The position numbers were made by a program, and so were the translations under genes. The notes below the pieces were generated by a model. The model saw only the letters and a list, made by a program, of their open reading frames with translations, did not search any database and was not told where the DNA came from. From Suillus spraguei (taxonomy: Eukaryota > Basidiomycota > Agaricomycetes > Boletales > Suillaceae): a DNA stretch of 64,000 bases. Below, piece by piece: positions 1 through 64,000 of the stretch (position 1 is its first letter; every line of letters starts with the position of its first letter). The stretch covers positions 372,001 through 436,000 of the forward strand of contig JABCPU010000003.1 of NCBI GenBank assembly GCA_016800925.1, given 5' to 3'.

Positions 1-1835
1 CAGATCGAGGTGTGTAAATTCTTGTCCATGATAGGCCCCCGGAAAATCTGAATGTGGCGAACGCAGGATAAGAATGCTGTGACAACATTTCTCTCTTCTG
101 TGATAGATTCATTCTTGATTCGACATAGTTTCGCGTCCGGTAAACGCGGTGCTGAAGAAGGTTATGATACCCCACCCAAGAAGCGCAAAGTCTCCATAGA
201 TCCAGATAGCGCAGCCCAAAAAAATGTTCTAGCCAGTAGGAAGGCAGAACCAAATGAAGCACGGGCAGTGTTCATTCACCCGGTGAGCAGTCGGGAGCCT
301 ATCATTAAGCTTTGGTATTCAGTTGATCGTAATCAAAAGGGAAATACCTCCGATGAAATTCCGAAAACGATGGTTTGGGAAGATCCTGGCATGGATGAAA
401 TGTTCATCGTGAATGCTCCTACTGGAAATTCACATTCGATCGACGGAACGAACACGGCGAGCGTGAACCGTGTTTCTCGAATTCCACGTCCTATGAGGAA
501 AGGTGGTCCATGTTCCGGTCCCATGCCCGATTGGCTACAGGAAGCTCTTATTGTAGGTTCCGGATGTTTGAAATAAACATAATTTAATTTTGACCCTTCG
601 GTATCTAAGGCAAATAATGCATATTCTACCACGCAGCCCAAGATTCCGTCGTTGTCGCTCTTTTCTAATCAAGCTTCCGATGATCAGGGCTGTGCTGTTG
701 TTCACTCTAACCATCCTTCATGTTGCGCCCCCCCTTTTGGGACACCGTATCTCCAGTCATCAAGCTCCGAGCACACACGAACCAGATTTCACAAAGGAGA
801 CCTATTGAAGGCACAGGTCATTAACCAGGTCGACCGCAAGTTCATCGCCTGTTTAGTTGATTTGGATCATTCCACGCATGGTCAAACCCCAAAGAACCTC
901 GCAGCAGATGGCTCAACTCTGATCCTGATTGATCAACACGCTGCGGATGAACGAGTCCGAGTCGAACGCTTCCTAACAGAAATTTGTTCTGGTTTCCTAC
1001 AACATTGCGAGGGAACCGGGGGAGTCGAAGTTTCGGAGCTGTCTCCCGCTGTGCCTATTTTACTCACGCGTCATGAGGCCTCGCGCTTGGCAGCTATCGA
1101 AGAAGTACAATCAGCATTCGATCGGTGGGGTGTACGCTTTGATGGATTGACTAAGTTGACCCCATTGGAGTCGGAATGTGAAGCAAGTGACGGGTATGTA
1201 CAAGTCTTCGTCAGGGCAATACCTGCGATTGTGGGCGACAAGGTACGTGTTGACATCTGCATGGTATTGCGTGCTCATTATCTATGGTACAGTTACTCAT
1301 GAACGATGAGCTGCAAGACCTTGTTAAAGGCTACCTGGGAACTCTCGAAAGCGAGGGAGCGTACCCTCCTAACCTATCGCAGCACAAAGACGTCGATAAC
1401 ATCAAAAATGACGAGTCGCGGTGGCTCAAGGCTCTTCGCTGGTGTCCGCGGGAACTTCTGGATTTGATCAACTCCAAAGCGTGTCGCGGTACTAACGTTA
1501 AGGTGCTCTCGATACACTTTTACTCATTACTTGTTCACTCAGGCGCGGTCATGTTCAACGATCCACTATCATTGGAACAGTGTGAACGCCTTGTGAGACA
1601 TCTTGCTGCGACTGCATTTCCCTTTCAATGCGCCCACGGAAGGCTAGTATCTTTGATTGTCCCGACCCGCGTTTATTCATATCGGCACTTCTTCCAGACC
1701 TTCCCTCGTTCCTTTGACTCATGTAAGTATCAAGAGCGGCAGGCGATTCCCACCGGCATTGGATTGGACGAGGCTGAACCGACTCACGCCGGGCTAAAGT
1801 ATCGTTATCGCGTTCGCCTTGGAGACCTTTATTGA
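1..1835 (+). CDS. MLH3: DNA mismatch repair protein MLH3, 3' part (5' end outside window)
   Basis: MutL-family mismatch repair and meiotic crossover factor; its C-terminal domain dimerises with MLH1 and carries the endonuclease site. The exons read 1-9, 67-552, 610-1242, 1293-1488 and 1543 onward, joined by GT-AG introns of 50-57 bp with phase kept at each junction. The central linker ends with PDWLQEAL. The C-terminal domain shows VINQVDRKFIAC, the endonuclease motif DQHAADERVRVE near 930-965, then ACRG joined across the last intron to AVMFNDPLSLEQC and FQCAHGR. After HGR the usual short ending is not recognisable: the frame runs to a stop at 1833-1835, but a one-base indel near 1645 or another splice would give a different end. 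No premature stop is seen. Identity is secure; the last 60 codons are uncertain. Confidence 0.88.
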
Positions 1836-2833
1836 AAGCCGTCCGGTCGGTATTTTGGACACCTTCGTTACATACATTAATGATCTCATTGTGGTTTTCT
1901 TGTGTTCAAAAGACGATGGCACGTGAACCGATGGTCGTGTGACATTGAAATGTTCATTAATTTAGTCTTAAAGTCCGAGGTCGAGAGCCAATGAAACGGG
2001 TATCAGAACAGGAAGAGGGCAACAGATGCAACTCGAAGAAAAGAGGATGATGGAAGAGACAGAGAAGATGGAAGGCTACAAATCCTGAATGCTGCTGTGT
2101 GCAAGAATGGAAGATGATTTGATCCAAGGAGCTTTGTATGGAGAAGTATAATGCGTTCCAATAGACATGAAGGAATCTAAGGACCAGCAACCCATGACTT
2201 TGACACTGCAAAGACAAAGGAAATTCAGTTGTCGCGCCAATGTGGAAACAATCATAGCCTGAGATGCGAGGCAGGACATGTACCACTAGACCGAAAGCTG
2301 CAAACCAGAAAGAACCTGCGCCTGACGAGGGAAACGGACCTACCCCCGCCGGTGGGGGCCTCGAGAACTGCAGGACTTGCTGTGAAGTGAGTAAAAGAGA
2401 GGCAACATGGTTCTGAGGAGTTCTTCCCTTTCTCCTTTGCCACCTCCAGGGGAGGTAGTGCAAGAAGCACTGGCTCGCCACACGACAGGTGTGTAACGGC
2501 GCAACTGCGTCTCTGATGAATTCGAAATCATTTGATTCGTAGTCCTCGGTATGCGCTCTGACGAACTAGAGGTGGCATTTGGAGTCACACACCCAGTCTG
2601 CGGGGGGTCCTACTGAACAACTTCGAATTCGAGCTCGATATCAGGTTTAGGATTGACATGGAACAAACTGTACACTCAATATCACCACAATCGGATTATT
2701 GGCAAGTAGGGCTAGAAGTATTGATTTAGCAACTGCGAGGGACGGTCAAGGCTAAGAACTCACGCATCTCGACAATTCAACCAGTATTCTCCATGAGCCA
2801 TGCAACTCGAATCAATATATAGCCCACTGGGTA
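1836..2833. other. intergenic stretch, no gene recognised
   Basis: Open frames here are short and show no family motif that I recognise. A plus-strand stretch around 2400-2490 could be a gene remnant, because it has an intron-like GTGTGTAA...TTCGTAG segment, but no product can be named. Three restriction-type palindromes lie end to end at 2625-2642, probably by chance. Confidence 0.4.
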
Positions 2834-3780
2834 TCACTGATGCAGTCTCAGGAAAATGAGAAGTGGGCAGTATACAGAAAAGAAGCCGACGATCGGGTCC
2901 AACCAACCATCCATCATCTTCCAGCAGGACGGGCGTTGAATTAAGATCACGATGAGAGGTGCCCTCAAGAAAATGGGGACATTGCTACAAGTATTGCATG
3001 GCATGGTGGTCTCCTGTCTGCAAGGTATGGGGAGATGTTTCTCAAAAGAGGATGCAAAGAAATGGATCTCAATGTGCTCCTGGAGTTGCTGCCCCATCGC
3101 TGCATCCCACAGCCGGATAGTAGAATCCCAAGAACCAGACACAATGCGAGTCCTATCGGGGAAGAACGAGACTGACGAAAGCCAACGAGTGTGCCCTGGA
3201 AAGGGCTCACCCAATGGTAGCCCCGTCGCCGCATCCCACAGCCTGACAGTGGAATCAAAAGAACCACACACGATGCGAGTGCCATCAGAGGAGAACGAGA
3301 CTGATCAAACCAAACCAGTGGGCCCTCGGAAAGGCTTGCCCAACAGCAGCCCCGTCACTGCATCCCACAGCCAGATAGTAGAGCGGTGTGAACCAGACAC
3401 TATGCAAGTCCCATGAGAATGATCGAACCTAATCAGTGTCCCCTCCGAAGGACTCGCCCAGTGGTAGCCCCGTTGCTGCATCCCACAGCCGGACAGTTGA
3501 ATCGTGTGAACCAGACACGATGCGAGTCTCATCAGGGGAGAAAGTGACTAAGTGAACTGAACCAATGCCAGTATGCCCTTGGAAGGGCTCCCAATGGCAG
3601 CCCCGTCGCTACGTCCCACAGCCGGACAGTGGAACCCTCTGAACCAGATACAATGCGAGTCCTGTCGGGGGAGAACGAGACCATCAATATCCAACCAGTG
3701 TGCCCTCACCAATGGTAGCCCCGTCACTACATCCCACAGCCGGACGGTGGGATCCGACAACCTCCTAACACCACCATGAC
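2834..3780 (-). pseudogene. degenerate WD40-repeat array
   Basis: At least six beta-propeller repeat remnants read on the minus strand, each with the signature [15 protein letters not shown] or a decayed form. The minus-strand conserved CTGTGGGATG block recurs at about 3108, 3237, 3366, 3484, 3617 and 3735. The first spacings are exactly 129 bp (43 codons); the later ones are 118 or 133 bp, so the frame changes between repeats. No ATPase or NACHT part is visible. Such near-identical repeats are typical of the large NLR-like or signalling WD40 genes of mushrooms. I infer a broken 3' fragment of such a gene, although unrecognised introns could explain some of the frame changes. Confidence 0.7.
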
Positions 3781-4165
3781 CGCACCTCATAATGATATAA
3801 TTCACACCCTCTATGCCCAACTTTTTCGCCAAACCAGGTGCACCATCGACACCTGCACCTACTAGCAATACACCAACCACAGCTCCTTTGGTCCCCATGC
3901 ATGCGCCGCAGCTGTTCACTGCACCTGCTTTCGCATCGACCAATCCCTTCTCTGTGCCAGAATCAATCACAAAGACCAGTAAACTGGCACCATCTCCCTT
4001 CGCAAAACCCAGTGTACTACCTTCCTCTGTACCAACATCTACATCGGCAAGCCAACAAAGGGCCGTCGTCTCATGTTAGCAAGTTTCTGGAAGAAATGAG
4101 GTATAGTACTGGAACATGCGTGTTTTGGGTATATGGGATGTGTAAGTCGGCATCATGAACACAAT
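3781..4165. other. low-complexity flank left of the transposon nest
   Basis: Holds a plus-strand open frame (3813-4079) rich in Pro, Ser, Thr and Ala, with no recognised domain. It may be a gene remnant. It ends just before the TA target site at 4166-4167. Confidence 0.3.
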
Positions 4166-4167
4166 TA

Positions 4168-4231
4168 CAGCTGTGTGCAATTCTAATGAGATTGGTAAAA
4201 ATTCGTAACGCGTGTGACAAAAAAGGAAATC
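4168..4231 (+). repeat. T1 left terminal inverted repeat
   Basis: Pairs with the right terminal repeat at 6222-6285, whose outermost 10 bp now lie at 37035-37044. The first 31 bp match perfectly; further in there are a few substitutions. Confidence 0.85.
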
Positions 4232-5044
4232 AACAGAACAACACGTCCTGGACATCAGGGGAGACTTCTTGTAGCTTGTACAAAGTTTTCAGACACTATC
4301 AGCCCTTCATATTGCTTCTACTATGTGTCATACACATATATTTCTATGGCAAAATGAAAGACAGCCAATTCGAAAAAGCCAACAATCAAAATCCCAGCCA
4401 GACCTGAGCTCAAAGCTGTACCTGTGGATGTCCAGGAGCCTAGTGACGCGCCCATGCCATATGTGAATGATGCTGAGAGAATAGGGCACCTCTCTGAGGC
4501 TGACTGGTCAACCAAAAATCTAGTAGAAGAAGATGACGAGGTAGAAGTTGATCAGTTGGAGTCCAAGCAGGAAGATCAACCAGAATGGTGTGATATTGGT
4601 CAGTTTACAAAACTGGTTGGCAGTTTTTCCTCGGTGCGCACAAGAAATTTTGTACAGCAATAAAGTCAGGTACTTGGACGTGATGATTCATTGTCAACCT
4701 TTGCAGAAGATTCTCTGAACACTTGCATCAGGAAATTCACACATTCCTTGACGTGCCCTTATGCGGACTTATTTACACTTAACTGCCTTGGTGAAATTGA
4801 ATCTACTTGTCCAAAATTTCAATGTGAATGAATTCAGAAAAAAAAGTTGAGATATATTAATATACATGTTTTATTGTATTTCGCACTCAAAAAATATAAG
4901 ATATGCCAGGTGAATGATGTGAGAGAGAGCAAACAAGTTTTGAGATAAGTGAGTTAAGCTGATTAAGCATGTTAAGGAATGTGTGAATTTCCTGATGCTG
5001 AGCACTTTTATTTGTACAATAGCACGACAGTTGAACATGCTGAA
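4232..5044. other. T1 non-coding 3' segment
   Basis: Lies downstream of the T1 transposase stop. It contains a plus-strand open frame at 4424-4663, acidic and without known motifs, and a perfect 25-bp inverted repeat (4725-4749 with 4974-4998). This is longer than expected for a minimal Tc1 element, so it may hide an older small insertion. Confidence 0.4.
4725..4998. repeat. 25-bp perfect inverted repeat around a 224-bp spacer
   Basis: GCATCAGGAAATTCACACAT plus 5 more bases at 4725-4749 is repeated in inverse at 4974-4998. It may mark the ends of a small non-autonomous element or a foldback inside T1. No flanking duplication was identified. Confidence 0.6.
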
Positions 5045-6173
5045 TCATGTAGCAATATAACCTGCATTTTTGAACCATGCATATGCATTCTCTGGTGTGA
5101 TACAACCTGTGGCTTCATACAGGGCCTCAACTGGGTCTTCATATTGGCGTAATTTGTCACCATGATGGCAGATGTAAGCTTTCACTGTTGACCTTGAATA
5201 AGTAGATGAATCAGGCAGGACAATGAGAACTTACAAGCACTAAATGACTCCTCGATTGGAGTGAGATCTGGGGAGTAAGGAGGTAGATAAAGTACAACAC
5301 AACCTATTCAACTTCATCAAATTTCTGGAGGATCCAAACACTACTGTACAAACCTGCACTCTCAACAAGGTCCACAAGGTCCTGATTATGGTGGATTCGG
5401 CAATTGTCAAGGACAAGGATAGACCGTTCTTGAGGATACGGGTTCATATGTGGGAGCTAGTAGGACAAGTCCTGAAAAGCTGAGCAGATATTACAGTAAG
5501 AGAGAATTACTACATCTTCCAAAACAAAATCATAGAACTCTTGTGCATCAAATGAGCCTTCGATAACACGTGTTGCAAGATAGCCGTCTATGGTCACGGC
5601 AGCACATAGCAAGTAGCGGTCTCCTTGAACAAAAACGTCACAAAGCTGTGCACGTTGTCCATGGTGTGATCATCCATAATGGCGTGCATGAGTGCACTCG
5701 TTCTTACTAGTTTCATTGAGGACAATGAACTCTGAGCCATTGCCAACAAAGTCATTCCGAAGACTGTCTTTGAACTCCTCTCGACAGACATTGTCATGTT
5801 CATGAGCAATCTTCTGGAGCATTTTTCGAGAAAGGCCAGCTTGTTTGAGATTGTGAGATAAGGATGATGAGCTGATGGTGATGTTGTGCTTGACTGCAAG
5901 CCAGGTACAAATTTCATCAAGGAACAGATCTGATTCTTCAGCAAAGAGGTCTTTGACTGCTGTCATGAGTGCTCATGTGATTATCCTTGTGCGGCCAACA
6001 AGTGGAGAAGAGGGCCTAGTAACAGTACCAAGTTCTTCAAACATGTTTTGCCAACAAAAGCAGCTGGCCCACGAAACACAGAGCAATTCACAGATATCTT
6101 GGACCTCCCAACTGTGATCCCAGAGTGTAAGTGCACATTCTTTTATATTGTTGCTTATTCGTTGGTTGACCAT
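5045..6173 (-). pseudogene. T1 transposase (IS630/Tc1-mariner, DDE_3 type), broken
   Basis: Cut-and-paste transposase of a type common in mushroom genomes. It starts MVNQRISNN at 6173 with a helix-turn-helix region (ALTLWDHSWEVQDIC), followed by SPLVGRTRIIT. The catalytic half is shown by ETSKNECTHARHYG, DRYLLCAAV, then ILVLDNCRIHH and YLPPYSPDLTPIE, and it ends ENAYAWFKNAGYIAT before a stop at 5045-5047. Two introns are likely near 5470-5520 and 5180-5240. In-frame TGA codons lie at 5973-5975 and 5670-5672, each where the family has Arg, so both look like CGA to TGA changes. The product cannot be full length without readthrough. Confidence 0.85.
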
Positions 6174-6277
6174 GGTGTACAGGCGATGGCGAGAGATAGG
6201 CTAACTTTATGTTTGCTGGCATCTGAAGGGGACTTCCTTTTTCATCACACGTGTTATGAAAATGTTACCAATCTCAT

Positions 6278-6285
6278 TAGAATTG
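6278..6285 (+). repeat. KDZ target-site duplication, left copy (TAGAATTG)
   Basis: Eight bases of the T1 right terminal repeat directly before the KDZ end CACCTGGCC. The identical copy lies at 37027-37034 directly after GGCCAGGTG. Eight bases is the duplication length I recall for the KDZ superfamily. Confidence 0.88.
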
Positions 6286-6799
6286 CACCTGGCCTTCCCA
6301 ATAAGTAGCTTTACTAATACAGGACAAATACATGTGCCGTCAATTACTAGAATAGTCATTTGCGCTAAAACATCAACACCAGCCATAACCCTTGCCCCAA
6401 ATCCTGCGTGTCCTTAGATATATCTACATACAAGCCTCGGGGAAACTAGGTAGGTTCCGTTCTGTGTACATTCCGCCCCGATGCTAATCCGGCTGTTCCT
6501 GTTTCATCGCTAAACCATCCGCTCCGCTATATGAACTGTTCCCATGACTTTCCTTCCCCTCCCTCATCGTTGTCTGTGATGCTGAGGCTGTCAGAGACAT
6601 GTAGGCTTGGTTCTGGACATTGCCCTTGATGAAATCAATGGTTCTAGTGCTCATCTCCCTTTGTTTGTTGCCCCTTGTCGGTGACTCTGGTGTTGGCAAG
6701 GTACGTTGCTGCTGCGTCTACTAATACCAAGTACCTACTAACTAATGACCTGATGTTGTTCAACAGTCTCTCCTCCTCCTCTGTTTTGCAGACGACATG
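6286..6799 (+). repeat. KDZ left terminal inverted repeat, segment 1
   Basis: About 514 bp matching the reverse complement of the outer part of 35318-37026. Most differences are CpG/TpG or CpG/CpA pairs. It ends with one subterminal repeat unit and stops at GACGACATG, where repeat R begins; the uninterrupted right copy continues directly into CACACTGAG. Confidence 0.85.
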
Positions 6800-7620
6800 C
6801 TGTAGCAAACAAAGTCACGCTGACCATGAAAGTGCTGTTTTACACAAGTTTCTCGTTACTGCCTACAGCAGCTACTGAGAAAACCCCTATAGCGAGCATT
6901 ACCCCTTTTCGCTTCGCCGGTACCGTTTTTGCTCCGTGGATCCTTGCCCCTTACCAAATCTTGCTACTGATGTCCTCCTGTCCATTCCATTTCCGTCTAA
7001 GATCCATTGGTGCATAGCATATTCGTTTCCACCATTACTAAAGCTACGGCAAGACTTACCTTACCTTCCGTGACACCGCTTGCTCGCTGCATGCCTCTTA
7101 GCTAAATATCTCTATCTCGCTACTGTTCTTGCTATGTATTCCGGCCGTTCACGGTACATGTTAAAAAGGACTCTTTGCACATTCTGGTACTTTTACTTTT
7201 CCCTCTATGGTACACACAGTACTTAGGAATTGTCACCACTACTGTCTCTAACGGAATAAAGTCTTTCGCCAAAGTCACTGGCTCTTAAGAATTGTTTTAC
7301 TGCTGCATGCACCACCGCTCTTTACCGCTTTCCTGCGCTTCACCGCTTGTTTTACTGCCAGTTTCCCACACCTTACCGCAGTTTTACTGCACGCACTACC
7401 GCAGTTTTACCACTTTCGCTACCGCTTGTCTACCGCTTTCCCGCGCTTACCGCTAGTTTCCCACGGACTGGAGGTCACCGCTAGCATCTCGCTACCTCTG
7501 ACGACAGTCTTGCACCACAGGTTGGGCATTATTGAGCTATATTGACTTAGCATTCCCTTTAGGGTCGAATGCTCTTGCTTTGCAAGTGAAGCAGACTAGA
7601 TGGAGCGCAAGACTCACATA

Positions 7621-7836
7621 CAGTGGCTCAAAAAACTGTCTGCATGTTTTGGCATTTTTCACTATCTATAATATTGTGTGAGAACAAACAAATGCCTCAA
7701 AAACATGCTTATACCACATTGTAGTATGGCTTCAGGGCTTTTATTTGAGCCCTACACCGTGGGAATCGGTGGAGATATGGTGGAGATACAAGGCTCACAA
7801 AATGGTGACTCATGCGGACAGTTTTTTGACTCAAGT
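7621..7836 (+). repeat. T2 left terminal repeat with IR/DR structure
   Basis: Pairs with 9026-9238. The motif CTCAAAAAACTGTC, or a close form, occurs at both the outer and the inner edge of each terminal repeat, so each end carries two direct repeats as in IR/DR-type Tc1 transposons, where they bind transposase. Confidence 0.8.
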
Positions 7837-7860
7837 ATTTTACAGTAATAACCAGGTATT

Positions 7861-8877
7861 CTAGTATTTTGTATGACCTCCCTTGGCTTTAATTACTGCC
7901 TCTATCCTTCTAGGCATACTCTCAATTAATTTCTGGCAATCCTCAGCTGTGATCTTCCCCCATTCCACTGCTACTCTCTCCCAAAGCTCCCATACTCCTT
8001 TAGGGGGGTTTTCATAGGCTTGAAGCTTTTTCTTGAGTGTTCCCCAGAGATGTTCAATGACATTGACATCAGGAGACTGTGCTGGCCAGTCAAGAACATT
8101 GATGTTATGTTCTTCAAACCATTCCCTAGCTCTTCTGGATGTGTGCTTGGGATCATTATCCTGTTGGAAAATGATATCTTCTTCATCAATCCCTGATTCT
8201 GCCAAGCTAGGCAGCAAGTGGTCATTTAAAATGTCCACATACTGCTCAGCATTCATCTTCCCCTCAACCTCAGCAAGCATTCCCACACCATTCCATCCCA
8301 TACAGCCCCATACCATTAAAGAACCTCCTCCAAACTTGACAGTCCCATTAACCTCTCTGTCTGTTAGGCCATCTCCCTTCTTTTTCCATACATACACCTT
8401 CCCATCTGACCCAATCCTATTGATTTTGGTCTCATCTGACCATATAACATGCTTCCAGTCCTCTACAGTCCAGTGTTGATGAGCTAAGGCAAAGGCTAGT
8501 CTTCTCTGCCTATGTTTGATGGAGAGAAGAGGCTTTTTCTTCTTTGTTACTGCCTTGAGATGAGCTGCCTTGAGAACATTCCTCACAGTTTGTGAAGAGA
8601 CAGGGGTAGTGATGGTGGAATTGATATAATGGGTGGCTTGGACAGCATTATCAGCCTTTCCTGTAGTGATATGTTGGATAATAGCCCTTTTGTCAGTAGA
8701 GGTAAGCTTGGATGGACGTCCTCCACAAGAGTTTTCCTTGTCTGGGTGGCTTTCTTTGATGAACTTGGCCACAGTGGACTTGCATACTCCAGTTCTAGAG
8801 GAAATTTGGCGAGCAGAGAGGCCAGCATAAGACAGAGAGAGGATATTATCTCTTTGAGCAGAGGAGATGGCTTTCAT
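7861..8877 (-). CDS. T2 transposase, DD34E Tc1 family, intact
   Basis: 338 residues from MKAISSAQRDNIL. The frame is open 26 codons further upstream, but this Met starts the conserved N-terminal DNA-binding region (SYAGLSARQISSRTGVCKSTV, a paired helix-turn-helix, with GGRPSKL between the subdomains). Catalytic residues visible: Asp in WSDETKINR, Asp in FQQDNDPKHTS, and Glu in SPDVNVIEHLW, with 34 residues between the last two. It fills the space between the terminal repeats and has no stop or frameshift. The length is normal for the family. It probably acts on the T2 ends in the nucleus; activity is inferred from intactness only. Confidence 0.92.
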   Translation of the reverse strand: MKAISSAQRDNILSLSYAGLSARQISSRTGVCKSTVAKFIKESHPDKENSCGGRPSKLTSTDKRAIIQHITTGKADNAVQATHYINSTITTPVSSQTVRNVLKAAHLKAVTKKKKPLLSIKHRQRRLAFALAHQHWTVEDWKHVIWSDETKINRIGSDGKVYVWKKKGDGLTDREVNGTVKFGGGSLMVWGCMGWNGVGMLAEVEGKMNAEQYVDILNDHLLPSLAESGIDEEDIIFQQDNDPKHTSRRAREWFEEHNINVLDWPAQSPDVNVIEHLWGTLKKKLQAYENPPKGVWELWERVAVEWGKITAEDCQKLIESMPRRIEAVIKAKGGHTKY

Positions 8878-9025
8878 GGTGATTATGACTATGATACATG
8901 AGATATTCTGGTTTATATAGTTAGATATAGTCATAAAATAACATAATGACACCACTTTATAATTTATATAATAGTGGCATGATTTTTATGGTGTCATAAA
9001 TAATGATTTATATAGTTTTAATATA

Positions 9026-9238
9026 CACTCAAAAAACTGTCCACATGAGTCATCATTTTATAAGCCTTATATCTCCACCATATCTCCGCCGATTCCCACG
9101 GTGTAGGGCTTAAATAAAAGCCCTGAAGCCATACTACAATGTGGTATAAGTATGTCCTTGAGGAATTTGTTCATTCTCACACAATATCATAGATAGTGAA
9201 AAATGTCAAAACATGCGGACAGTTTTTTTGAGCCACTG
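9026..9238 (-). repeat. T2 right terminal repeat
   Basis: Inverse of 7621-7836 with scattered differences; carries the same outer and inner CTCAAAAAACTGTC motifs. Confidence 0.8.
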
Positions 9239-9294
9239 TACTAGTTTAGGCTGTGGTTCATCTACAGCCCAGGCTAGATTGTATCTTTACAACG

Positions 9295-10097
9295 CACACT
9301 GAGAGTTATAGCACTGTTTGGTGTTAGGTATGTTGCTGCCGTTCCTATCAATAGCAAAGTACCTACTGACTGTTGTTCAACAGTCTCTCCTCCTCCTCCG
9401 TTTCGCAGATGACACACACACTGAGAGTTATATAGGATTGTTCGGTGTTAGGTACGTTGCTCCCCTTCTTAACAATAACAAGTACCTACAGACTGTTGTT
9501 TAACAGTCTCTCCTCCTCCTCCATTTTGCAGACGACACGCACACTGAGAATTATATAGGATTGTTTGGTGTTAGGTACGTTGCTCCCCTTCCTAACAATA
9601 ACAAGTACCTACTGACTGTCGTTCAACAGTCTTTCCTCCTCCATTTCGCAGACGACACACACACTGAGAGATATATAGCATTGTTTGGTGTTAGGTACAT
9701 TGCTACCATGTCTACTAATACTAACTACACACTGACTGTCATTCAACAGTCTTGCCTCCTCCATTTCACAGATGACACGTACACTGCACTGAGAGTTATA
9801 TAGCATTATTCAGTGTTAGGTATGTTGCTGCCATGTCTACTAATACTAACTACCTGCTGACTGTCATTCAACAGTCTCGCCTCCTCCTCTGTTTTGCAGA
9901 CAACACGTACACTGAGAGTTATGGCACTGTTCGGTGTTAGGTACATTGACACACCTTCTGCCTTACTTTATGCATAGTCTTTTTCGGTAGGACGCGCCTC
10001 GTTGACACACCTTCCACCTCACTTTACAAACATCCCCCATTTGTTAATTTTATCCAGCAGGGCTCGCCTTGTCACTAACCCTTCTGCCCTGCTATAC
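9295..10097 (+). repeat. KDZ left terminus, segment 2: array of ~120-bp subterminal repeats
   Basis: Six units starting CACTGAGAGTTATATAGC at about 9297, 9419, 9542, 9661, 9788 and 9911. Each carries a near-palindrome GACTGTTGTTCAACAGTC (8-bp stem, 2-base loop, some decayed). The last 150 bp are unique sequence matching the inner part of the right terminus (about 35385-35490). The segment breaks at GCTATAC, where R copy 2 enters. Confidence 0.85.
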
Positions 10098-11369
10098 GGT
10101 GTAATGAACATATTGGCGCTAGGCTTAAAACCCCACCTTTTTGACACTTGTCTCACATCTACAGGAGTTACCACTTGTCTATGGCCGTCTTACCCCTTTA
10201 GCAGTACCGGCGGCATCCCACACTTACCGCACACCATACCGACTGCTGCACCACGTTCCATGTACTGATGTCCTTCCATGTCCTTGCCACGTCCACATAG
10301 CTCCATTTGGTGCATCATTTGTTTTCTGTTCGTTATCACTGATTCCACGGTGTGACAAACAAACTCATGCTGAGCTTGAAACAGCATGTTTTCATATAGG
10401 TGTCAACTGGCAATCATTATCCTTACCCTTCAGCTTCACCGTCCTACTTTACCATGTGTTACCCCTATCTGACGGTATTGTTCCGCACTCCGAAAGCCTC
10501 ATTGCAGCTTAACGGCTGTACTACGGCAACTTTCCTGTGAAGCGGTGATCTTTGGCAATCTCCACGAACCCATTAGGCATCCACAAGCAAGATTCACCAT
10601 CCGTCCTATGTCCATCCAGTCTCGCCGGTACGTTATGTTTTGTAAACTGTAGTGCAGTCTTATTACATGTCTGCTGCGTGTTAATCCTATCCCTTCTGTT
10701 TCCATAGCTATTCCTTCCGGATAAAATTCCTAGGTACCTGTACTCGTTCCTTACTTCCCTCCTATAGTACACATGGTACTTAGGAATAGTCACCACTATT
10801 GTCACTATGAAATAAAGTCCTTTACTGAAGTTACTGTCTCTAAGAATCGCTTTACTGCTGCACGCACCACCGCTCATTACCGCTTTCCCGCGCTTCACCG
10901 CTAGCGCTAGTGCTTTCTCACGCTTCATCACTACACTACCGCTTGTTTTACCGCAGAAGTTCCCACGCTTACCGCAGTTTTACCACTCGTACTACTGCAG
11001 TTTTACCGTTCACGCTACTGCTTGTCTACCGCATTCCCATGCTTACCGTTAGTTTTACCGCAAGTTCCCCACGGACCGGAGTATTACCGCTAGCATCTTG
11101 CTACCTCCGACGGCATTCTCGCACCACAGGTTAGGCAATATCGAACTATACTAACTTAGCATTCCCTTTAGGGTCGAACGTTCTTGCCTTCGCAAGTGAA
11201 GCAGACTAGGTAGAGCGCAAGACTCGCATACTAGCTTAGGCCGTGTGTCATATACCGTACATTCAGGTCTGATCCATGGACATCTGGACACCCAATCAAC
11301 ATCCATCCATATCTAATCCATATCCATATCCGACTCAGTCCATCCATCCGATCTGATCCACTCATCCAA

Positions 11370-11470
11370 TCCATGTCCATATCCGATCCATGTCCATATC
11401 TGATCCGTGTTCATATCCGATCCATGTCCATATCCGATCTGTGTCCATATCCGATCCATGCTCATATCCG
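11370..11470 (+). repeat. 17-bp minisatellite
   Basis: About six tandem copies of CCATATCCGATCCATGT with substitutions, inside C1. Confidence 0.75.
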
Positions 11471-12092
11471 AAACTATTCCCGTGCACCTGCACGTTACTC
11501 CTTTTAGGTTAATACCTGTGTCCGGCTTTCGGTTATCTCTGCACTCTGGCTTTCGGTTATCTTGACTTCTGTCTTGATAAGATATTTCGTACAAGTCTTA
11601 TTTCCGAGTTCATAGCCTTGTGTTCTGCAATGCCTCAAACATAGCCTCAGACTATCCTTACTTGCCTTCCGGCATGCTACCTACAGTATATAAACTTGTA
11701 GTACAACTCCTGCAGACCTCAGTCTGATTCATTGTTCCTACTTCTGTATATTCCTTTGATTACTCTGTATCCTGTTATCATGTCTATATAACTCCATCTC
11801 CGTTCTTGCACTTGGGCTCCGGCCCTTGTAAGCTTCCAACTCAGGTCTATGGGATCACTCCCTAGGCCGGAGCTTTGATCCTATGTCCTATAATCTTTTC
11901 GGACTTCGTCCATCTCCGTCTATCACCTGTTTCACCTCCGACTCTACCTTTGGTAGTCTTATACTGTCTGTTTCTATTCCGGACCTTGTCCGGAGTAGTC
12001 TACACTATCTCTACACCATATCCGGACCTACTCCTCTCTAGTAGCCAACACTCCCTCTAAGATCCGCAGAGCTATGCTCATCCGATCATCCG

Positions 12093-12410
12093 CTCCTCTG
12101 CTCCTCTGCTCCTCTGCTCCTCTGCTCCTCCGCTCCTCCGCTCCTCCGCTCCTCCGCTCCTCCGCTCCTCCGCTCCTCCGCTCCTCCGTCCTCCGCTCTC
12201 CCGCTCCTCCGCTCCTCCGCTCCTCCGCTCCTCCGCTCCTCCGCTCCTCCGCTCCTCCGCTCCTCCGCTCCTCCGCTCCTCCGCTCCTCCGCTCCTCCGC
12301 TCTCCGCTCCTCCGCTCCTCCGCTCCTCCGCTCCTCCGCTCCTCCGCTCCTCCGCTCCTCCGCTCCTCCGCTCCTCCGCTCCTCCGCTCCTCCGCTCCTC
12401 CGCTCCTCCG
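12093..12410 (+). repeat. CTCCTCCG microsatellite, ~40 copies
   Basis: 318 bp of an 8-bp unit, with CTCCTCTG variants at the left edge and two 7-bp slips. Open frames on both strands across it are artefacts of the repeat. It accounts for much of the length difference between C1 and C2. Confidence 0.9.
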
Positions 12411-12900
12411 GCTCGACCTTCGGACCCCTAGTCCTTCGGATCCATCCTATCCTATCCTCTGACATCTATGGATCATCTTTCCCTCCGGAGCTCTGCTCCT
12501 ATCCTGCCCTGGACTTTGTCCAGCGGTCCATCCTTCATCCGTTCTACTTGGAGCTTGTTCCAGTAGTGTTACCATTACTCCCTACCTTCCGGAAATAGTT
12601 CCGGCGCATTCCCGCGCTCATCCGGAAGTCCATCGGAGCTCTGTCGAGCTATCCTGCCTTAGAGTTCGTCCGGACCCTCCATCCGGACTTCACCAGAACT
12701 CTCCCTTGGACTTCATCCGAAATTAAGGGCACATACTCGGGTAAGGGGCACAGCGTACAAGCTGAGGCCAAGCCCCTTTGACTTTACAACCCTCCGGTAC
12801 AACCCCATGTAAGACCAGGACTTCTTACTAATCTCCGGTTTTGCATGGTTGTAACACCGTGGTTTATCTACAGCCCAGGCTAGATTGTATCTTTACAACG

Positions 12901-13593
12901 GCAAGCCTTATTACATGTTGCCTCGTGCCGCAGCACCTCGTGCTATGTTTACTTACGGCGGTTACTACACTCCAACGCTACTGATCTCACCTAGAGTATT
13001 CCGAGTACATATGATTTAGGATATAAGCACCGCGTACCCTGCATGATAGAAGTACCTGATTTTACACCATTGCATGTACTATAGGTCAGGATTATTGTCT
13101 AGCTCTGGATCTACCCAGTAGTGGACATAGTCTTTAAAGTTTCCTTATTGCTTGTTAATACATCATGCTCATTCTCCGTTACCACTGGACTTTTGACAGT
13201 TAATTTGACAGAACTTCTCACGCACCGCTGCTTTACCACTGAAAGTACTGCGGCTTTCTTTACTGTTTCCTTGCACTGCTCGCAACCTTACCGCTACCGC
13301 TGATACCATCGCTCGATGCAACTGTTACTGATCATATCTCGACCACGGTAGCACCACTACACACAACACTAGTTCTGGCGGTATCATCGCTGACCGTGGC
13401 AACTTACTGCTGACCTCGATGCTTGTTTCGCACATAAGTTAGACTCAAACTTGACCATACTAATAGGCATCCCCATTTAGGGTCGAACGCTCTTGTTCTT
13501 ACAAGTGAAGCAGACTAGACGGAGCGCAAGACTCACATACTAGTTTAGGCAGTGGTTTATCTACAGCCCAGGCTAGGTTGTATCTTTACAACG
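12901..13593 (+). repeat. unclassified repeat R, copy 3
   Basis: Lies directly after copy 2, so the two are head to tail. It ends with the same roughly 130 bp (GGGTCGAACG ... CATACTAGTTTAGG ... TCTTTACAACG). The 5' part differs from copies 1 and 2. After it the KDZ left terminus resumes with GAACTGTTCCC. Confidence 0.5.
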
Positions 13594-13655
13594 GAACTGT
13601 TCCCACAGCCTTCCCTCCTCTTCCCTCATCGCCATCTCACATATTCAGGCTGTCA
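13594..13655 (+). repeat. KDZ left terminus, segment 3 (inner end)
   Basis: Continues the inverted match to the right terminus (inner limit near 35318) up to CATATTCAGGCTGTC. After this the two ends differ and unique KDZ sequence begins. Confidence 0.75.
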
Positions 13656-13681
13656 GCCCTCTTCTATCATACATTTGCTGG

Positions 13682-16600
13682 ATGGCTTACCGTGGAACCT
13701 CCTCTCGAAAGGTTGCTGGCTTGTCAAAAGCTGCCATTAAGCATGGCTATCATGGTCTCACTTGTCAGTTGAAGGTCTTACCAGCCGGCCAGCAAAGTCA
13801 ATGGATCAAGGAAGTTTGAACCAAAAGAAGGCACAAATATCAGGTCAGCCTTCATGACTTTTGTACCAGGCACAAATCCTTACTAGTGTTAGAAATGTCA
13901 TCTGTTGATTGTGAGGCAGTCGAGAAGATGATCAATGATGTTGGCGTAGACATTGATGATGAACCCTACACAGCTCCACCAGGTGAAGAAGGCTTTGACA
14001 TCAGCCACGAGGGCGGCGAATATGAAGCTTTTGAAGGTCTATCAGAGCAAGTCGCTTCCTTGTTGCACATGTGAGTATCGTCAATACACAATGTTTTTTT
14101 CTGTTAACTTTTGTTTTCAGTCGCTATGTTGATTCTCGCACACGCCATGATCACATTGAACTCCAAACGGAGCAGTGGCACAGCCAAATTGACCGATTGG
14201 TTGATGCCTATCTGGACTACTGTGTACATGACCATGGTGATGGAATGCCCTGCATTGCAAATACTGCCCCAGCCATTGCAGGTAGTGATTGCCCATTGCT
14301 GACTGGTATCAATCTCATTGATCTGTTTGGTACGTCTATTTTGTTCTGTTGTACTTGCCTGACCTTCTGCAGGTTGTGAACGGATGTCATTGCAACCTCA
14401 ACCATTGCATCGCTATCCCAATGAGACGCTCATTCACCATGGTTATATGGGGTGCGCTCCTCTATTTCTGATGGTGGCAATTTCAATCTGTACCCTCGCA
14501 AATTATTGTCAATGCCACTGAACTTGTCCTCGATTTAGTATTCAGGCACAGTGCAAGGTGCTGTGCCATCTCCATGATGTAGGCCTTCATATGTGTCATT
14601 ATTTACCTCAGATCCAACATTGTATTATAGATGCCATATCGACCATATCTTAATTCCCAATTCTCTGACACCTATGACATATACCTTGAGATTTTAAATC
14701 ATGTGGACCACCGCCTGAATGAAGTGCTTCATTGCAACACGCCCAATTGGCGTCTCCTCAATGCATGTCCATGCTGTTCTTACAAACTCGAAGATGAGCT
14801 GCCATTAGCATTCAAGTGGCTTGCCTCTATTGATGGCAACAACAGCCTCAAAAGATGGGCGTCCTCTACTTATGGCCTTACCGCACGGGAAGATTCTCGC
14901 AAGCCTCGTTCTGGCTACTGGGTTGATCAAATGACTGTTGATGCATTCAAGGATGAAGTTTGAAGATCAGCGGTATGTCAATAATGCATGTGTGTCGCAA
15001 CTGTAAGCTAACTAAGGTAGCCGAGCAAATCAAGTCTAGATCAACAAGATGACTGGGAAGACTTGGTAACTGTGCCAGTGGAATCTGAGACTAGCTTCAA
15101 TTGTACAGAGTGGTGGCGAAATGCTGGACCTGAGCAGCAGAAGAAAATGTTTTCTGTTTCGACGAGTCTGGTATTTTCATTGCGGCATGCTGGCACAGAT
15201 TTGTACTTCTCGCCTGCGATATGGTGCGCAGTGGTGAACTGTAGGTTCTAGTTTCATTATCTATGCATTTCGCTAAATTGAACCTTAGGGCAAAATATTC
15301 CTTGGCTCTGATGAACCAGTTGCTGTCTGTTTTTGGTGCGAATGGTGGATGCGCTTATGATATTGGTTGTGCGTTCATGAAGACTCTAGCTAACAGTAGT
15401 CTTGGTCCCCTTGCCCAAAGCCTTAATTTGTGCATGATAGTTAGCGCATTCCATGGTCATGCTCATAACCGAAGGTGCCAATTAGATTGGCACCCAATGT
15501 ATATCAAAGGGACTGGGCTGACTGAGGGTGAGGGATGTAAGCATGTATTCTCATCTTCAAACTATCTTGCACGAAGCACTAGACACGCCTCTCCGTTTCA
15601 TCACCATCAAACGATCAAGGAGCATTTTGCCTTCTGGGACCAAGATAAATATGCAGCGTTAAGTACATCTCATTTCGTACATAGCCAATACTTGATCAAC
15701 TAATAGCATTGACAGGCATCTTTTTATGCAACCATTACAAAGAAGCACTGACCCTCATACACACACTCTCTGCCGAACTGTCAGCCGTTAAACAAGCTCT
15801 CAACCTGACTGACACCGACTTTGCTCGGTTCCATACCGAGGAAAGATCATATCTTGAATCTCTTCAAGAACAGCCCCTCAGTGACCAACTTCAAATTTGC
15901 TATATTCAGGTTCTTGATGACCTAACTGAATGGCAGTGAGTTTGACTGGTTGGCATTGCATGTTCTTCCTCCCTCACTTAGTTCATAAAAGGTTAGAATG
16001 AAACAAGGCTCGAGAGGCTGCCAATCAGGCACTGACAGGCATCCCTGTTTGTGACATACATCAGATTAATGCCATTCTTAGTCAAGCCTGAATTCATGTC
16101 GACACTGCTTACACTAAACTCCAGCATGCTGAAGCTTTCACTGCCCATATTGAGAGTCAGCTCACAATCAAAGAGCGATGGACAGTCGGAGGCAATGAAT
16201 ACAACAAGTACAAGGATGAGGTAGCTCTTGATGAATTAGAGCATCTCATGGTCATGCGATTATTCGAACTATCCAAACTCTCACTTTCAGGAATGGGTAA
16301 GCAAATGGTGTTGTGTTCGATGGAAGCTGATCACCATTAGCAGGGTACAAATTACGGCAACAAATCGGAAAGGCATTGCAGAGATGTTCAGATGCAATTT
16401 GGAATGCCATCAACAAGTATAATGTGCAAGCTACTGCCCTTAATCCTCCCCGACCATGCTTATCATGGAAGGACATAGCTGATTATAGTTTCCTGGGCGA
16501 GTTTGATGTTCTCCGATATTCGCGCACTGACATGCGTGAACTTGACTGGGCCAAGCCTACGCATCAAGAAGGCTCAGTCAAATTCTTCAAGCTTCACCAT

Positions 16601-17078
16601 GCATATGAAGAAGTTGAGCGCCTCAACATTGAAGTTCGTCGTCTATGGACTGCCATTCATGATGAAGGCGCACAGATATCTACAACCATCAATAAACTCC
16701 TTGACTTGAATCCTCCACTGGTTCGGGAGCTGCCGAAGTGCTGGAAACTGTGTTCCGCAGTAAATTCAGTACATTTATTCCAGCTAGATGAGATTGAGGC
16801 GCAACCTGGATTCTCAGGTATTTGAGGTCATGGACGACAGATTGGCTCCTTGGTAGAGAACGAGTCTGGTGCAGTAGAGTGTTCGAACCATCAATCTGCC
16901 ACTGGTGCATTCGTCTTTCAGGTGTTGAATATATTTATGACATCAAATCGATCACTCCCCAGATCACGATATTGTTGATGACATTGCTTTGGGGCATGCT
17001 ATGGACCTTATGGAGCACGAGGAACAAATACAGACTACCCAGGCCATTGCAGATTATATATCAACCATTGTAGATTAG
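13682..17078 (+). pseudogene. KDZ (CxC1-type) transposase, degenerate
   Basis: Transposase of the KDZ superfamily. The first exon starts MAYRGTSSRKVAG at 13682 and ends near 14068. Later exons include LVDAYLDY (14200), HRYPNETLIHHGY (14420), NACPCCSYKLEDE (14760, zinc-binding pair) with DGNNSLKRW, FDESGIFIAACWHR (15160), GCAYDIGCAF (15350), AFHGHAHNRRCQLD (15450) and GEGCKHVFSSSN (15535). The C-terminal helical part ends DYISTIVD with a stop at 17076-17078. Catalytic acids are inferred in FDESG, YDIGC and the GEGC region. In-frame TGA codons sit at 13817, 14519, 14961 and 16089, each where Arg fits, and about one base is missing near 15157. Short introns separate the exons. The family assignment is firm; the exon model is approximate. 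Confidence 0.85.
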
Positions 17079-17110
17079 TAGACTCGATGTTTTGAATACA
17101 ATTACACTTT

Positions 17111-17248
17111 CACCTCTATCAGCATCAGTCTATGAACCAGAACAACAGCAAAATTACCTTCACCTCTATCAGCATCAGTCTATGAACCAGACCAGCAGCA
17201 AAATCCTCAGTTTCACCTTCCCTCTATCAGCATCAGTCTATGAACTGG
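17111..17248 (+). repeat. three tandem copies of a CTCTATCAGCATCAGTCTAT motif
   Basis: Copies at 17111, 17161 and about 17219, spaced 50 and 58 bp. They probably encode a Gln-rich repeat at the start of the second KDZ gene (frame LYQHQSMNQ). Confidence 0.7.
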
Positions 17249-19674
17249 AACGACGGACACAGCATATATATATTCTAGGATCATGTATCCAGATTCAGGT
17301 ATGTTGTATGTAGACAACTTTCATTAAGATAGCTGCTTTCAACTTTACTAGATATCAAGATAGGCGCCACTACAAGCAATGCTTTACTTGGTCTTCACAT
17401 CCCACCTCAACCGCTACAATGTGTATGACTACTTGTTCAAAACTGCGCTCTACAGATAATTCAAGCACAAATGAGTTGAGATATTGTCCCACACATTTCA
17501 CGCCTGCTGGACTAGCAGCTCTCTACTCCAACTCGAACTTTGCACTAGGGTTCAGCAATGGAGAGCGTCAAGCAGCTGCTTGTGCACTACTTAGAAATGA
17601 CTCACATCTTGACGGCACACACTACCACACAAAAACACTCGGTGGTCTTCATCCTGCTTATATAGCCTTCAACAAGATCCCATCGTCCACAGAGAGGCAG
17701 AGCTTGACTCAGGAAGAATTTGTCGAGATGGCTCTCGAAGATGTGTTTGATGCAGTATGTACCATGAATATCTTATGCTGAACCTGACTTAGCACCATCC
17801 CAGCTTGCTACTCAAGACCATCTTGATGGTGGGTTGTCTCTTCTCATTCGCTGCCCAGGATCTCATCTCACAGAAACTACCACTCCTGATCGTATTGCGG
17901 TAGACCTTTACATCACTCTATGAGAACTGCATGAGGCGCCCAATCAAATTGGTGGAGATGTCTCTGTTCTCGTCCAGGCGTTCTGCGAGGAGTTTGTGAT
18001 GCCCCATCTTAGGCGTTTTATGGAGCGTTGCAGTATAGAAAATATCACACCTCCCAACCGATGTATGTTCAGATTTGTTTTTTTATCTGCTTCTGACATA
18101 TTCAACTACTACAGATCCTGCAACTCCAGTGAACCCAACTGGATCCCTGTCGTTACCTGCACCATTGTGCCCTACTGGGGCTCAAATTCAGTGTTCAGCT
18201 CGCCCTCTTTGTTATTGCTGCTTCATCCAAGTCACACATGCCACCAAACCCGAAGTCAGCAGCTGTGAAGCACACCACAGCCTTGGCTTCTTCAGGCTCT
18301 GTTGGAAGCCCCAAGATAAAACAGCATCAAAATGCTGATGCTTTCTTGTTGTCCAGGACAAACGCTGTACCAGACCCTAAGGACTCATCTTTTTGTAAGT
18401 GTGCGCACCTGAAGTTCTAGGGTGCTTTGATCTTCAACTGTTAATGTAGATCTGCATTAGTTTGTTGATTGACTTTCATGTCCTTATTTTGTTTCTCAGG
18501 CTCTCTGAAGTATATAAAGTGGCTTATAATGAATTGTTTTGTTTTCAGTGTGAAGTCATGCCTAATAGCAAGACAATGAGTCGCTGTTCACAAGGTTTAT
18601 CTCAGTGTTGTCCAAAGGTCATCCTCAGCAAGGAAGCTAGAGCTCTTCTCACCTCCCAGTGTCACCAAAAATCTAAGGGTTTCAAGACAGCACTCAATGA
18701 TACTTGGCTCCATATTGATGAAACGGTGAAGACAATCGCCTCGTCTCACCACAAGAGTATCTGACATGTCGCAAATGACTTGTATATGGGCTGTGGAGGG
18801 CTGCGCTTCAAGCATTCGAAGTCGAACACCTGGAATGCATTTTGCTGGAAGAAAAATCAAGAGGCAAAGAATGACAATGGTATGATGCATTTCTTGCTTT
18901 GTTCAAGTAGTGACAGCATAATTAGCTCAAACTAGCTCTGGAAAAGGTGTACTGCAAGATCTTCTACATAACTACTCCAATGAATATCGCAAACTCTCTC
19001 AGGATGAAAAAGACTGTCTTGTTGAAGAATACAAAGAGAATAAGCTTCTCAAGTCCAAAGGTATTAGAATCTCAACGAAGTCCAAGATTAACGATGTCAC
19101 CCAAACACTAAAGGCTATTGAGAACAAGGTGCTTTTTTGTGCTATTGAGTCTATGCAGCGGCTGATGTAAACTTAGTTTAATAGTCTTAAGTGTCGCACC
19201 GGTGCTGAAACAATTCTTTACACAGTGCGGGGCTCTACTAACATCCCACTACGTGGTATAATATTTGCCACCGAAGGTGTCAATGATTTCATGGTGTCGG
19301 TAATGAATATTGATGACCAGCACCTCGTCAGCAAGATGGAAGGTTTTGCTATCCAAGGCATGTGAGGTGAGTTCATTGGTATTGCTATTTCATTGTACCA
19401 TACTTAAATTATTTGGGCAGGTGCCACCCACAATTACAAGGACTGCTGTTCGGAGAAGCGGGCATTAATAAGACAACAGATCAATCTTGCACTTTGTATT
19501 TTTTTTTAAATTCAGATCTGTCAGATCATGCCTATATTTGCTTTAGAGAAAATCACTAAGGTACCCAAGGCAATGATGCAGTGGGCGAACTACTGGCGCA
19601 ACATTGTCCAATGTTATCGCGTCATCTGTGAAGGTTGGCTCACCCATATCCCATTCAAAAATCTTAGCGAAGCT

Positions 19675-19679
19675 TCTAT
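19675..19679 (+). repeat. TSD of element A, left copy (TCTAT)
   Basis: The same five bases occur at 34632-34636. Joining the flanks restores the reading frame E-A-S-I-S-L-P-E-L of the second KDZ gene. Confidence 0.95.
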
Positions 19680-20154
19680 TGTTACAGTTGTACGTGCCCC
19701 TATTCATTCTCTCTTTGTTTCCCTACTTGTATATCATGTCACATGACTCTGACTCATATGCTCAATGCATCTGTACTATAGTTGCCTTCCTTATTTGGAT
19801 ACGCACTTACTTTCCCACGTCTCTCTTGGTCCATGCGCACATATTGGTCTATTTAAGCACGTTGTACTTGTAGTAGATTCTTTACTTTAATCTTACTGGG
19901 TTTTACCTGGAATCTCCTTCGCTTAGGTCTCCAACCTAAGTCGTCTTGAATCATCTCTAAGTCTAAGCACTCCTTAGCCTTAGTCTCTATTCTCGCAGAA
20001 CCTCTTAGACTTGTCTTTGAGGCCGAACCGTTGATCGTACTTGGAACGCGTTCCTTGTACTTTCACCTTGTCCTCGTCTGGACATTGTAGAACTTCCCAG
20101 CAGACCGGCTGTGTCTTTTCACTGTCGCTGGTGACGCCATCCCAGTTCGTAACA
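19680..20154 (+). repeat. Element A 5' LTR
   Basis: 475 bp, differing from the 3' LTR at four positions, every one a CpG in one copy and TpG or CpA in the other. Holds TATTTAA at 19850-19856 and the predicted transcript start ACTTTAATCTT at 19884. Confidence 0.95.
19850..19894 (+). promoter_or_regulatory. Element A promoter and predicted self-primer
   Basis: TATTTAA (19850-19856) lies 34 bp before 19884. The 11-mer ACTTTAATCTT at 19884-19894 is the exact reverse complement of 20156-20166. In Tf1-type elements the first bases of the RNA fold back onto such a site and prime reverse transcription, so 19884 is inferred to be the RNA 5' end. Confidence 0.7.
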
Positions 20155-20155
20155 A

Positions 20156-20166
20156 AAGATTAAAGT
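20156..20166 (+). other. Element A primer-binding site, self-priming type
   Basis: AAGATTAAAGT, one base after the 5' LTR end. It matches no host tRNA 3' end known to me (it lacks the usual TGG start) but is fully complementary to 19884-19894. Confidence 0.72.
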
Positions 20167-20307
20167 CAATTTGATCGTCGACTACCTAGTCTTCGACCCC
20201 GAAACCTTATTGCTTAGATAGTGTACGTGTACGCTAAACCGATTGTCAAGAGAAGCCCTCTGACAGAAGACAAGCCCTAACGGACAGCAAGACAGCGCGT
20301 GTAGGCA

Positions 20308-21181
20308 TTGAGAAAGTATAACTCACCAGACGAATCGCCAAATATGGCGACCAAAGAATTTGAATACAAGATCGGCCAGCCAAGCGCTTTTGATGGAGAT
20401 CGCGACAATTCTTGCAAATTTATCCAGTCATGTAATCTTCACTTCGATATCAACGAAAAGCTTTACACTACCGACAAGCAGAAGATCATTTTCATAACAT
20501 CCTTTATGACTGAAAGGAATGCCAAATCCTGGAAAGAGCAATTCCTTGACCATGCTCAATCAACCGACACCTCTGGACAAAAAGTTGGTTATGGGACAAT
20601 GGTGGATTTTATGAAAAGCTTCAAAGAAGCCTTCAACCCAGTGGATACCAAAGGAACCACACTCACGAAACTCAGGGACCTCAAACAAGGAAGTGGAGAT
20701 CTTCACACCTACATCGCTGATTTCGAGGCACTTGCAGCCAAGGCTCAAATCACCGATAATGCAACGAAGATCCAATTCTTCCAAGATGGCCTGAATTGGG
20801 GCATCCTTACAAAGCTTTTCGCACTAGAAGATGTCTCAGAAGTATTCTGAGACGTTGTGCTGCAATGTGTTTCCATTGACAATTCCCATCATCGCCTTCA
20901 AGCCATGAGGACACGTCATGCTCCACAACAGAAAAAGAAGAACTACGGAAATGCACGTTACATACCGAACCATGATTCCAATGCAATGGTCGTAGATCGA
21001 ATCTCCGATATGGAGAGATCCAAATGCATGAAGAAGGGACAATGCTTCGGATGCAAGAAGACAGGATATCGCATTCATAACTGTCCTGACAGAAAAAAAG
21101 AAGACCCCGCTCCAACAAACCGAAGTCAAAGAAGAAGAAGAAGATGAAGAAACTGTAAGGCGGATTGTTGAGGATTTTTAA
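20308..21181 (+). pseudogene. Element A gag
   Basis: Capsid-type Gag. A retrotransposon gag domain is seen in the stretch from PSAFDGDRDN to LRDLKQGSGDLHTYIADFEAL (about residues 30-150), and a zinc-knuckle remnant CFGCKKTGYRIHNC near 21045-21085. The start could be the ATG at 20308 or the one at 20344 (MATKEFEYKIG). A TGA at 20848-20850 interrupts the frame where Arg is expected. An indel in the A-tract near 21095 shifts the frame, and the acidic tail then ends at TAA 21179-21181. The knuckle His is Tyr (TAT for CAT). Not functional as it stands. Confidence 0.8.
21172..21178 (+). other. Element A -1 frameshift heptamer GGATTTT
   Basis: Reads G GAT TTT in the gag frame, directly followed by the TAA stop. 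Slipping back one base gives GGA TTT TTA and opens the protease frame (GFLTW). Element B has GGGTTTT at the matching place. Confidence 0.65.
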
Positions 21182-24100
21182 CTTGGAGAAACAAAGATTC
21201 GACGTATGTTTCTCCCAATGTATTACTAAGACTTGTACGCGCTGTAGGTGAAAGAAAAGAACTTCGTGTCCCTATCACCCTTCACTCGCATACTCGCTTA
21301 AAATCCGTCGACACCACCGCTGTCATTGATTCAGGAGTGGCAGGAACATTCATTTCCGAGGAGTTTGTGAAACTCCATCAAATCACACGATGAAAACTCA
21401 AAACACCATTTCGAGTTACTACGGCAGATGGAACTCTTATCAAAGGAGGACCAATCACACACTACTGTCTCCTAGTGGTCAAAATCGATGAATGAACCAT
21501 GTATGGAAAATTCAACATCACCAAACTAGGAAGAAGGGATCAAATCCTTCTGGGAATTCCGTGGTTACGCGCAATGAACCCAAGTATAGATTGGGCTGCT
21601 GAAACACTCATCCTTCCCCGAACAACGAAATCAGATGAAATTGAAATTGATATGGATACGGATCGAAAGAAGAATGGATTACCTCCAGCTTTTAATTGTC
21701 ATTCTAAGAAATGGCAATATTCCCGATTTCCGAGACCTCTCGTAATCCCTTCAATTTCTAAAGAACCCGAACCGGAAGTACAAACTCCGCGTACCACTGA
21801 CCCCATTCCCCGTGTACAACTGCCATGACCAGTATCACCGATTCCCCGCGCAGAAAAGCGCAAGAATGAATCTGAACCTGAGTGTCGGGTCGGACAAGAA
21901 CCTATGGAGCAATGACCAATAGAAGAGCAGAAGTATGGAAAAAGAAAAGCAGAAGAGGAGATCCCAGGACGAGATACCAATGTACCGAAATTATCCAAGT
22001 TCTATGTCCCCCCGAAAACTCTTTCAGCTTTGATTGAAGAAATCCCCGATGAAGAAGAACCCGTGCCTTCGTTGATCCCAACAGAGGATGATGACCAATT
22101 CAACGCCATGCACGATGTCTGGCACGCGCCAGAAGTGCGAGAGATCTCCTCTTATAGCTTGGAGATGGAGAATTCCTTGTGGAATATGATACCGATGGAG
22201 TCAGTATGAGGATCATCGAAGAAATATCCATGGATACACCTCTCACACAAGATGGAACTTCTCTACTCGAACAACTTCCCAATTACTCCACGATCTCCCT
22301 TCTGAAATACAGTAACAAAGCTCAAGAATTTGCCATGGATGAGAAGGAAAAGAAAAAGAAATCCTTCGAAGAATTGGTCCCGGACTATTTGCATGACTTT
22401 GCAGACATCTTTGCTAAGGACGGACTGAACAAACTACCCCCCAAACGCCCTGGTATTGATCATCGGATTGATACTAAACCCGGTTTCATCCCTCGTACGT
22501 CTAAGGTTTACCTGCTATTGGAAAAAGAACATGCTGCCGTCAAAATGTTTATCGATGAAAATGTTGTGAAAGGTTTTATCTCAGAATCGAAGTCACCCCA
22601 AGCCAGCGGTTTCTTCTTTGTGGGAAAGAAGAGTGGAGAATTGCATCCCTGTCAAGATTATCGCTACATCAATGATTGGACAGTCAAGAACGCCTATCCG
22701 CTCCCACTCCCTATCTCCCTTGTCGCATGCCTTCATAACGCACAATTCTTTATGAAAATGGATATCCGGTCCGGTTATAACAATATTCGCATCCATCCCG
22801 ATGATCGCTGGAAAGCTGCCTTTACTATGGAATTTGGTCTCTTCGAACCGAATGTCATGTTCTTTGGCCTCTGCAATTCACCGGCAACTTTCCAAGCATA
22901 CATGAATCGCACCTTCCAACAGGAAATCAACGAAGGATGGATGGTTATCTACATGGACGATATCCTGATTTTCTCTACAACAATGGCAGAACATCGTGAA
23001 CGAACCAGACAGGTTTTGATGAAGACACGAAAAGAACATCTGTTCTTAAAACCAGAGAAATGTACCTTTGATGCAGAAGAAGTGGAATACCTCGGAATGA
23101 TAATTCGCCCCGGACAAGTTGCTATGGATACCGCCAAAACCAAGGGAATCTCCGAATGGCCAGTCCCGAAATCTGTAAAAGATGTTCGGTCATTCCTCGG
23201 CTTTTGCAACTTCTACCGCATGTTCATTTCCCACTATTCTGACATCGCCCGACCTCTTATCGATTTAACAAAGAAAGATAAGGCCTTTGATTGGTCAACC
23301 GAATGCATGGATACCTTCGAAGAACTGAAACGACACTTTACATCCCAACCAATACTCCGTAACCCTGATCCTTCCCAACAATTTGCTATTGCTACCGACG
23401 CTTTGCTCGTAGCAACCGGCGGGGTTCTCTTGCAGACTGATGAAAATGGTGTTTATCACCCATGTGCATATCTCTCACAGTCTTTGAACCCCGCAGAACG
23501 CAATTACCAGATCTTTGACTGGGAACTCCTTGCCGTAATCCAGGCATTGAACGAATGGCGCCATTATCTTGAAGGAAATCCACACCCCATCCTGGTATTC
23601 ACCGACCATAAGAATCTCCTGTACTTTAGAAGTGCACAGAAGCTTACCCGTCGCCAAGCACGTTGGCAATTGATTTTGTCTATTTATGACATTGAACTGC
23701 ATCACGTTGCAGGTACTAAGTTGGCAGTACCTGATGCACTATCTCGCCGACCCGACTATGACTCCGGCAAAGATGATAACGAGGACCAGACCCTCCTCCC
23801 TGACGCTCTATTCGTTCGTCTTATTGACACCGACCTGAAGGATGTATTGTCATCCTCTGACCCCCTCGACGACCCTGTCTTTAAAACAGCATCCGACGCC
23901 CTTGACAGCGTGTGCCTTCCCCCTATGAAATCAGCACTCTCTGACTGGAAGATTGAGGAGAACATCCTCTACTTTAAGAATCGTGCCTACATTCCACTGG
24001 CGCATCGTCCCGATATCCTGAAATGGTATCATGATCATCCTACCGCGGGACATCCTGGTAGATTCAAAACCAAAGAACTCATTAAACAGGAAGTGTGGTG

Positions 24101-25273
24101 GCCCGCTATGGGCTCCTATATTTGGAAATACATTGAGGGTTGCGCCCTTTGTCAGCAAATGAAAGCTGATACGCATCCTGTTCGACCGCCGCTTGCCCCG
24201 ATACCCTCGTCTGCGACTCGCCCCTTTTCCCAGGTCTCTGTTGATCTTATCACCGACCTTCCTGTCTCTGGAGGCTTTGACAGTATCATGGTCGTGGTAG
24301 ACCATGGCCTTATGAAGGGGGTAATTATTATCCCTTGTCTGAAAACCGTCACTTCCGAAGGTGTTGCTAAACTATTTTTGAAACACGTCTACCGACGATT
24401 TGGACTCCATGACAAAATCATCTCGGATCGAGGCCCGCAATTCCTATCTCGCTTCTCTAAGGAACTTGCCCGACTTCTTGACTACGTCATCGCTCCATCT
24501 ATGGCTTATCACCCACAAACTGATAGTCAAACTGAAAGGCTGAATCAGGAACTTGAAACATACCTATGCATCTACTGCCGCAACAACCCTGAAGATTGGG
24601 TAGAACATCTACCAATCACCGAATTTGTCCACAACCATCGAAAACATGATGCAAGGAATGCATCACCCTTCTATTTGATGATGGGATATGAACCACGTGC
24701 CATCCCTCACCTTATCCCTGATTCATCTGTCCCTGCAGCAGAAGATCAAGTACAATCCCTGCAGAAAATAAGAGAAGAAGCAATCGCCTGCCATAATCTT
24801 GCAATGCAAACAATGGCCAAACGATCTCGAAGAGATAAGTACATTCCATGGAAGATCGGAGATAAGGTTTGGCTATCTGCCGCTAATCTTAGACTCAAAC
24901 TCCCATCAAGGAAACTTGCGCCAAAGCGATACAGACCTTCCCGATTATTGATGTCTTATCTCCCATCACATTCACGCTCAAACTCCCTCCGCAGTGGAAA
25001 ATCCATCCTACGTTCCACGCTTCTGTCTTGTCGTCCTATAGCGAAACAGACGTACACGGTCCGAACTTCCCCGAACCACCACCTGACATCATCGAAGAAG
25101 AAGAAGAATATGAAATAGAAGCAATTCTTTCTCACAAAGGAACCGGCACTCGCCGACGCTATCTCGTTTCTTGGAAAGGATACTCATCGGGAGATAACGA
25201 ATGGCTCCCAGAAAAGAACTTGAAGAACTCCGCTCGAATCCTGAATGCTTATAAGAAGCAACACTCCCTCTAA
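21172..25273 (+). pseudogene. Element A pol (protease, RT, RNase H, integrase, chromodomain)
   Basis: The protease shows VIDSGVAGTFISEEF (21330) and LLGIPWLRAMNP (21550). TGA codons at 21391, 21493, 21826 and 21913 and a frameshift near 22155 precede the long open part 22179-25118. That part holds RT (PLPISLVAC, KMDIRSGYNN, YMDD at about 22955), RNase H (TDALLVATGG near 23400, TDHKNLLYF), the integrase zinc finger (HHPTAGHPGRFK to CALCQQMK, 24030-24165) and DDE core (SVDLITDLP, ISDRGPQF, HPQTDSQTERLNQELE). A frameshift near 24940 separates the chromodomain (25100-25270, YLVSWKGYSSGDNEWLPEKNL). The domain order and chromodomain make it a chromovirus. RT and integrase residues are intact, but the gene as a whole is not translatable. 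Confidence 0.9.
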
Positions 25274-25431
25274 TTATCCTTCAGTCAATCAAACCGCACC
25301 AGCACTTGATCAACTAAAACCACTCTAAATGTCTTTCCCCACTGCATACATCACCCCCGTCACTGCTGCTAACAATGACTCCGACTCTGACGCTGAACAC
25401 TACGGAACCCTTGCCACCAAAATCAACAACA

Positions 25432-25908
25432 TGTCACGAATTCCAAATACAAATCATTACTCTTTCCTCAATTTCCCTAAAGCGTCTAAACCCAGCGCTA
25501 AGACAAACACAAACTCCATTGAAATCCCTATAACCGCTTCTATAACCGAACTCCCTGATGAAGACGAAGAGATCTTTTATGATGCTATCGGATAAGATAA
25601 GATAAGATAGTGTCACGTGATCTTAGAACCTTCTAGAATATGATGTCATAAACAATGTCACAATCATCACATCGTACGATTCTCATTTCTATTTTATGAT
25701 TGGCTAGTAGTTTCAAACTCAGTTTATATCTCAGTTTCAATATGTGTATATAGTTAGCTAGTTTCGCTGTAGTAGTTCTTTAGTTCAAACCTCTTGTATC
25801 TACATCTGTAGCAATCCAAGACGTCCTTGCTCCTCTCTTTCTCTGTGACAACCTTAGTTTGAGTCCTAGTCTCTGCCCTAGCGTTAATTCGTTTTGTGGG
25901 TTGTGACA
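25432..25908 (+). repeat. Element B 5' LTR
   Basis: 477 bp. Contains an open stretch that continues the frame of both A ORF3 (here) and B pol (in the 3' copy), then TATATAG at 25747-25753 and the predicted RNA start at 25782. Confidence 0.95.
25747..25792 (+). promoter_or_regulatory. Element B promoter and predicted self-primer
   Basis: TATATAG at 25747-25753 is followed about 30 bp later by AGTTCAAACCT (25782-25792), which is exactly complementary to 25911-25921. By analogy with Tf1 the RNA should begin at 25782. Confidence 0.72.
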
Positions 25909-25910
25909 TT

Positions 25911-25921
25911 AGGTTTGAACT
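25911..25921 (+). other. Element B primer-binding site, self-priming type
   Basis: AGGTTTGAACT, two bases after the 5' LTR. Fully complementary to the predicted first 11 nt of the element RNA; the match stops there on both sides. Confidence 0.75.
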
Positions 25922-26682
25922 TTAGGGGACTCCGACTCGCATACCGCTGCATACTTTTCTTTTGGATTCCTCTTCAACGATAGTACCGTTGTAGACGACT
26001 CTCAAAAGTCTCTTATCATCTTCTGTACGCGTCTGTAAAGGCACTCGCACTTGCAGGCTAGTACAAAAACGTTTTGTCTTGCCCGACCCTAAAAAGTCGC
26101 GATCTTTCCTCTCCCCTTTGCTCATTTGAGCACATTTCTACCAATAGTCTTTTGTAGTTAGTAGACCTCTACCAGGCCCAGCTTTACATTGCTGCTGCTA
26201 GTAGACGGTGGACGAGCAACATTAGGTGTTCGATCCGTGACCTCAGTGCTGGCCCAAGACCCTGCCTGCTGAGCTCTACAATAGTTTCCTTTTACGATAG
26301 TTTTCTCTTCATACGATAGAAGGTCTAGTCTTCTTCGAAGTATTTAGTGGAATTGCCTCGTTGTTCAAGATAGACTGGTCGCTTGTAAGCTTCGGCTGGA
26401 AGAGCACCGTGTCCCTCGAGTTTTTCCCACTTTGAAGATTACAAAAACCTTTACTATAGTTTTCTTAGTTAGTAAATAGGGAAGCGCCTAGTTGGGTTGA
26501 TTAAAGAACCCTTTAGGACCTGAGTACGTGGTAGATCCGATCAGATATCGGGGACCGCTCAGTTTTCCATTTACATACTTCTTTTCCCATCTCCTCTTCA
26601 CCATTTTTCCTTTTCGGGTTGACCGTTACGACTAGTCAACCACAGACATCAGTAAATCGGGTTCCAGAAAACAACTGGTACT
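25922..26682. other. Element B 5' untranslated leader
   Basis: About 760 bp between primer site and gag start with no coding signal recognised. It probably carries packaging or translation elements, which cannot be told from sequence alone. Confidence 0.5.
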
Positions 26683-27720
26683 ATGTCTGCTCCCACCACT
26701 ACCATTCACAACGAACAAGCTTTGGCTGAGTACATCGCAAATGCTATCAATGTTGCGATTGCTCCAGTCCAAGAGCAAGTTCAAAGGCTCAGGAATATGA
26801 ACGATGTCTTACAAGACCAGAACGAAAAACTCCATGAAGAACTTCGTCAATATAGGGAAAGAATTGATGAACTGGAAGCAAAACCAACATCAACAGGAGG
26901 AACTCCCAAAATTGCGAAGCCAACAGAGTTCACTGGAGGAAAAGACTCCATCGACGTCGAAACATTCCTGGCACAAGTATCCCTTTACCTCACACAATAT
27001 CCCAATGCAACGCAACAACAACATCTCAGCTTAATGTTGTCTTATCTTAAGGGAAATGCCGGAAAATGGGCAGAACCTTACGTTAAGAAACAAGCTGCAG
27101 GAAAATTGGACTTCAATGAATTCTTAGAGGAGTTCTCACGCATGTTTAAAGATGAGAACAAAGAAGCGAAGGCCATCAGAGAATTAGAAACCCTTAGGCA
27201 AGGATCTAGTTCTGTTCCAGAATACGTTGCATCTTTCAAACAAAAGTCGGTATTCACAAACTTCTCCGACTACGACCTCCGCCTCAAACTCCGATCTGGT
27301 CTACAAACCCGGATCAAAGAACAACTCGCTCATGTTGCGCTCAAAGACAAGAATACTCTCAACAAACTGATTGAAAGAGCAGTAGAAATTGGGCAAAACT
27401 TTGAAGAGTTGGACGCAGAGAAGAAGCGAAACACCTGGTGGACTCCCAAGTCTAACAGTGGAGTTCCTTCTTCATCAAGGGCTGGACCCAGTAACAGTGA
27501 CGCTATGGATGTCGACTCCGGAAGGCAAAAGACTGCCCCCAAACCGCAAGGAAAGCCTGGTGCTTTCAAATGTTACAGATGCGGTGGAGAAGGCCACATG
27601 GCTAGGAACTGTAAAGAAGCGCCAAAACCAGCGCAAGTGAAGGCATCGTCTGCTGAAGAAGAAACCGCGCCTAAATGGTTCAAGGACTGGTTATCCTCCA
27701 AAGAAGGCAAGGGTTTTTAG
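26683..27720 (+). CDS. Element B Gag
   Basis: 345 residues from MSAPTTTIHNEQ. A coiled-coil-like N-terminus (about residues 25-70, VQEQVQRLRNMNDVLQDQ), the retrotransposon gag domain (about 78-245, FTGGKDSIDVETFLAQV to LRQGSSSVPEYVASFK), a basic linker, and one zinc knuckle CYRCGGEGHMARNC (about 297-310). It forms the particle and packages the element RNA in the cytoplasm. The stop TAG at 27718-27720 follows the slippery site directly, and the pol frame already overlaps from 27675. The frame is fully open. Confidence 0.93.
   Translation: MSAPTTTIHNEQALAEYIANAINVAIAPVQEQVQRLRNMNDVLQDQNEKLHEELRQYRERIDELEAKPTSTGGTPKIAKPTEFTGGKDSIDVETFLAQVSLYLTQYPNATQQQHLSLMLSYLKGNAGKWAEPYVKKQAAGKLDFNEFLEEFSRMFKDENKEAKAIRELETLRQGSSSVPEYVASFKQKSVFTNFSDYDLRLKLRSGLQTRIKEQLAHVALKDKNTLNKLIERAVEIGQNFEELDAEKKRNTWWTPKSNSGVPSSSRAGPSNSDAMDVDSGRQKTAPKPQGKPGAFKCYRCGGEGHMARNCKEAPKPAQVKASSAEEETAPKWFKDWLSSKEGKGF
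27711..27717 (+). other. Element B -1 frameshift heptamer GGGTTTT
   Basis: Reads G GGT TTT in the gag frame, which fits X XXY YYZ, immediately before TAG. A -1 slip gives GGG TTT TTA GAA and enters pol. GGGT at 27723-27726 could pair with ACCC near 27752-27755 as part of a downstream stem, but no structure was computed. Confidence 0.72.
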
Positions 27721-30700
27721 AAGGGTTGAAGTCAGAGTCTGCAGACCTAGACCCGAACAATCGATTCTCTATTCTTTCTAGTTTTTCAGATGTAACGGAA
27801 GTGTATATACGATCCAAATCAGAACATTTTTATATTCCGATTACACTGAAAGGAAAGAACAGACAAGCAGACGTAAAAGCACTTGTGGACTGTGGTGCAT
27901 CAACATTATTTATAAGTGAAAGATTTGTGAAGAACAATGATGTCCGGTGTCGTAAATTATTGCGTCCCATACCAGTCAAAAACATTGATGGTTCCTTAAA
28001 TGCCGCCGGAGCTATGACAAGATTCGCTGAAATAGGATTAAAGATTGGAGATCATGAAGAAGACAAAGCAGCCTTCATGGTTACAGATCTAGGAAGCGAT
28101 GATGTTATTATCGGTATAGATTGGCTAAGGTATCATAATCCGGAGATTGATTGGAACGCAGGACGATTTGCTCTTACACGATGCCCAATCAAATGTGAGA
28201 CTAAAAAAGAAAAAAGACAAAAAAATAGAGAAAAACAAAAAACCCAAAAACAGGGTGACTTGCCAGATCTGATTCCCACGGAAGAGGAAGATGATGACGA
28301 AGGCATGGCGAAGAAGAGGGCGATGGTTGAGGAAATAGAAGATGAAGATAGTCCAAGGAATGAATGGATTAGATATAAAGCTTCTATCGCCACAGAACAA
28401 AAGGTAGCAGAGGAAGCTACTAAGAAGAAAAAGTCTGTAGAAGAAATGGTTCCAGACTGGCTTCATGATTACCTGGGTGTATTCTCAGAAGAGGAATCAA
28501 AGAGATTTCCTGAAAGAAAGAAATGGGATCATGCGATAGATCTTAAAGATGAGAATGATCTTCCACCGAATGCAAAACCGTATCCTTTATCACCCAAAGA
28601 AATGGACACACTGAAAGATTGGTTAAAAGCCGAAACTGCATTAGGACGTATTAGAGATTCACAATCTCCTGTTGCAGCACCTTTCTTCTTTGTGGCCAAA
28701 AAAGATGGCAAATTACGACCAGTAATGGACTATAGAAAGCTCAATGAGAAAACGGTTAAAAACGCGTACCCTTTACCGAGATCTCAAGATCTAATTGATG
28801 CTTTAACTGGTGCCACAATGTACTCCAAAATGGACGTACGATGGGGATACAATAATATTCGGATGAAAGAAGGAGACGAGTGGAAGGCAGCCTTCAAAAC
28901 GCCTTTTGGTCACCATGAACCAACCGTAATGTATTTCGGGTTGACAAATTCTCCAGCAACTTTCCAGACCATGATGAATGAAATATTTAGAGATCTTATT
29001 GATGGAAAGATGGTCGTTGTCTACATCGATGACATCTTGGTCTTTACAAATGGAAATAAGGAGCAACACCGAAAAGTCGTGCGAGAAGTACTCAAACGAT
29101 TGAAAGATAATGACCTGTTCTTGAAACCAGAAAAATGTAGTTTCGAACAGTCTAAAGTCGAATTCTTAGGGTTGATCGTGGAAAAAGGCAATGTATCTAT
29201 GGACCCTGTGAAAGTAGAAGGAGTATTAAAATGGCCTGTTCCCAAATGCGTAAAAGACATACAAGCATTCATGGGTTTTGCCAACTTCTATCGAAGATTC
29301 ATATTGGGGTTCTCAGATATAGCCAGACCAATGAATGATTTGCTAAGAAAAGATGTTCCATGGAATTGGACGGAGAAACAACAAAATGCATTTGATGAAT
29401 TAAAGAAACGATTCACAGAAGCTCCGCTCCTAGTAATGCCAGATGTTGAGAAAAAGAAAAGAATAGAGACCGATGCTTCTGATTATGCATCTGGTGCAGT
29501 ACTTTCTCAACAAATGGAAGATGGACTATGGCATCCTATCGCTTATTATTCAAAGTCAATGAATGATGCAGAACGAAATTACGACATTCATGACAAAGAA
29601 TTATTAGCAATCATTCGAGCGTTAGAAGAGTGGAGGCACTATGTGCAGGGAGCACCTTATCCTGTGGAAATCTGGACCGATCATAAAAATCTCGAGTATT
29701 TCATGACGAGTCAAAAATTGACACGAAGGCAAGCCAGATGGAGTCTGTTCCTGGCTGAGTACGAATTTACACTCCAACATAAGCCTGGTGTAGTCAATGA
29801 TAAGGCCGATCGTCTGTCTCGGAGATCAGACCACAGAGGGGGGGTAGAAAACGACAATTCTGATCGCATTTTGCTTAAACCGGAATTTTTCAAAATCAAT
29901 GCTGCTAAAAGAGGCCAAGTTCTTATAGAAGGAGAAAAATCTCTTCTTAAAAAGATCAGACAAAGTACAGAACGAGAGCCTGAAGTGATGAAAGCGCTAG
30001 AAACGTTAAAAGCAGCACCGGTGCAATTGCGTAGAGGAGTCGAAGAATGGAATGTTGAAGATGGATTGGTGTTATTTCGAGGATTGGTCTATGTTCCAAA
30101 TGATAAAGAAATCCGCCGAGAGATTCTAGAGTTATTCCATGACTCACCACCGGCTGGACATCCTGGACGTGCCAAAACCTTAGAATTGATTTCCAGAAAC
30201 TATTGGTGGCCAATGATGACAAAAAGTGTTCACGACTATGTAGATGGTTGCGATCGTTGCAGACAAACAAAGGTCTATCCTAGTAAACCGACAGGACCTT
30301 TACAGCCAAATGAAGTTCCAGAAGGACCTTGGCAAACGATTACATGTGACCTGATTGTGGACCTACCAAAGAGTGAAGGGTGTGATAGCATTTTTGTTGT
30401 CGTTGATCGATTTACGAAACAAGCACACTTCATTCCCACCAATAAAGAAGTAGACTCGAAGGAAATTGCCGAGCTATTTTTGAAAAATGTATGGAAACAT
30501 CATGGAACACCAAAGAAAGTGATTTCAGATAGAGGAACACAGTTCGTATCGAAATTTATGGGACAAATGTCAAAAAGGTTAGGCACAAAATGGTCTGCTT
30601 CGACCGCCTATCATCCCCATACAGACGGACAAACAGAACGCGTAAATCAAGAAGTTGAACAATATTTACGCCTGTTTACCTCTTATAGACAAAATGATTG

Positions 30701-31664
30701 GGTATCTTGGTTGCCGATTGCAGAATTCTCGCATAATAACGCAGTCACAGTCACCGGTCATAGCCCTTTCAAAGTTCTATATGGATACAATCCAGAATTC
30801 ACGATATCTCCTAATTCCAACTCCCGTATTCCTGTTGCCGATGAAAGAGTGGATCAAATGAAAGAAGCAAGAGATGATGCGGAAAATACCTTGAAACTAG
30901 TCAATGAACGAATGAAACGGTTCTATGACAAAGGAGTAAAAGACGCACCACAGTATAAAAAGGGAGACAAAGTCTGGCTAGACGCGAAAAACATTAAACA
31001 ACGTCGTCCAAGTCAAAAATTGTCAGATCGTCGTCTTGGGCCCTTTGAAATACTAGAGAAGATTGGCGAGGTGAACTATAAATTGAAATTACCGGCAAAT
31101 TATCAGATCCATCCGGTTTTTCACGTTCAATTACTCACCCCATACTATGCATCTCAAATGATCCCTCATTCTCAACCCACCCGACCACCTCCTGACATAG
31201 TTGACGATCAGGAAGAATTTGTTGTAGAAGAAGTATTAGATAGCCGACTATTCCGAGGAAAGCTGCAATACCGAGTAAAATGGGAAGGATATCCGATAGA
31301 AGAATCGACATGGGAACCAGAAGAAAACGTAAAGAATTCCCCGATTCTTATAGCAGAATTTCATAAAAAGAATCCCACGGCGGCTAAAACCAAAAGAATT
31401 CAAGGTTCTATACTTAATTCGGAAGATTTCAAGAAATGGAGAACACGTAACATCAGACCTTCATACATTCGCGATGACGCTCATCCTAGAGAGGGGGTAA
31501 TGTCACGAATTCCAAATACAAATCATTACTCTTTCCTCAATTTCCCTAAAGCGTCTAAACCCAGCGCTAAGACAAACACAAACTCCATTGAAATCCCTAT
31601 AACCGCTTCTATAACCGAACTCCCTGATGAAGACGAAGAGATCTTTTATGATGCTATCGGATAA
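27711..31664 (+). CDS. Element B Pol polyprotein (PR-RT-RH-IN-chromodomain)
   Basis: About 1318 residues after the frameshift. Protease ALVDCGASTLFISERF (Cys in place of the usual Ser or Thr after Asp) and GIDWLRYHNP. RT with SKMDVRWGYNNIR and the catalytic VVYIDDILVF (29020). RNase H with ETDASDYASGAVL and TDHKNLEYF. Integrase zinc finger HDSPPAGHPGRAK to CDRCRQTK, core with CDLIVDLP, ISDRGTQF and TDGQTERVNQEVE, then a GPF motif (RRLGPFEIL). Chromodomain EEVLDSRLFRGKLQYRVKWE at 31220-31280, probably steering integration to heterochromatin. The last 55 codons lie inside the 3' LTR, so the stop at 31662-31664 is supplied by the LTR. No nonsense codon or frameshift is seen. Confidence 0.94.
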   Translation, partial: GFLEGLKSESADLDPNNRFSILSSFSDVTEVYIRSKSEHFYIPITLKGKNRQADVKALVDCGASTLFISERFVKNNDVRCRKLLRPIPVKNIDGSLNAAGAMTRFAEIGLKIGDHEEDKAAFMVTDLGSDDVIIGIDWLRYHNPEIDWNAGRFALTRCPIKCETKKEKRQKNREKQKTQKQGDLPDLIPTEEEDDDEGMAKKRAMVEEIEDEDSPRNEWIRYKASIATEQKVAEEATKKKKSVEEMVPDWLHDYLGVFSEEESKRFPERKKWDHAIDLKDENDLPPNAKPYPLSPKEMDTLKDWLKAETALGRIRDSQSPVAAPFFFVAKKDGKLRPVMDYRKLNEKTVKNAYPLPRSQDLIDALTGATMYSKMDVRWGYNNIRMKEGDEWKAAFKTPFGHHEPTVMYFGLTNSPATFQTMMNEIFRDLIDGKMVVVYIDDILVFTNGNKEQHRKVVREVLKRLKDNDLFLKPEKCSFEQSKVEFLGLIVEKGNVSMDPVKVEGVLKWPVPKCVKDIQAFMGFANFYRRFILGFSDIARPMNDLLRKDVPWNWTEKQQNAFDELKKRFTEAPLLVMPDVEKKKRIETDASDYASGAVLSQQMEDGLWHPIAYYSKSMNDAERNYDIHDKELLAIIRALEEWRHYVQGAPYPVEIWTDHKNLEYFMTSQKLTRRQARWSLFLAEYEFTLQHKPGVVNDKADRLSRRSDHRGGVENDNSDRILLKPEFFKINAAKRGQVLIEGEKSLLKKIRQSTEREPEVMKALETLKAAPVQLRRGVEEWNVEDGLVLFRGLVYVPNDKEIRREILELFHDSPPAGHPGRAKTLELISRNYWWPMMTKSVHDYVDGCDRCRQTKVYPSKPTGPLQPNEVPEGPWQTITCDLIVDLPKSEGCDSIFVVVDRFTKQAHFIPTNKEVDSKEIAELFLKNVWKHHGTPKKVISDRGTQFVSKFMGQMSKRLGTKWSASTAYHPHTDGQTERVNQEVEQYLRLFTSYRQNDWVSWLPIAEFSHNNAVTVTGHSPFKVLYGYNPEFTISPNSNSRIPVADERVDQMKEARDDAENTLKLVNERMKRFYDKGVKDAPQYKKGDKVWLDAKNIKQRRPSQKLSDRRLGPFEILEKIGEVNYKLKLPANYQIHPVFHVQLLTPYYASQMIPHSQPTRPPPDIVDDQEEFVVEEVLDSRLFRGKLQYRVKWEGYPIEESTWEPEENVKNSPILIAEFHKKNPTAAKTKRIQGSILNSEDFKKWRTRNIRPSYIRDDAHPREGVMSRIPNTNHYSFLNFPKASKPSAKTNTNSIEIPITASITELPDEDEEIFYDAIG
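31488..31500 (+). other. Element B polypurine tract
   Basis: AGAGAGGGGG then TAA, directly before the 3' LTR. It primes plus-strand DNA and lies within the pol reading frame. Confidence 0.8.
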
Positions 31665-31977
31665 GATAAGATAAGATAGTGTCACGTGATCTTAGAACCT
31701 TCTAGAATATGATGTCATAAACAATGTCACAATCATCACATCGTACGATTCTCATTTCTATTTTATGATTGGCTAGTAGTTTCAAACTCAGTTTATATCT
31801 CAGTTTCAATATGTGTATATAGTTAGCTAGTTTCGCTGTAGTAGTTCTTTAGTTCAAACCTCTTGTATCTACATCTGTAGCAATCCAAGACGTCCTTGCT
31901 CCTCTCTTTCTCTGTGACAACCTTAGTTTGAGTCCTAGTCTCTGCCCTAGCGTTAATTCGTTTTGTGGGTTGTGACA
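31501..31977 (+). repeat. Element B 3' LTR
   Basis: Same length as the 5' copy with no difference found by eye; followed by the TSD CAACA (31978-31982). Confidence 0.95.
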
Positions 31978-33196
31978 CAACACCTCTTACATCGAAGCTG
32001 CCCTTCTATGTGAAGGACACGCTCTTGAAGTTGAAAGAATCCTCACAGAAAGAGGTGCCTTCCCGGCCCTCCTCCTTGTCAACATTATCCATACTGCCGC
32101 TCTTATCGAAACCACTGCCAATGAAACCACAGACACTACATATCATCAACGCTTCCTACATCTTCAAAAACGCATTCGTTCTTACGCTATGCTGCTGCTT
32201 CCCAATTCTTTTAAGAGCGATGTTGAGGAAGCTATTCACATTGTGGCCGAACGCCGAGCGGGTATTGCTCGACCTCCCTCTCCGCAGGAAGATACGCCAC
32301 TTCCTATCCCAGCACCCTCTTCTTCACGCATGTATTCTAGTGTTGACGCCCTTGCTGGCTTATGCACTGCTGTCCAGGAGATCAGACAGCTCACCAACGC
32401 AGTTGTCGAAACCATTCAGCAATCAGTTGCTGAAACCAGAGCGGCCAGAGACCTAGTCGAAGAAGCCATCACTGATCTGCAACAAACGCAAGCCGACCTC
32501 GCCTCTCCACGAACCCCATCTCCCATCGAACAATCAACCTCGTCGCCCCCTGTTATAGTCTCCCATGATCATCCTGCATGGTTATATGAGCCTTGTACAG
32601 AAGAACAGTGTGAAGCTGCAAAAAAGTTAGGAATTCCTGTTGCTGAATTGATAGCACTCGGCCCTCGACTTCACGACCTTCACATTCACCCTCCCATGTC
32701 CATTCTGTCATCATTTGGTCCAATGGATCCTGTCTCGCCAGTCTTAGTAAAAGACTTTGGCATAACTTCTCCCTCTTCTTCTAACGAACTTCTTGCGATT
32801 GCCGAACGAGGAACCACTCCTAATCTCCCAGTATCAGCATACGCTCTTTCCCCTGATCAACAAGCGCAGCTCAGATGCAATAACACTCTTGCCTTGAAAC
32901 GCATGAGGCGGAATAAGGGGAAGAAGCGCGCCAGATCCACTAGTCCTAAACCCATCATTTCACCATCACCATTATGCAAATCCATCTCCAATCCCGATGA
33001 AAACATGAAATGTCACGTCTGTGGATTACTTGGGCATCGTCAAAAGAACTGTGCGGAATACCAGTGCAAAGTTTGCAGATACTGGTCGCCTACTCATCTA
33101 TCCATTTATTGTCCTCGACGAGTTGGAACCCCTCCTTTTACGTTAACTTGGAAGGACAATGGATTCTACGATGCACTTAGTTCTTGGGAACGACAG

Positions 33197-33966
33197 TGTT
33201 AAGACTGTACTCAAGGGTAGAAAGATCCGAAGGGCTTTTGGCCTCAGTTCGTACACTGTGCCCCTTTCTCGAGTAATGCCCCTTATTTCTGGGAGGAGTT
33301 ATTCGTCCAAAGACCCGGAAGGGTTTGCGTGACGGATCCGGGTGTCCAAAGGTGTCGGATATGATATGTCCGAAGGTAATTCGGAACGTAAGGAGAGGAC
33401 AGAGATTAAGGCTAGTTTCGGAACGAGTTCCTAACTAGAAACTAATGGAGATGGACTATCCGAAGATAGAGTCGGAGGTATAGACTATAGGAATCAATCC
33501 TAAGTCTCGGAAGGTGACTTTAAGCAGAGAGGGACTTAAGTCCGGAGGAGGCAGAATGAGTAGAATCTAAGATGATATTCGAACTAAGGTTCTACGGAGA
33601 TCTACAAGTGGTTTATATACAGTAAGTATCTAAGACGGATAATCAGCAAGTCCGGGACCGAGGGCTATGTACGAAGTGTAACGGAAGTCTATTAGTTATT
33701 GCACAGCGGATCAGTAAGCATGAATCGGAAATGAGCACAGGAAACGGATCAGTAACACAGGACGGAAATATAAACAGCCGGAGTACCGGTAGTAGGAGAA
33801 ATGACGAAAGGAGATAGACGCAGATGTTCACCAGGGAGTTAAGGTGCGAGAAGTGAGTACATTCGGATGGGTGGTCCGGACAGGATCTGTGGACCGGACG
33901 GATATGGAAACGATCGGATCTGGACGGATATGATCAGATCTGAGATTAGAAGTATGGTATATGACA
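33197..33966 (-). mobile_element. C2: solo LTR inside element A
   Basis: 770 bp, TGTTAAG...TATATGACA, flanked by GACAG at 33192-33196 and 33967-33971. The ends are the inverse of C1 (TGTCATATACC at the other end), and TTTATATA at 33612-33619 is the inverted TATA box. Its insertion adds the codons Cys-stop after ...WERQ of A ORF3; the frame resumes at LDDERLQ. Confidence 0.87.
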
Positions 33967-34146
33967 GACAGCTTGACGATGAACGACTTCAAGCAGAGAA
34001 AAGGAGGGACTCTAAACGACGCGCAGGTGTTGAAGAAGCTGTGTATATGAGGAGTGGATCATTTGCTGATGAAGACTACGAGTATAGTGATGACCCTGTT
34101 TACTATGCGAACCAGGATGAGTAAAGTCAGTGACTTTACGTGTAAC

Positions 34147-34156
34147 AAGGGGGTAA
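34147..34156 (+). other. Element A polypurine tract
   Basis: AAGGGGGTAA directly before the 3' LTR, like the tract of element B. Confidence 0.75.
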
Positions 34157-34631
34157 TGTTACAGTTGTACGTGCCCCTATTCATTCTCTCTTTGTTTCCC
34201 TACTTGTATATCATGTCACATGACTCTGACTCATATGCTCAATGCATCTGTACTATAGTTGCCTTCCTTATTTGGATACGCACTTACTTTCCCACGTCTC
34301 TCTTGGTCCGTGTGCACATATTGGTCTATTTAAGCACGTTGTACTTGTAGTAGATTCTTTACTTTAATCTTACTGGGTTTTACCTGGAATCTCCTTCGCT
34401 TAGGTCTCCAACCTAAGTCGTCTTGAATCATCTCTAAGTCTAAGCACTCCTTAGCCTTAGTCTCTATTCTCGCAGAACCTCTTAGACTTGTCTTTGAGGC
34501 CGAACTGTTGATCGTACTCGGAACGCGTTCCTTGTACTTTCACCTTGTCCTCGTCTGGACATTGTAGAACTTCCCAGCAGACCGGCTGTGTCTTTTCACT
34601 GTCGCTGGTGACGCCATCCCAGTTCGTAACA
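34157..34631 (+). repeat. Element A 3' LTR
   Basis: 475 bp. The four differences from the 5' LTR are CCGTGTG/CCATGCG (two sites), AACTG/AACCG and ACTCGG/ACTTGG, all CpG transitions. Followed by the TSD TCTAT. Confidence 0.95.
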
Positions 34632-34636
34632 TCTAT

Positions 34637-35099
34637 TTCCCTTCCCGAGCTGCAGATGCTCCATGACATGTGGAAGAACAAGCTGATTTCATGGAGACTC
34701 CTCAACGAGGATGAATATCAGCGGCTCCTTCAAGAGCACAACAAGAAGGTTAATACTGGAGAGATAGTCGAGTCCTCCCATCAGCCTCACTCAGACAAGG
34801 GGAAAAAATGTGTCCGACCAGTTGAGGAACCTTCCATTCCTCATCGCAAGAAGGTATACAAAAGCCTAGACACTATTGAGAGTAGTGATGAAGAGGTCAA
34901 TGCACCACACACAGGCACTTCGGCACCTTCACCCTCAGCGCCTTCGCCCTCTTCTGTCCAACCCTCTGTGTCTACTTCGGCACCTTTGCCTTCACCTTCT
35001 TCTGTCCAGCCCTCTATGTCTACTTTGGCACTTTCGTCTTCGTCTCCCTCTGCATCTACTTCAGCTCCTTCAACAGCAACTGCTTCTGCCAGTACCTGA
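34637..35099 (+). pseudogene. second KDZ gene, 3' part
   Basis: Continues the frame broken at 19679: after the TSD it reads SLPELQMLHDMWKNKLISW, then EHNKKVNTGEIVESSHQ and SDKGKK, and ends in a long Ser/Pro/Ala-rich tail with a stop at 35097-35099. The joined protein ends here. Function unknown. Confidence 0.72.
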
Positions 35100-35317
35100 T
35101 ATCATGACACATACAGATAATCTTGATCCCTTGCTTACAAACTTCAATTTTGACATCAATCCAAGTAGTTCACCAGTATGATATTGCAAACACTTTGAAT
35201 ACATATATTGCTACAAACTCCTTTTCACTTCACTGCTGTTCTCATTCAATCCAAGTTGTCCGCCAGTATGATATTGCAAGACCATCTTGCCTTGGAGTAC
35301 AATATTGCGAGAAGACC
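35100..35317. other. KDZ spacer with short direct repeats
   Basis: Two copies of CCAGTATGATATTGCAA (near 35172 and 35261) and a decayed third form near 35300, between the last KDZ gene and the right terminus. Confidence 0.6.
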
Positions 35318-37026
35318 GACGGCCTGAATATGTGAGATGGCAATGAGGGAGGAGGGAAGGCTGTGGGAACAGTTCCATATAGCAGGGTAGAAGGTTTAGC
35401 GACAAGGCAAGCCCTGCTGGATAAAATTATGAAATTAATAAAAGGAGGATGTTCCTAAAGCGAGGTAGAAGGTGTGTCAATGTACCTAACACCAAACAGT
35501 GCCATAACTCTCAGTGTACGTGTCATCTGCGAAATGGAGGAGGAGGCGAGACTGTTGAACAACTGTCAGTACGTAGTTAGTATTAATAGATGTGGTAGCA
35601 ACGTACCTAACACATAATAATATTATGTAACTCTCAGTGTATGTGTCGTCTGAGATGGAGGAGGAGGTGAGAAGGAGGCGAGACTGTTAAACAACTGTCA
35701 GTATGTAGTTAGTATTAATAGATGTGGTTGCAATGTACCTAACATATAATAATATTATGTAACTCTCAGTGTATGTGTTGTCTGAGACGGAGGAGGAGGC
35801 AAGGAGGAGGCGAGACTGTTGAATGACTGTCAGTACGTAGTTAGTATTAATAGATGTGGTAGCAACGTACCAAACACATAATAATATTATATAACTCTCA
35901 GTGTATGTGTCTTCTGCGAAACGGAGAAGGAGGCAAGACTGTTGAACGACTGTCAGTACATAGTTAGTATTAATAGATGTGGCAGCAACGTACCTAACAC
36001 ATAATAATGCTATATAACTCTCAGTGTATGTGTCATCTGCAAAACAGAGGAGGAGGCGAGACTGTTGAATGACAGTCAGCAGGTAGTTAGTATTAGTAGA
36101 CATGGCAGCAACGTACCTAACACCGAACAATGCTATATAACTCTCAGTGTACGTGTCGTCTGCAAAACGGAGGAGGAGGCAAGACTGTTGAACAACAGTC
36201 AGTGTGTAGTGAGTATTAGTAGACATGGTAGCAACGTACCTAACACCGAACAATGCTATATATCTCTCAGTGTGCATGTCATCTGCGAAACGGAGGAGGA
36301 GAGACTGTTGAATGACAGTCAGTAGGTACTTGTTATTGTTAGTAAGGGGAGCAATGTACCTAACACCAAACAATCCTATATAACTCTCAGTGTGTGTGTC
36401 ATCTGCGAACCGGAGGAGGAGAGACTGTTGAACAACAGTCAGTAGGTACTTGCTATTGATAGGAACGGCAGCAACGTACCTAACACCAAACAGTGCTATA
36501 ACTCTCAGTGTGCATGTCGTCTGCAAAATGGAGGAGGAGGAGAGACTGTTGAACAACATCAGGTCATTAGTTAGTAGGTACTTGGTATTAGTAGACGCGG
36601 CAGCAACGTACCTTGCCAACACCAGAGTCACCGACAAGGGGCAACAAACAAAGGGAGATGAGCACTAGAACTGTTGATTTCATCAAGGGCAATGTCCAGA
36701 ACCAAGCCTACATGTCTCTGACAGCCTCGGCATCACAGACGACGATGAGGGAGGGGAAGGAAAGTCGTGGGAACAGTTCATATAGCGGAGCGGATGGTTT
36801 AGCGACGAAACGGGAACAGCCGGATTAGCATCGGGGCGGAATGTACACGGAACGGAAACTACCTAGTTTCCCCGAGGCTTGTATGTAGATATATCTAAGG
36901 ACGCGCAGGATTTGGGGCAAGGGTTATGGCTGGTGTCGACGTTTTAGCGCAAATGACTATTCTAGTAATTGACGGCACACGTATTTGTCCTGTATTAGTA
37001 AAGCTACTTATTGGGAAGGCCAGGTG
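35318..37026 (-). repeat. KDZ right terminal inverted repeat, uninterrupted 1.7 kb
   Basis: Reverse complement of the three left segments. About nine ~120-bp subterminal units between 35486 and 36610, then the outer ~500 bp. This is longer than the left copy because of more units. The 316-codon open frame across it results from the unit being close to a multiple of three. Confidence 0.87.
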
Positions 37027-37034
37027 TAGAATTG
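37027..37034 (+). repeat. KDZ target-site duplication, right copy (TAGAATTG)
   Basis: Matches 6278-6285. The next 10 bases, CACACAGCTG, are the severed tip of T1. Confidence 0.88.
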
Positions 37035-37061
37035 CACACAGCTGTAATAATTAGTAACCAG

Positions 37062-37090
37062 TGACGTCAAAGTGGCGTGTGGGATATAAA
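37062..37090 (+). promoter_or_regulatory. proximal promoter of the RTC3-like gene: CRE and TATA box
   Basis: A perfect CRE palindrome TGACGTCA at 37062-37069 and TATAAA at 37085-37090, 120 bp before the start codon. T1 ends at 37044, so only this short stretch of original promoter is left. An ATF/CREB-type stress regulator is a guess from the motif. Confidence 0.5.
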
Positions 37091-37209
37091 GGTCACCTGC
37101 TTGCTCCCTTTGATCCAGCATCAAACCAACTACCACATCATCATCGTTGCATTTCACTGAACCGCCGATTACTGTAGTACCCTCCAATTACTGCGTACCA
37201 CATTACACT

Positions 37210-37816
37210 ATGACAAAGTCTCTCACCAAGGTTGTGTACAAACCCGACACCCAGTCAACGGACGAGTATATTGTCATCGTTAATCCATCACAGGTAAGTT
37301 GATCTTGACTTGACTTCAACTTGTGGATCACCGATCTCACATTTTCGTAGTACAAGAAATGGAAAGAAGGAGGTAGGCATACTGGTTTTTGACTATCGGA
37401 TGATCCGTAACCTGATCCACATTTTGCAGACAGGTGAAGTACACGAGTACCAGTCAGCGATCCACCACTAACGATCCTTACGCGTACATAGAACGATCCC
37501 TCTAGCTGAGGTAGTTGATTGTGAGCACTGATTTGATCGTGTGATCATGATTACGATCTAATTATATCACTTCCCAGCTTTCCAAGTGTTCTACTCCAAT
37601 CAAGGCGCGCAGGGCATTCTGGGCAAGCCGTCAGATCAACAACTGGATAATATCTTTGGCACCACAAATGACATCGATGTCATGACGCAGGTCCTGGAGA
37701 AGGGGAAAGATCAGCCTGGAAACGGTTTCACTTCTGGAACGACGGCCACGAATGCTGCACGTGGGAGCTTCGACAGTAAGGGCAAGGGCAAGGGCAAGGG
37801 ACTGGGGGGCATATAA
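37210..37816 (+). CDS. small SBDS-fold protein, RTC3-like
   Basis: 125 residues. Similar to the SBDS N-terminal-domain proteins of fungi such as yeast Rtc3, linked to RNA metabolism. Exons 37210-37293, 37351-37372, 37430-37433, 37492-37520 and 37578-37816; all introns are GT-AG and the total is exactly 126 codons. It reads MTKSLTKVVYKPD, NPSQYKKWKEGGDR, TIPLAEVVDSFQVF, then SNQGAQGILGKPS and a Gly/Lys-rich tail. The third exon would be only 4 nt (ACAG); skipping it puts a stop into the next exon, so it seems needed. The intron after it has a good branch site CTAAC. Converges with the next gene, 80 bp apart. Confidence 0.85.
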
Positions 37817-37896
37817 TGAACATGGTCATCATTGTGTAGATATCTGTAACAAGGTCATAATGTACACTAGAGCACTTGCTCGCGCCCTTCTCTGAT

Positions 37897-38631
37897 TCAT
37901 TTTGATGCATCTTGTGCCTTAACATAGAAGACGGTCGACTCCTCTACTCCCTCAACGTAGGGAGCTGTTGTTCTCCTGGCAGGTTCCGTCTTCATAAACG
38001 CAACATGATGCTGAGAGTTATCGACATGTGATGGGCATCGATTCACACTTTCTAGATTACGCGTACTCACCTCTGGAGTTTCCCATCCTACCAACAATAC
38101 TACTTCATTTGCGCCTTCTGCATCAACGACGTATCCCCACGCAGTTCCGTAGCATCCCTCAAAGTCATGACAGACTTCCAACGATGCGTCAACGATCTTG
38201 TTGAATTCATTCAGGTTGGTTTCGGGCTTTACAGTGCTGATGATGACTTCTGTGAATGGCGCGGCGAAGCATTTGGTAGGCGGAAAGGGTTTGAAAGCGA
38301 CGAGCCTGTGCGTCGGTGGGGAGTCGACAATTGTGTCGAGCTTTTCTTTGATCTGCGCTCTTATTGCGGCCGTCGACTCTGACCTCTGAGGGCGGTGGTC
38401 CCAATCTGTGCGCGTGATTACCTCGACACGGAGTCACTAGAGCCGATATGCCTTACCGATGAACCACTGCCTAACTTCAGGCTGCTGGATGCGGTCACCC
38501 CAGTACATCCGTTGGATACCTTCAAAAGTGGACTGGCGCAAAAGCTTGACGGCCTCCTGGAAGTCGGAAGTCGTCTTCATCGCACTATTGCTGATGAGCG
38601 TGATAATTTCGGTAACGGCGCGGTTTGACAT
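37897..38631 (-). CDS. alpha/beta-barrel (ABM-like) protein
   Basis: 207 residues in three exons: 38457-38631, 38071-38405 and 37897-38010, with introns of 51 and 60 bp and matching phases. Starts MSNRAVTEIITLISNS. Signatures of the dimeric alpha/beta-barrel fold are the helix FQEAVKLLRQ, MYWGDRIQQPEVRQ and a second half with AWGYVVDAEGANEVVLLVGW. The splice giving WFIDWDHRP is chosen because it keeps the frame open. Proteins of this kind in fungi are mostly uncharacterised; some relate to antibiotic-biosynthesis monooxygenases. No signal peptide or membrane segment is seen. Function is not assigned. Confidence 0.72.
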
Positions 38632-39252
38632 ATTGCTATAGCGGAATTCGATAAAGCACCTCGAGTCTCTTCCCCGCTTTTATACGTAGGTCGTCGAAGA
38701 TATTCCCAGGGTATTACTCGTGTATGACAAATCCCGGTTATGGGCTTCAGGAGGTTCGGGAGAAGGCCTCCATCCGAAGGGTCTTTAAGTATTTTCGCGA
38801 CGTGCTCGCAAATTGTAAGCACACGCGTAAGAGAGACTGACTAAACAGGAGCGCTTTGGGAAATGCGTTGATCAGTGACTAGTTCGAAACCTTATTTGTG
38901 CTGATCAACCCATTCTCCGAATCAGAAACAAGAGCACCCACCGAGTCATTGTGTGTCACATAGGAGAGATAACGTGATTCAAACGAGATTGAACAATAAC
39001 CGAACGTAAGTTACCAACCGACGAGGGAGATAATGTGGCCAACGTTTCTGAGAACTTAGCTCGGCGTCCAGGAAGCCTGCAATCAATCACAAAGGGGTAA
39101 GTATATTGTGGTCACATCATAAGAAATGCTTACAATGACGATATAAACAACACGATTTGCAGATGAAGATATTAGAATGAGTTTGCATAGAGAGGAAAAA
39201 TCAGCAATATATATGATACATATGTACCAGGAAGCGCGTAAGCATGTCCTTG
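38632..39252. other. intergenic, promoter region of the ABM-like gene
   Basis: No gene recognised. Open frames here are shadows or chance. Confidence 0.6.
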
Positions 39253-41105
39253 TTATTGAGAAGCTGTTTCTGCCCATTCTTTGCTCCCCATTTGTACCAG
39301 CCGCGAGCAAGCCCGTGCAAATGCAAATATCTCCTCATCGCCAGAGAACATTGAGCTTGAGCCCACAGCTTCCGGGGACAGGCCCTTCCCGAAAATTAAG
39401 ATGACATCAAAGGGGAATTGAAGAAAGAAACGTACCAGATCATCCATCACACTCCGCATGTGGTCTGAAATGCCCTTCCCTGAACCCACCTCTTCATCTG
39501 AAAAGATCTGGTATATGGGTACTTCTGACGATACAAAAATCCTTGTCTGCGCCAGTTATTAGATAATTGATCATAAGCACAAGATACACAAGCTTGCCTT
39601 AGATTCGTAGCATGCGTCTATGAATGTAATGAATCGCCTTGCCTGTAGAATGATGATTAATGCCGAAAAAAATCTCCTAATGGGAAAAACATACCATATC
39701 CTTCTGTTGCATCCCCATTTTCGGCACGTCTGTAATAAATAGAGTACCAAACTGCTTCGTCACTTCTAAATAATCGGCAGCACTCAATGGACGGCCGCAA
39801 ATTTCCTCGAATGAGAATCGCGCGATCTTTGACGTCGAAAGCGGAACGTAAAGTGTGCGGCCCCACGTCGTTATTGGACGATTCTCGATGACAGGATCTT
39901 GAAGTACAGCGGTGGGAGTTGGAGATGTCAGCGAATTAAAGATTTTGTCTATTTCGGCTTTATTCTCTGGTGTTAGTGGATGATAGTAAACATGTGAGAG
40001 GGCACGTGGTATCCGTCTGTAGTCTGCATAAAAATTATGAGATCATATGCTGAAAAAGTATGTACTAGATACACACCAGTTCCTGAGTCTAAGTCCGTCA
40101 CTTCAAAACGCGACTTGAGAAGTTCTATGGCGGGTATAAAGCTCGAGCGTTGAATTCCATTCTTGTAAAGATCGTCTGGGTGTCGACTGTGTGACAGTCA
40201 GTCTGATAGAACAACATGCAAAACGGAACGCTTACTTGGATGTGATTACACAGACTACACCATGATTCATCAAGCCCTCAAATAAACGCCTCAGAATCAT
40301 TGCGTCCGCAATATCCGTAACCTGGAACTCGTCAAAGCATAGTACATACGCTTCCTTTGCTAGGTCCCGCGCAACCGGACCAATGGGGTCGCCACCAGAG
40401 TGTCCCATGGTCATTTTAGCAGCGTGTATGCGTTTATGTGCATCGATCATGAAGGCGTGGAAGTGCACACGACGCTTACGTGTGATGGAAGGGGGCAGTG
40501 TTTGGTAAAAAAGGTCCATAAGCATCGTCTTGCCTGTACCAACGTCACCATAAAGGTAAAGACCTTTTGGTGCCAATGCGGGGGCAATTTCTGGTACTGG
40601 AGGTGCACGAGAAAACAGACGAGATATCTAACAGCGAATGGGTCAGCGGTCCTCAGTGAGAATGGACGAAAATCACCAATGAATCACTTGTCTTCACTTC
40701 AGGTATAGGCGGAGGGTCGTACTGGAGTACCTGCTCCCAGAAACGCTGAAGTTTACCAATGATACGAATCTGATGATCGTCACTTCGAAGTACCCCAGAC
40801 TGCACGAGTTTTTCATGTTGCTTTATCGGGGAGATCGGTTTCGGGAACATTTGTGAGATCTCAAACTGATTGATTGTAGCGAATTCGGCAGGATCGGTGC
40901 GTGCAATGCTTTCTACGGCAAGCGAGGAATTGAATGCTTTCCCCTGTCCATGTCCATGACCGGAAGACGGCAAAGAGCTGGAAGGTGAGGCGACTGGGAT
41001 TGAAGTAGTCAATACCCGCCTACTTTGTGCTGCCGTCCTCGAAGGAGCTGTCTGCAATAGGAGCCGATTCCGCTGGTGAAGCGCACTAGACCGCGCTGCA
41101 TTCAT
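39253..41105 (-). CDS. AFG1: AFG1/LACE1-type mitochondrial AAA ATPase
   Basis: ATPase family that in yeast and humans acts in mitochondria on respiratory-chain subunit turnover. The N-terminus [18 protein letters not shown], rich in Arg and Ser, looks like a mitochondrial presequence. Walker [12 protein letters not shown] (40540), Walker [16 protein letters not shown] (40330), [14 protein letters not shown] between them and CVITSK at an exon end. The C-terminal part reads [41 protein letters not shown] and ends [12 protein letters not shown]. About six short introns (for example near 40630-40680, 40187-40235, 40026-40077, 39536-39598 and 39395-39434). An upstream in-frame Met exists at 41210, but 41105 starts the typical presequence. 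Confidence 0.93.
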
Positions 41106-41969
41106 ATTTACGATGCTCCGTGCGCAAAAAAAAATGAGAAAATGAAGAAAGAATAAGTTGCAATACAAGGAAGTGGTCGGAAAGACACGGTTTGCTGTGC
41201 AGGGGAGCATTGAACGCCGCAGATAACGGCCGACGGTGTGCGGAATAAATTATGACAGAACAGGGAGCTTGCGGGGAGCCACTGTACCCGTCCCCAATTG
41301 TTTTCGGAATTACTCGGCGCTTAAATAACCGGTTCCACACACATCTCATTTCTTTGTGATCGTGCCGTATGTCTACTAGTATAAACGGAGATGTACAGTT
41401 AAATGAAGCCCATCCAGACAACCTGAAGGGAGGGTATCATGCAATGCTTCCGTTGACTCATCAGTTGCCTGCAAAAGTTTAGGAGCACGCGTTATACCTA
41501 TAACACGAGGGTTTTTATACAAAGTCATGAACGCAAGAGCAGAGTATGATTATAGTTGATGATGGGCTCCTCCAAGCAAGGACGGCGCCCCAACATACGA
41601 CACAAGGTCCACAATCGTACAATATTTGATAATGAGCGTCAAAGTGCTGAAAGAGGGAAGATCGACTTCAAGAGCGTCACGGTGGAGCAGGTGAGCTGGA
41701 AAGTGAGAAACACTTTGGGTTTGAGAAGAAGAAAAGGCACACGCGGCCGTACTACGCACAGCTTCTTGAAGAGGTAATATGCGATTGGACCCAGTCTCTT
41801 CCTGAACCTCCAGTACGGAACTGACCATTGGCATTACTATCATAGCATCAGCGGGGAACGAGTTGGACAAATAGCCATTAACTTCACAACAGTACACGAG
41901 GAGAACTGGTGTTCTCTCGAACTCATTAACATAACTGGGACACTTGCCAACCTCAGCGAATGAAAGGCC
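41106..41969. other. intergenic, no gene recognised
   Basis: Holds a minus-strand frame at 41550-41897 with no motif. Probably the upstream region of AFG1 and the left flank of the WD40 relic. Confidence 0.5.
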
Positions 41970-43888
41970 ATGGCTTCCAGCTTGACACGACCCGACATAG
42001 CATCCAAGAAGTCAATTCTGATACCGGTCATGTCCTTAGAGGGTTATGAATTCTCCACTCGCAGATATCCGGTGAATACATGCCATAACCTATGCATATC
42101 CTACTCTCCGGACGGCGAGCAAATGATCAGTGGATCTGAAGATCAGGTTGTTCGGCGGTGGGACCTTCAGTCGGGGAAGGAGATTGAGAGGGCGCGGGGT
42201 ATTTGTGAGCAGGGAGTACATGCGGTAGGTCGATGGTCGATGGGTTGTCACTGCTGATGGAGATGACAAGGAGTGTGGGGAGCTCAAAGTCTGGGAAGTT
42301 GAGACGGGGATCATCAGAACATTTGAAGGACACTCTCAGAGTATTATCTGCATTGATATCTCTGCGGATAGCACCCTGCTAGCAAGTTGGGCAACATATC
42401 CCATAATACCGATATGGTGCAAACTCCTATTCGAAATCCCAGCTAGCTATAATGTGGGTGTTGTTTGATTCTCTCAAGACTCGAAGAAGCTCGCAGTCAT
42501 ATCAAGTATAGCAAGGTATCTGGAGTTGAAATTCATAGATTGGACATCAGGCTAGTGCGGAAATCTCAGGCTACCGTGACTGGCGGGACAGTGATACATA
42601 CGCCAGCGTTCTGAACAACCAAAGACAAAACAACCGTGACCGCATTTAACTTCAAGCATGATGGTCACATGTTCGCGACCTGGCACCAGGGCTATGATGA
42701 GCCCAAGGCGATCTATGATTTCGATGCGTCAACACTGCGGACTGTCAAAGCTCCCTTCGAAGGGCATACCAGTATCATAGGGGTTCTATCACTTTCATTT
42801 GATGGTGAACTCCTCGCTAGCGCTTCTAGGGACCAGACCATCAAACTCTGGACCTTTGAGTTCCACAAGCTTCTCGTTTCGTTCGATGTTCATGCTCCTG
42901 ACTACCTCATCTTCTCACCGAACTCACACCAGCTGGCACACACCACCTGGGTGACACCGAGATATACATATGCAACGCTCCACCTCACATCCTTACCACT
43001 ATCCAGTCTACACACGAAGCGTAGTCTGATTTATGTATCCACGCATATGTATATATCTGTTTGTAGACTAACATTTTGTCACAGGCTACAAATCCACGAC
43101 TCCTCAATGTATGTCATCTCTACTTGTCTAGCTACACCATTCCATCGATTCATTATAGATCAACGCATTACGTCGTACTGTGCACCGTCACCCAATACAA
43201 ACACCTATCGTCCCTCACCCACAAAGAGATTTACCCGCCATATACCGAAAGGAACGTGTTTTTCTTCGTTACCTCCGCAAGGTGCTTCCTTCTCGCATGG
43301 TTCTTGTTCGCACTGATCGGCCTCGTGATCCTCTGGATGTATGTTTCTTCTTCTTGATCCAGTCACAATCGACTTCACACCCCCTTTACAGTTCCCTGCT
43401 ACTTTCCACTACCTCACAGCTTCTCTCCCTCTGCAGAATCCACAACTCGGGCGCATTCGGGCATGGATTCCCATGGGAACGTGAGTGCTGGCTGCCATGA
43501 TCTCATCTCAACTTACATTCTTCCAGGCTCGACTTATATCAATACCCAAAACAACGCAATCCTCTGCTACCGCTTCCACCACCTTTAAATCCCGACTACA
43601 TCACCTATCAACGCGGTGGCCCGCTCGTGCAGGTCATGCACTACCACCTATCGTCGATGTTTCTCTTTCTCTGGGTAAACTGGTACGCTCGATGCCTTTT
43701 TTCTCGCTAAATTTCAGGTATCGTTGATCGATTTATAGCGCTACGTCACAGCGGGTGCTCCCACATTGGACGACGATTTAATTCGCGACGAAGACTATGT
43801 TCCTCCTTCACTTCATCCAAATTCGCAACAACCTTCCACAGGAGTGAAGGTTGCCACTGGACAGCATAGAATTGGCAGGTGCTTCTAA
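41970..43888 (+). pseudogene. WD40-repeat gene, decayed
   Basis: Begins MASSLTRPDIASKKS and shows propeller repeats: ISYSPDGEQMISGSEDQ plus VVRRWDLQSG (42100), the SADSTLLAS type (42360), FDGELLASASRDQTIKLWTF (42800), and a last half repeat FSPNSHQLAHTT. A 3' tail has RTDRPRDPLDV (43300), RWPARAGHALPP (43615), then an intron and DDDLIRDEDYVPPSLHPNSQ before a stop at 43886-43888. I recall this tail from WD40 families of boletoid fungi. The frame is broken many times, including a TGA at 42477-42479 where Arg fits. Some breaks may be introns, but not all. Confidence 0.75.
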
Positions 43889-44902
43889 ACTTTTCTCATG
43901 TACGTTTTACTTTTGATCTTTAGCATTTGTCGAATATATTATACCATATTACTTGTCCCATAGTTGACTGACATGTAAACTAACTATGAAACTCGGGTCT
44001 TTTCTCAGATGCAAGTACAGCTGTATTTCTAGAATGGATATATGATGCTCTATCACATGATTTAGCTCTGCGTGAATGCCAAGGCCTTTGCATAGCTTTT
44101 AACAGAAGGCACTGCATTTTGGGACCAAACTGGCGCTTGTTAGTCTACAGGAAGTCCGGATCTTGGAGCTCCCACTCAGGACTGGCGTTGCTGAGATGGA
44201 ATCAAGAGGTATGTTTGACTGAGCAGTAGGGAATAAGGAAAAAGGTACACGCTGTGCAGTCACATTACGAGACGATGTGGCAGACGCGCATGTATCCCCA
44301 TCGATAAGGCAAGGACTCTTCTTCTTTGCTAGCCTCTTAGTGAGATAAAAATCCCATCCGAGAATTCCGCGCAGATGAACTAACGATAGACATTGGCAGG
44401 GAAAATGCTGAAGCGCTCAAACGAGTTAGACACAGTACTTGCCAGCCTCCCTCGCGAATAAGCCAGTGTGGGCCCCAGCTCGACACACAAATCGATTTTG
44501 ATACGGTTGCAACCTTGGAAAGTCACAGTTTTCCGGACGGCATCACCGATAAGACCGCTCGACGATGGGTCTTCCGAGCTGGCAAGGAGGGGGCGTAGGC
44601 GAGCCAGGGGGTGGTTATACACCATGAACAAGTCAAAAGTGAGTTACCATCCTTGTGCTCACCTGAAGGGGGAAGATTATGATTAGAATTGATTTTGTAT
44701 CGAGATGGATCTTTGCCCCCAGCAATTCCAAAGGTCTCGTTAGGTTTCACCACCTGTCTATGTTAAGGAGATTATAGTTGAGTTATGAAACATTTCAATA
44801 TGAATCCTCAGTAACAAAGTCCATTAGTCGGTATATATAAATACTCATTAGAGGAAATGTACATATATCTGATATTTATGGTATCATAGCAGTCCTTCCC
44901 CT
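43889..44902. other. intergenic with a minus-strand gene relic
   Basis: On the minus strand 44753 down to 44380 reads TFGIAGGKDPSRYKINSNHN, then in another frame NHPLARLRPLLASSEDPSS and GLIGDAVRKTVTFQGCN up to FERFSIFPANVYR. It looks like the 3' exons of a real gene that I cannot name. A similar fragment (KVNSKHNPPS) lies near 56800. Nothing is seen in 43900-44370. Confidence 0.4.
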
Positions 44903-45913
44903 CTATAATCCGAGTCCGCATGCCCAGATTTTCTCCCACTCTTGACAAGATACACAAAAGTGTACCCGGAAATCGGACACAACAAGCCGAACATCTTTCA
45001 AGGAAATAAGCCCCTCTCCAGTCTCCGCAGATGCTTTAATCTCCAGGGGCACACGGTGGCCCTTCATCAGGGAAGCGGGGAACGTCAACAGGTCCGTCTG
45101 TAAGTGCATTCCTGTGCTGAATGCACGTATATCGACCGGGAGTTCAATACGCGGAAAAACCAAAGAGACGGTTTCAAGCCTCTTAAATAAAGTCCATGGA
45201 GCGTGCCTCATCCATCGAGGGAGAACATAGTCTTGAGGTCCAATAACACTCGCAGCCCGACGAATGACATGTAAATTCGAGTCTATCTGTGTGTGGGGGA
45301 GCACGACGAGATGGGCAAGGGAAGCCAGGAATGCTAATCCTGAGGGATGCTCCTTGATATGCCATGGGGAAGTGCCCACCCCCGATAACGTCAAAGTTTT
45401 GGTGCTCCACGGAGGGGGCGAACATTCGCAGTTGATGTTCTTGTCCATGTGGGTCCATGCATGTTCAACGCAGCGTGTCAGGAGGTCCATGTTTGAAAAG
45501 TTGATCGCAAGCGAGGGTGCGCTGAGGAGTACCGGAGCCAAGAGGCCAAGGTCTAACTCAGGCACAGACATTGGAGTGCCTGCACGAAAATGTCCGACCC
45601 AAATGTTGTGTATATGACGTGTGTACGCAAGATGGAGATCAGAATTTGTCTGAGCGTACATTTCTTGCATGCGTAGAGCATGCACAAAAGCTGTCACGTT
45701 GCGAAAGCCCAGCAATACCGTGTGTAGCATTTCGGGCAATGCAACCCTCCTGAAAAATCGAGAGACCAGACAGAGCGCGCGAGCGGTCGAATATAGATTC
45801 TTCGACTCATATTGGTCAGGTTGGGCACAAGTACGTTCAGTTGCATATTTTAGGATGAGAAGAACGAGCTCGGTGGGAAGGTTTGCAAATGAAGCTCGGG
45901 GGATAGTCTCCAT
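44903..45913 (-). CDS. F-box-like protein, single exon
   Basis: 336 residues from METIPRASF; 23 upstream in-frame codons exist but do not look conserved. An N-terminal F-box-like helix pair, FANLPTELVLLILKYA and ARALCLVSRFFRRVALPEML (residues about 8-65), is followed by a leucine-rich region without clear repeats. In mushrooms such proteins form a large family thought to act as SCF ubiquitin ligase adaptors through SKP1. The partner and target are unknown. No intron, stop or membrane segment. It is divergent from the next gene, with 779 bp between the starts. Confidence 0.75.
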   Translation of the reverse strand: METIPRASFANLPTELVLLILKYATERTCAQPDQYESKNLYSTARALCLVSRFFRRVALPEMLHTVLLGFRNVTAFVHALRMQEMYAQTNSDLHLAYTRHIHNIWVGHFRAGTPMSVPELDLGLLAPVLLSAPSLAINFSNMDLLTRCVEHAWTHMDKNINCECSPPPWSTKTLTLSGVGTSPWHIKEHPSGLAFLASLAHLVVLPHTQIDSNLHVIRRAASVIGPQDYVLPRWMRHAPWTLFKRLETVSLVFPRIELPVDIRAFSTGMHLQTDLLTFPASLMKGHRVPLEIKASAETGEGLISLKDVRLVVSDFRVHFCVSCQEWEKIWACGLGL

Positions 45914-46692
45914 AGTAGGTGAGTGATATGAAAAATTGGCTCCAAGGACCCCTGATTTTAAGATCTGGTGTGAACAAAACAAGTTCCACAGCAGTGACCC
46001 ACCAAAGGTGCATCAAAGTATGAGTGAGACTACAAGCTATGACCCGATGGTCTACACCTCGAGAGTCAAGACCGGATACGTCTCCTTTGGAAACTCGCAA
46101 CCTTTCTTCCGATCGTCATTGCATATAAAATGCGGACACCTGTCGAATGCGCACTGCCTGCTGATTACATTCTTGCCAGTTTTGAGAGCTAGGAGTATTA
46201 TAGAAAGTTGAAAAGTGTCAACAATACGTGAATGGCACCGAACTTGAGCGGCAGCACAGGATGTGAACCCAAACATCTCGCTTGCTGGAATTTCGGTGAA
46301 CGAGGATAAAAGTACGGTCAGCTCGATATTTTTCCCCATAGGTCACAGAGACGTGACTTAGCCGCACGATGACGATGAATCTGAGCAGGTAAATTTGTCA
46401 ATGTAGAATATTCACAACATGTTGCTGAATTCTGTGTTGCGATTATTGGACAGGTCACAAACCAGGCGCACCGACGGGCCCAACTCGGGGAGTACTAAAG
46501 ACAAGCCTTCACGTCGAAGTTCACGCGTCACGAACGAAGTGGCGGTGCCAACACCCTCTTACTAAGCGGTATATACGCGGACAAAAGTCATTTTTCTGAT
46601 CAGATGCATACCTGAATGTCAAGGTCTTACCTATCTTAGTAGTAAACTGTGAGGAGAGAAGAATTCATGTTTGGTCTGAATCCCCTATCTTA
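45914..46692. other. divergent intergenic region
   Basis: Shared upstream region of the F-box-like and membrane-protein genes; no further gene or clear motif seen. Confidence 0.6.
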
Positions 46693-47531
46693 ATGTCTTC
46701 TTCCACGTCCATCACCCCCGAGTCCACACCTACAGGCATCAGCCCCAGCTCGTCGCCTAGCGTTGCGATTTCAGCATATTTCTTTGGTTTTCTCATAATA
46801 TTAGTCGTCCTTCTATTCGTCACTGTTGGGTGCTGCTTTAGCCGTTGGCGACCTGGCGTGCTTCTCGGTACACCCTGGGATACGAGGGATCAGCTAGATG
46901 GAAGGAGTGGTCGACGAAGGAAGTTGATACCTCCTGTCTTGTGGGATACTTGGCTTAGCCACCCTCCTGCATTGACTGAGGAAGTTTTGGATCAGTCTGA
47001 ATGGTCGAGTATTCAGGTATGCACTGTACCGATGTTCTGTTGTCTTTCGTGTTTGACGATCGTTCTCAACAGCCTGTATCCGCGTCTCTCATTCGTTCAT
47101 GCCACTCTCCGTCCGCACATCAATTTGCAGCGGCCGTATCCGAGTCAGAAATACCTGCAGATCCCTCTACTGTTGCACCGCTTTTTTCCGATGATTTCCA
47201 GTCTTCTTTGCCATTGCCTTTACCCCTACGAAGACGTTCTGCATTCCCTCTCGCACATCCTTCCAACTTCCATGTGTGGCTACAGCGACGTTCACGTGCT
47301 CGTCGTAGCTCAGCGGCATCCGAAAATCCCACAGAAGATGAGATCGAGAATCGCCCAAAAGCTGTGGAAGTTGCTGTGATGATCTCCATGCCTTCTGCCA
47401 CCTCCAGATGTTGGAACAACGGAGGGGACCCTTTGAGTCACTCTGCCGCCTCAGATGATGTGTTGCGGGAGTATCAGATCGGGGTCACGCAAGTTCCATG
47501 GATACCTGGTGAGGTACGTACTCGATGTTGA
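46693..47531 (+). CDS. single-pass membrane protein, unknown function
   Basis: A Ser/Thr/Pro-rich N-terminus (MSSSTSITPESTPTG), one hydrophobic segment AYFFGFLIILVVLLFVTVGC (residues about 28-47), then a basic cytosolic-looking part. Exon 1 is 46693-47016, the intron 47017-47072, and exon 2 starts PVSASLIRSC in phase. Exon 2 can end at the stop 47529-47531, or splice at GGTGAG|GTACGT near 47515 into an exon from about 47562 to a stop near 47697. No enzymatic domain is recognised. The single TM with an unglycosylated-looking tail suggests an endomembrane or plasma-membrane protein. Confidence 0.62.
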
Positions 47532-48268
47532 CATGGTCTTATCATTCTTTTCTGCTACCAGTCCCCAATGCGTGGACGTAGCCACTCGCGCTGTTGCCTG
47601 TCTATCTTAGCATTTCTACTAGTTAACGTGTTTCATGAGATAGACATCCATCATGCATCTACATATGAACCCTCTCCCATATACCACTGTTTGTAGAAAT
47701 GGCTACGGACAGATCATTGAGACGAAGTGTATTCATCGACTAGTAGAACATGCCGCATCTAATGACCGCAGGCATGCTGGGATGGTTTAGCATGCGGCAA
47801 GCCGAATTGAATTCGCTTGCCCATCACAACTACACTTCTGCGCATAAAGATTTTGTTCGTCGTCGGTCATGGCATTGGAACAGCTACGTAGACTCGCCAA
47901 TCCGTAGAGGGGGGATTTTGACAGGGTACTCGGCTTACACGGCTGTATAAACCAGGCTAATCCTGATGGCTAAGCGGATGCTGACACTTCGTCACGACTA
48001 GTAGGTCACTTGGATACGTGTACTTCGCAGCAGAAGACCGTTTCAACGTTTATCCAACCCGTCATTCTCAGTTGGCCAAACTCATCAAAACACTACATCA
48101 ACCCATAACAGATCAATGGCATCATCGAGCCATCATTACCTGCTGCTATGCAAACCGCTTGCTTAGATCATCCTGATGCCAGTCTGAGCTTCATTTCTCA
48201 TTGCCGTCTTGATGGCGTAATCAATTAGGGAAAATTGCAGCATATATTTCACATAATGGTATTTAGGA
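47532..48268. other. intergenic, no gene recognised
   Basis: A 66-codon plus-strand frame at 47750-47950 has no motif. The 3' flank of the membrane-protein gene may extend to about 47.7 kb. Confidence 0.5.
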
Positions 48269-50137
48269 TCAGTCTTGCGCGATTCTAAACTCTACGGCCG
48301 TCGTCCCTGCGAGGTCATAAGCTTTGGTGGCTACTAGACCAGCGCCGGCCCTGTGAATCGCAAATCGCAACAAGTCAATCATTGCCAAGTATTCAGATAT
48401 GGAATGAACTTGCCCGATGGTCTTTAACTCATTCAAAGTTCGCTCTTTGCCATTAAACACGAGCCACATAGTCATGTCTTGTTGATACTGTTTGTTACTG
48501 CCTGCCCCAAAGTTCAACAACAAAGGTTCTGGCGCCTTATGCCGATGAATCAGAAATACCCTGTCAGCCTAACCTCAAAAACTCACCTTGTTGATCTCGA
48601 TGGCTCCTAGATCAGGCTCTTCGATTGGGTGGAAGAGCATACAATCATCTAGTAAAAAATGTTGATTCTAGAACAAACACCAGCTTAAACCACGGCTGAC
48701 TCACGGACTAACACTCGACTGTTTGGTCCCATTACTTTGCGGATATTACGGAGGATCGTCGTTGACTCAGAGTCGGGCCAATCGTGAAGAATGTGCCTCA
48801 ACTATATCACATTAACAAGCTGAATGGGAAAAAAATTAGCCACTCACGTAGTAAACATCCTTTCCAGCGACAGGTGACTGCTCGAGGAAATTGAATGACA
48901 CAAACTCCACGCGCCCATCGCGCAGTGCCTCAGGAGCATCCTTCTCCCATGCCTAATCAATGATCAATGACTTATCCACTAGAATAGTTATATAGACCTG
49001 GTGTCTGAACTCACAGTTTGAGCCTGCTCTTCGAACCCTGGGAGATCCTGATTGGTTATTCTGAGGTGAGGGAACATGTTCGCCAGAAGAATGGAATTTG
49101 CTCCAACTCCAGATCCAACATCCGCCATAGATGATACAGTGTCCCAGGGGTAATCTTACAAGATGTTTTACAGTCATTCTGACGACTAAGGTGACAGCTT
49201 ACGATGCAGCAGCGAAGAAGTGCCCATGATCTCAGTAATACCCGCCATGCCTCTTTGGAATATCTGTGGACAAGATTATGTGAGTCGTCACTTATAGGTG
49301 GATGACCTTGCACGGTACCTGGCGTGTTTCACTCTATAAAATATGGTAAGGTAGAAAAAGGCGGTGTGATGGCAAAAACTCACGTCCATATCCCAGTAGT
49401 CGCGGTCTATACCTTCCTTTCTGAGAGAAAATAGTCGTGGTGATTTTTCGACCTCGTATGATCTTGCATATTCTTGGTCGATCATAGTGTCATAGAGATT
49501 TGCAGCGTATTTCGGGAAGTTTGAATGGACTCGTACCATACACCCAGGATTGCTCGTCGACTTTAGTATGAGCGAGAGCCGGGTGTTTGCAAAGACCCCT
49601 TGTTCAACTGTGTAACAACGGTTTCAAAGATAATTCCAAACTGGCAGTGGCATGACACATATTACCTTCCTTGAAGCAACCTTTGAGAGCTAAAACTCGT
49701 AATACCCGTAAAGTTTTTGTCTTGTCGAGGTTGACTTTATCGGCCAACACATCCACACTAAGACCTTCCGGGTATTGGTCCAGAATATCCGCAATGCGCG
49801 CTTTGACGGCGACGTCTGCACATGCCCAAGAGTAATTAACAACAGTCTAAGGAAATGAGCTCTAAAGCAGAAATCAGCTATGATCGGCACTTACTTCATA
49901 TATCGTGTGTTGTGGGGGAGATAATGTGGCAGTCAATTGATTGCATGCACCTTCGAGCAGCCTGATTGCCTTTCTAAGAGCAAGTGTGTCTGTCAACACA
50001 TCGAGGGGGTGAAGGGTAGTCGAGTCAACGCTAGGGACCCCATGTCCAGTTTTCTTGTACTCCTCCATTGCTTCGCGTGCAGAGGAGTTGATGATGTCCA
50101 AGAGGACTTCAACCTTGAGCTCATTGACATCCTTCAT
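48269..50137 (-). CDS. SAM-dependent O-methyltransferase, COMT type
   Basis: Transfers a methyl group from S-adenosylmethionine to a hydroxyl of a small molecule. The probable start is MKDVNELKVEVLLDI at 50137 (another Met lies 13 codons upstream). An N-terminal dimerisation and winged-helix part is seen in LDQYPEGLSVDVLADKVNLD and LRVLRVLALKGCF. The SAM-binding glycine loop is MADVGSGVGANSILLANMF (49120-49070). Then come NQDLPGFEEQA, VYYLRHILHDWPD (48845-48770) with the His typical of the catalytic base, and a C-terminus ending TTAVEFRIAQD. About nine exons with introns of roughly 50 bp. The substrate is unknown; no secondary-metabolite genes lie beside it. Confidence 0.88.
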
Positions 50138-53100
50138 CTTGCGAGTTTGCGTGATTCCCCACTTCCAGTCGTCCACATTTTATATTCCTCGACTAAATAT
50201 AACATCCAGACAGTGGAGATACGAGAGACAGTACCTGGGGAACATTTGGTCTAGTTTGACAACTCACAAGATCTCACTACGTCCGGCGCTGGGTGGTCCT
50301 GATTTCTCGTGTAACGTCATAGGATCCGGCAGACCTGGGTAATGGTGCAATGTTTGCCCGTGATCCTTTGAACAGGGGCCCCTGTTTCATTCCTATCGAA
50401 GTCGCAATCAACCACTTTGGTTCTAGTGAAGTGATGCATCATGGAAAAAAAAGCCGACCGGATGCAAATAGATACAGAATCAAAGATAGAAGTATCAGCC
50501 AACTTATCCCAGTCTGGATAAGTACTCGCTTACATAGGTCATCCGTTCACAACGCGTCTGTGTTGTGAGGTTCTCCACGAAATCAATTAGCTAGTAATTG
50601 CAAAAAAAACCACTAACTCATAGCCAATCGCTTCAGGGAAGCTAGAGCCATGAAGTTGTGCATCTTCAGGTTTCATACAGGGTCGATGAGTCACCTGCTG
50701 TTCGTTCAGCAGAGCACAGGATTTCAAGCATACAGAGCGTTTTACATGACTCAGTACTGTAGATCACCGTGACATTCGGATACGTGTACAGCGGAGGCAC
50801 CTTTTGCACCTGCCTCTTCGTACATGATGTTATGTTGATACATTCTTCAAAAAAAAACACTCACATCATCCAGTCTACTTATCAGCTCCGATGGTTAGCA
50901 AAAGCAGTTTCAGGTGAGGTTTCCGGAGCTCCCGGGCTTTCCCAGGACGCTTTCGAGTTGTAACCTCTCGTGATCCGATACCAGTAGTAGACTATTTGAC
51001 TTGCTTCTTTTACATAATACAGCAGGCAACCCCGGCTCGCATGCTTTTCTCCTTTTGCCCTCCCACGCTCAACTTGTGACTTCTCCTCATCCGGTGCCAC
51101 CGCCTAGGTTATTTGACTTGCTTATTTTAATCCAGCAAGCACAATCAAAAAACTGCGGCTCGTGCGCGTGGCTCTCCCACACCATACCCTCGGTTGCTAC
51201 CTCCATGAGTAAACCGGCTGGTGAGTTCTTGGTATTGTAGCCATGGCTATTGTAATCAAGCATAATCTTGTTATCGCAGTGTAACACTATAGTCTGATAC
51301 ACGAATATATTTTCTTCATGGCGGAATAAATATGAATTAACATATCAAAATCATTAGGAGTACAATTGAAGTCTGTCTGTCACGAGCTGTAACTGAGGGA
51401 TTGAACAAGTAATAGCTAGTAGTGGCACACTTTTCTCGACCTTGGTGCACATCCTCATGTGTCGAGTCCTTGAGATTGTAAGGATATCGCTACCGGAATT
51501 GCACGACTTTCAGTGAAAGCATTTTGATGGGAAGTATGCATATGTTGGTCGATAGTCCGAATTGTTCTCGATATATATGTTAGTATGAAACATAACTAGA
51601 CATACCTATAATTCGTGTCATTCTTAATGCATTTATGTCAAGACTCAAATAATGACGTTGGTATCACGGCTGTGTTCATCAGGAAAACCGCACCAGTTAG
51701 ATGGAATACCGCCAGGCTACAAGCAGGTGAAATATTGATAATTCGGCATAATCATGAACATTAGGTACTTAGACCGATTCTTCTTCTTATTGGTGAGCAA
51801 TCACTATACTGGGACTTACAAGTGAAGTATACATATGATGGATCATTATCTCAGTCAGCCTAGCAAACCTTGGTTGGACAGGAAATAAGTGTCCTATTGT
51901 AGGGAGCGCCACTCCACTGACGATGGAATCGCTTTGATGAGTCCGATTACTCGCTTAGTTAGATATAATTGAAAGTATGGTCTTACTTGCCGTATCTTTA
52001 GTGAATTAACTCCCACTCATAATTGCTCATGATCCACCGACCCCCGTCGAACCCACGGCCATAATCAGCCTTGCATTATAATAAGACTGGACAAAATTAG
52101 AGACCAAGTACAATCGTGAGTGTCTTGGCAAGATAAAAGACAAGAAACGGAACTCACCGTCAGTCGTTGTGGGACGGAGGGAGAGGAATACTAGGCAAGT
52201 TATACGTGGTTTGTATTCCAGGCTAGTATAGTTCAACTCCTCAGCGTATGCTACCATCGCGTCGAACGCCTGCATCAGTGAACTGATGAACTGATTAAGA
52301 TACCTATACATTAATAAAAATTGCAACAAACTTTGTAAATACGGAGGTGGTAGTTTTGATCTGGAACGATGATTTAGGACGACAACCCCATGCACCTTGT
52401 CACAATTTTGTTATCAAGTGGAATGTCATTCTAGGTACTACACTGACCGCCGGTCCCAAAGGACACGGAAAAGTCTCAAATAACATCCTCACACAAAACA
52501 TAAATCAGGTGAAACCCCGGGTATTGATAAGAGTGTGCTGCTACTTGCATGAACATGATCGCATTTCGTTATATTAAATTTCTCACGGTTTACTTCAGCA
52601 ATTGCATCACATGGCTAAAATCAAATCACTCACTGATGGGCATCGGGTGTAGTCAGTACTTAGTCATATCTCTCATGAGACACTCGCAAGGTGGGGTGGG
52701 AGGAGAGTGGCGCATAACTGTATCTTGTATTTAGTACAATTGTAGTGCTTTACTTATTTCGGAACTTAAGCACAGTACTTATTATAAATTAACATGTATG
52801 ATAATGTATTTCATCGCGATAGTGCAGTGTAAGCCACATATCCTGGACTTCAAGTAGTCAGCTGTACTAGATGTATCGCAAAATGGACTCGTCACATAGT
52901 CACGTGATTCAGATCTGATCGGGGTAAAGTCACAAGTTGGCTACTACATCCAACTTGCCTGCATGCAATCCATCCCTCCAAAACCTGCTTCAGCTTCACT
53001 GACATCACTGAATAATGTAGACGCATTCCCTATAATATTGAACACTAAAATAACATTGCAAGTGAGACGTCCAAGATCAATGAAGTTCGTGTTTTCATTT

Positions 53101-53140
53101 GTTCGTTGGGCCTAATAGTATATTGAACGAGAGCATCTAG
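50138..53140. other. long intergenic region, no gene recognised
   Basis: Three kb with only short chance frames; the largest is a minus-strand 122-codon frame at 52027-52395 without motif. Around 50990-51240 two degenerate copies of ATTTGACTTGCTTNTTTTA followed by CAGCA occur about 120 bp apart, perhaps a relic of a transposon end. AT-rich, no clear boundaries. Confidence 0.5.
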
Positions 53141-54572
53141 AGGCAAGAAACGAGCGAGAGATTCGTCCCCGAGCTCTTCTTCACTCTCATCGACGCACTC
53201 GGAAGCTCCTGTCATTGCCCCTCCAGTGAAAAAACGTGCGTACGTGACTTTCTTCAATTTGTGATCTTACCTGAATGAGGATACACATAGCTAAGAGAGC
53301 AGAGACAAGGCAATGCCCGGCATGTGCAGAATTGATCCCTGTGCGCCTGCTTGCTGCTCATGCCGTTCTTGAAATGCAAAGGGTGGAAGACATCATTCGG
53401 CATATTGGTGAGGCGGAGGTCTTGGCAGAAGTTGATGACTTAGAGGAAGGGTGCGTCTAACTATCTGTTACTTCATTGCACTACCAATTGACATCATCCA
53501 TTTCAGCCCGAGCAACCGCGCCAGACGCTCTGCACTAAAAGCTCGCAAATCTCTCACCACCTCTATCCAATCCTCCACATCTCCTTCTGCTATTGGCAAG
53601 ACTATTCAAATCATTACGCGTCGACGAAAAGCACGACATCTACGTCTCAAAGAGCTTGCTAAGGAGCATGAAACAGAGTCCTGGATTATGGAAGTTGAGG
53701 GAGGGACGACATGTCCTGTGTGTGCACAGGTAGTCAGGGGCGATCGAGATGTCGTCGAGGCACATGTGGATGCATGTCTAGCACATGAAAGCACTAGGTT
53801 GGAACGGGAGCGGTTACAGGATGAAGATCTTGATATAGGTGGTGGCGGGGGTAGCGTTAGAACAAGGGTCATTACAAGTGCAAGTCTACGAGGTCAGTAC
53901 GGAGGCCAAAATATGACGTAGATTATTGCTGACTCTATAAACAGGCACTGGTATCCATGTTCGAACAAATTCACTGGACGTCGAAGATGAAGTGGACATA
54001 GATGGCGAGGATGTGTTCGGAGAAGCACAGTTTGGCGAGGCTGATGTCCTCGCTTTGCCCTCAAGTGACCGAGATTTGCACCCTGAGAATGAGGATATCG
54101 ACGTCGACATAGATGGCCATACAGGAACTACCCAAGAACGGCAGACGCTCAGACACCTGGTAGTTGATGGCAAGGTCTTAACGAAGCAGGCAGATAGTGT
54201 AGAGAGTGAAGTTGTCCAACCGATTGAGACGGACCAGCTGGACCTCGACATTTTCACTGCGCGCTCGCGAAATGACCCCAGCTCACTTATTCTCGCTCTG
54301 GAAAACAAGCTGAAGACTCTGGTAAGTGCAAACCATGATTACATGATATACCCCCAACTAATACTGAATCATAGGAATCTAATGCTGGCTCAACATCTGC
54401 ACCTAACTTGTGCCGTATCTGTCTTTCACAGTATGCCGAGCCAACGGTGTCAACAGGATGCTGGCACACATGTTGTCGTGAATGTTGGCTTCGCTGTCTG
54501 GGGGCAACCAAGCTCTGCCCCATGTGCCAGCGGATTACCAGCGCCGCAGAGCTGAGAAGAGTGTATATGTGA
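53141..54572 (+). CDS. RNF220-like RING E3 ubiquitin ligase (start exon uncertain)
   Basis: Exons: up to 53235, 53291-53450, 53507-53892, 53945-54321 and 54375-54572, with introns of 52-56 bp and matching phases. Read in order: a Ser-rich stretch with APPVKKR, a zinc-binding motif RQCPACAELIPVRLLAAH, the RNF220 middle region SALKARKSLTTSIQS, a second zinc motif TTCPVCAQVVRGDRDVVEAH, an acidic central part, and a C-terminal RING CRICLSQYAEPTVSTGCWHT to CPMCQRI of C3HC4 type, ending LRRVYM. The RING recruits an E2 enzyme, so a ubiquitin ligase is inferred from the family. No ATG is found in frame in the first exon seen (open from 53127), so a further 5' exon must exist. Confidence 0.82.
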
Positions 54573-55498
54573 CATTGCGCGTTTACTAATCTTGCTTTCG
54601 ATACCTTAAACATAGCACATCGCATTGTATTTGGCATGAAACACTATCTTGTTTATTCCTGTAAGTAGGCGTCGAGGTCAGCATTTAACTCTTCAAAACA
54701 GAGTCACGCGCAAAGTAGTGCTCATATCTGGCCTAATACCATCGACATGTACCACAGAATAAACCAGTTCAAGTTAAAAACGGTTACAAGCAGAGGATAT
54801 TCAGGGCCCTCGCTCGGAGAGCCACCACGGAGTATAATCCTGGCAAGTGGAAGGGAGGTAGGGCAAACTTACCTAAGTCGACAAACGCGTCCCGGCATCA
54901 CATGATGGACCACTCAAAATTGATCAATAGAACCTCAAACCCACAGCAGCGCCTGATCGAGCGAAGGACTGAGCAGGGAATTGGCTTTTTTAAATAGACT
55001 GAATTATAAAATACAGCTGGGAGTGCGTATGCAAGGAGTATTTCCTTATGCAAGTGGGCTTATGAGCCTAGTTGAACGTGTTAAAATTTTCTGGAAGTCA
55101 ACTGAAGGTACAAAGACAACGCACTTAATAAGGGTGGGCTGAGGTGTACTCCGAGTATAGCCAATGTAAATAATGAGTGGTATCCAGCCATAGTGTATCA
55201 AGGTCTGCACAGAGTCAGCAATCCTGTCTAGGGTAAGGTGTGAACCAACGTACGCGACCGACTTCCACGAGTTTGGTGATACGTTCCTGAACAGAACAGT
55301 AAGTATCGGACACGGCAATCATATGGGTATCAGTCGAACCTTGGTCTCTTCGGAAGGCATTTTTTTCTGCAAATGTTTGATGACGGCGCGAACTGAGAAA
55401 CCTGACCTCCCACGAAAAAGGCAGGTCCCTTTATTTGCAACTCCGACGACTTTTTGGCTTGATCACCAAGATTAGCTGAAGCCTTATTATCTCTGAAA
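54573..55498. other. intergenic, promoter of eIF3f
   Basis: No gene recognised. Two minus-strand frames (55046-55318 and 55330-55542) have no family motif, and the latter overlaps the eIF3f first exon. Confidence 0.55.
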
Positions 55499-56541
55499 AT
55501 GCCTATACACTCATCCTCATCAGCGGCGTACATACAGAACACTTCACCAAGTTCAAATGGTTTGCCTTCGTGAGTTCACACAAAAATCGCCCTATGATAT
55601 AGTTGGTCTGATGAATTGCTAGGACGCGCCCAACTTCACTAACCATTCATCCGTCTGCACTCTTCTCGATCCTTGACCACTACCTTCGGCGAACGGATGC
55701 TCAGCATCGTGTCATTGGTACCCTTCTTGGTACACGTACAGATTCTACTGTTGATGTCAAGTCTGCATTTGCTGTCCTCCACTCGGAGACCGATGAGCAG
55801 GTTGCGGTGGATATGGACTACCACCGTGCCATGTACGAGCTTTGCACTCGTGTTAGGCCCAATGAAACCATCGTAGGATGGTACTCGACTGGCTCAGACC
55901 TAAACACATACTCTGCCTTGATTCAAAATTTCTACTCTCAAGAGACCGCACCAAATCAAGCGGTACACGTTGCCCTTGATACTGGAACGGAGGAGGGCAA
56001 GGGTGCTGGAGTGAAGGCATATGTAAGGTGCGTACTGTATCTTCCGTGCCATACAGTTCCCCTGATTTTATTTTAACTGATTCAGTTCACCGGTTGGGAT
56101 TTTCCCCAAACCTGAAAATTGTGTATTTGTTCCAATCCCTTGTGAACTTCGCTTCCACGAAGCAGAACGTAGCGGCCGTGAGTTCAAGTTCGTGAGGTGT
56201 ACTGATATTCCTCGATTAAATTTCTTGCTTTAGTTGACCTGCTGTTATCTCCGAACCCGTCATGTAACCAAACCGACCTTGATGTTCTTGCATCTTCATT
56301 GACAGACGTGCAAAACATGCTCGGCAGAGTACTTGCATATGTGCAGTCTGTCTTGCGCGGCGAGGTTGTCGGGGACAAAGCAGTCGGGAGGTATCTTATG
56401 GACGTATTGGGTACCGGCGTAGAGGAAGATGGTGGTTGGACTGCGGGGCTACAGGATACTCTGATGGTAACATACCTCGCGAACTTGGTCCGAAGCCAAG
56501 CCGAAGTTTCTGCAAGATTAGCGTTGACCACCGCAGCATGA
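55499..56541 (+). CDS. translation initiation factor eIF3 subunit F
   Basis: 291 residues; part of the eIF3 complex that loads the small ribosomal subunit. Exons 55499-55569, 55623-56027, 56086-56177 and 56234-56541, total exactly 292 codons, introns 53-58 bp. A Ser-rich start MPIHSSSSAAY is followed by the MPN domain: IHPSALFSILDHYLRR, RVIGTLLGTR, VRPNETIVGWYSTGSDL and NQAVHVALDTG. The metal-binding JAMM residues are not all present, as is normal for the non-catalytic subunit F. The C-terminal helices read DVQNMLGRVLAYVQSVLRG and TYLANLVRSQAEVSARL. The donor at 56028 was chosen over the GT at 56023 because it restores AYVSSPVGIFP. Confidence 0.93.
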
Positions 56542-58227
56542 GTAGTGGTGCGTATTCCCAGTTTCGATTGCCATTGAAGCCATTCATGTGATTCCCTATG
56601 TTGTTCAGATCGCTTTCTGCCGACATTCTAAGCTTCCATCTACGAAAAATAGGTGGCTCGTATTAGTGCACTGTAGTCTGCTGTACCAGTCATCCTCATA
56701 ATCCTCTGTGTAAAACAGTCATTTTAGCAGTTGATGTGTGGTTGCTTCAGATAACGTTGCAGTCGCCATCTTTTTTCGCGTGAAGGGGGGATTATGTTTG
56801 GAATTGACTTTATTGAGGTGGACCTTTTTACCAGCAATGTCAGACGTATGTCTCATGTGCTCACTGAACCGTGAAGGCAGAAAATTATCCCATTGGGGAT
56901 GTCGTCTTGGATTTTCTGCATATCCCTTAAGCTGGCTGCAGCTCCGACTTTATCACACCTTGACATTCACTCATGGGCAGTTCTTCGGAGGTTCATCTCA
57001 ACCTGGATGTGGTTATTACAACACAATTGAAGTAAGTTTCTCTTGGACTGCGTTAGGTTTGGTTTGAAACTTGTCCACGACAATATATTTTTTCTATCAA
57101 AACACACCTTGACATGTACTCATAAGTGGTTCACCCGGAGACTCCGTCTTAGCCAAGTGGTCGGCGCAACAGAGTCAAAATCTGTTTCTCTTGGAGTAGG
57201 TTCGAAACCTGCTGATAACATTTTTGCGGTTTATTTTAGGCCCAGTCATTGCTCAAAAGCCTTCTTCTTATGCGATAGCCTGTCCATGAAAAGGAATACA
57301 CCCCGCGAGGATCGTCTCAGAAACATAAGATATATCCCCGAGGTGCATATGTGCCAACCTAGATTCTCGACAGACTGACCAAAACTGTCGGGATTCACAA
57401 AAATCGTTAATGGAGCCGAACGCCAGAAGAATGCACGCAAGCTAGGGATAGAGTGAGTCTCATAGTCAAGGAAATGATGCAATCTCCTAGCCTCACTGAA
57501 GGCTCTCGAGGGACACCCCTTCCGTCCTCGGCTCTTCCAACGCAACCGAAAATATCTTGGAAGCTAAAGGTAGAAGAATTGAAAATGGCAGACCGAGCCA
57601 TATCGCTCTGATGTGTGTAGTTTGCGTGTGCTCTGCTGAGGCAGAACAGGAATCAATTACCACAGCAAAACCCAAGTATCGGACAAAGATGTTAACAGCC
57701 TAGAGGTGAACACGGAACACCCCACAACAGAAAGCTCGAGTCAGCATGCAGCGCGCAGGACCACAAGCTTTAACTCGATAGCCCACAGCATAATTATCGT
57801 TCCTTCTAGGTCGTACAATGTGCTTCGACTCTATGGACATTACTTGTCATTGAGTACTAGGGAATGATACGAATGCAGCACGGCAAACCATAGAACCTGC
57901 TGAAGTCATTCACTCTGTTGTGTATGGTACAACTCTTACATAGTCGGTTGCCCAGTTGAGTTACTCCAGGACCATTTCATCGCCACTTGAGTAATGAAGC
58001 GACTGCGAAAGTTCCTGGCTTGTACTGATCGCAACTGAGGCTCCACGACGAGAGGGAGTTTAAGGGTAGAAAAGTATGGTTTTCAACATGCACCCAACTA
58101 GAACCTAACGATTTCCGACGTACTATTCATGATAGTAAAAGTATCACAGTCTTTGCACTCCCCTTTCTACCTGCGAATTTCGTTTTCCACTGCCAAGGTA
58201 TTGAAAAGCGACACACTACAGTTCTGA
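56542..58227. other. intergenic with relics
   Basis: Near 56740-56850 the minus strand reads KVNSKHNPPS, a relic of the family also seen at 44.7 kb. Two diverged copies of a roughly 115-bp segment (from ACACCTTGACAT at about 56960 and 57105) follow, the second with a tRNA-like core. No gene is seen in 57250-58227. Confidence 0.45.
57143..57219 (+). pseudogene. tRNA-Leu(CAA)-like sequence, acceptor stem not paired
   Basis: A-box-like TAGCCAAGTGG with D-stem GCC/GGC, a 5-bp anticodon stem ACAGA/TCTGT around the loop GTCAAAA (anticodon CAA after T33), a long variable region, and a B box GGTTCGAAACC in a T-arm GTAGG/CCTGC. The 7-base ends (TCCGTCT and TGATAAC) do not pair, so it is a pseudogene or the head of a tRNA-derived repeat. 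Confidence 0.45.
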
Positions 58228-59132
58228 TCAGCTATTGAATATTCTCGAGTGCTGTAAATCATGCCGAACAGCGAGGATTTCGCCAAGAGGCCACGTCGTA
58301 GCAGGCCAATCATCTACATCGCTGCGATGCATGTCCACAAAAATTCCAGTACGTATATCCTTATTCTGTGACACTTCCGCCTCGACCAGGGGTTTCACGG
58401 AGTGGAGCAAAAGCTGCTGTGAACTGTAGGGTCCTATCGTATTCAAGCGAACTGCAGAGGACAGAAGTGAACGTGCATGGAGAAACAGAAAAAGGTGCTG
58501 AGCCCGCACTAAAAAAAACCATTACAATTTATATCGAGAATTCGAATATTAAACATACGAAGTGATATCCCAAGAGCACCTGTCAGCACACCCCAGCACA
58601 CAGGCAGATGGCCGTGCGTCTCTTCTCTGCGAACCATCAGTTTCAGACGATCGATAAGGATAGCCAAGCTCTTTGAAAGATGGTCTTCATCACTGAGGCC
58701 TGAAGGGCAAGCAAACCCTTTTGCGTACAGTGTGAGGAGTGCTACCCCCTGGGTTTTTGAGGCGCGCTTAGCCACATGATTGAGTGTCATAGTTTCGTAC
58801 AGCTCGTCCAGCTCGAGTAATTTGTTGACTGTAGCGTCATGGTCCATCTTTGGCTTCCCCTTAAGATTCTTGAATGCATCTACTACGTTATGGGCATCCG
58901 AAACAAATGGAAGAGCACTTCGGGCGTAGGTATGCAGGCTATCTTGAATGAAGGCGACTGTGCCTGCTACAGCTGCTCTTCCCTGCACTCCACTTGATGC
59001 GGATGATTGAGAGAGAAATCCATGCGTTCCATAGGATTCAAACCCAGCGGAAGCGACGAATGAGCCCGTGGGTAGATTAGAGTCTGCGAGGAGAAGTAGA
59101 ACATATGTTTCGTCGAAAGAGTCGGTATCCAT
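58228..59132 (-). CDS. urease accessory protein UreF
   Basis: 284 residues in two exons (58559-59132 and 58228-58508; 50-bp intron, total exactly 285 codons). UreF works with UreD and UreG to insert nickel into apo-urease in the cytosol. Seen: MDTDSFDETYVLLLLADSNLPTG at the start, SFVASAGFESYGTHGF, then the helical bundle HTYARSALPFVSDAH, VAKRASKTQGVALL, CWGVLTGALGISL, and after the intron FLHARSLLSSAVRLNTIGPYSSQQLLL. The C-terminus PLGEILAVRHDLQHSRIFNS is the conserved tail needed for complex formation in the family. Length and ends are normal. Confidence 0.95.
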
Positions 59133-59925
59133 GATGCAGCGGTGCTATATATTCGGTCTTTGTAACACAGCATGGTTCAGACGTAACACACTCACTCTCA
59201 GACGTTCACTCTACTGTGCAGCGGTCTTGAAAGGATGTGGTGGGTTGTAGTTCAATAGTTGTAGTCACTAGAGTTTCAGATATTCAACTAGTCGATCCAA
59301 AGTTCAAATTTCGATTCCGGTATAAATCCGTGCACATTTAGACAAATTATATTTCATTGACGATCCAGCAGCATCAAACCATTCACAGTAGAGTAGTATA
59401 CATAAGGTGCGTATGAGACGCTGTAGATGGGAATGTCGAGAAAATGCTGGGTGGTAACCCGAAGTTCAGAAAACAGGTGGCATGCAGAATCGGAATATGA
59501 GATGAACACGAAATGTAAGCCACCGAGTCAACACAGGGACAAGAACTCGAAGGTACCTAAAACAACAAGTGGCAAACTAGTATAGTAGAGATATCAGCGG
59601 TTGACGTGCGAGCAATAGGATAGTTGAATCTGTGGGAGCGAATGATACGAACGCAGAGACGAAGAAAACAGCCCAATTGTGTATGTAGGATGGAGGATTG
59701 CGATTAATGGTTGCGAAACAGGGAAAAAATAAAAATTGGAGGCGACGGCGAAGTTGACAGTCCGAAAAAGTGGGTTCTGGAAGAAAACCATGCAATCAAT
59801 GAGAAATGGAGGGATGTCAATCATGTCGTGGAGTGGTAAGTACAGATATATATAACTTGCAGATTTGTGCTGTAGATGCTTGCATGCGGACTGTGAGAAT
59901 ACGAGAGGAATTTAAGTTCGTCCCT
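59133..59925. other. intergenic, 3' flank of the RRM gene
   Basis: No gene recognised; probably includes the 3' UTR of the Whi3-like gene. Confidence 0.55.
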
Positions 59926-62900
59926 TTAACCGGCCCTAGCGGCCTCTAGTGTGGTCGATGAAGGCGACAAAGCGCGATGCGGGAAATGCTGCGGGTGATC
60001 ATAACTCAAGGAACCTTCTGAGCTCTGATCGGGTATCAAGGCATGCGATGGAGGGAGACCATTAGCGCGCGAACGAGGTGACGAGGGTGATAGACCGAAT
60101 GGCGAAAAAGTTGAAGGTACACCATTAGGTGAAGGCAGCCCAAAGGCTTGCGAGCCACGAGGGAAGGCGTTCGCATTGCTAACGGACGGCGTGGGAGCTA
60201 TACCGAAGTTGGTGGATGACGGGGGTGGGGAGAAAAACCGTGGAGGGGGCGGTGATCTTGAGTAGCCATACGCCCCTGACAGAGATGTCGCATTTGAACT
60301 CTCGCGTCTTATCCCTATAGACGTGTCGACATCGAAGGGGTGACGCACTTGGAATGACTCCGGAGGGAAGGGAGATGCAACGCCAGAGTGAACGTTGCCT
60401 TGCTGTTGTTGAACCAAGGATGCACCGGTACCAGCACTAGTTGGTGTGCGTACGCCCAATGGATTCTTGCTGTATGACAAGCGGATACCACCATTCTTGA
60501 CGATGCCACCGAGAGTATTACCATACAGTTCATTGAGAGCTTTCGTGGCAAAATGCACGTCATCAAACTGCGTAGATCTTGAATGAGACCTTGTACCGTA
60601 ACCACAAGCGCGATCACTCACCTCAACGAAGCACATTGGACCGTTGCTCTTTTGCCTAAAGCATAATTTCCTATATCCCGGGCGCCGAGAGAAAAGTTCC
60701 CTCAGGCTATCCTCCAAAAATCCTGCAGGGTAACCACTGCCAACGGACCCTGTCGGAAGGTTGCCCACGTACAATGTATTGATAGGAGGGTTCTGGTCAA
60801 CAACAACATTCCTTGGGCCTGCACCGGCGCCATTGCCCGCACTAGTTGCACTACCCCCTCCATTCATTCCGGTAGACGAAGTCGCAGATCCCGACTGCGA
60901 AGTGGGCGATGGAAGCTGAGGTGAGCTGATACCAGCACTACCTGAACTCGGTTGTGCACTGGTGCTAACTGCGAGGAGGACCGGTCTGTCACTTTCAAAC
61001 CCTCCGGCGGAGCTTGACGTAGCGCTCCCAGGTGCCATAGACTGTGACTGGCTCTGCAGGTGTAAAGACTCTTCCAACTGGGAGGATAGGGGATAAAGCG
61101 AGCGCAATGCGCCAGAACGGTGCGGTGGAAGCATCATATCGTCCTCGTCGCTCGGCGAGAATGCTGCGTGAGAAAGAGGAGGGGACTCGTCCTGAGGGGA
61201 GGGAGGTCGAACTGGCATCAAAGAGGACTTCCGAACTGCATAAAGTGACGAAAGGGTTTGCGGAATGCTGGATGCCTCACGTGGAGAAGGCGCATCCCAA
61301 GGTCCGATACTTCGGGACTCCCGATGACCACTATGGTCAGGAGTTATATTACTGGAGCCATCCCGACCAGTCTGAGCGATAATGTTACCATATCCATTTC
61401 CCATAAGCGGGCTGTGACCGCTACTTCCACCTTCTGTTAGCCCAGAAATGGACATCGTCCCACCCGCAGGAGAAAGGAGACCACTCTGAGAATGACGGGA
61501 TAAAGCCGGAGCGGAAACCGAATGGAAGGCTTCAAAAGCAGGAGTATTTCCAGGTAACATTCGAGAAGCGTCAGTCTGGAACTGCTTGAGGTCCTTGCTG
61601 CGCCTGATCCTCTCTTCTTCATCAGCCTGAGCGCGCTCACGAGCACCGCGCATCAAACCGAGTCCAAGGCCAAGCGCTTCCCTGCGCCTGTCACGGATAT
61701 TGTTCTCCCGCTCATCCTCACTGCTGTCCCCGAGCCTCCCCTCGCGCCAGCCAGACCCACCTAGCCCCACTGAGTTTACCTCCCTCTCGCGCGGGGAGAG
61801 TATATCAGAATTGTTACCGGTAAGTGCAGCCAGATTGTTCAAATTGAGATTGTTGTTGAGACCCAGGCCGGCAAGATTAGCGATGATATCAGCGTTGCTT
61901 CCAAGGCCGCTAAGGGAGCCCATGCCTCCACTTCCACTCAGGCCCCCAATGTTACCCATACCACTACCAAGAGAAACACTTCCACCGCCTCCAGACGCCG
62001 TGGCACCCATGCCAACACCTCGCTTGGTGTGCAAGTTCTTCTTCGCCATTTCAGCCTTGAGAATTGCACCTTTCTCGATGTCCACGCGGCGGCCCTGAAG
62101 GAGGTCTCTTGCCTCAAGCGCCTCCTGACGAGTGCGAAACTTCGCAAAACCTATGATCTGCTTTCGGGGTGGCTGGCCACCAAGCCCTTGTCCCACTTGA
62201 AAGTGCGAAGACTCATCTAGCGGCATGGCGAGGGGCGGCCAGGAGGTGGTTGGGCCATCTCTTCCATTGTCAATTACAACCCCGCCTTGATTGACAGTGA
62301 CGATATTGTAAGGATCATTGGAACCGGCACCTAAATAACCGGCATAGGCACCTCCACGTAGAGGAAGACCAGATGGAGTATTCGAAGTTGTTCCACCGAC
62401 CGACCCGTATGCTGTATACTCCTTGTTTGGGATCTTGAGGGTCGCAGCTTCAAAGCCGGAAGAGAACGTAAACATATTCTGGAATTCACGCTCCTATACA
62501 AGCTGTCAGAAGTTGCGGAACATCACAAGTGGCTGAACACATACCTGCATGTCATCAGGAAATCCAACCACGAAAATAGTCGAGATCTCTTCTGGCAGTC
62601 CATTATTGACGCTCTGCGACTCGACGCTTAAATTCATCTGCCCAACGCTACCCATCGGCCTTACATTGCTTGGTGACACTCCTGCAGTGCCACCGTTAGA
62701 CTGTAAGTGGGGACCATAAGGCGTCTGGCTTTGAAGGTGCATGCCATTCAGGTAAGGCATCTGGGAACCAGAATTACTGTGCGACAATGGATGATAAGCG
62801 TCGTGGACTTGTGATTGTTGTTGGCCCTTAGAGGAATGCGCTTGGAGGAACGGGTCCAAGGAAGAAAATTGTTGAGGAACCTTACCGCCTCCCAGCGGAG

Positions 62901-63480
62901 AGGTGGTTCCGAAGTCATACCCGCTGCGTGACTCGAATGCGGCAGACCTAGAAGCGCCCTGTTGAGATTGCTGAGAGAGTTGGTGCTGCAAATTTAAGGG
63001 CTGATGATGAGACCCAAATATCTCGTTCGTATTTGTATAAGGTTGTAAGGGGAGACCGTCCGGTTGACGCAGGCGATATGAAGCAGTGGCACCAGTACTG
63101 GAAGCATTGCCACCGCTGATTCCGTTATAAGCGCTCAAAGACGACCTTAACGACCCAGCGCCAAAGTCGTTTGGAGACTTATTCCCTGCGAGACTCTGCT
63201 TAAGGGAGATGTCGTCTGAAAGATAGTCCGGAAGGATGTGGAAATTATTGGATGTGTTATACATGGGTTGAACTCCGCCGTGAGAGAACAATGACTCCGA
63301 ATTTCGATGATGATTATCATCAATTTGCTGAAGAAGGGAGGTGCGGAGCATACGATCACTCTCATGGCTAGCATTGAAATCGACATTGCTGGGGGAATCA
63401 GGCCTATTCATAGGTGGAATATGAAACTGCGCCTCAGGAGATGGTGCTCCAGAACCAGAGTTAGAGTTTGCGTGAGACAT
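59926..63480 (-). CDS. Whi3/Scw1-like RNA-binding protein with two RRMs
   Basis: 1149 residues. Exons 62545-63480, 60622-62493 and 59926-60567; introns 51 and 54 bp, all phase 0. A long Gln/Ser/Asn-rich N-terminus (low complexity, likely condensate-forming). RRM1 is split by intron 1: STIFVVGFPDDM then REFQNMFTFSSGFEAA and KQIIGFAKFRTRQEALEAR (residues about 305-445). A Gly/Ser-rich linker holds a charged helix (RERAQADEEERIRRSKDLKQ). RRM2 is NTLYVGNLPTG to GPMCFVEFDDVHFATKAL after splicing, ending GGIRLSYSKNPLG. A disordered Ser/Pro-rich tail follows. Yeast and filamentous homologues bind mRNAs controlling cell cycle, polarity and cell wall. Intron 2 has no stop and is divisible by three. 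Confidence 0.9.
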
Positions 63481-64000
63481 GGCACGTTGCGGAGATGGAT
63501 GAATGGGTTCTGCGTCTCCTTGGGCTTCGAGAGAATCGAGTAACGAACGATTAATGAGGTCCTCTTCGAGCCTTTGGACGGGCGGAGGAGTGGAAGCTAT
63601 GGACGCCAGATTGGTAGGATGGTGCGTGAGTTGATTACAGACAAGTATGTGGGATGGCTAAGACTAGAAATTGGACATCAACAGCCGTATAATGTTATGA
63701 ATGTGGTACGGACGATCGTGGGAGGTAGCGCGAGACTGTGTTTGCTGATATGGCTACAATCGAAAAACAAACTGGCAAAGAAGTGTATATGGGCTATGAG
63801 TGATTGCGAATGATAGAGAGAAGGTGGACAGCGTCGGTGATGAGCGTGACAGCGATGAGCAACAGCGGTCGACGTGCGCGACGCGTGGGAGTAGATAAAT
63901 AAGAGAAGTCAACGCAACGAAGCGACAGCAAATGAAGCGCACTAAAAGGTGACAGATGATGAGCGGAGTGATTAGGTCGTCGCCGTGGACGGTGAGGAAG
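63481..64000. other. upstream region of the Whi3-like gene
   Basis: Probable 5' leader and promoter (read on the minus strand); open frames here have no motif. Confidence 0.5.

What the first reader, a model, noticed from the sequence alone, without database searches (positions are those of the whole stretch)
4166..37046. Four-level nest of transposons, every level proven by its own target-site duplication
T1 (TA) contains KDZ (TAGAATTG), which contains A (TCTAT), which contains B (CAACA) and C2 (GACAG). KDZ also contains T2 (TA) and C1 (CCGTG). Each removal restores either a terminal repeat, an R junction or a reading frame. Seven dated insertions in one 33-kb interval give a full relative order and show that this site, next to a host promoter, keeps accepting insertions while the flanking genes remain.
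Basis: seen in the sequence. Interest (0 to 1): 0.88.

Follow-up and report, generated by a model that had tools for sequence, protein, structure and literature searches.

The report
Nested transposons, filled separately in two alleles
A stretch of fungal DNA holds at least eleven transposons inserted one inside another, and a second copy of the same locus in the same assembly carries the older insertions but a different set of later ones, so most steps can be checked against an uninterrupted site and the nest seems to have grown independently in the two copies.

The parts
4166..37046 (.). T1, Tc1/mariner-like relic (4168-37044) with TA duplication at 4166-4167 and 37045-37046; outermost level; shared with C719
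   Evidence: 31-bp terminal repeat restored when KDZ is left out; HTH_33 (E 1e-5) and a weak DDE_3 remnant (E 1e-4, below Pfam's cut-off) on the minus strand at 5304-5972; 40 candidates scored in each of two searches, this locus and C719 included, mostly partial relatives
4726..4997 (.). Y, 272-bp MITE-like element with ~32-bp terminal repeats, inside T1; private to the window at this position; C719 has its own Y (C719:1044-1316) about 340 bp away in T1 coordinates
   Evidence: each position is empty in the other copy; 40 of 40 scored candidates near 100% identical, the window's own included; 2-bp duplication in 9 of 10 other copies checked; the window copy reads TG/CTG, one extra base
6286..37026 (+). 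KDZ transposon inserted in T1; 515-bp terminal repeats; duplication TAGAATTG 6278-6285/37027-37034; shared with C719
   Evidence: Pfam KDZ transposase at 15245-15703 (E 7e-46) and a fragment below the cut-off at 14631-14963
6801..9291 (.). [not shown]
   Evidence: contiguous relative in L020; the tandem unit at 9494 shows the uninterrupted sequence
7621..9238 (-). [not shown]
   Evidence: DDE_3 E 6e-16 and HTH_Tnp_Tc3_2 E 1e-12; empty in C719; 40 of 40 scored copies, the window's own included, print as 100% identical
10100..13590 (.). [not shown]
   Evidence: contiguous relatives L025 and C364
10351..12897 (.). [not shown]
   Evidence: C364 has the uninterrupted site
11246..12856 (.). [not shown]
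   Evidence: empty in C719, where the site reads CCATG
13595..19674 (+). KDZ transposase region, in pieces, with a ~430-bp deletion at 18382/18383 relative to C719 and C364
19680..34631 (+). A, Ty3-type LTR element inside KDZ; LTRs 19680-20156 and 34157-34631 differ at 4 of 475 aligned positions; duplication TCTAT; private to the window
   Evidence: gag and RT/RNaseH/integrase zinc-binding domains; empty in C719; LTR comparison
25432..31977 (+). B, Ty3-type chromovirus inside A; LTRs identical (0 of 477); duplication CAACA
   Evidence: gag, protease, RT, RNaseH, integrase and chromodomain; LTRs; 10 of 10 A copies fetched are empty
33197..33966 (.). C2, solo-LTR-like element of family C inside A; duplication GACAG
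   Evidence: 10 of 10 A copies fetched are empty
35415..36613 (.). KDZ right subterminal tandem repeats (units of 120-132 bases), inverted relative to those at 9292-9970

Best explanation
[not shown]
For: Empty alleles and relatives. Second copy with colinear flanks: the match 35694-54668 (end of KDZ plus right flank) is 98.8% identical including gaps; substitutions are 0.18-0.61% in five flank pieces. Both ends of C719 fall inside the match, as for a haplotig; window 55000-63900 has no near-identical second copy (best other match 82-84%), and window 1-2480 matched only itself in the rows shown (list cut). Private insertions that hit the shared backbone directly: 11 of 11 in the nest (about 14.4 kb), none of 100 bases or more in about 18.5 kb of compared flank. 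For the seven of C719, which did not guide the choice of this window, chance under uniform insertion is 0.003. CpG positions changed: 193/573 in nest, 14/1719 in flank; transversions 17/10527 and 10/18295. LTR differences fit the order: A 4/475, B 0/477. Chromodomain in B.
Against: Transversions are also about threefold higher in the nest (p 0.008) and non-CpG transitions sevenfold (105/9954 against 26/16576), so part of the divergence may be an older common ancestor of the nest or weaker constraint. With C364 as outgroup, C>T/G>A exceeds the reverse 21 to 6 in the window lineage but is 18 to 18 in the C719 lineage; the outgroup may itself be decayed. Another near-identical contig pair with a T1 relative (L061/L062, 3,346 aligned) shows 0 of 292 CpG changed and one difference in all, so the pattern is not shown to be general. 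Flanks carry genes, so their lack of insertions can be selection alone. T2, a later arrival, has a CpG observed/expected of 0.13, so CpG poverty is no clock across families. No reads, no methylation data, no species name.
Confidence: 0.78

Rival explanations
1. C719 is not the allele but a segmental duplication of the locus, and the two nests diverged as paralogues in one genome.
For: The assembly is unphased and unnamed; no reads or ploidy data were at hand.
Against: C719 lies entirely inside the match (window 3340-54668) with both contig ends in homologous sequence, and 55000-63900 has no near-identical second copy, as expected for a leftover haplotig. The empty-site tests hold either way.
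Confidence: 0.12
2. The nest is only a record of tolerance: insertions land everywhere and survive where they do no harm; there is no attraction.
For: The wider flanks carry gene domains (WD40, JAB/MPN, UreF) and the compared part has no large insertion in either copy. The insertions come from families with different mechanisms (Tc1-type, MITE, LTR), which need no common targeting.
Against: Nothing here excludes it. B has a chromodomain, a feature known to guide integration to silenced chromatin in some elements (recalled).
Confidence: 0.5
3. Assembly artefact: repeats collapsed or joined wrongly made the nest.
For: Repeat-rich locus; no long reads available to me.
Confidence: 0.03
4. The excess divergence of the nest is mainly age: its two versions are older than the flanks, which recombination or gene conversion kept alike.
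For: Transversions about three times the flank.
Against: CpG change is about 41 times the flank (33.7% against 0.8%), far beyond the threefold of transversions.
Confidence: 0.2

Closest known systems
Nested LTR retrotransposon clusters, best described in plants
   Same: Younger elements inside older ones, ordered by target duplications and LTR divergence; Ty3-type elements prominent (PMC6911290, start of abstract in the search listing)
   Different: Here DNA transposons form the two outer shells, and the same locus exists twice with two different later fillings
KDZ (Kyakuja-Dileera-Zisupton) DNA transposons
   Same: KDZ transposase domain, terminal inverted repeats, 8-bp duplication as stated for Zisupton (PMC12730594, passages)
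   Different: No TET/JBP domain in the nine KDZ-region frames given to Pfam (one of them partly in A); transposase in pieces; long subterminal tandem arrays
CpG-type C-to-T decay of transposons in basidiomycetes
   Same: CpG context of the transitions (PMC4352252, passages)
   Different: The TpCpG preference that the paper cites for Microbotryum is not seen; here the decay is read between two copies against near-identical flanks
Haplotype-specific transposon content of dikaryotic fungi
   Same: Differences between nuclear haplotypes are described genome-wide (PMC5821087, PMC12411881; titles and starts of abstracts in the search listing)
   Different: In the listings I saw no paper that resolves one nest insertion by insertion in both haplotypes; these are two searches of an open-access library, read as listings only

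Membership tests
KDZ DNA transposon | KDZ transposase domain | tested here: met
   PF18758 at E 7.2e-46 on 15245-15703; a second piece at 14631-14963 (E 3.8e-05) is below Pfam's cut-off
KDZ DNA transposon | 8-bp target duplication and terminal inverted repeats | tested here: met
   TAGAATTG both sides; 515-bp arms at 97%; 8 bp is stated for Zisupton in PMC12730594 (passage)
KDZ DNA transposon | Working transposase (for an autonomous copy) | tested here: not met
   Only frames of up to 164 codons in the region listed and a ~430-bp deletion at 18382; introns were not modelled. Family membership stands, activity does not
Ty3-type chromovirus (B) | gag, protease, RT, RNaseH, integrase and chromodomain between LTRs | tested here: met
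   Pfam hits incl. rve E 1.7e-10 and Chromo E 3.5e-16; identical LTRs
Ty3-type LTR element (A) | gag and RT-RNaseH-integrase order between LTRs, 5-bp duplication | tested here: met
   of the integrase only the zinc-binding domain was detected in the frame scanned
Tc1/mariner (T2) | DDE_3 transposase, TA duplication | tested here: met
Tc1/mariner (T1) | DDE transposase, TA duplication | tested here: inconclusive
   TA duplication met; transposase only as fragments: HTH_33 E 1e-5, DDE_3 E 1e-4 below Pfam's cut-off
[not shown]
   ends and 4-5-bp duplications met; full-length parents were not looked for
RIP (repeat-induced point mutation) | C-to-T bias in CpA context, or TpCpG as cited for Microbotryum | tested here: not met
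   CpA 21/1352 (1.6%) against CpG 164/470 (34.9%) in four KDZ pieces; among CpG, ACG 43%, TCG 31%

The most novel reading that the evidence does not exclude
Once T1 and KDZ were silenced, the block became a self-reinforcing landing pad: methylated, decaying chromatin draws in new elements, and the same few families (A, B, C, Y, Z-like) refilled it independently in two nuclei, so the two alleles are replicate runs of one process rather than one shared history.
Probability: 0.3. Interest if true: 0.62.

Novelty: new member of a known kind. Interest (0 to 1): 0.45.

Why it matters
Nests are usually read from one copy, where order is inferred and gain, loss and misassembly are hard to tell apart. 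Here a second copy gives a before-state for the private insertions of each. It offers a replicated test of why transposons pile up: attraction to silenced DNA, or survival where they do no harm. It also measures CpG decay in a transposon block against flanks that are nearly identical between the copies.

Tried and rejected
I call it a basidiomycete from its KDZ content and CpG-type decay, an inference.

Reading the swapped order of 4384-4725 and 4726-4997 in C719 as a rearrangement: rejected; it is the small element Y at two different positions.

Y as one element that hopped 340 bp: not favoured. 40 of 40 scored Y candidates are near-identical, so two independent insertions suffice; the C719 copy differs from the window's by two CpG-type changes and one extra base, read from the sequence printed.

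The ~430-bp difference at 18382 as an insertion in C719: rejected; C364 carries 415 of 429 bases of the block at 96%, so the window has a deletion.

The ~1-kb T1 stretch 4562-5582 as a further insertion: not supported; relatives lack it but no duplication is visible; internal deletion in the relatives is simpler.

Element X of C719 (about 9699-10658): matches Z relatives at 66-90% over parts only; its family was not settled.

C747/C540 (L003/L004) as a further allelic pair: over 3,023 aligned bases 166 transversions, not a clean pair.

Rfam at gathering scores and the tRNA scan found nothing. A search for papers on CpG-poor transposons escaping methylation gave no direct match in the eight rows listed of 74.

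Full report
What was claimed. A four-level nest with seven insertions between 4,166 and 37,046, each with its own target duplication. All seven are there; coordinates are in the parts list. The right end of A is 34,631 (duplication TCTAT at 34,632), as the alignment with the second copy shows.

The independent test. The assembly in which the window lies (G000, 86.2 Mb, 1,256 contigs) holds some. Contig C719, 44,282 bases, aligns from window 3,340 to 54,668 (alignments of at least 150 bases and 85% identity kept). Its flanks are nearly the same as the window's: substitutions 5/826, 10/2451, 13/4992, 13/4966 and 9/5060 in the five pieces compared. It carries T1 and KDZ with the same duplications. 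At the T2, C1 and A sites it reads straight through with one copy of each duplication (the C1 site with one base changed, CCATG). For B and C2, which sit inside A, I took the ten best-scoring A-family copies besides the window's own, of 40 scored, and fetched 120 bases around each of the two joins. All 10 are continuous across the B site (one with a single-base gap nearby) and all 10 across the C2 site. For KDZ in T1 the test is weaker: the T1 ends restore a 31-bp perfect terminal repeat, and one of 16 T1-family loci compared, L054, reads through the site with four bases missing just beyond it; most others stop matching before it. T1 itself has no empty site here.

Is the clustering more than chance? 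The shared backbone is about 14.4 kb and the compared flank about 18.5 kb, nearly all of it on the right. All 11 private insertions that hit the backbone directly are in the nest. The flank has no gap of 100 bases: the right-flank alignment has 101 gap bases in all, and the longest gap in the pieces is 32 bases, at a piece edge that I cut. The window was chosen for its nest, so only the seven C719 insertions are a fair test: 0.003 under uniform insertion. The flanks carry genes, so this does not separate attraction from survival.

Order and age. LTR pairs differ at 4 of 475 (A) and 0 of 477 (B in A); those of the complete B in C719 at 0 of 481 with one gap base. KDZ terminal repeats differ at 16 of 515 in the window and 10 of 515 in C719. 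This agrees with KDZ before A before B. Insertions in different parents cannot be ordered by containment.

How it most likely works. See Best explanation. Insertions and containment order: shown. Two haplotypes, silencing and any attraction: inferred. The chromodomain of B is a plausible guide for B alone.

Scores. The element families are of known kinds and nests are common; the second copy makes this one more useful than most. Interest 0.45.

Noticed in passing
7621-9238: T2 is almost free of CpG (9 in 1,617 bases; about 68 expected by shuffling single bases) yet has an open 374-codon transposase frame, and 40 of 40 scored copies, its own included, print as 100% identical. A recently amplified element in a genome whose transposon block loses CpG; it may offer methylation little to act on.
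   Followed up: partly
4726-4997: Y is a very homogeneous 272-bp MITE (40 of 40 scored candidates near 100%) with a 2-bp duplication of variable sequence; no partner transposase was sought.
   Followed up: partly
L020-L033: Z elements appear inside other Z elements elsewhere in the genome, for example in L025 and L026, as read from the alignments.
   Followed up: partly
C364:98001-120000 (L039-L041): A third KDZ copy at about 93% with its own A-type LTR and C-type sequence.
   Followed up: partly
11999-12598: An array of 8-base units inside C1 gives a 199-codon open frame made largely of a repeated peptide.
   Followed up: no
2834-3755: WD40-type repeats of a large gene family just left of T1.
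   Followed up: no
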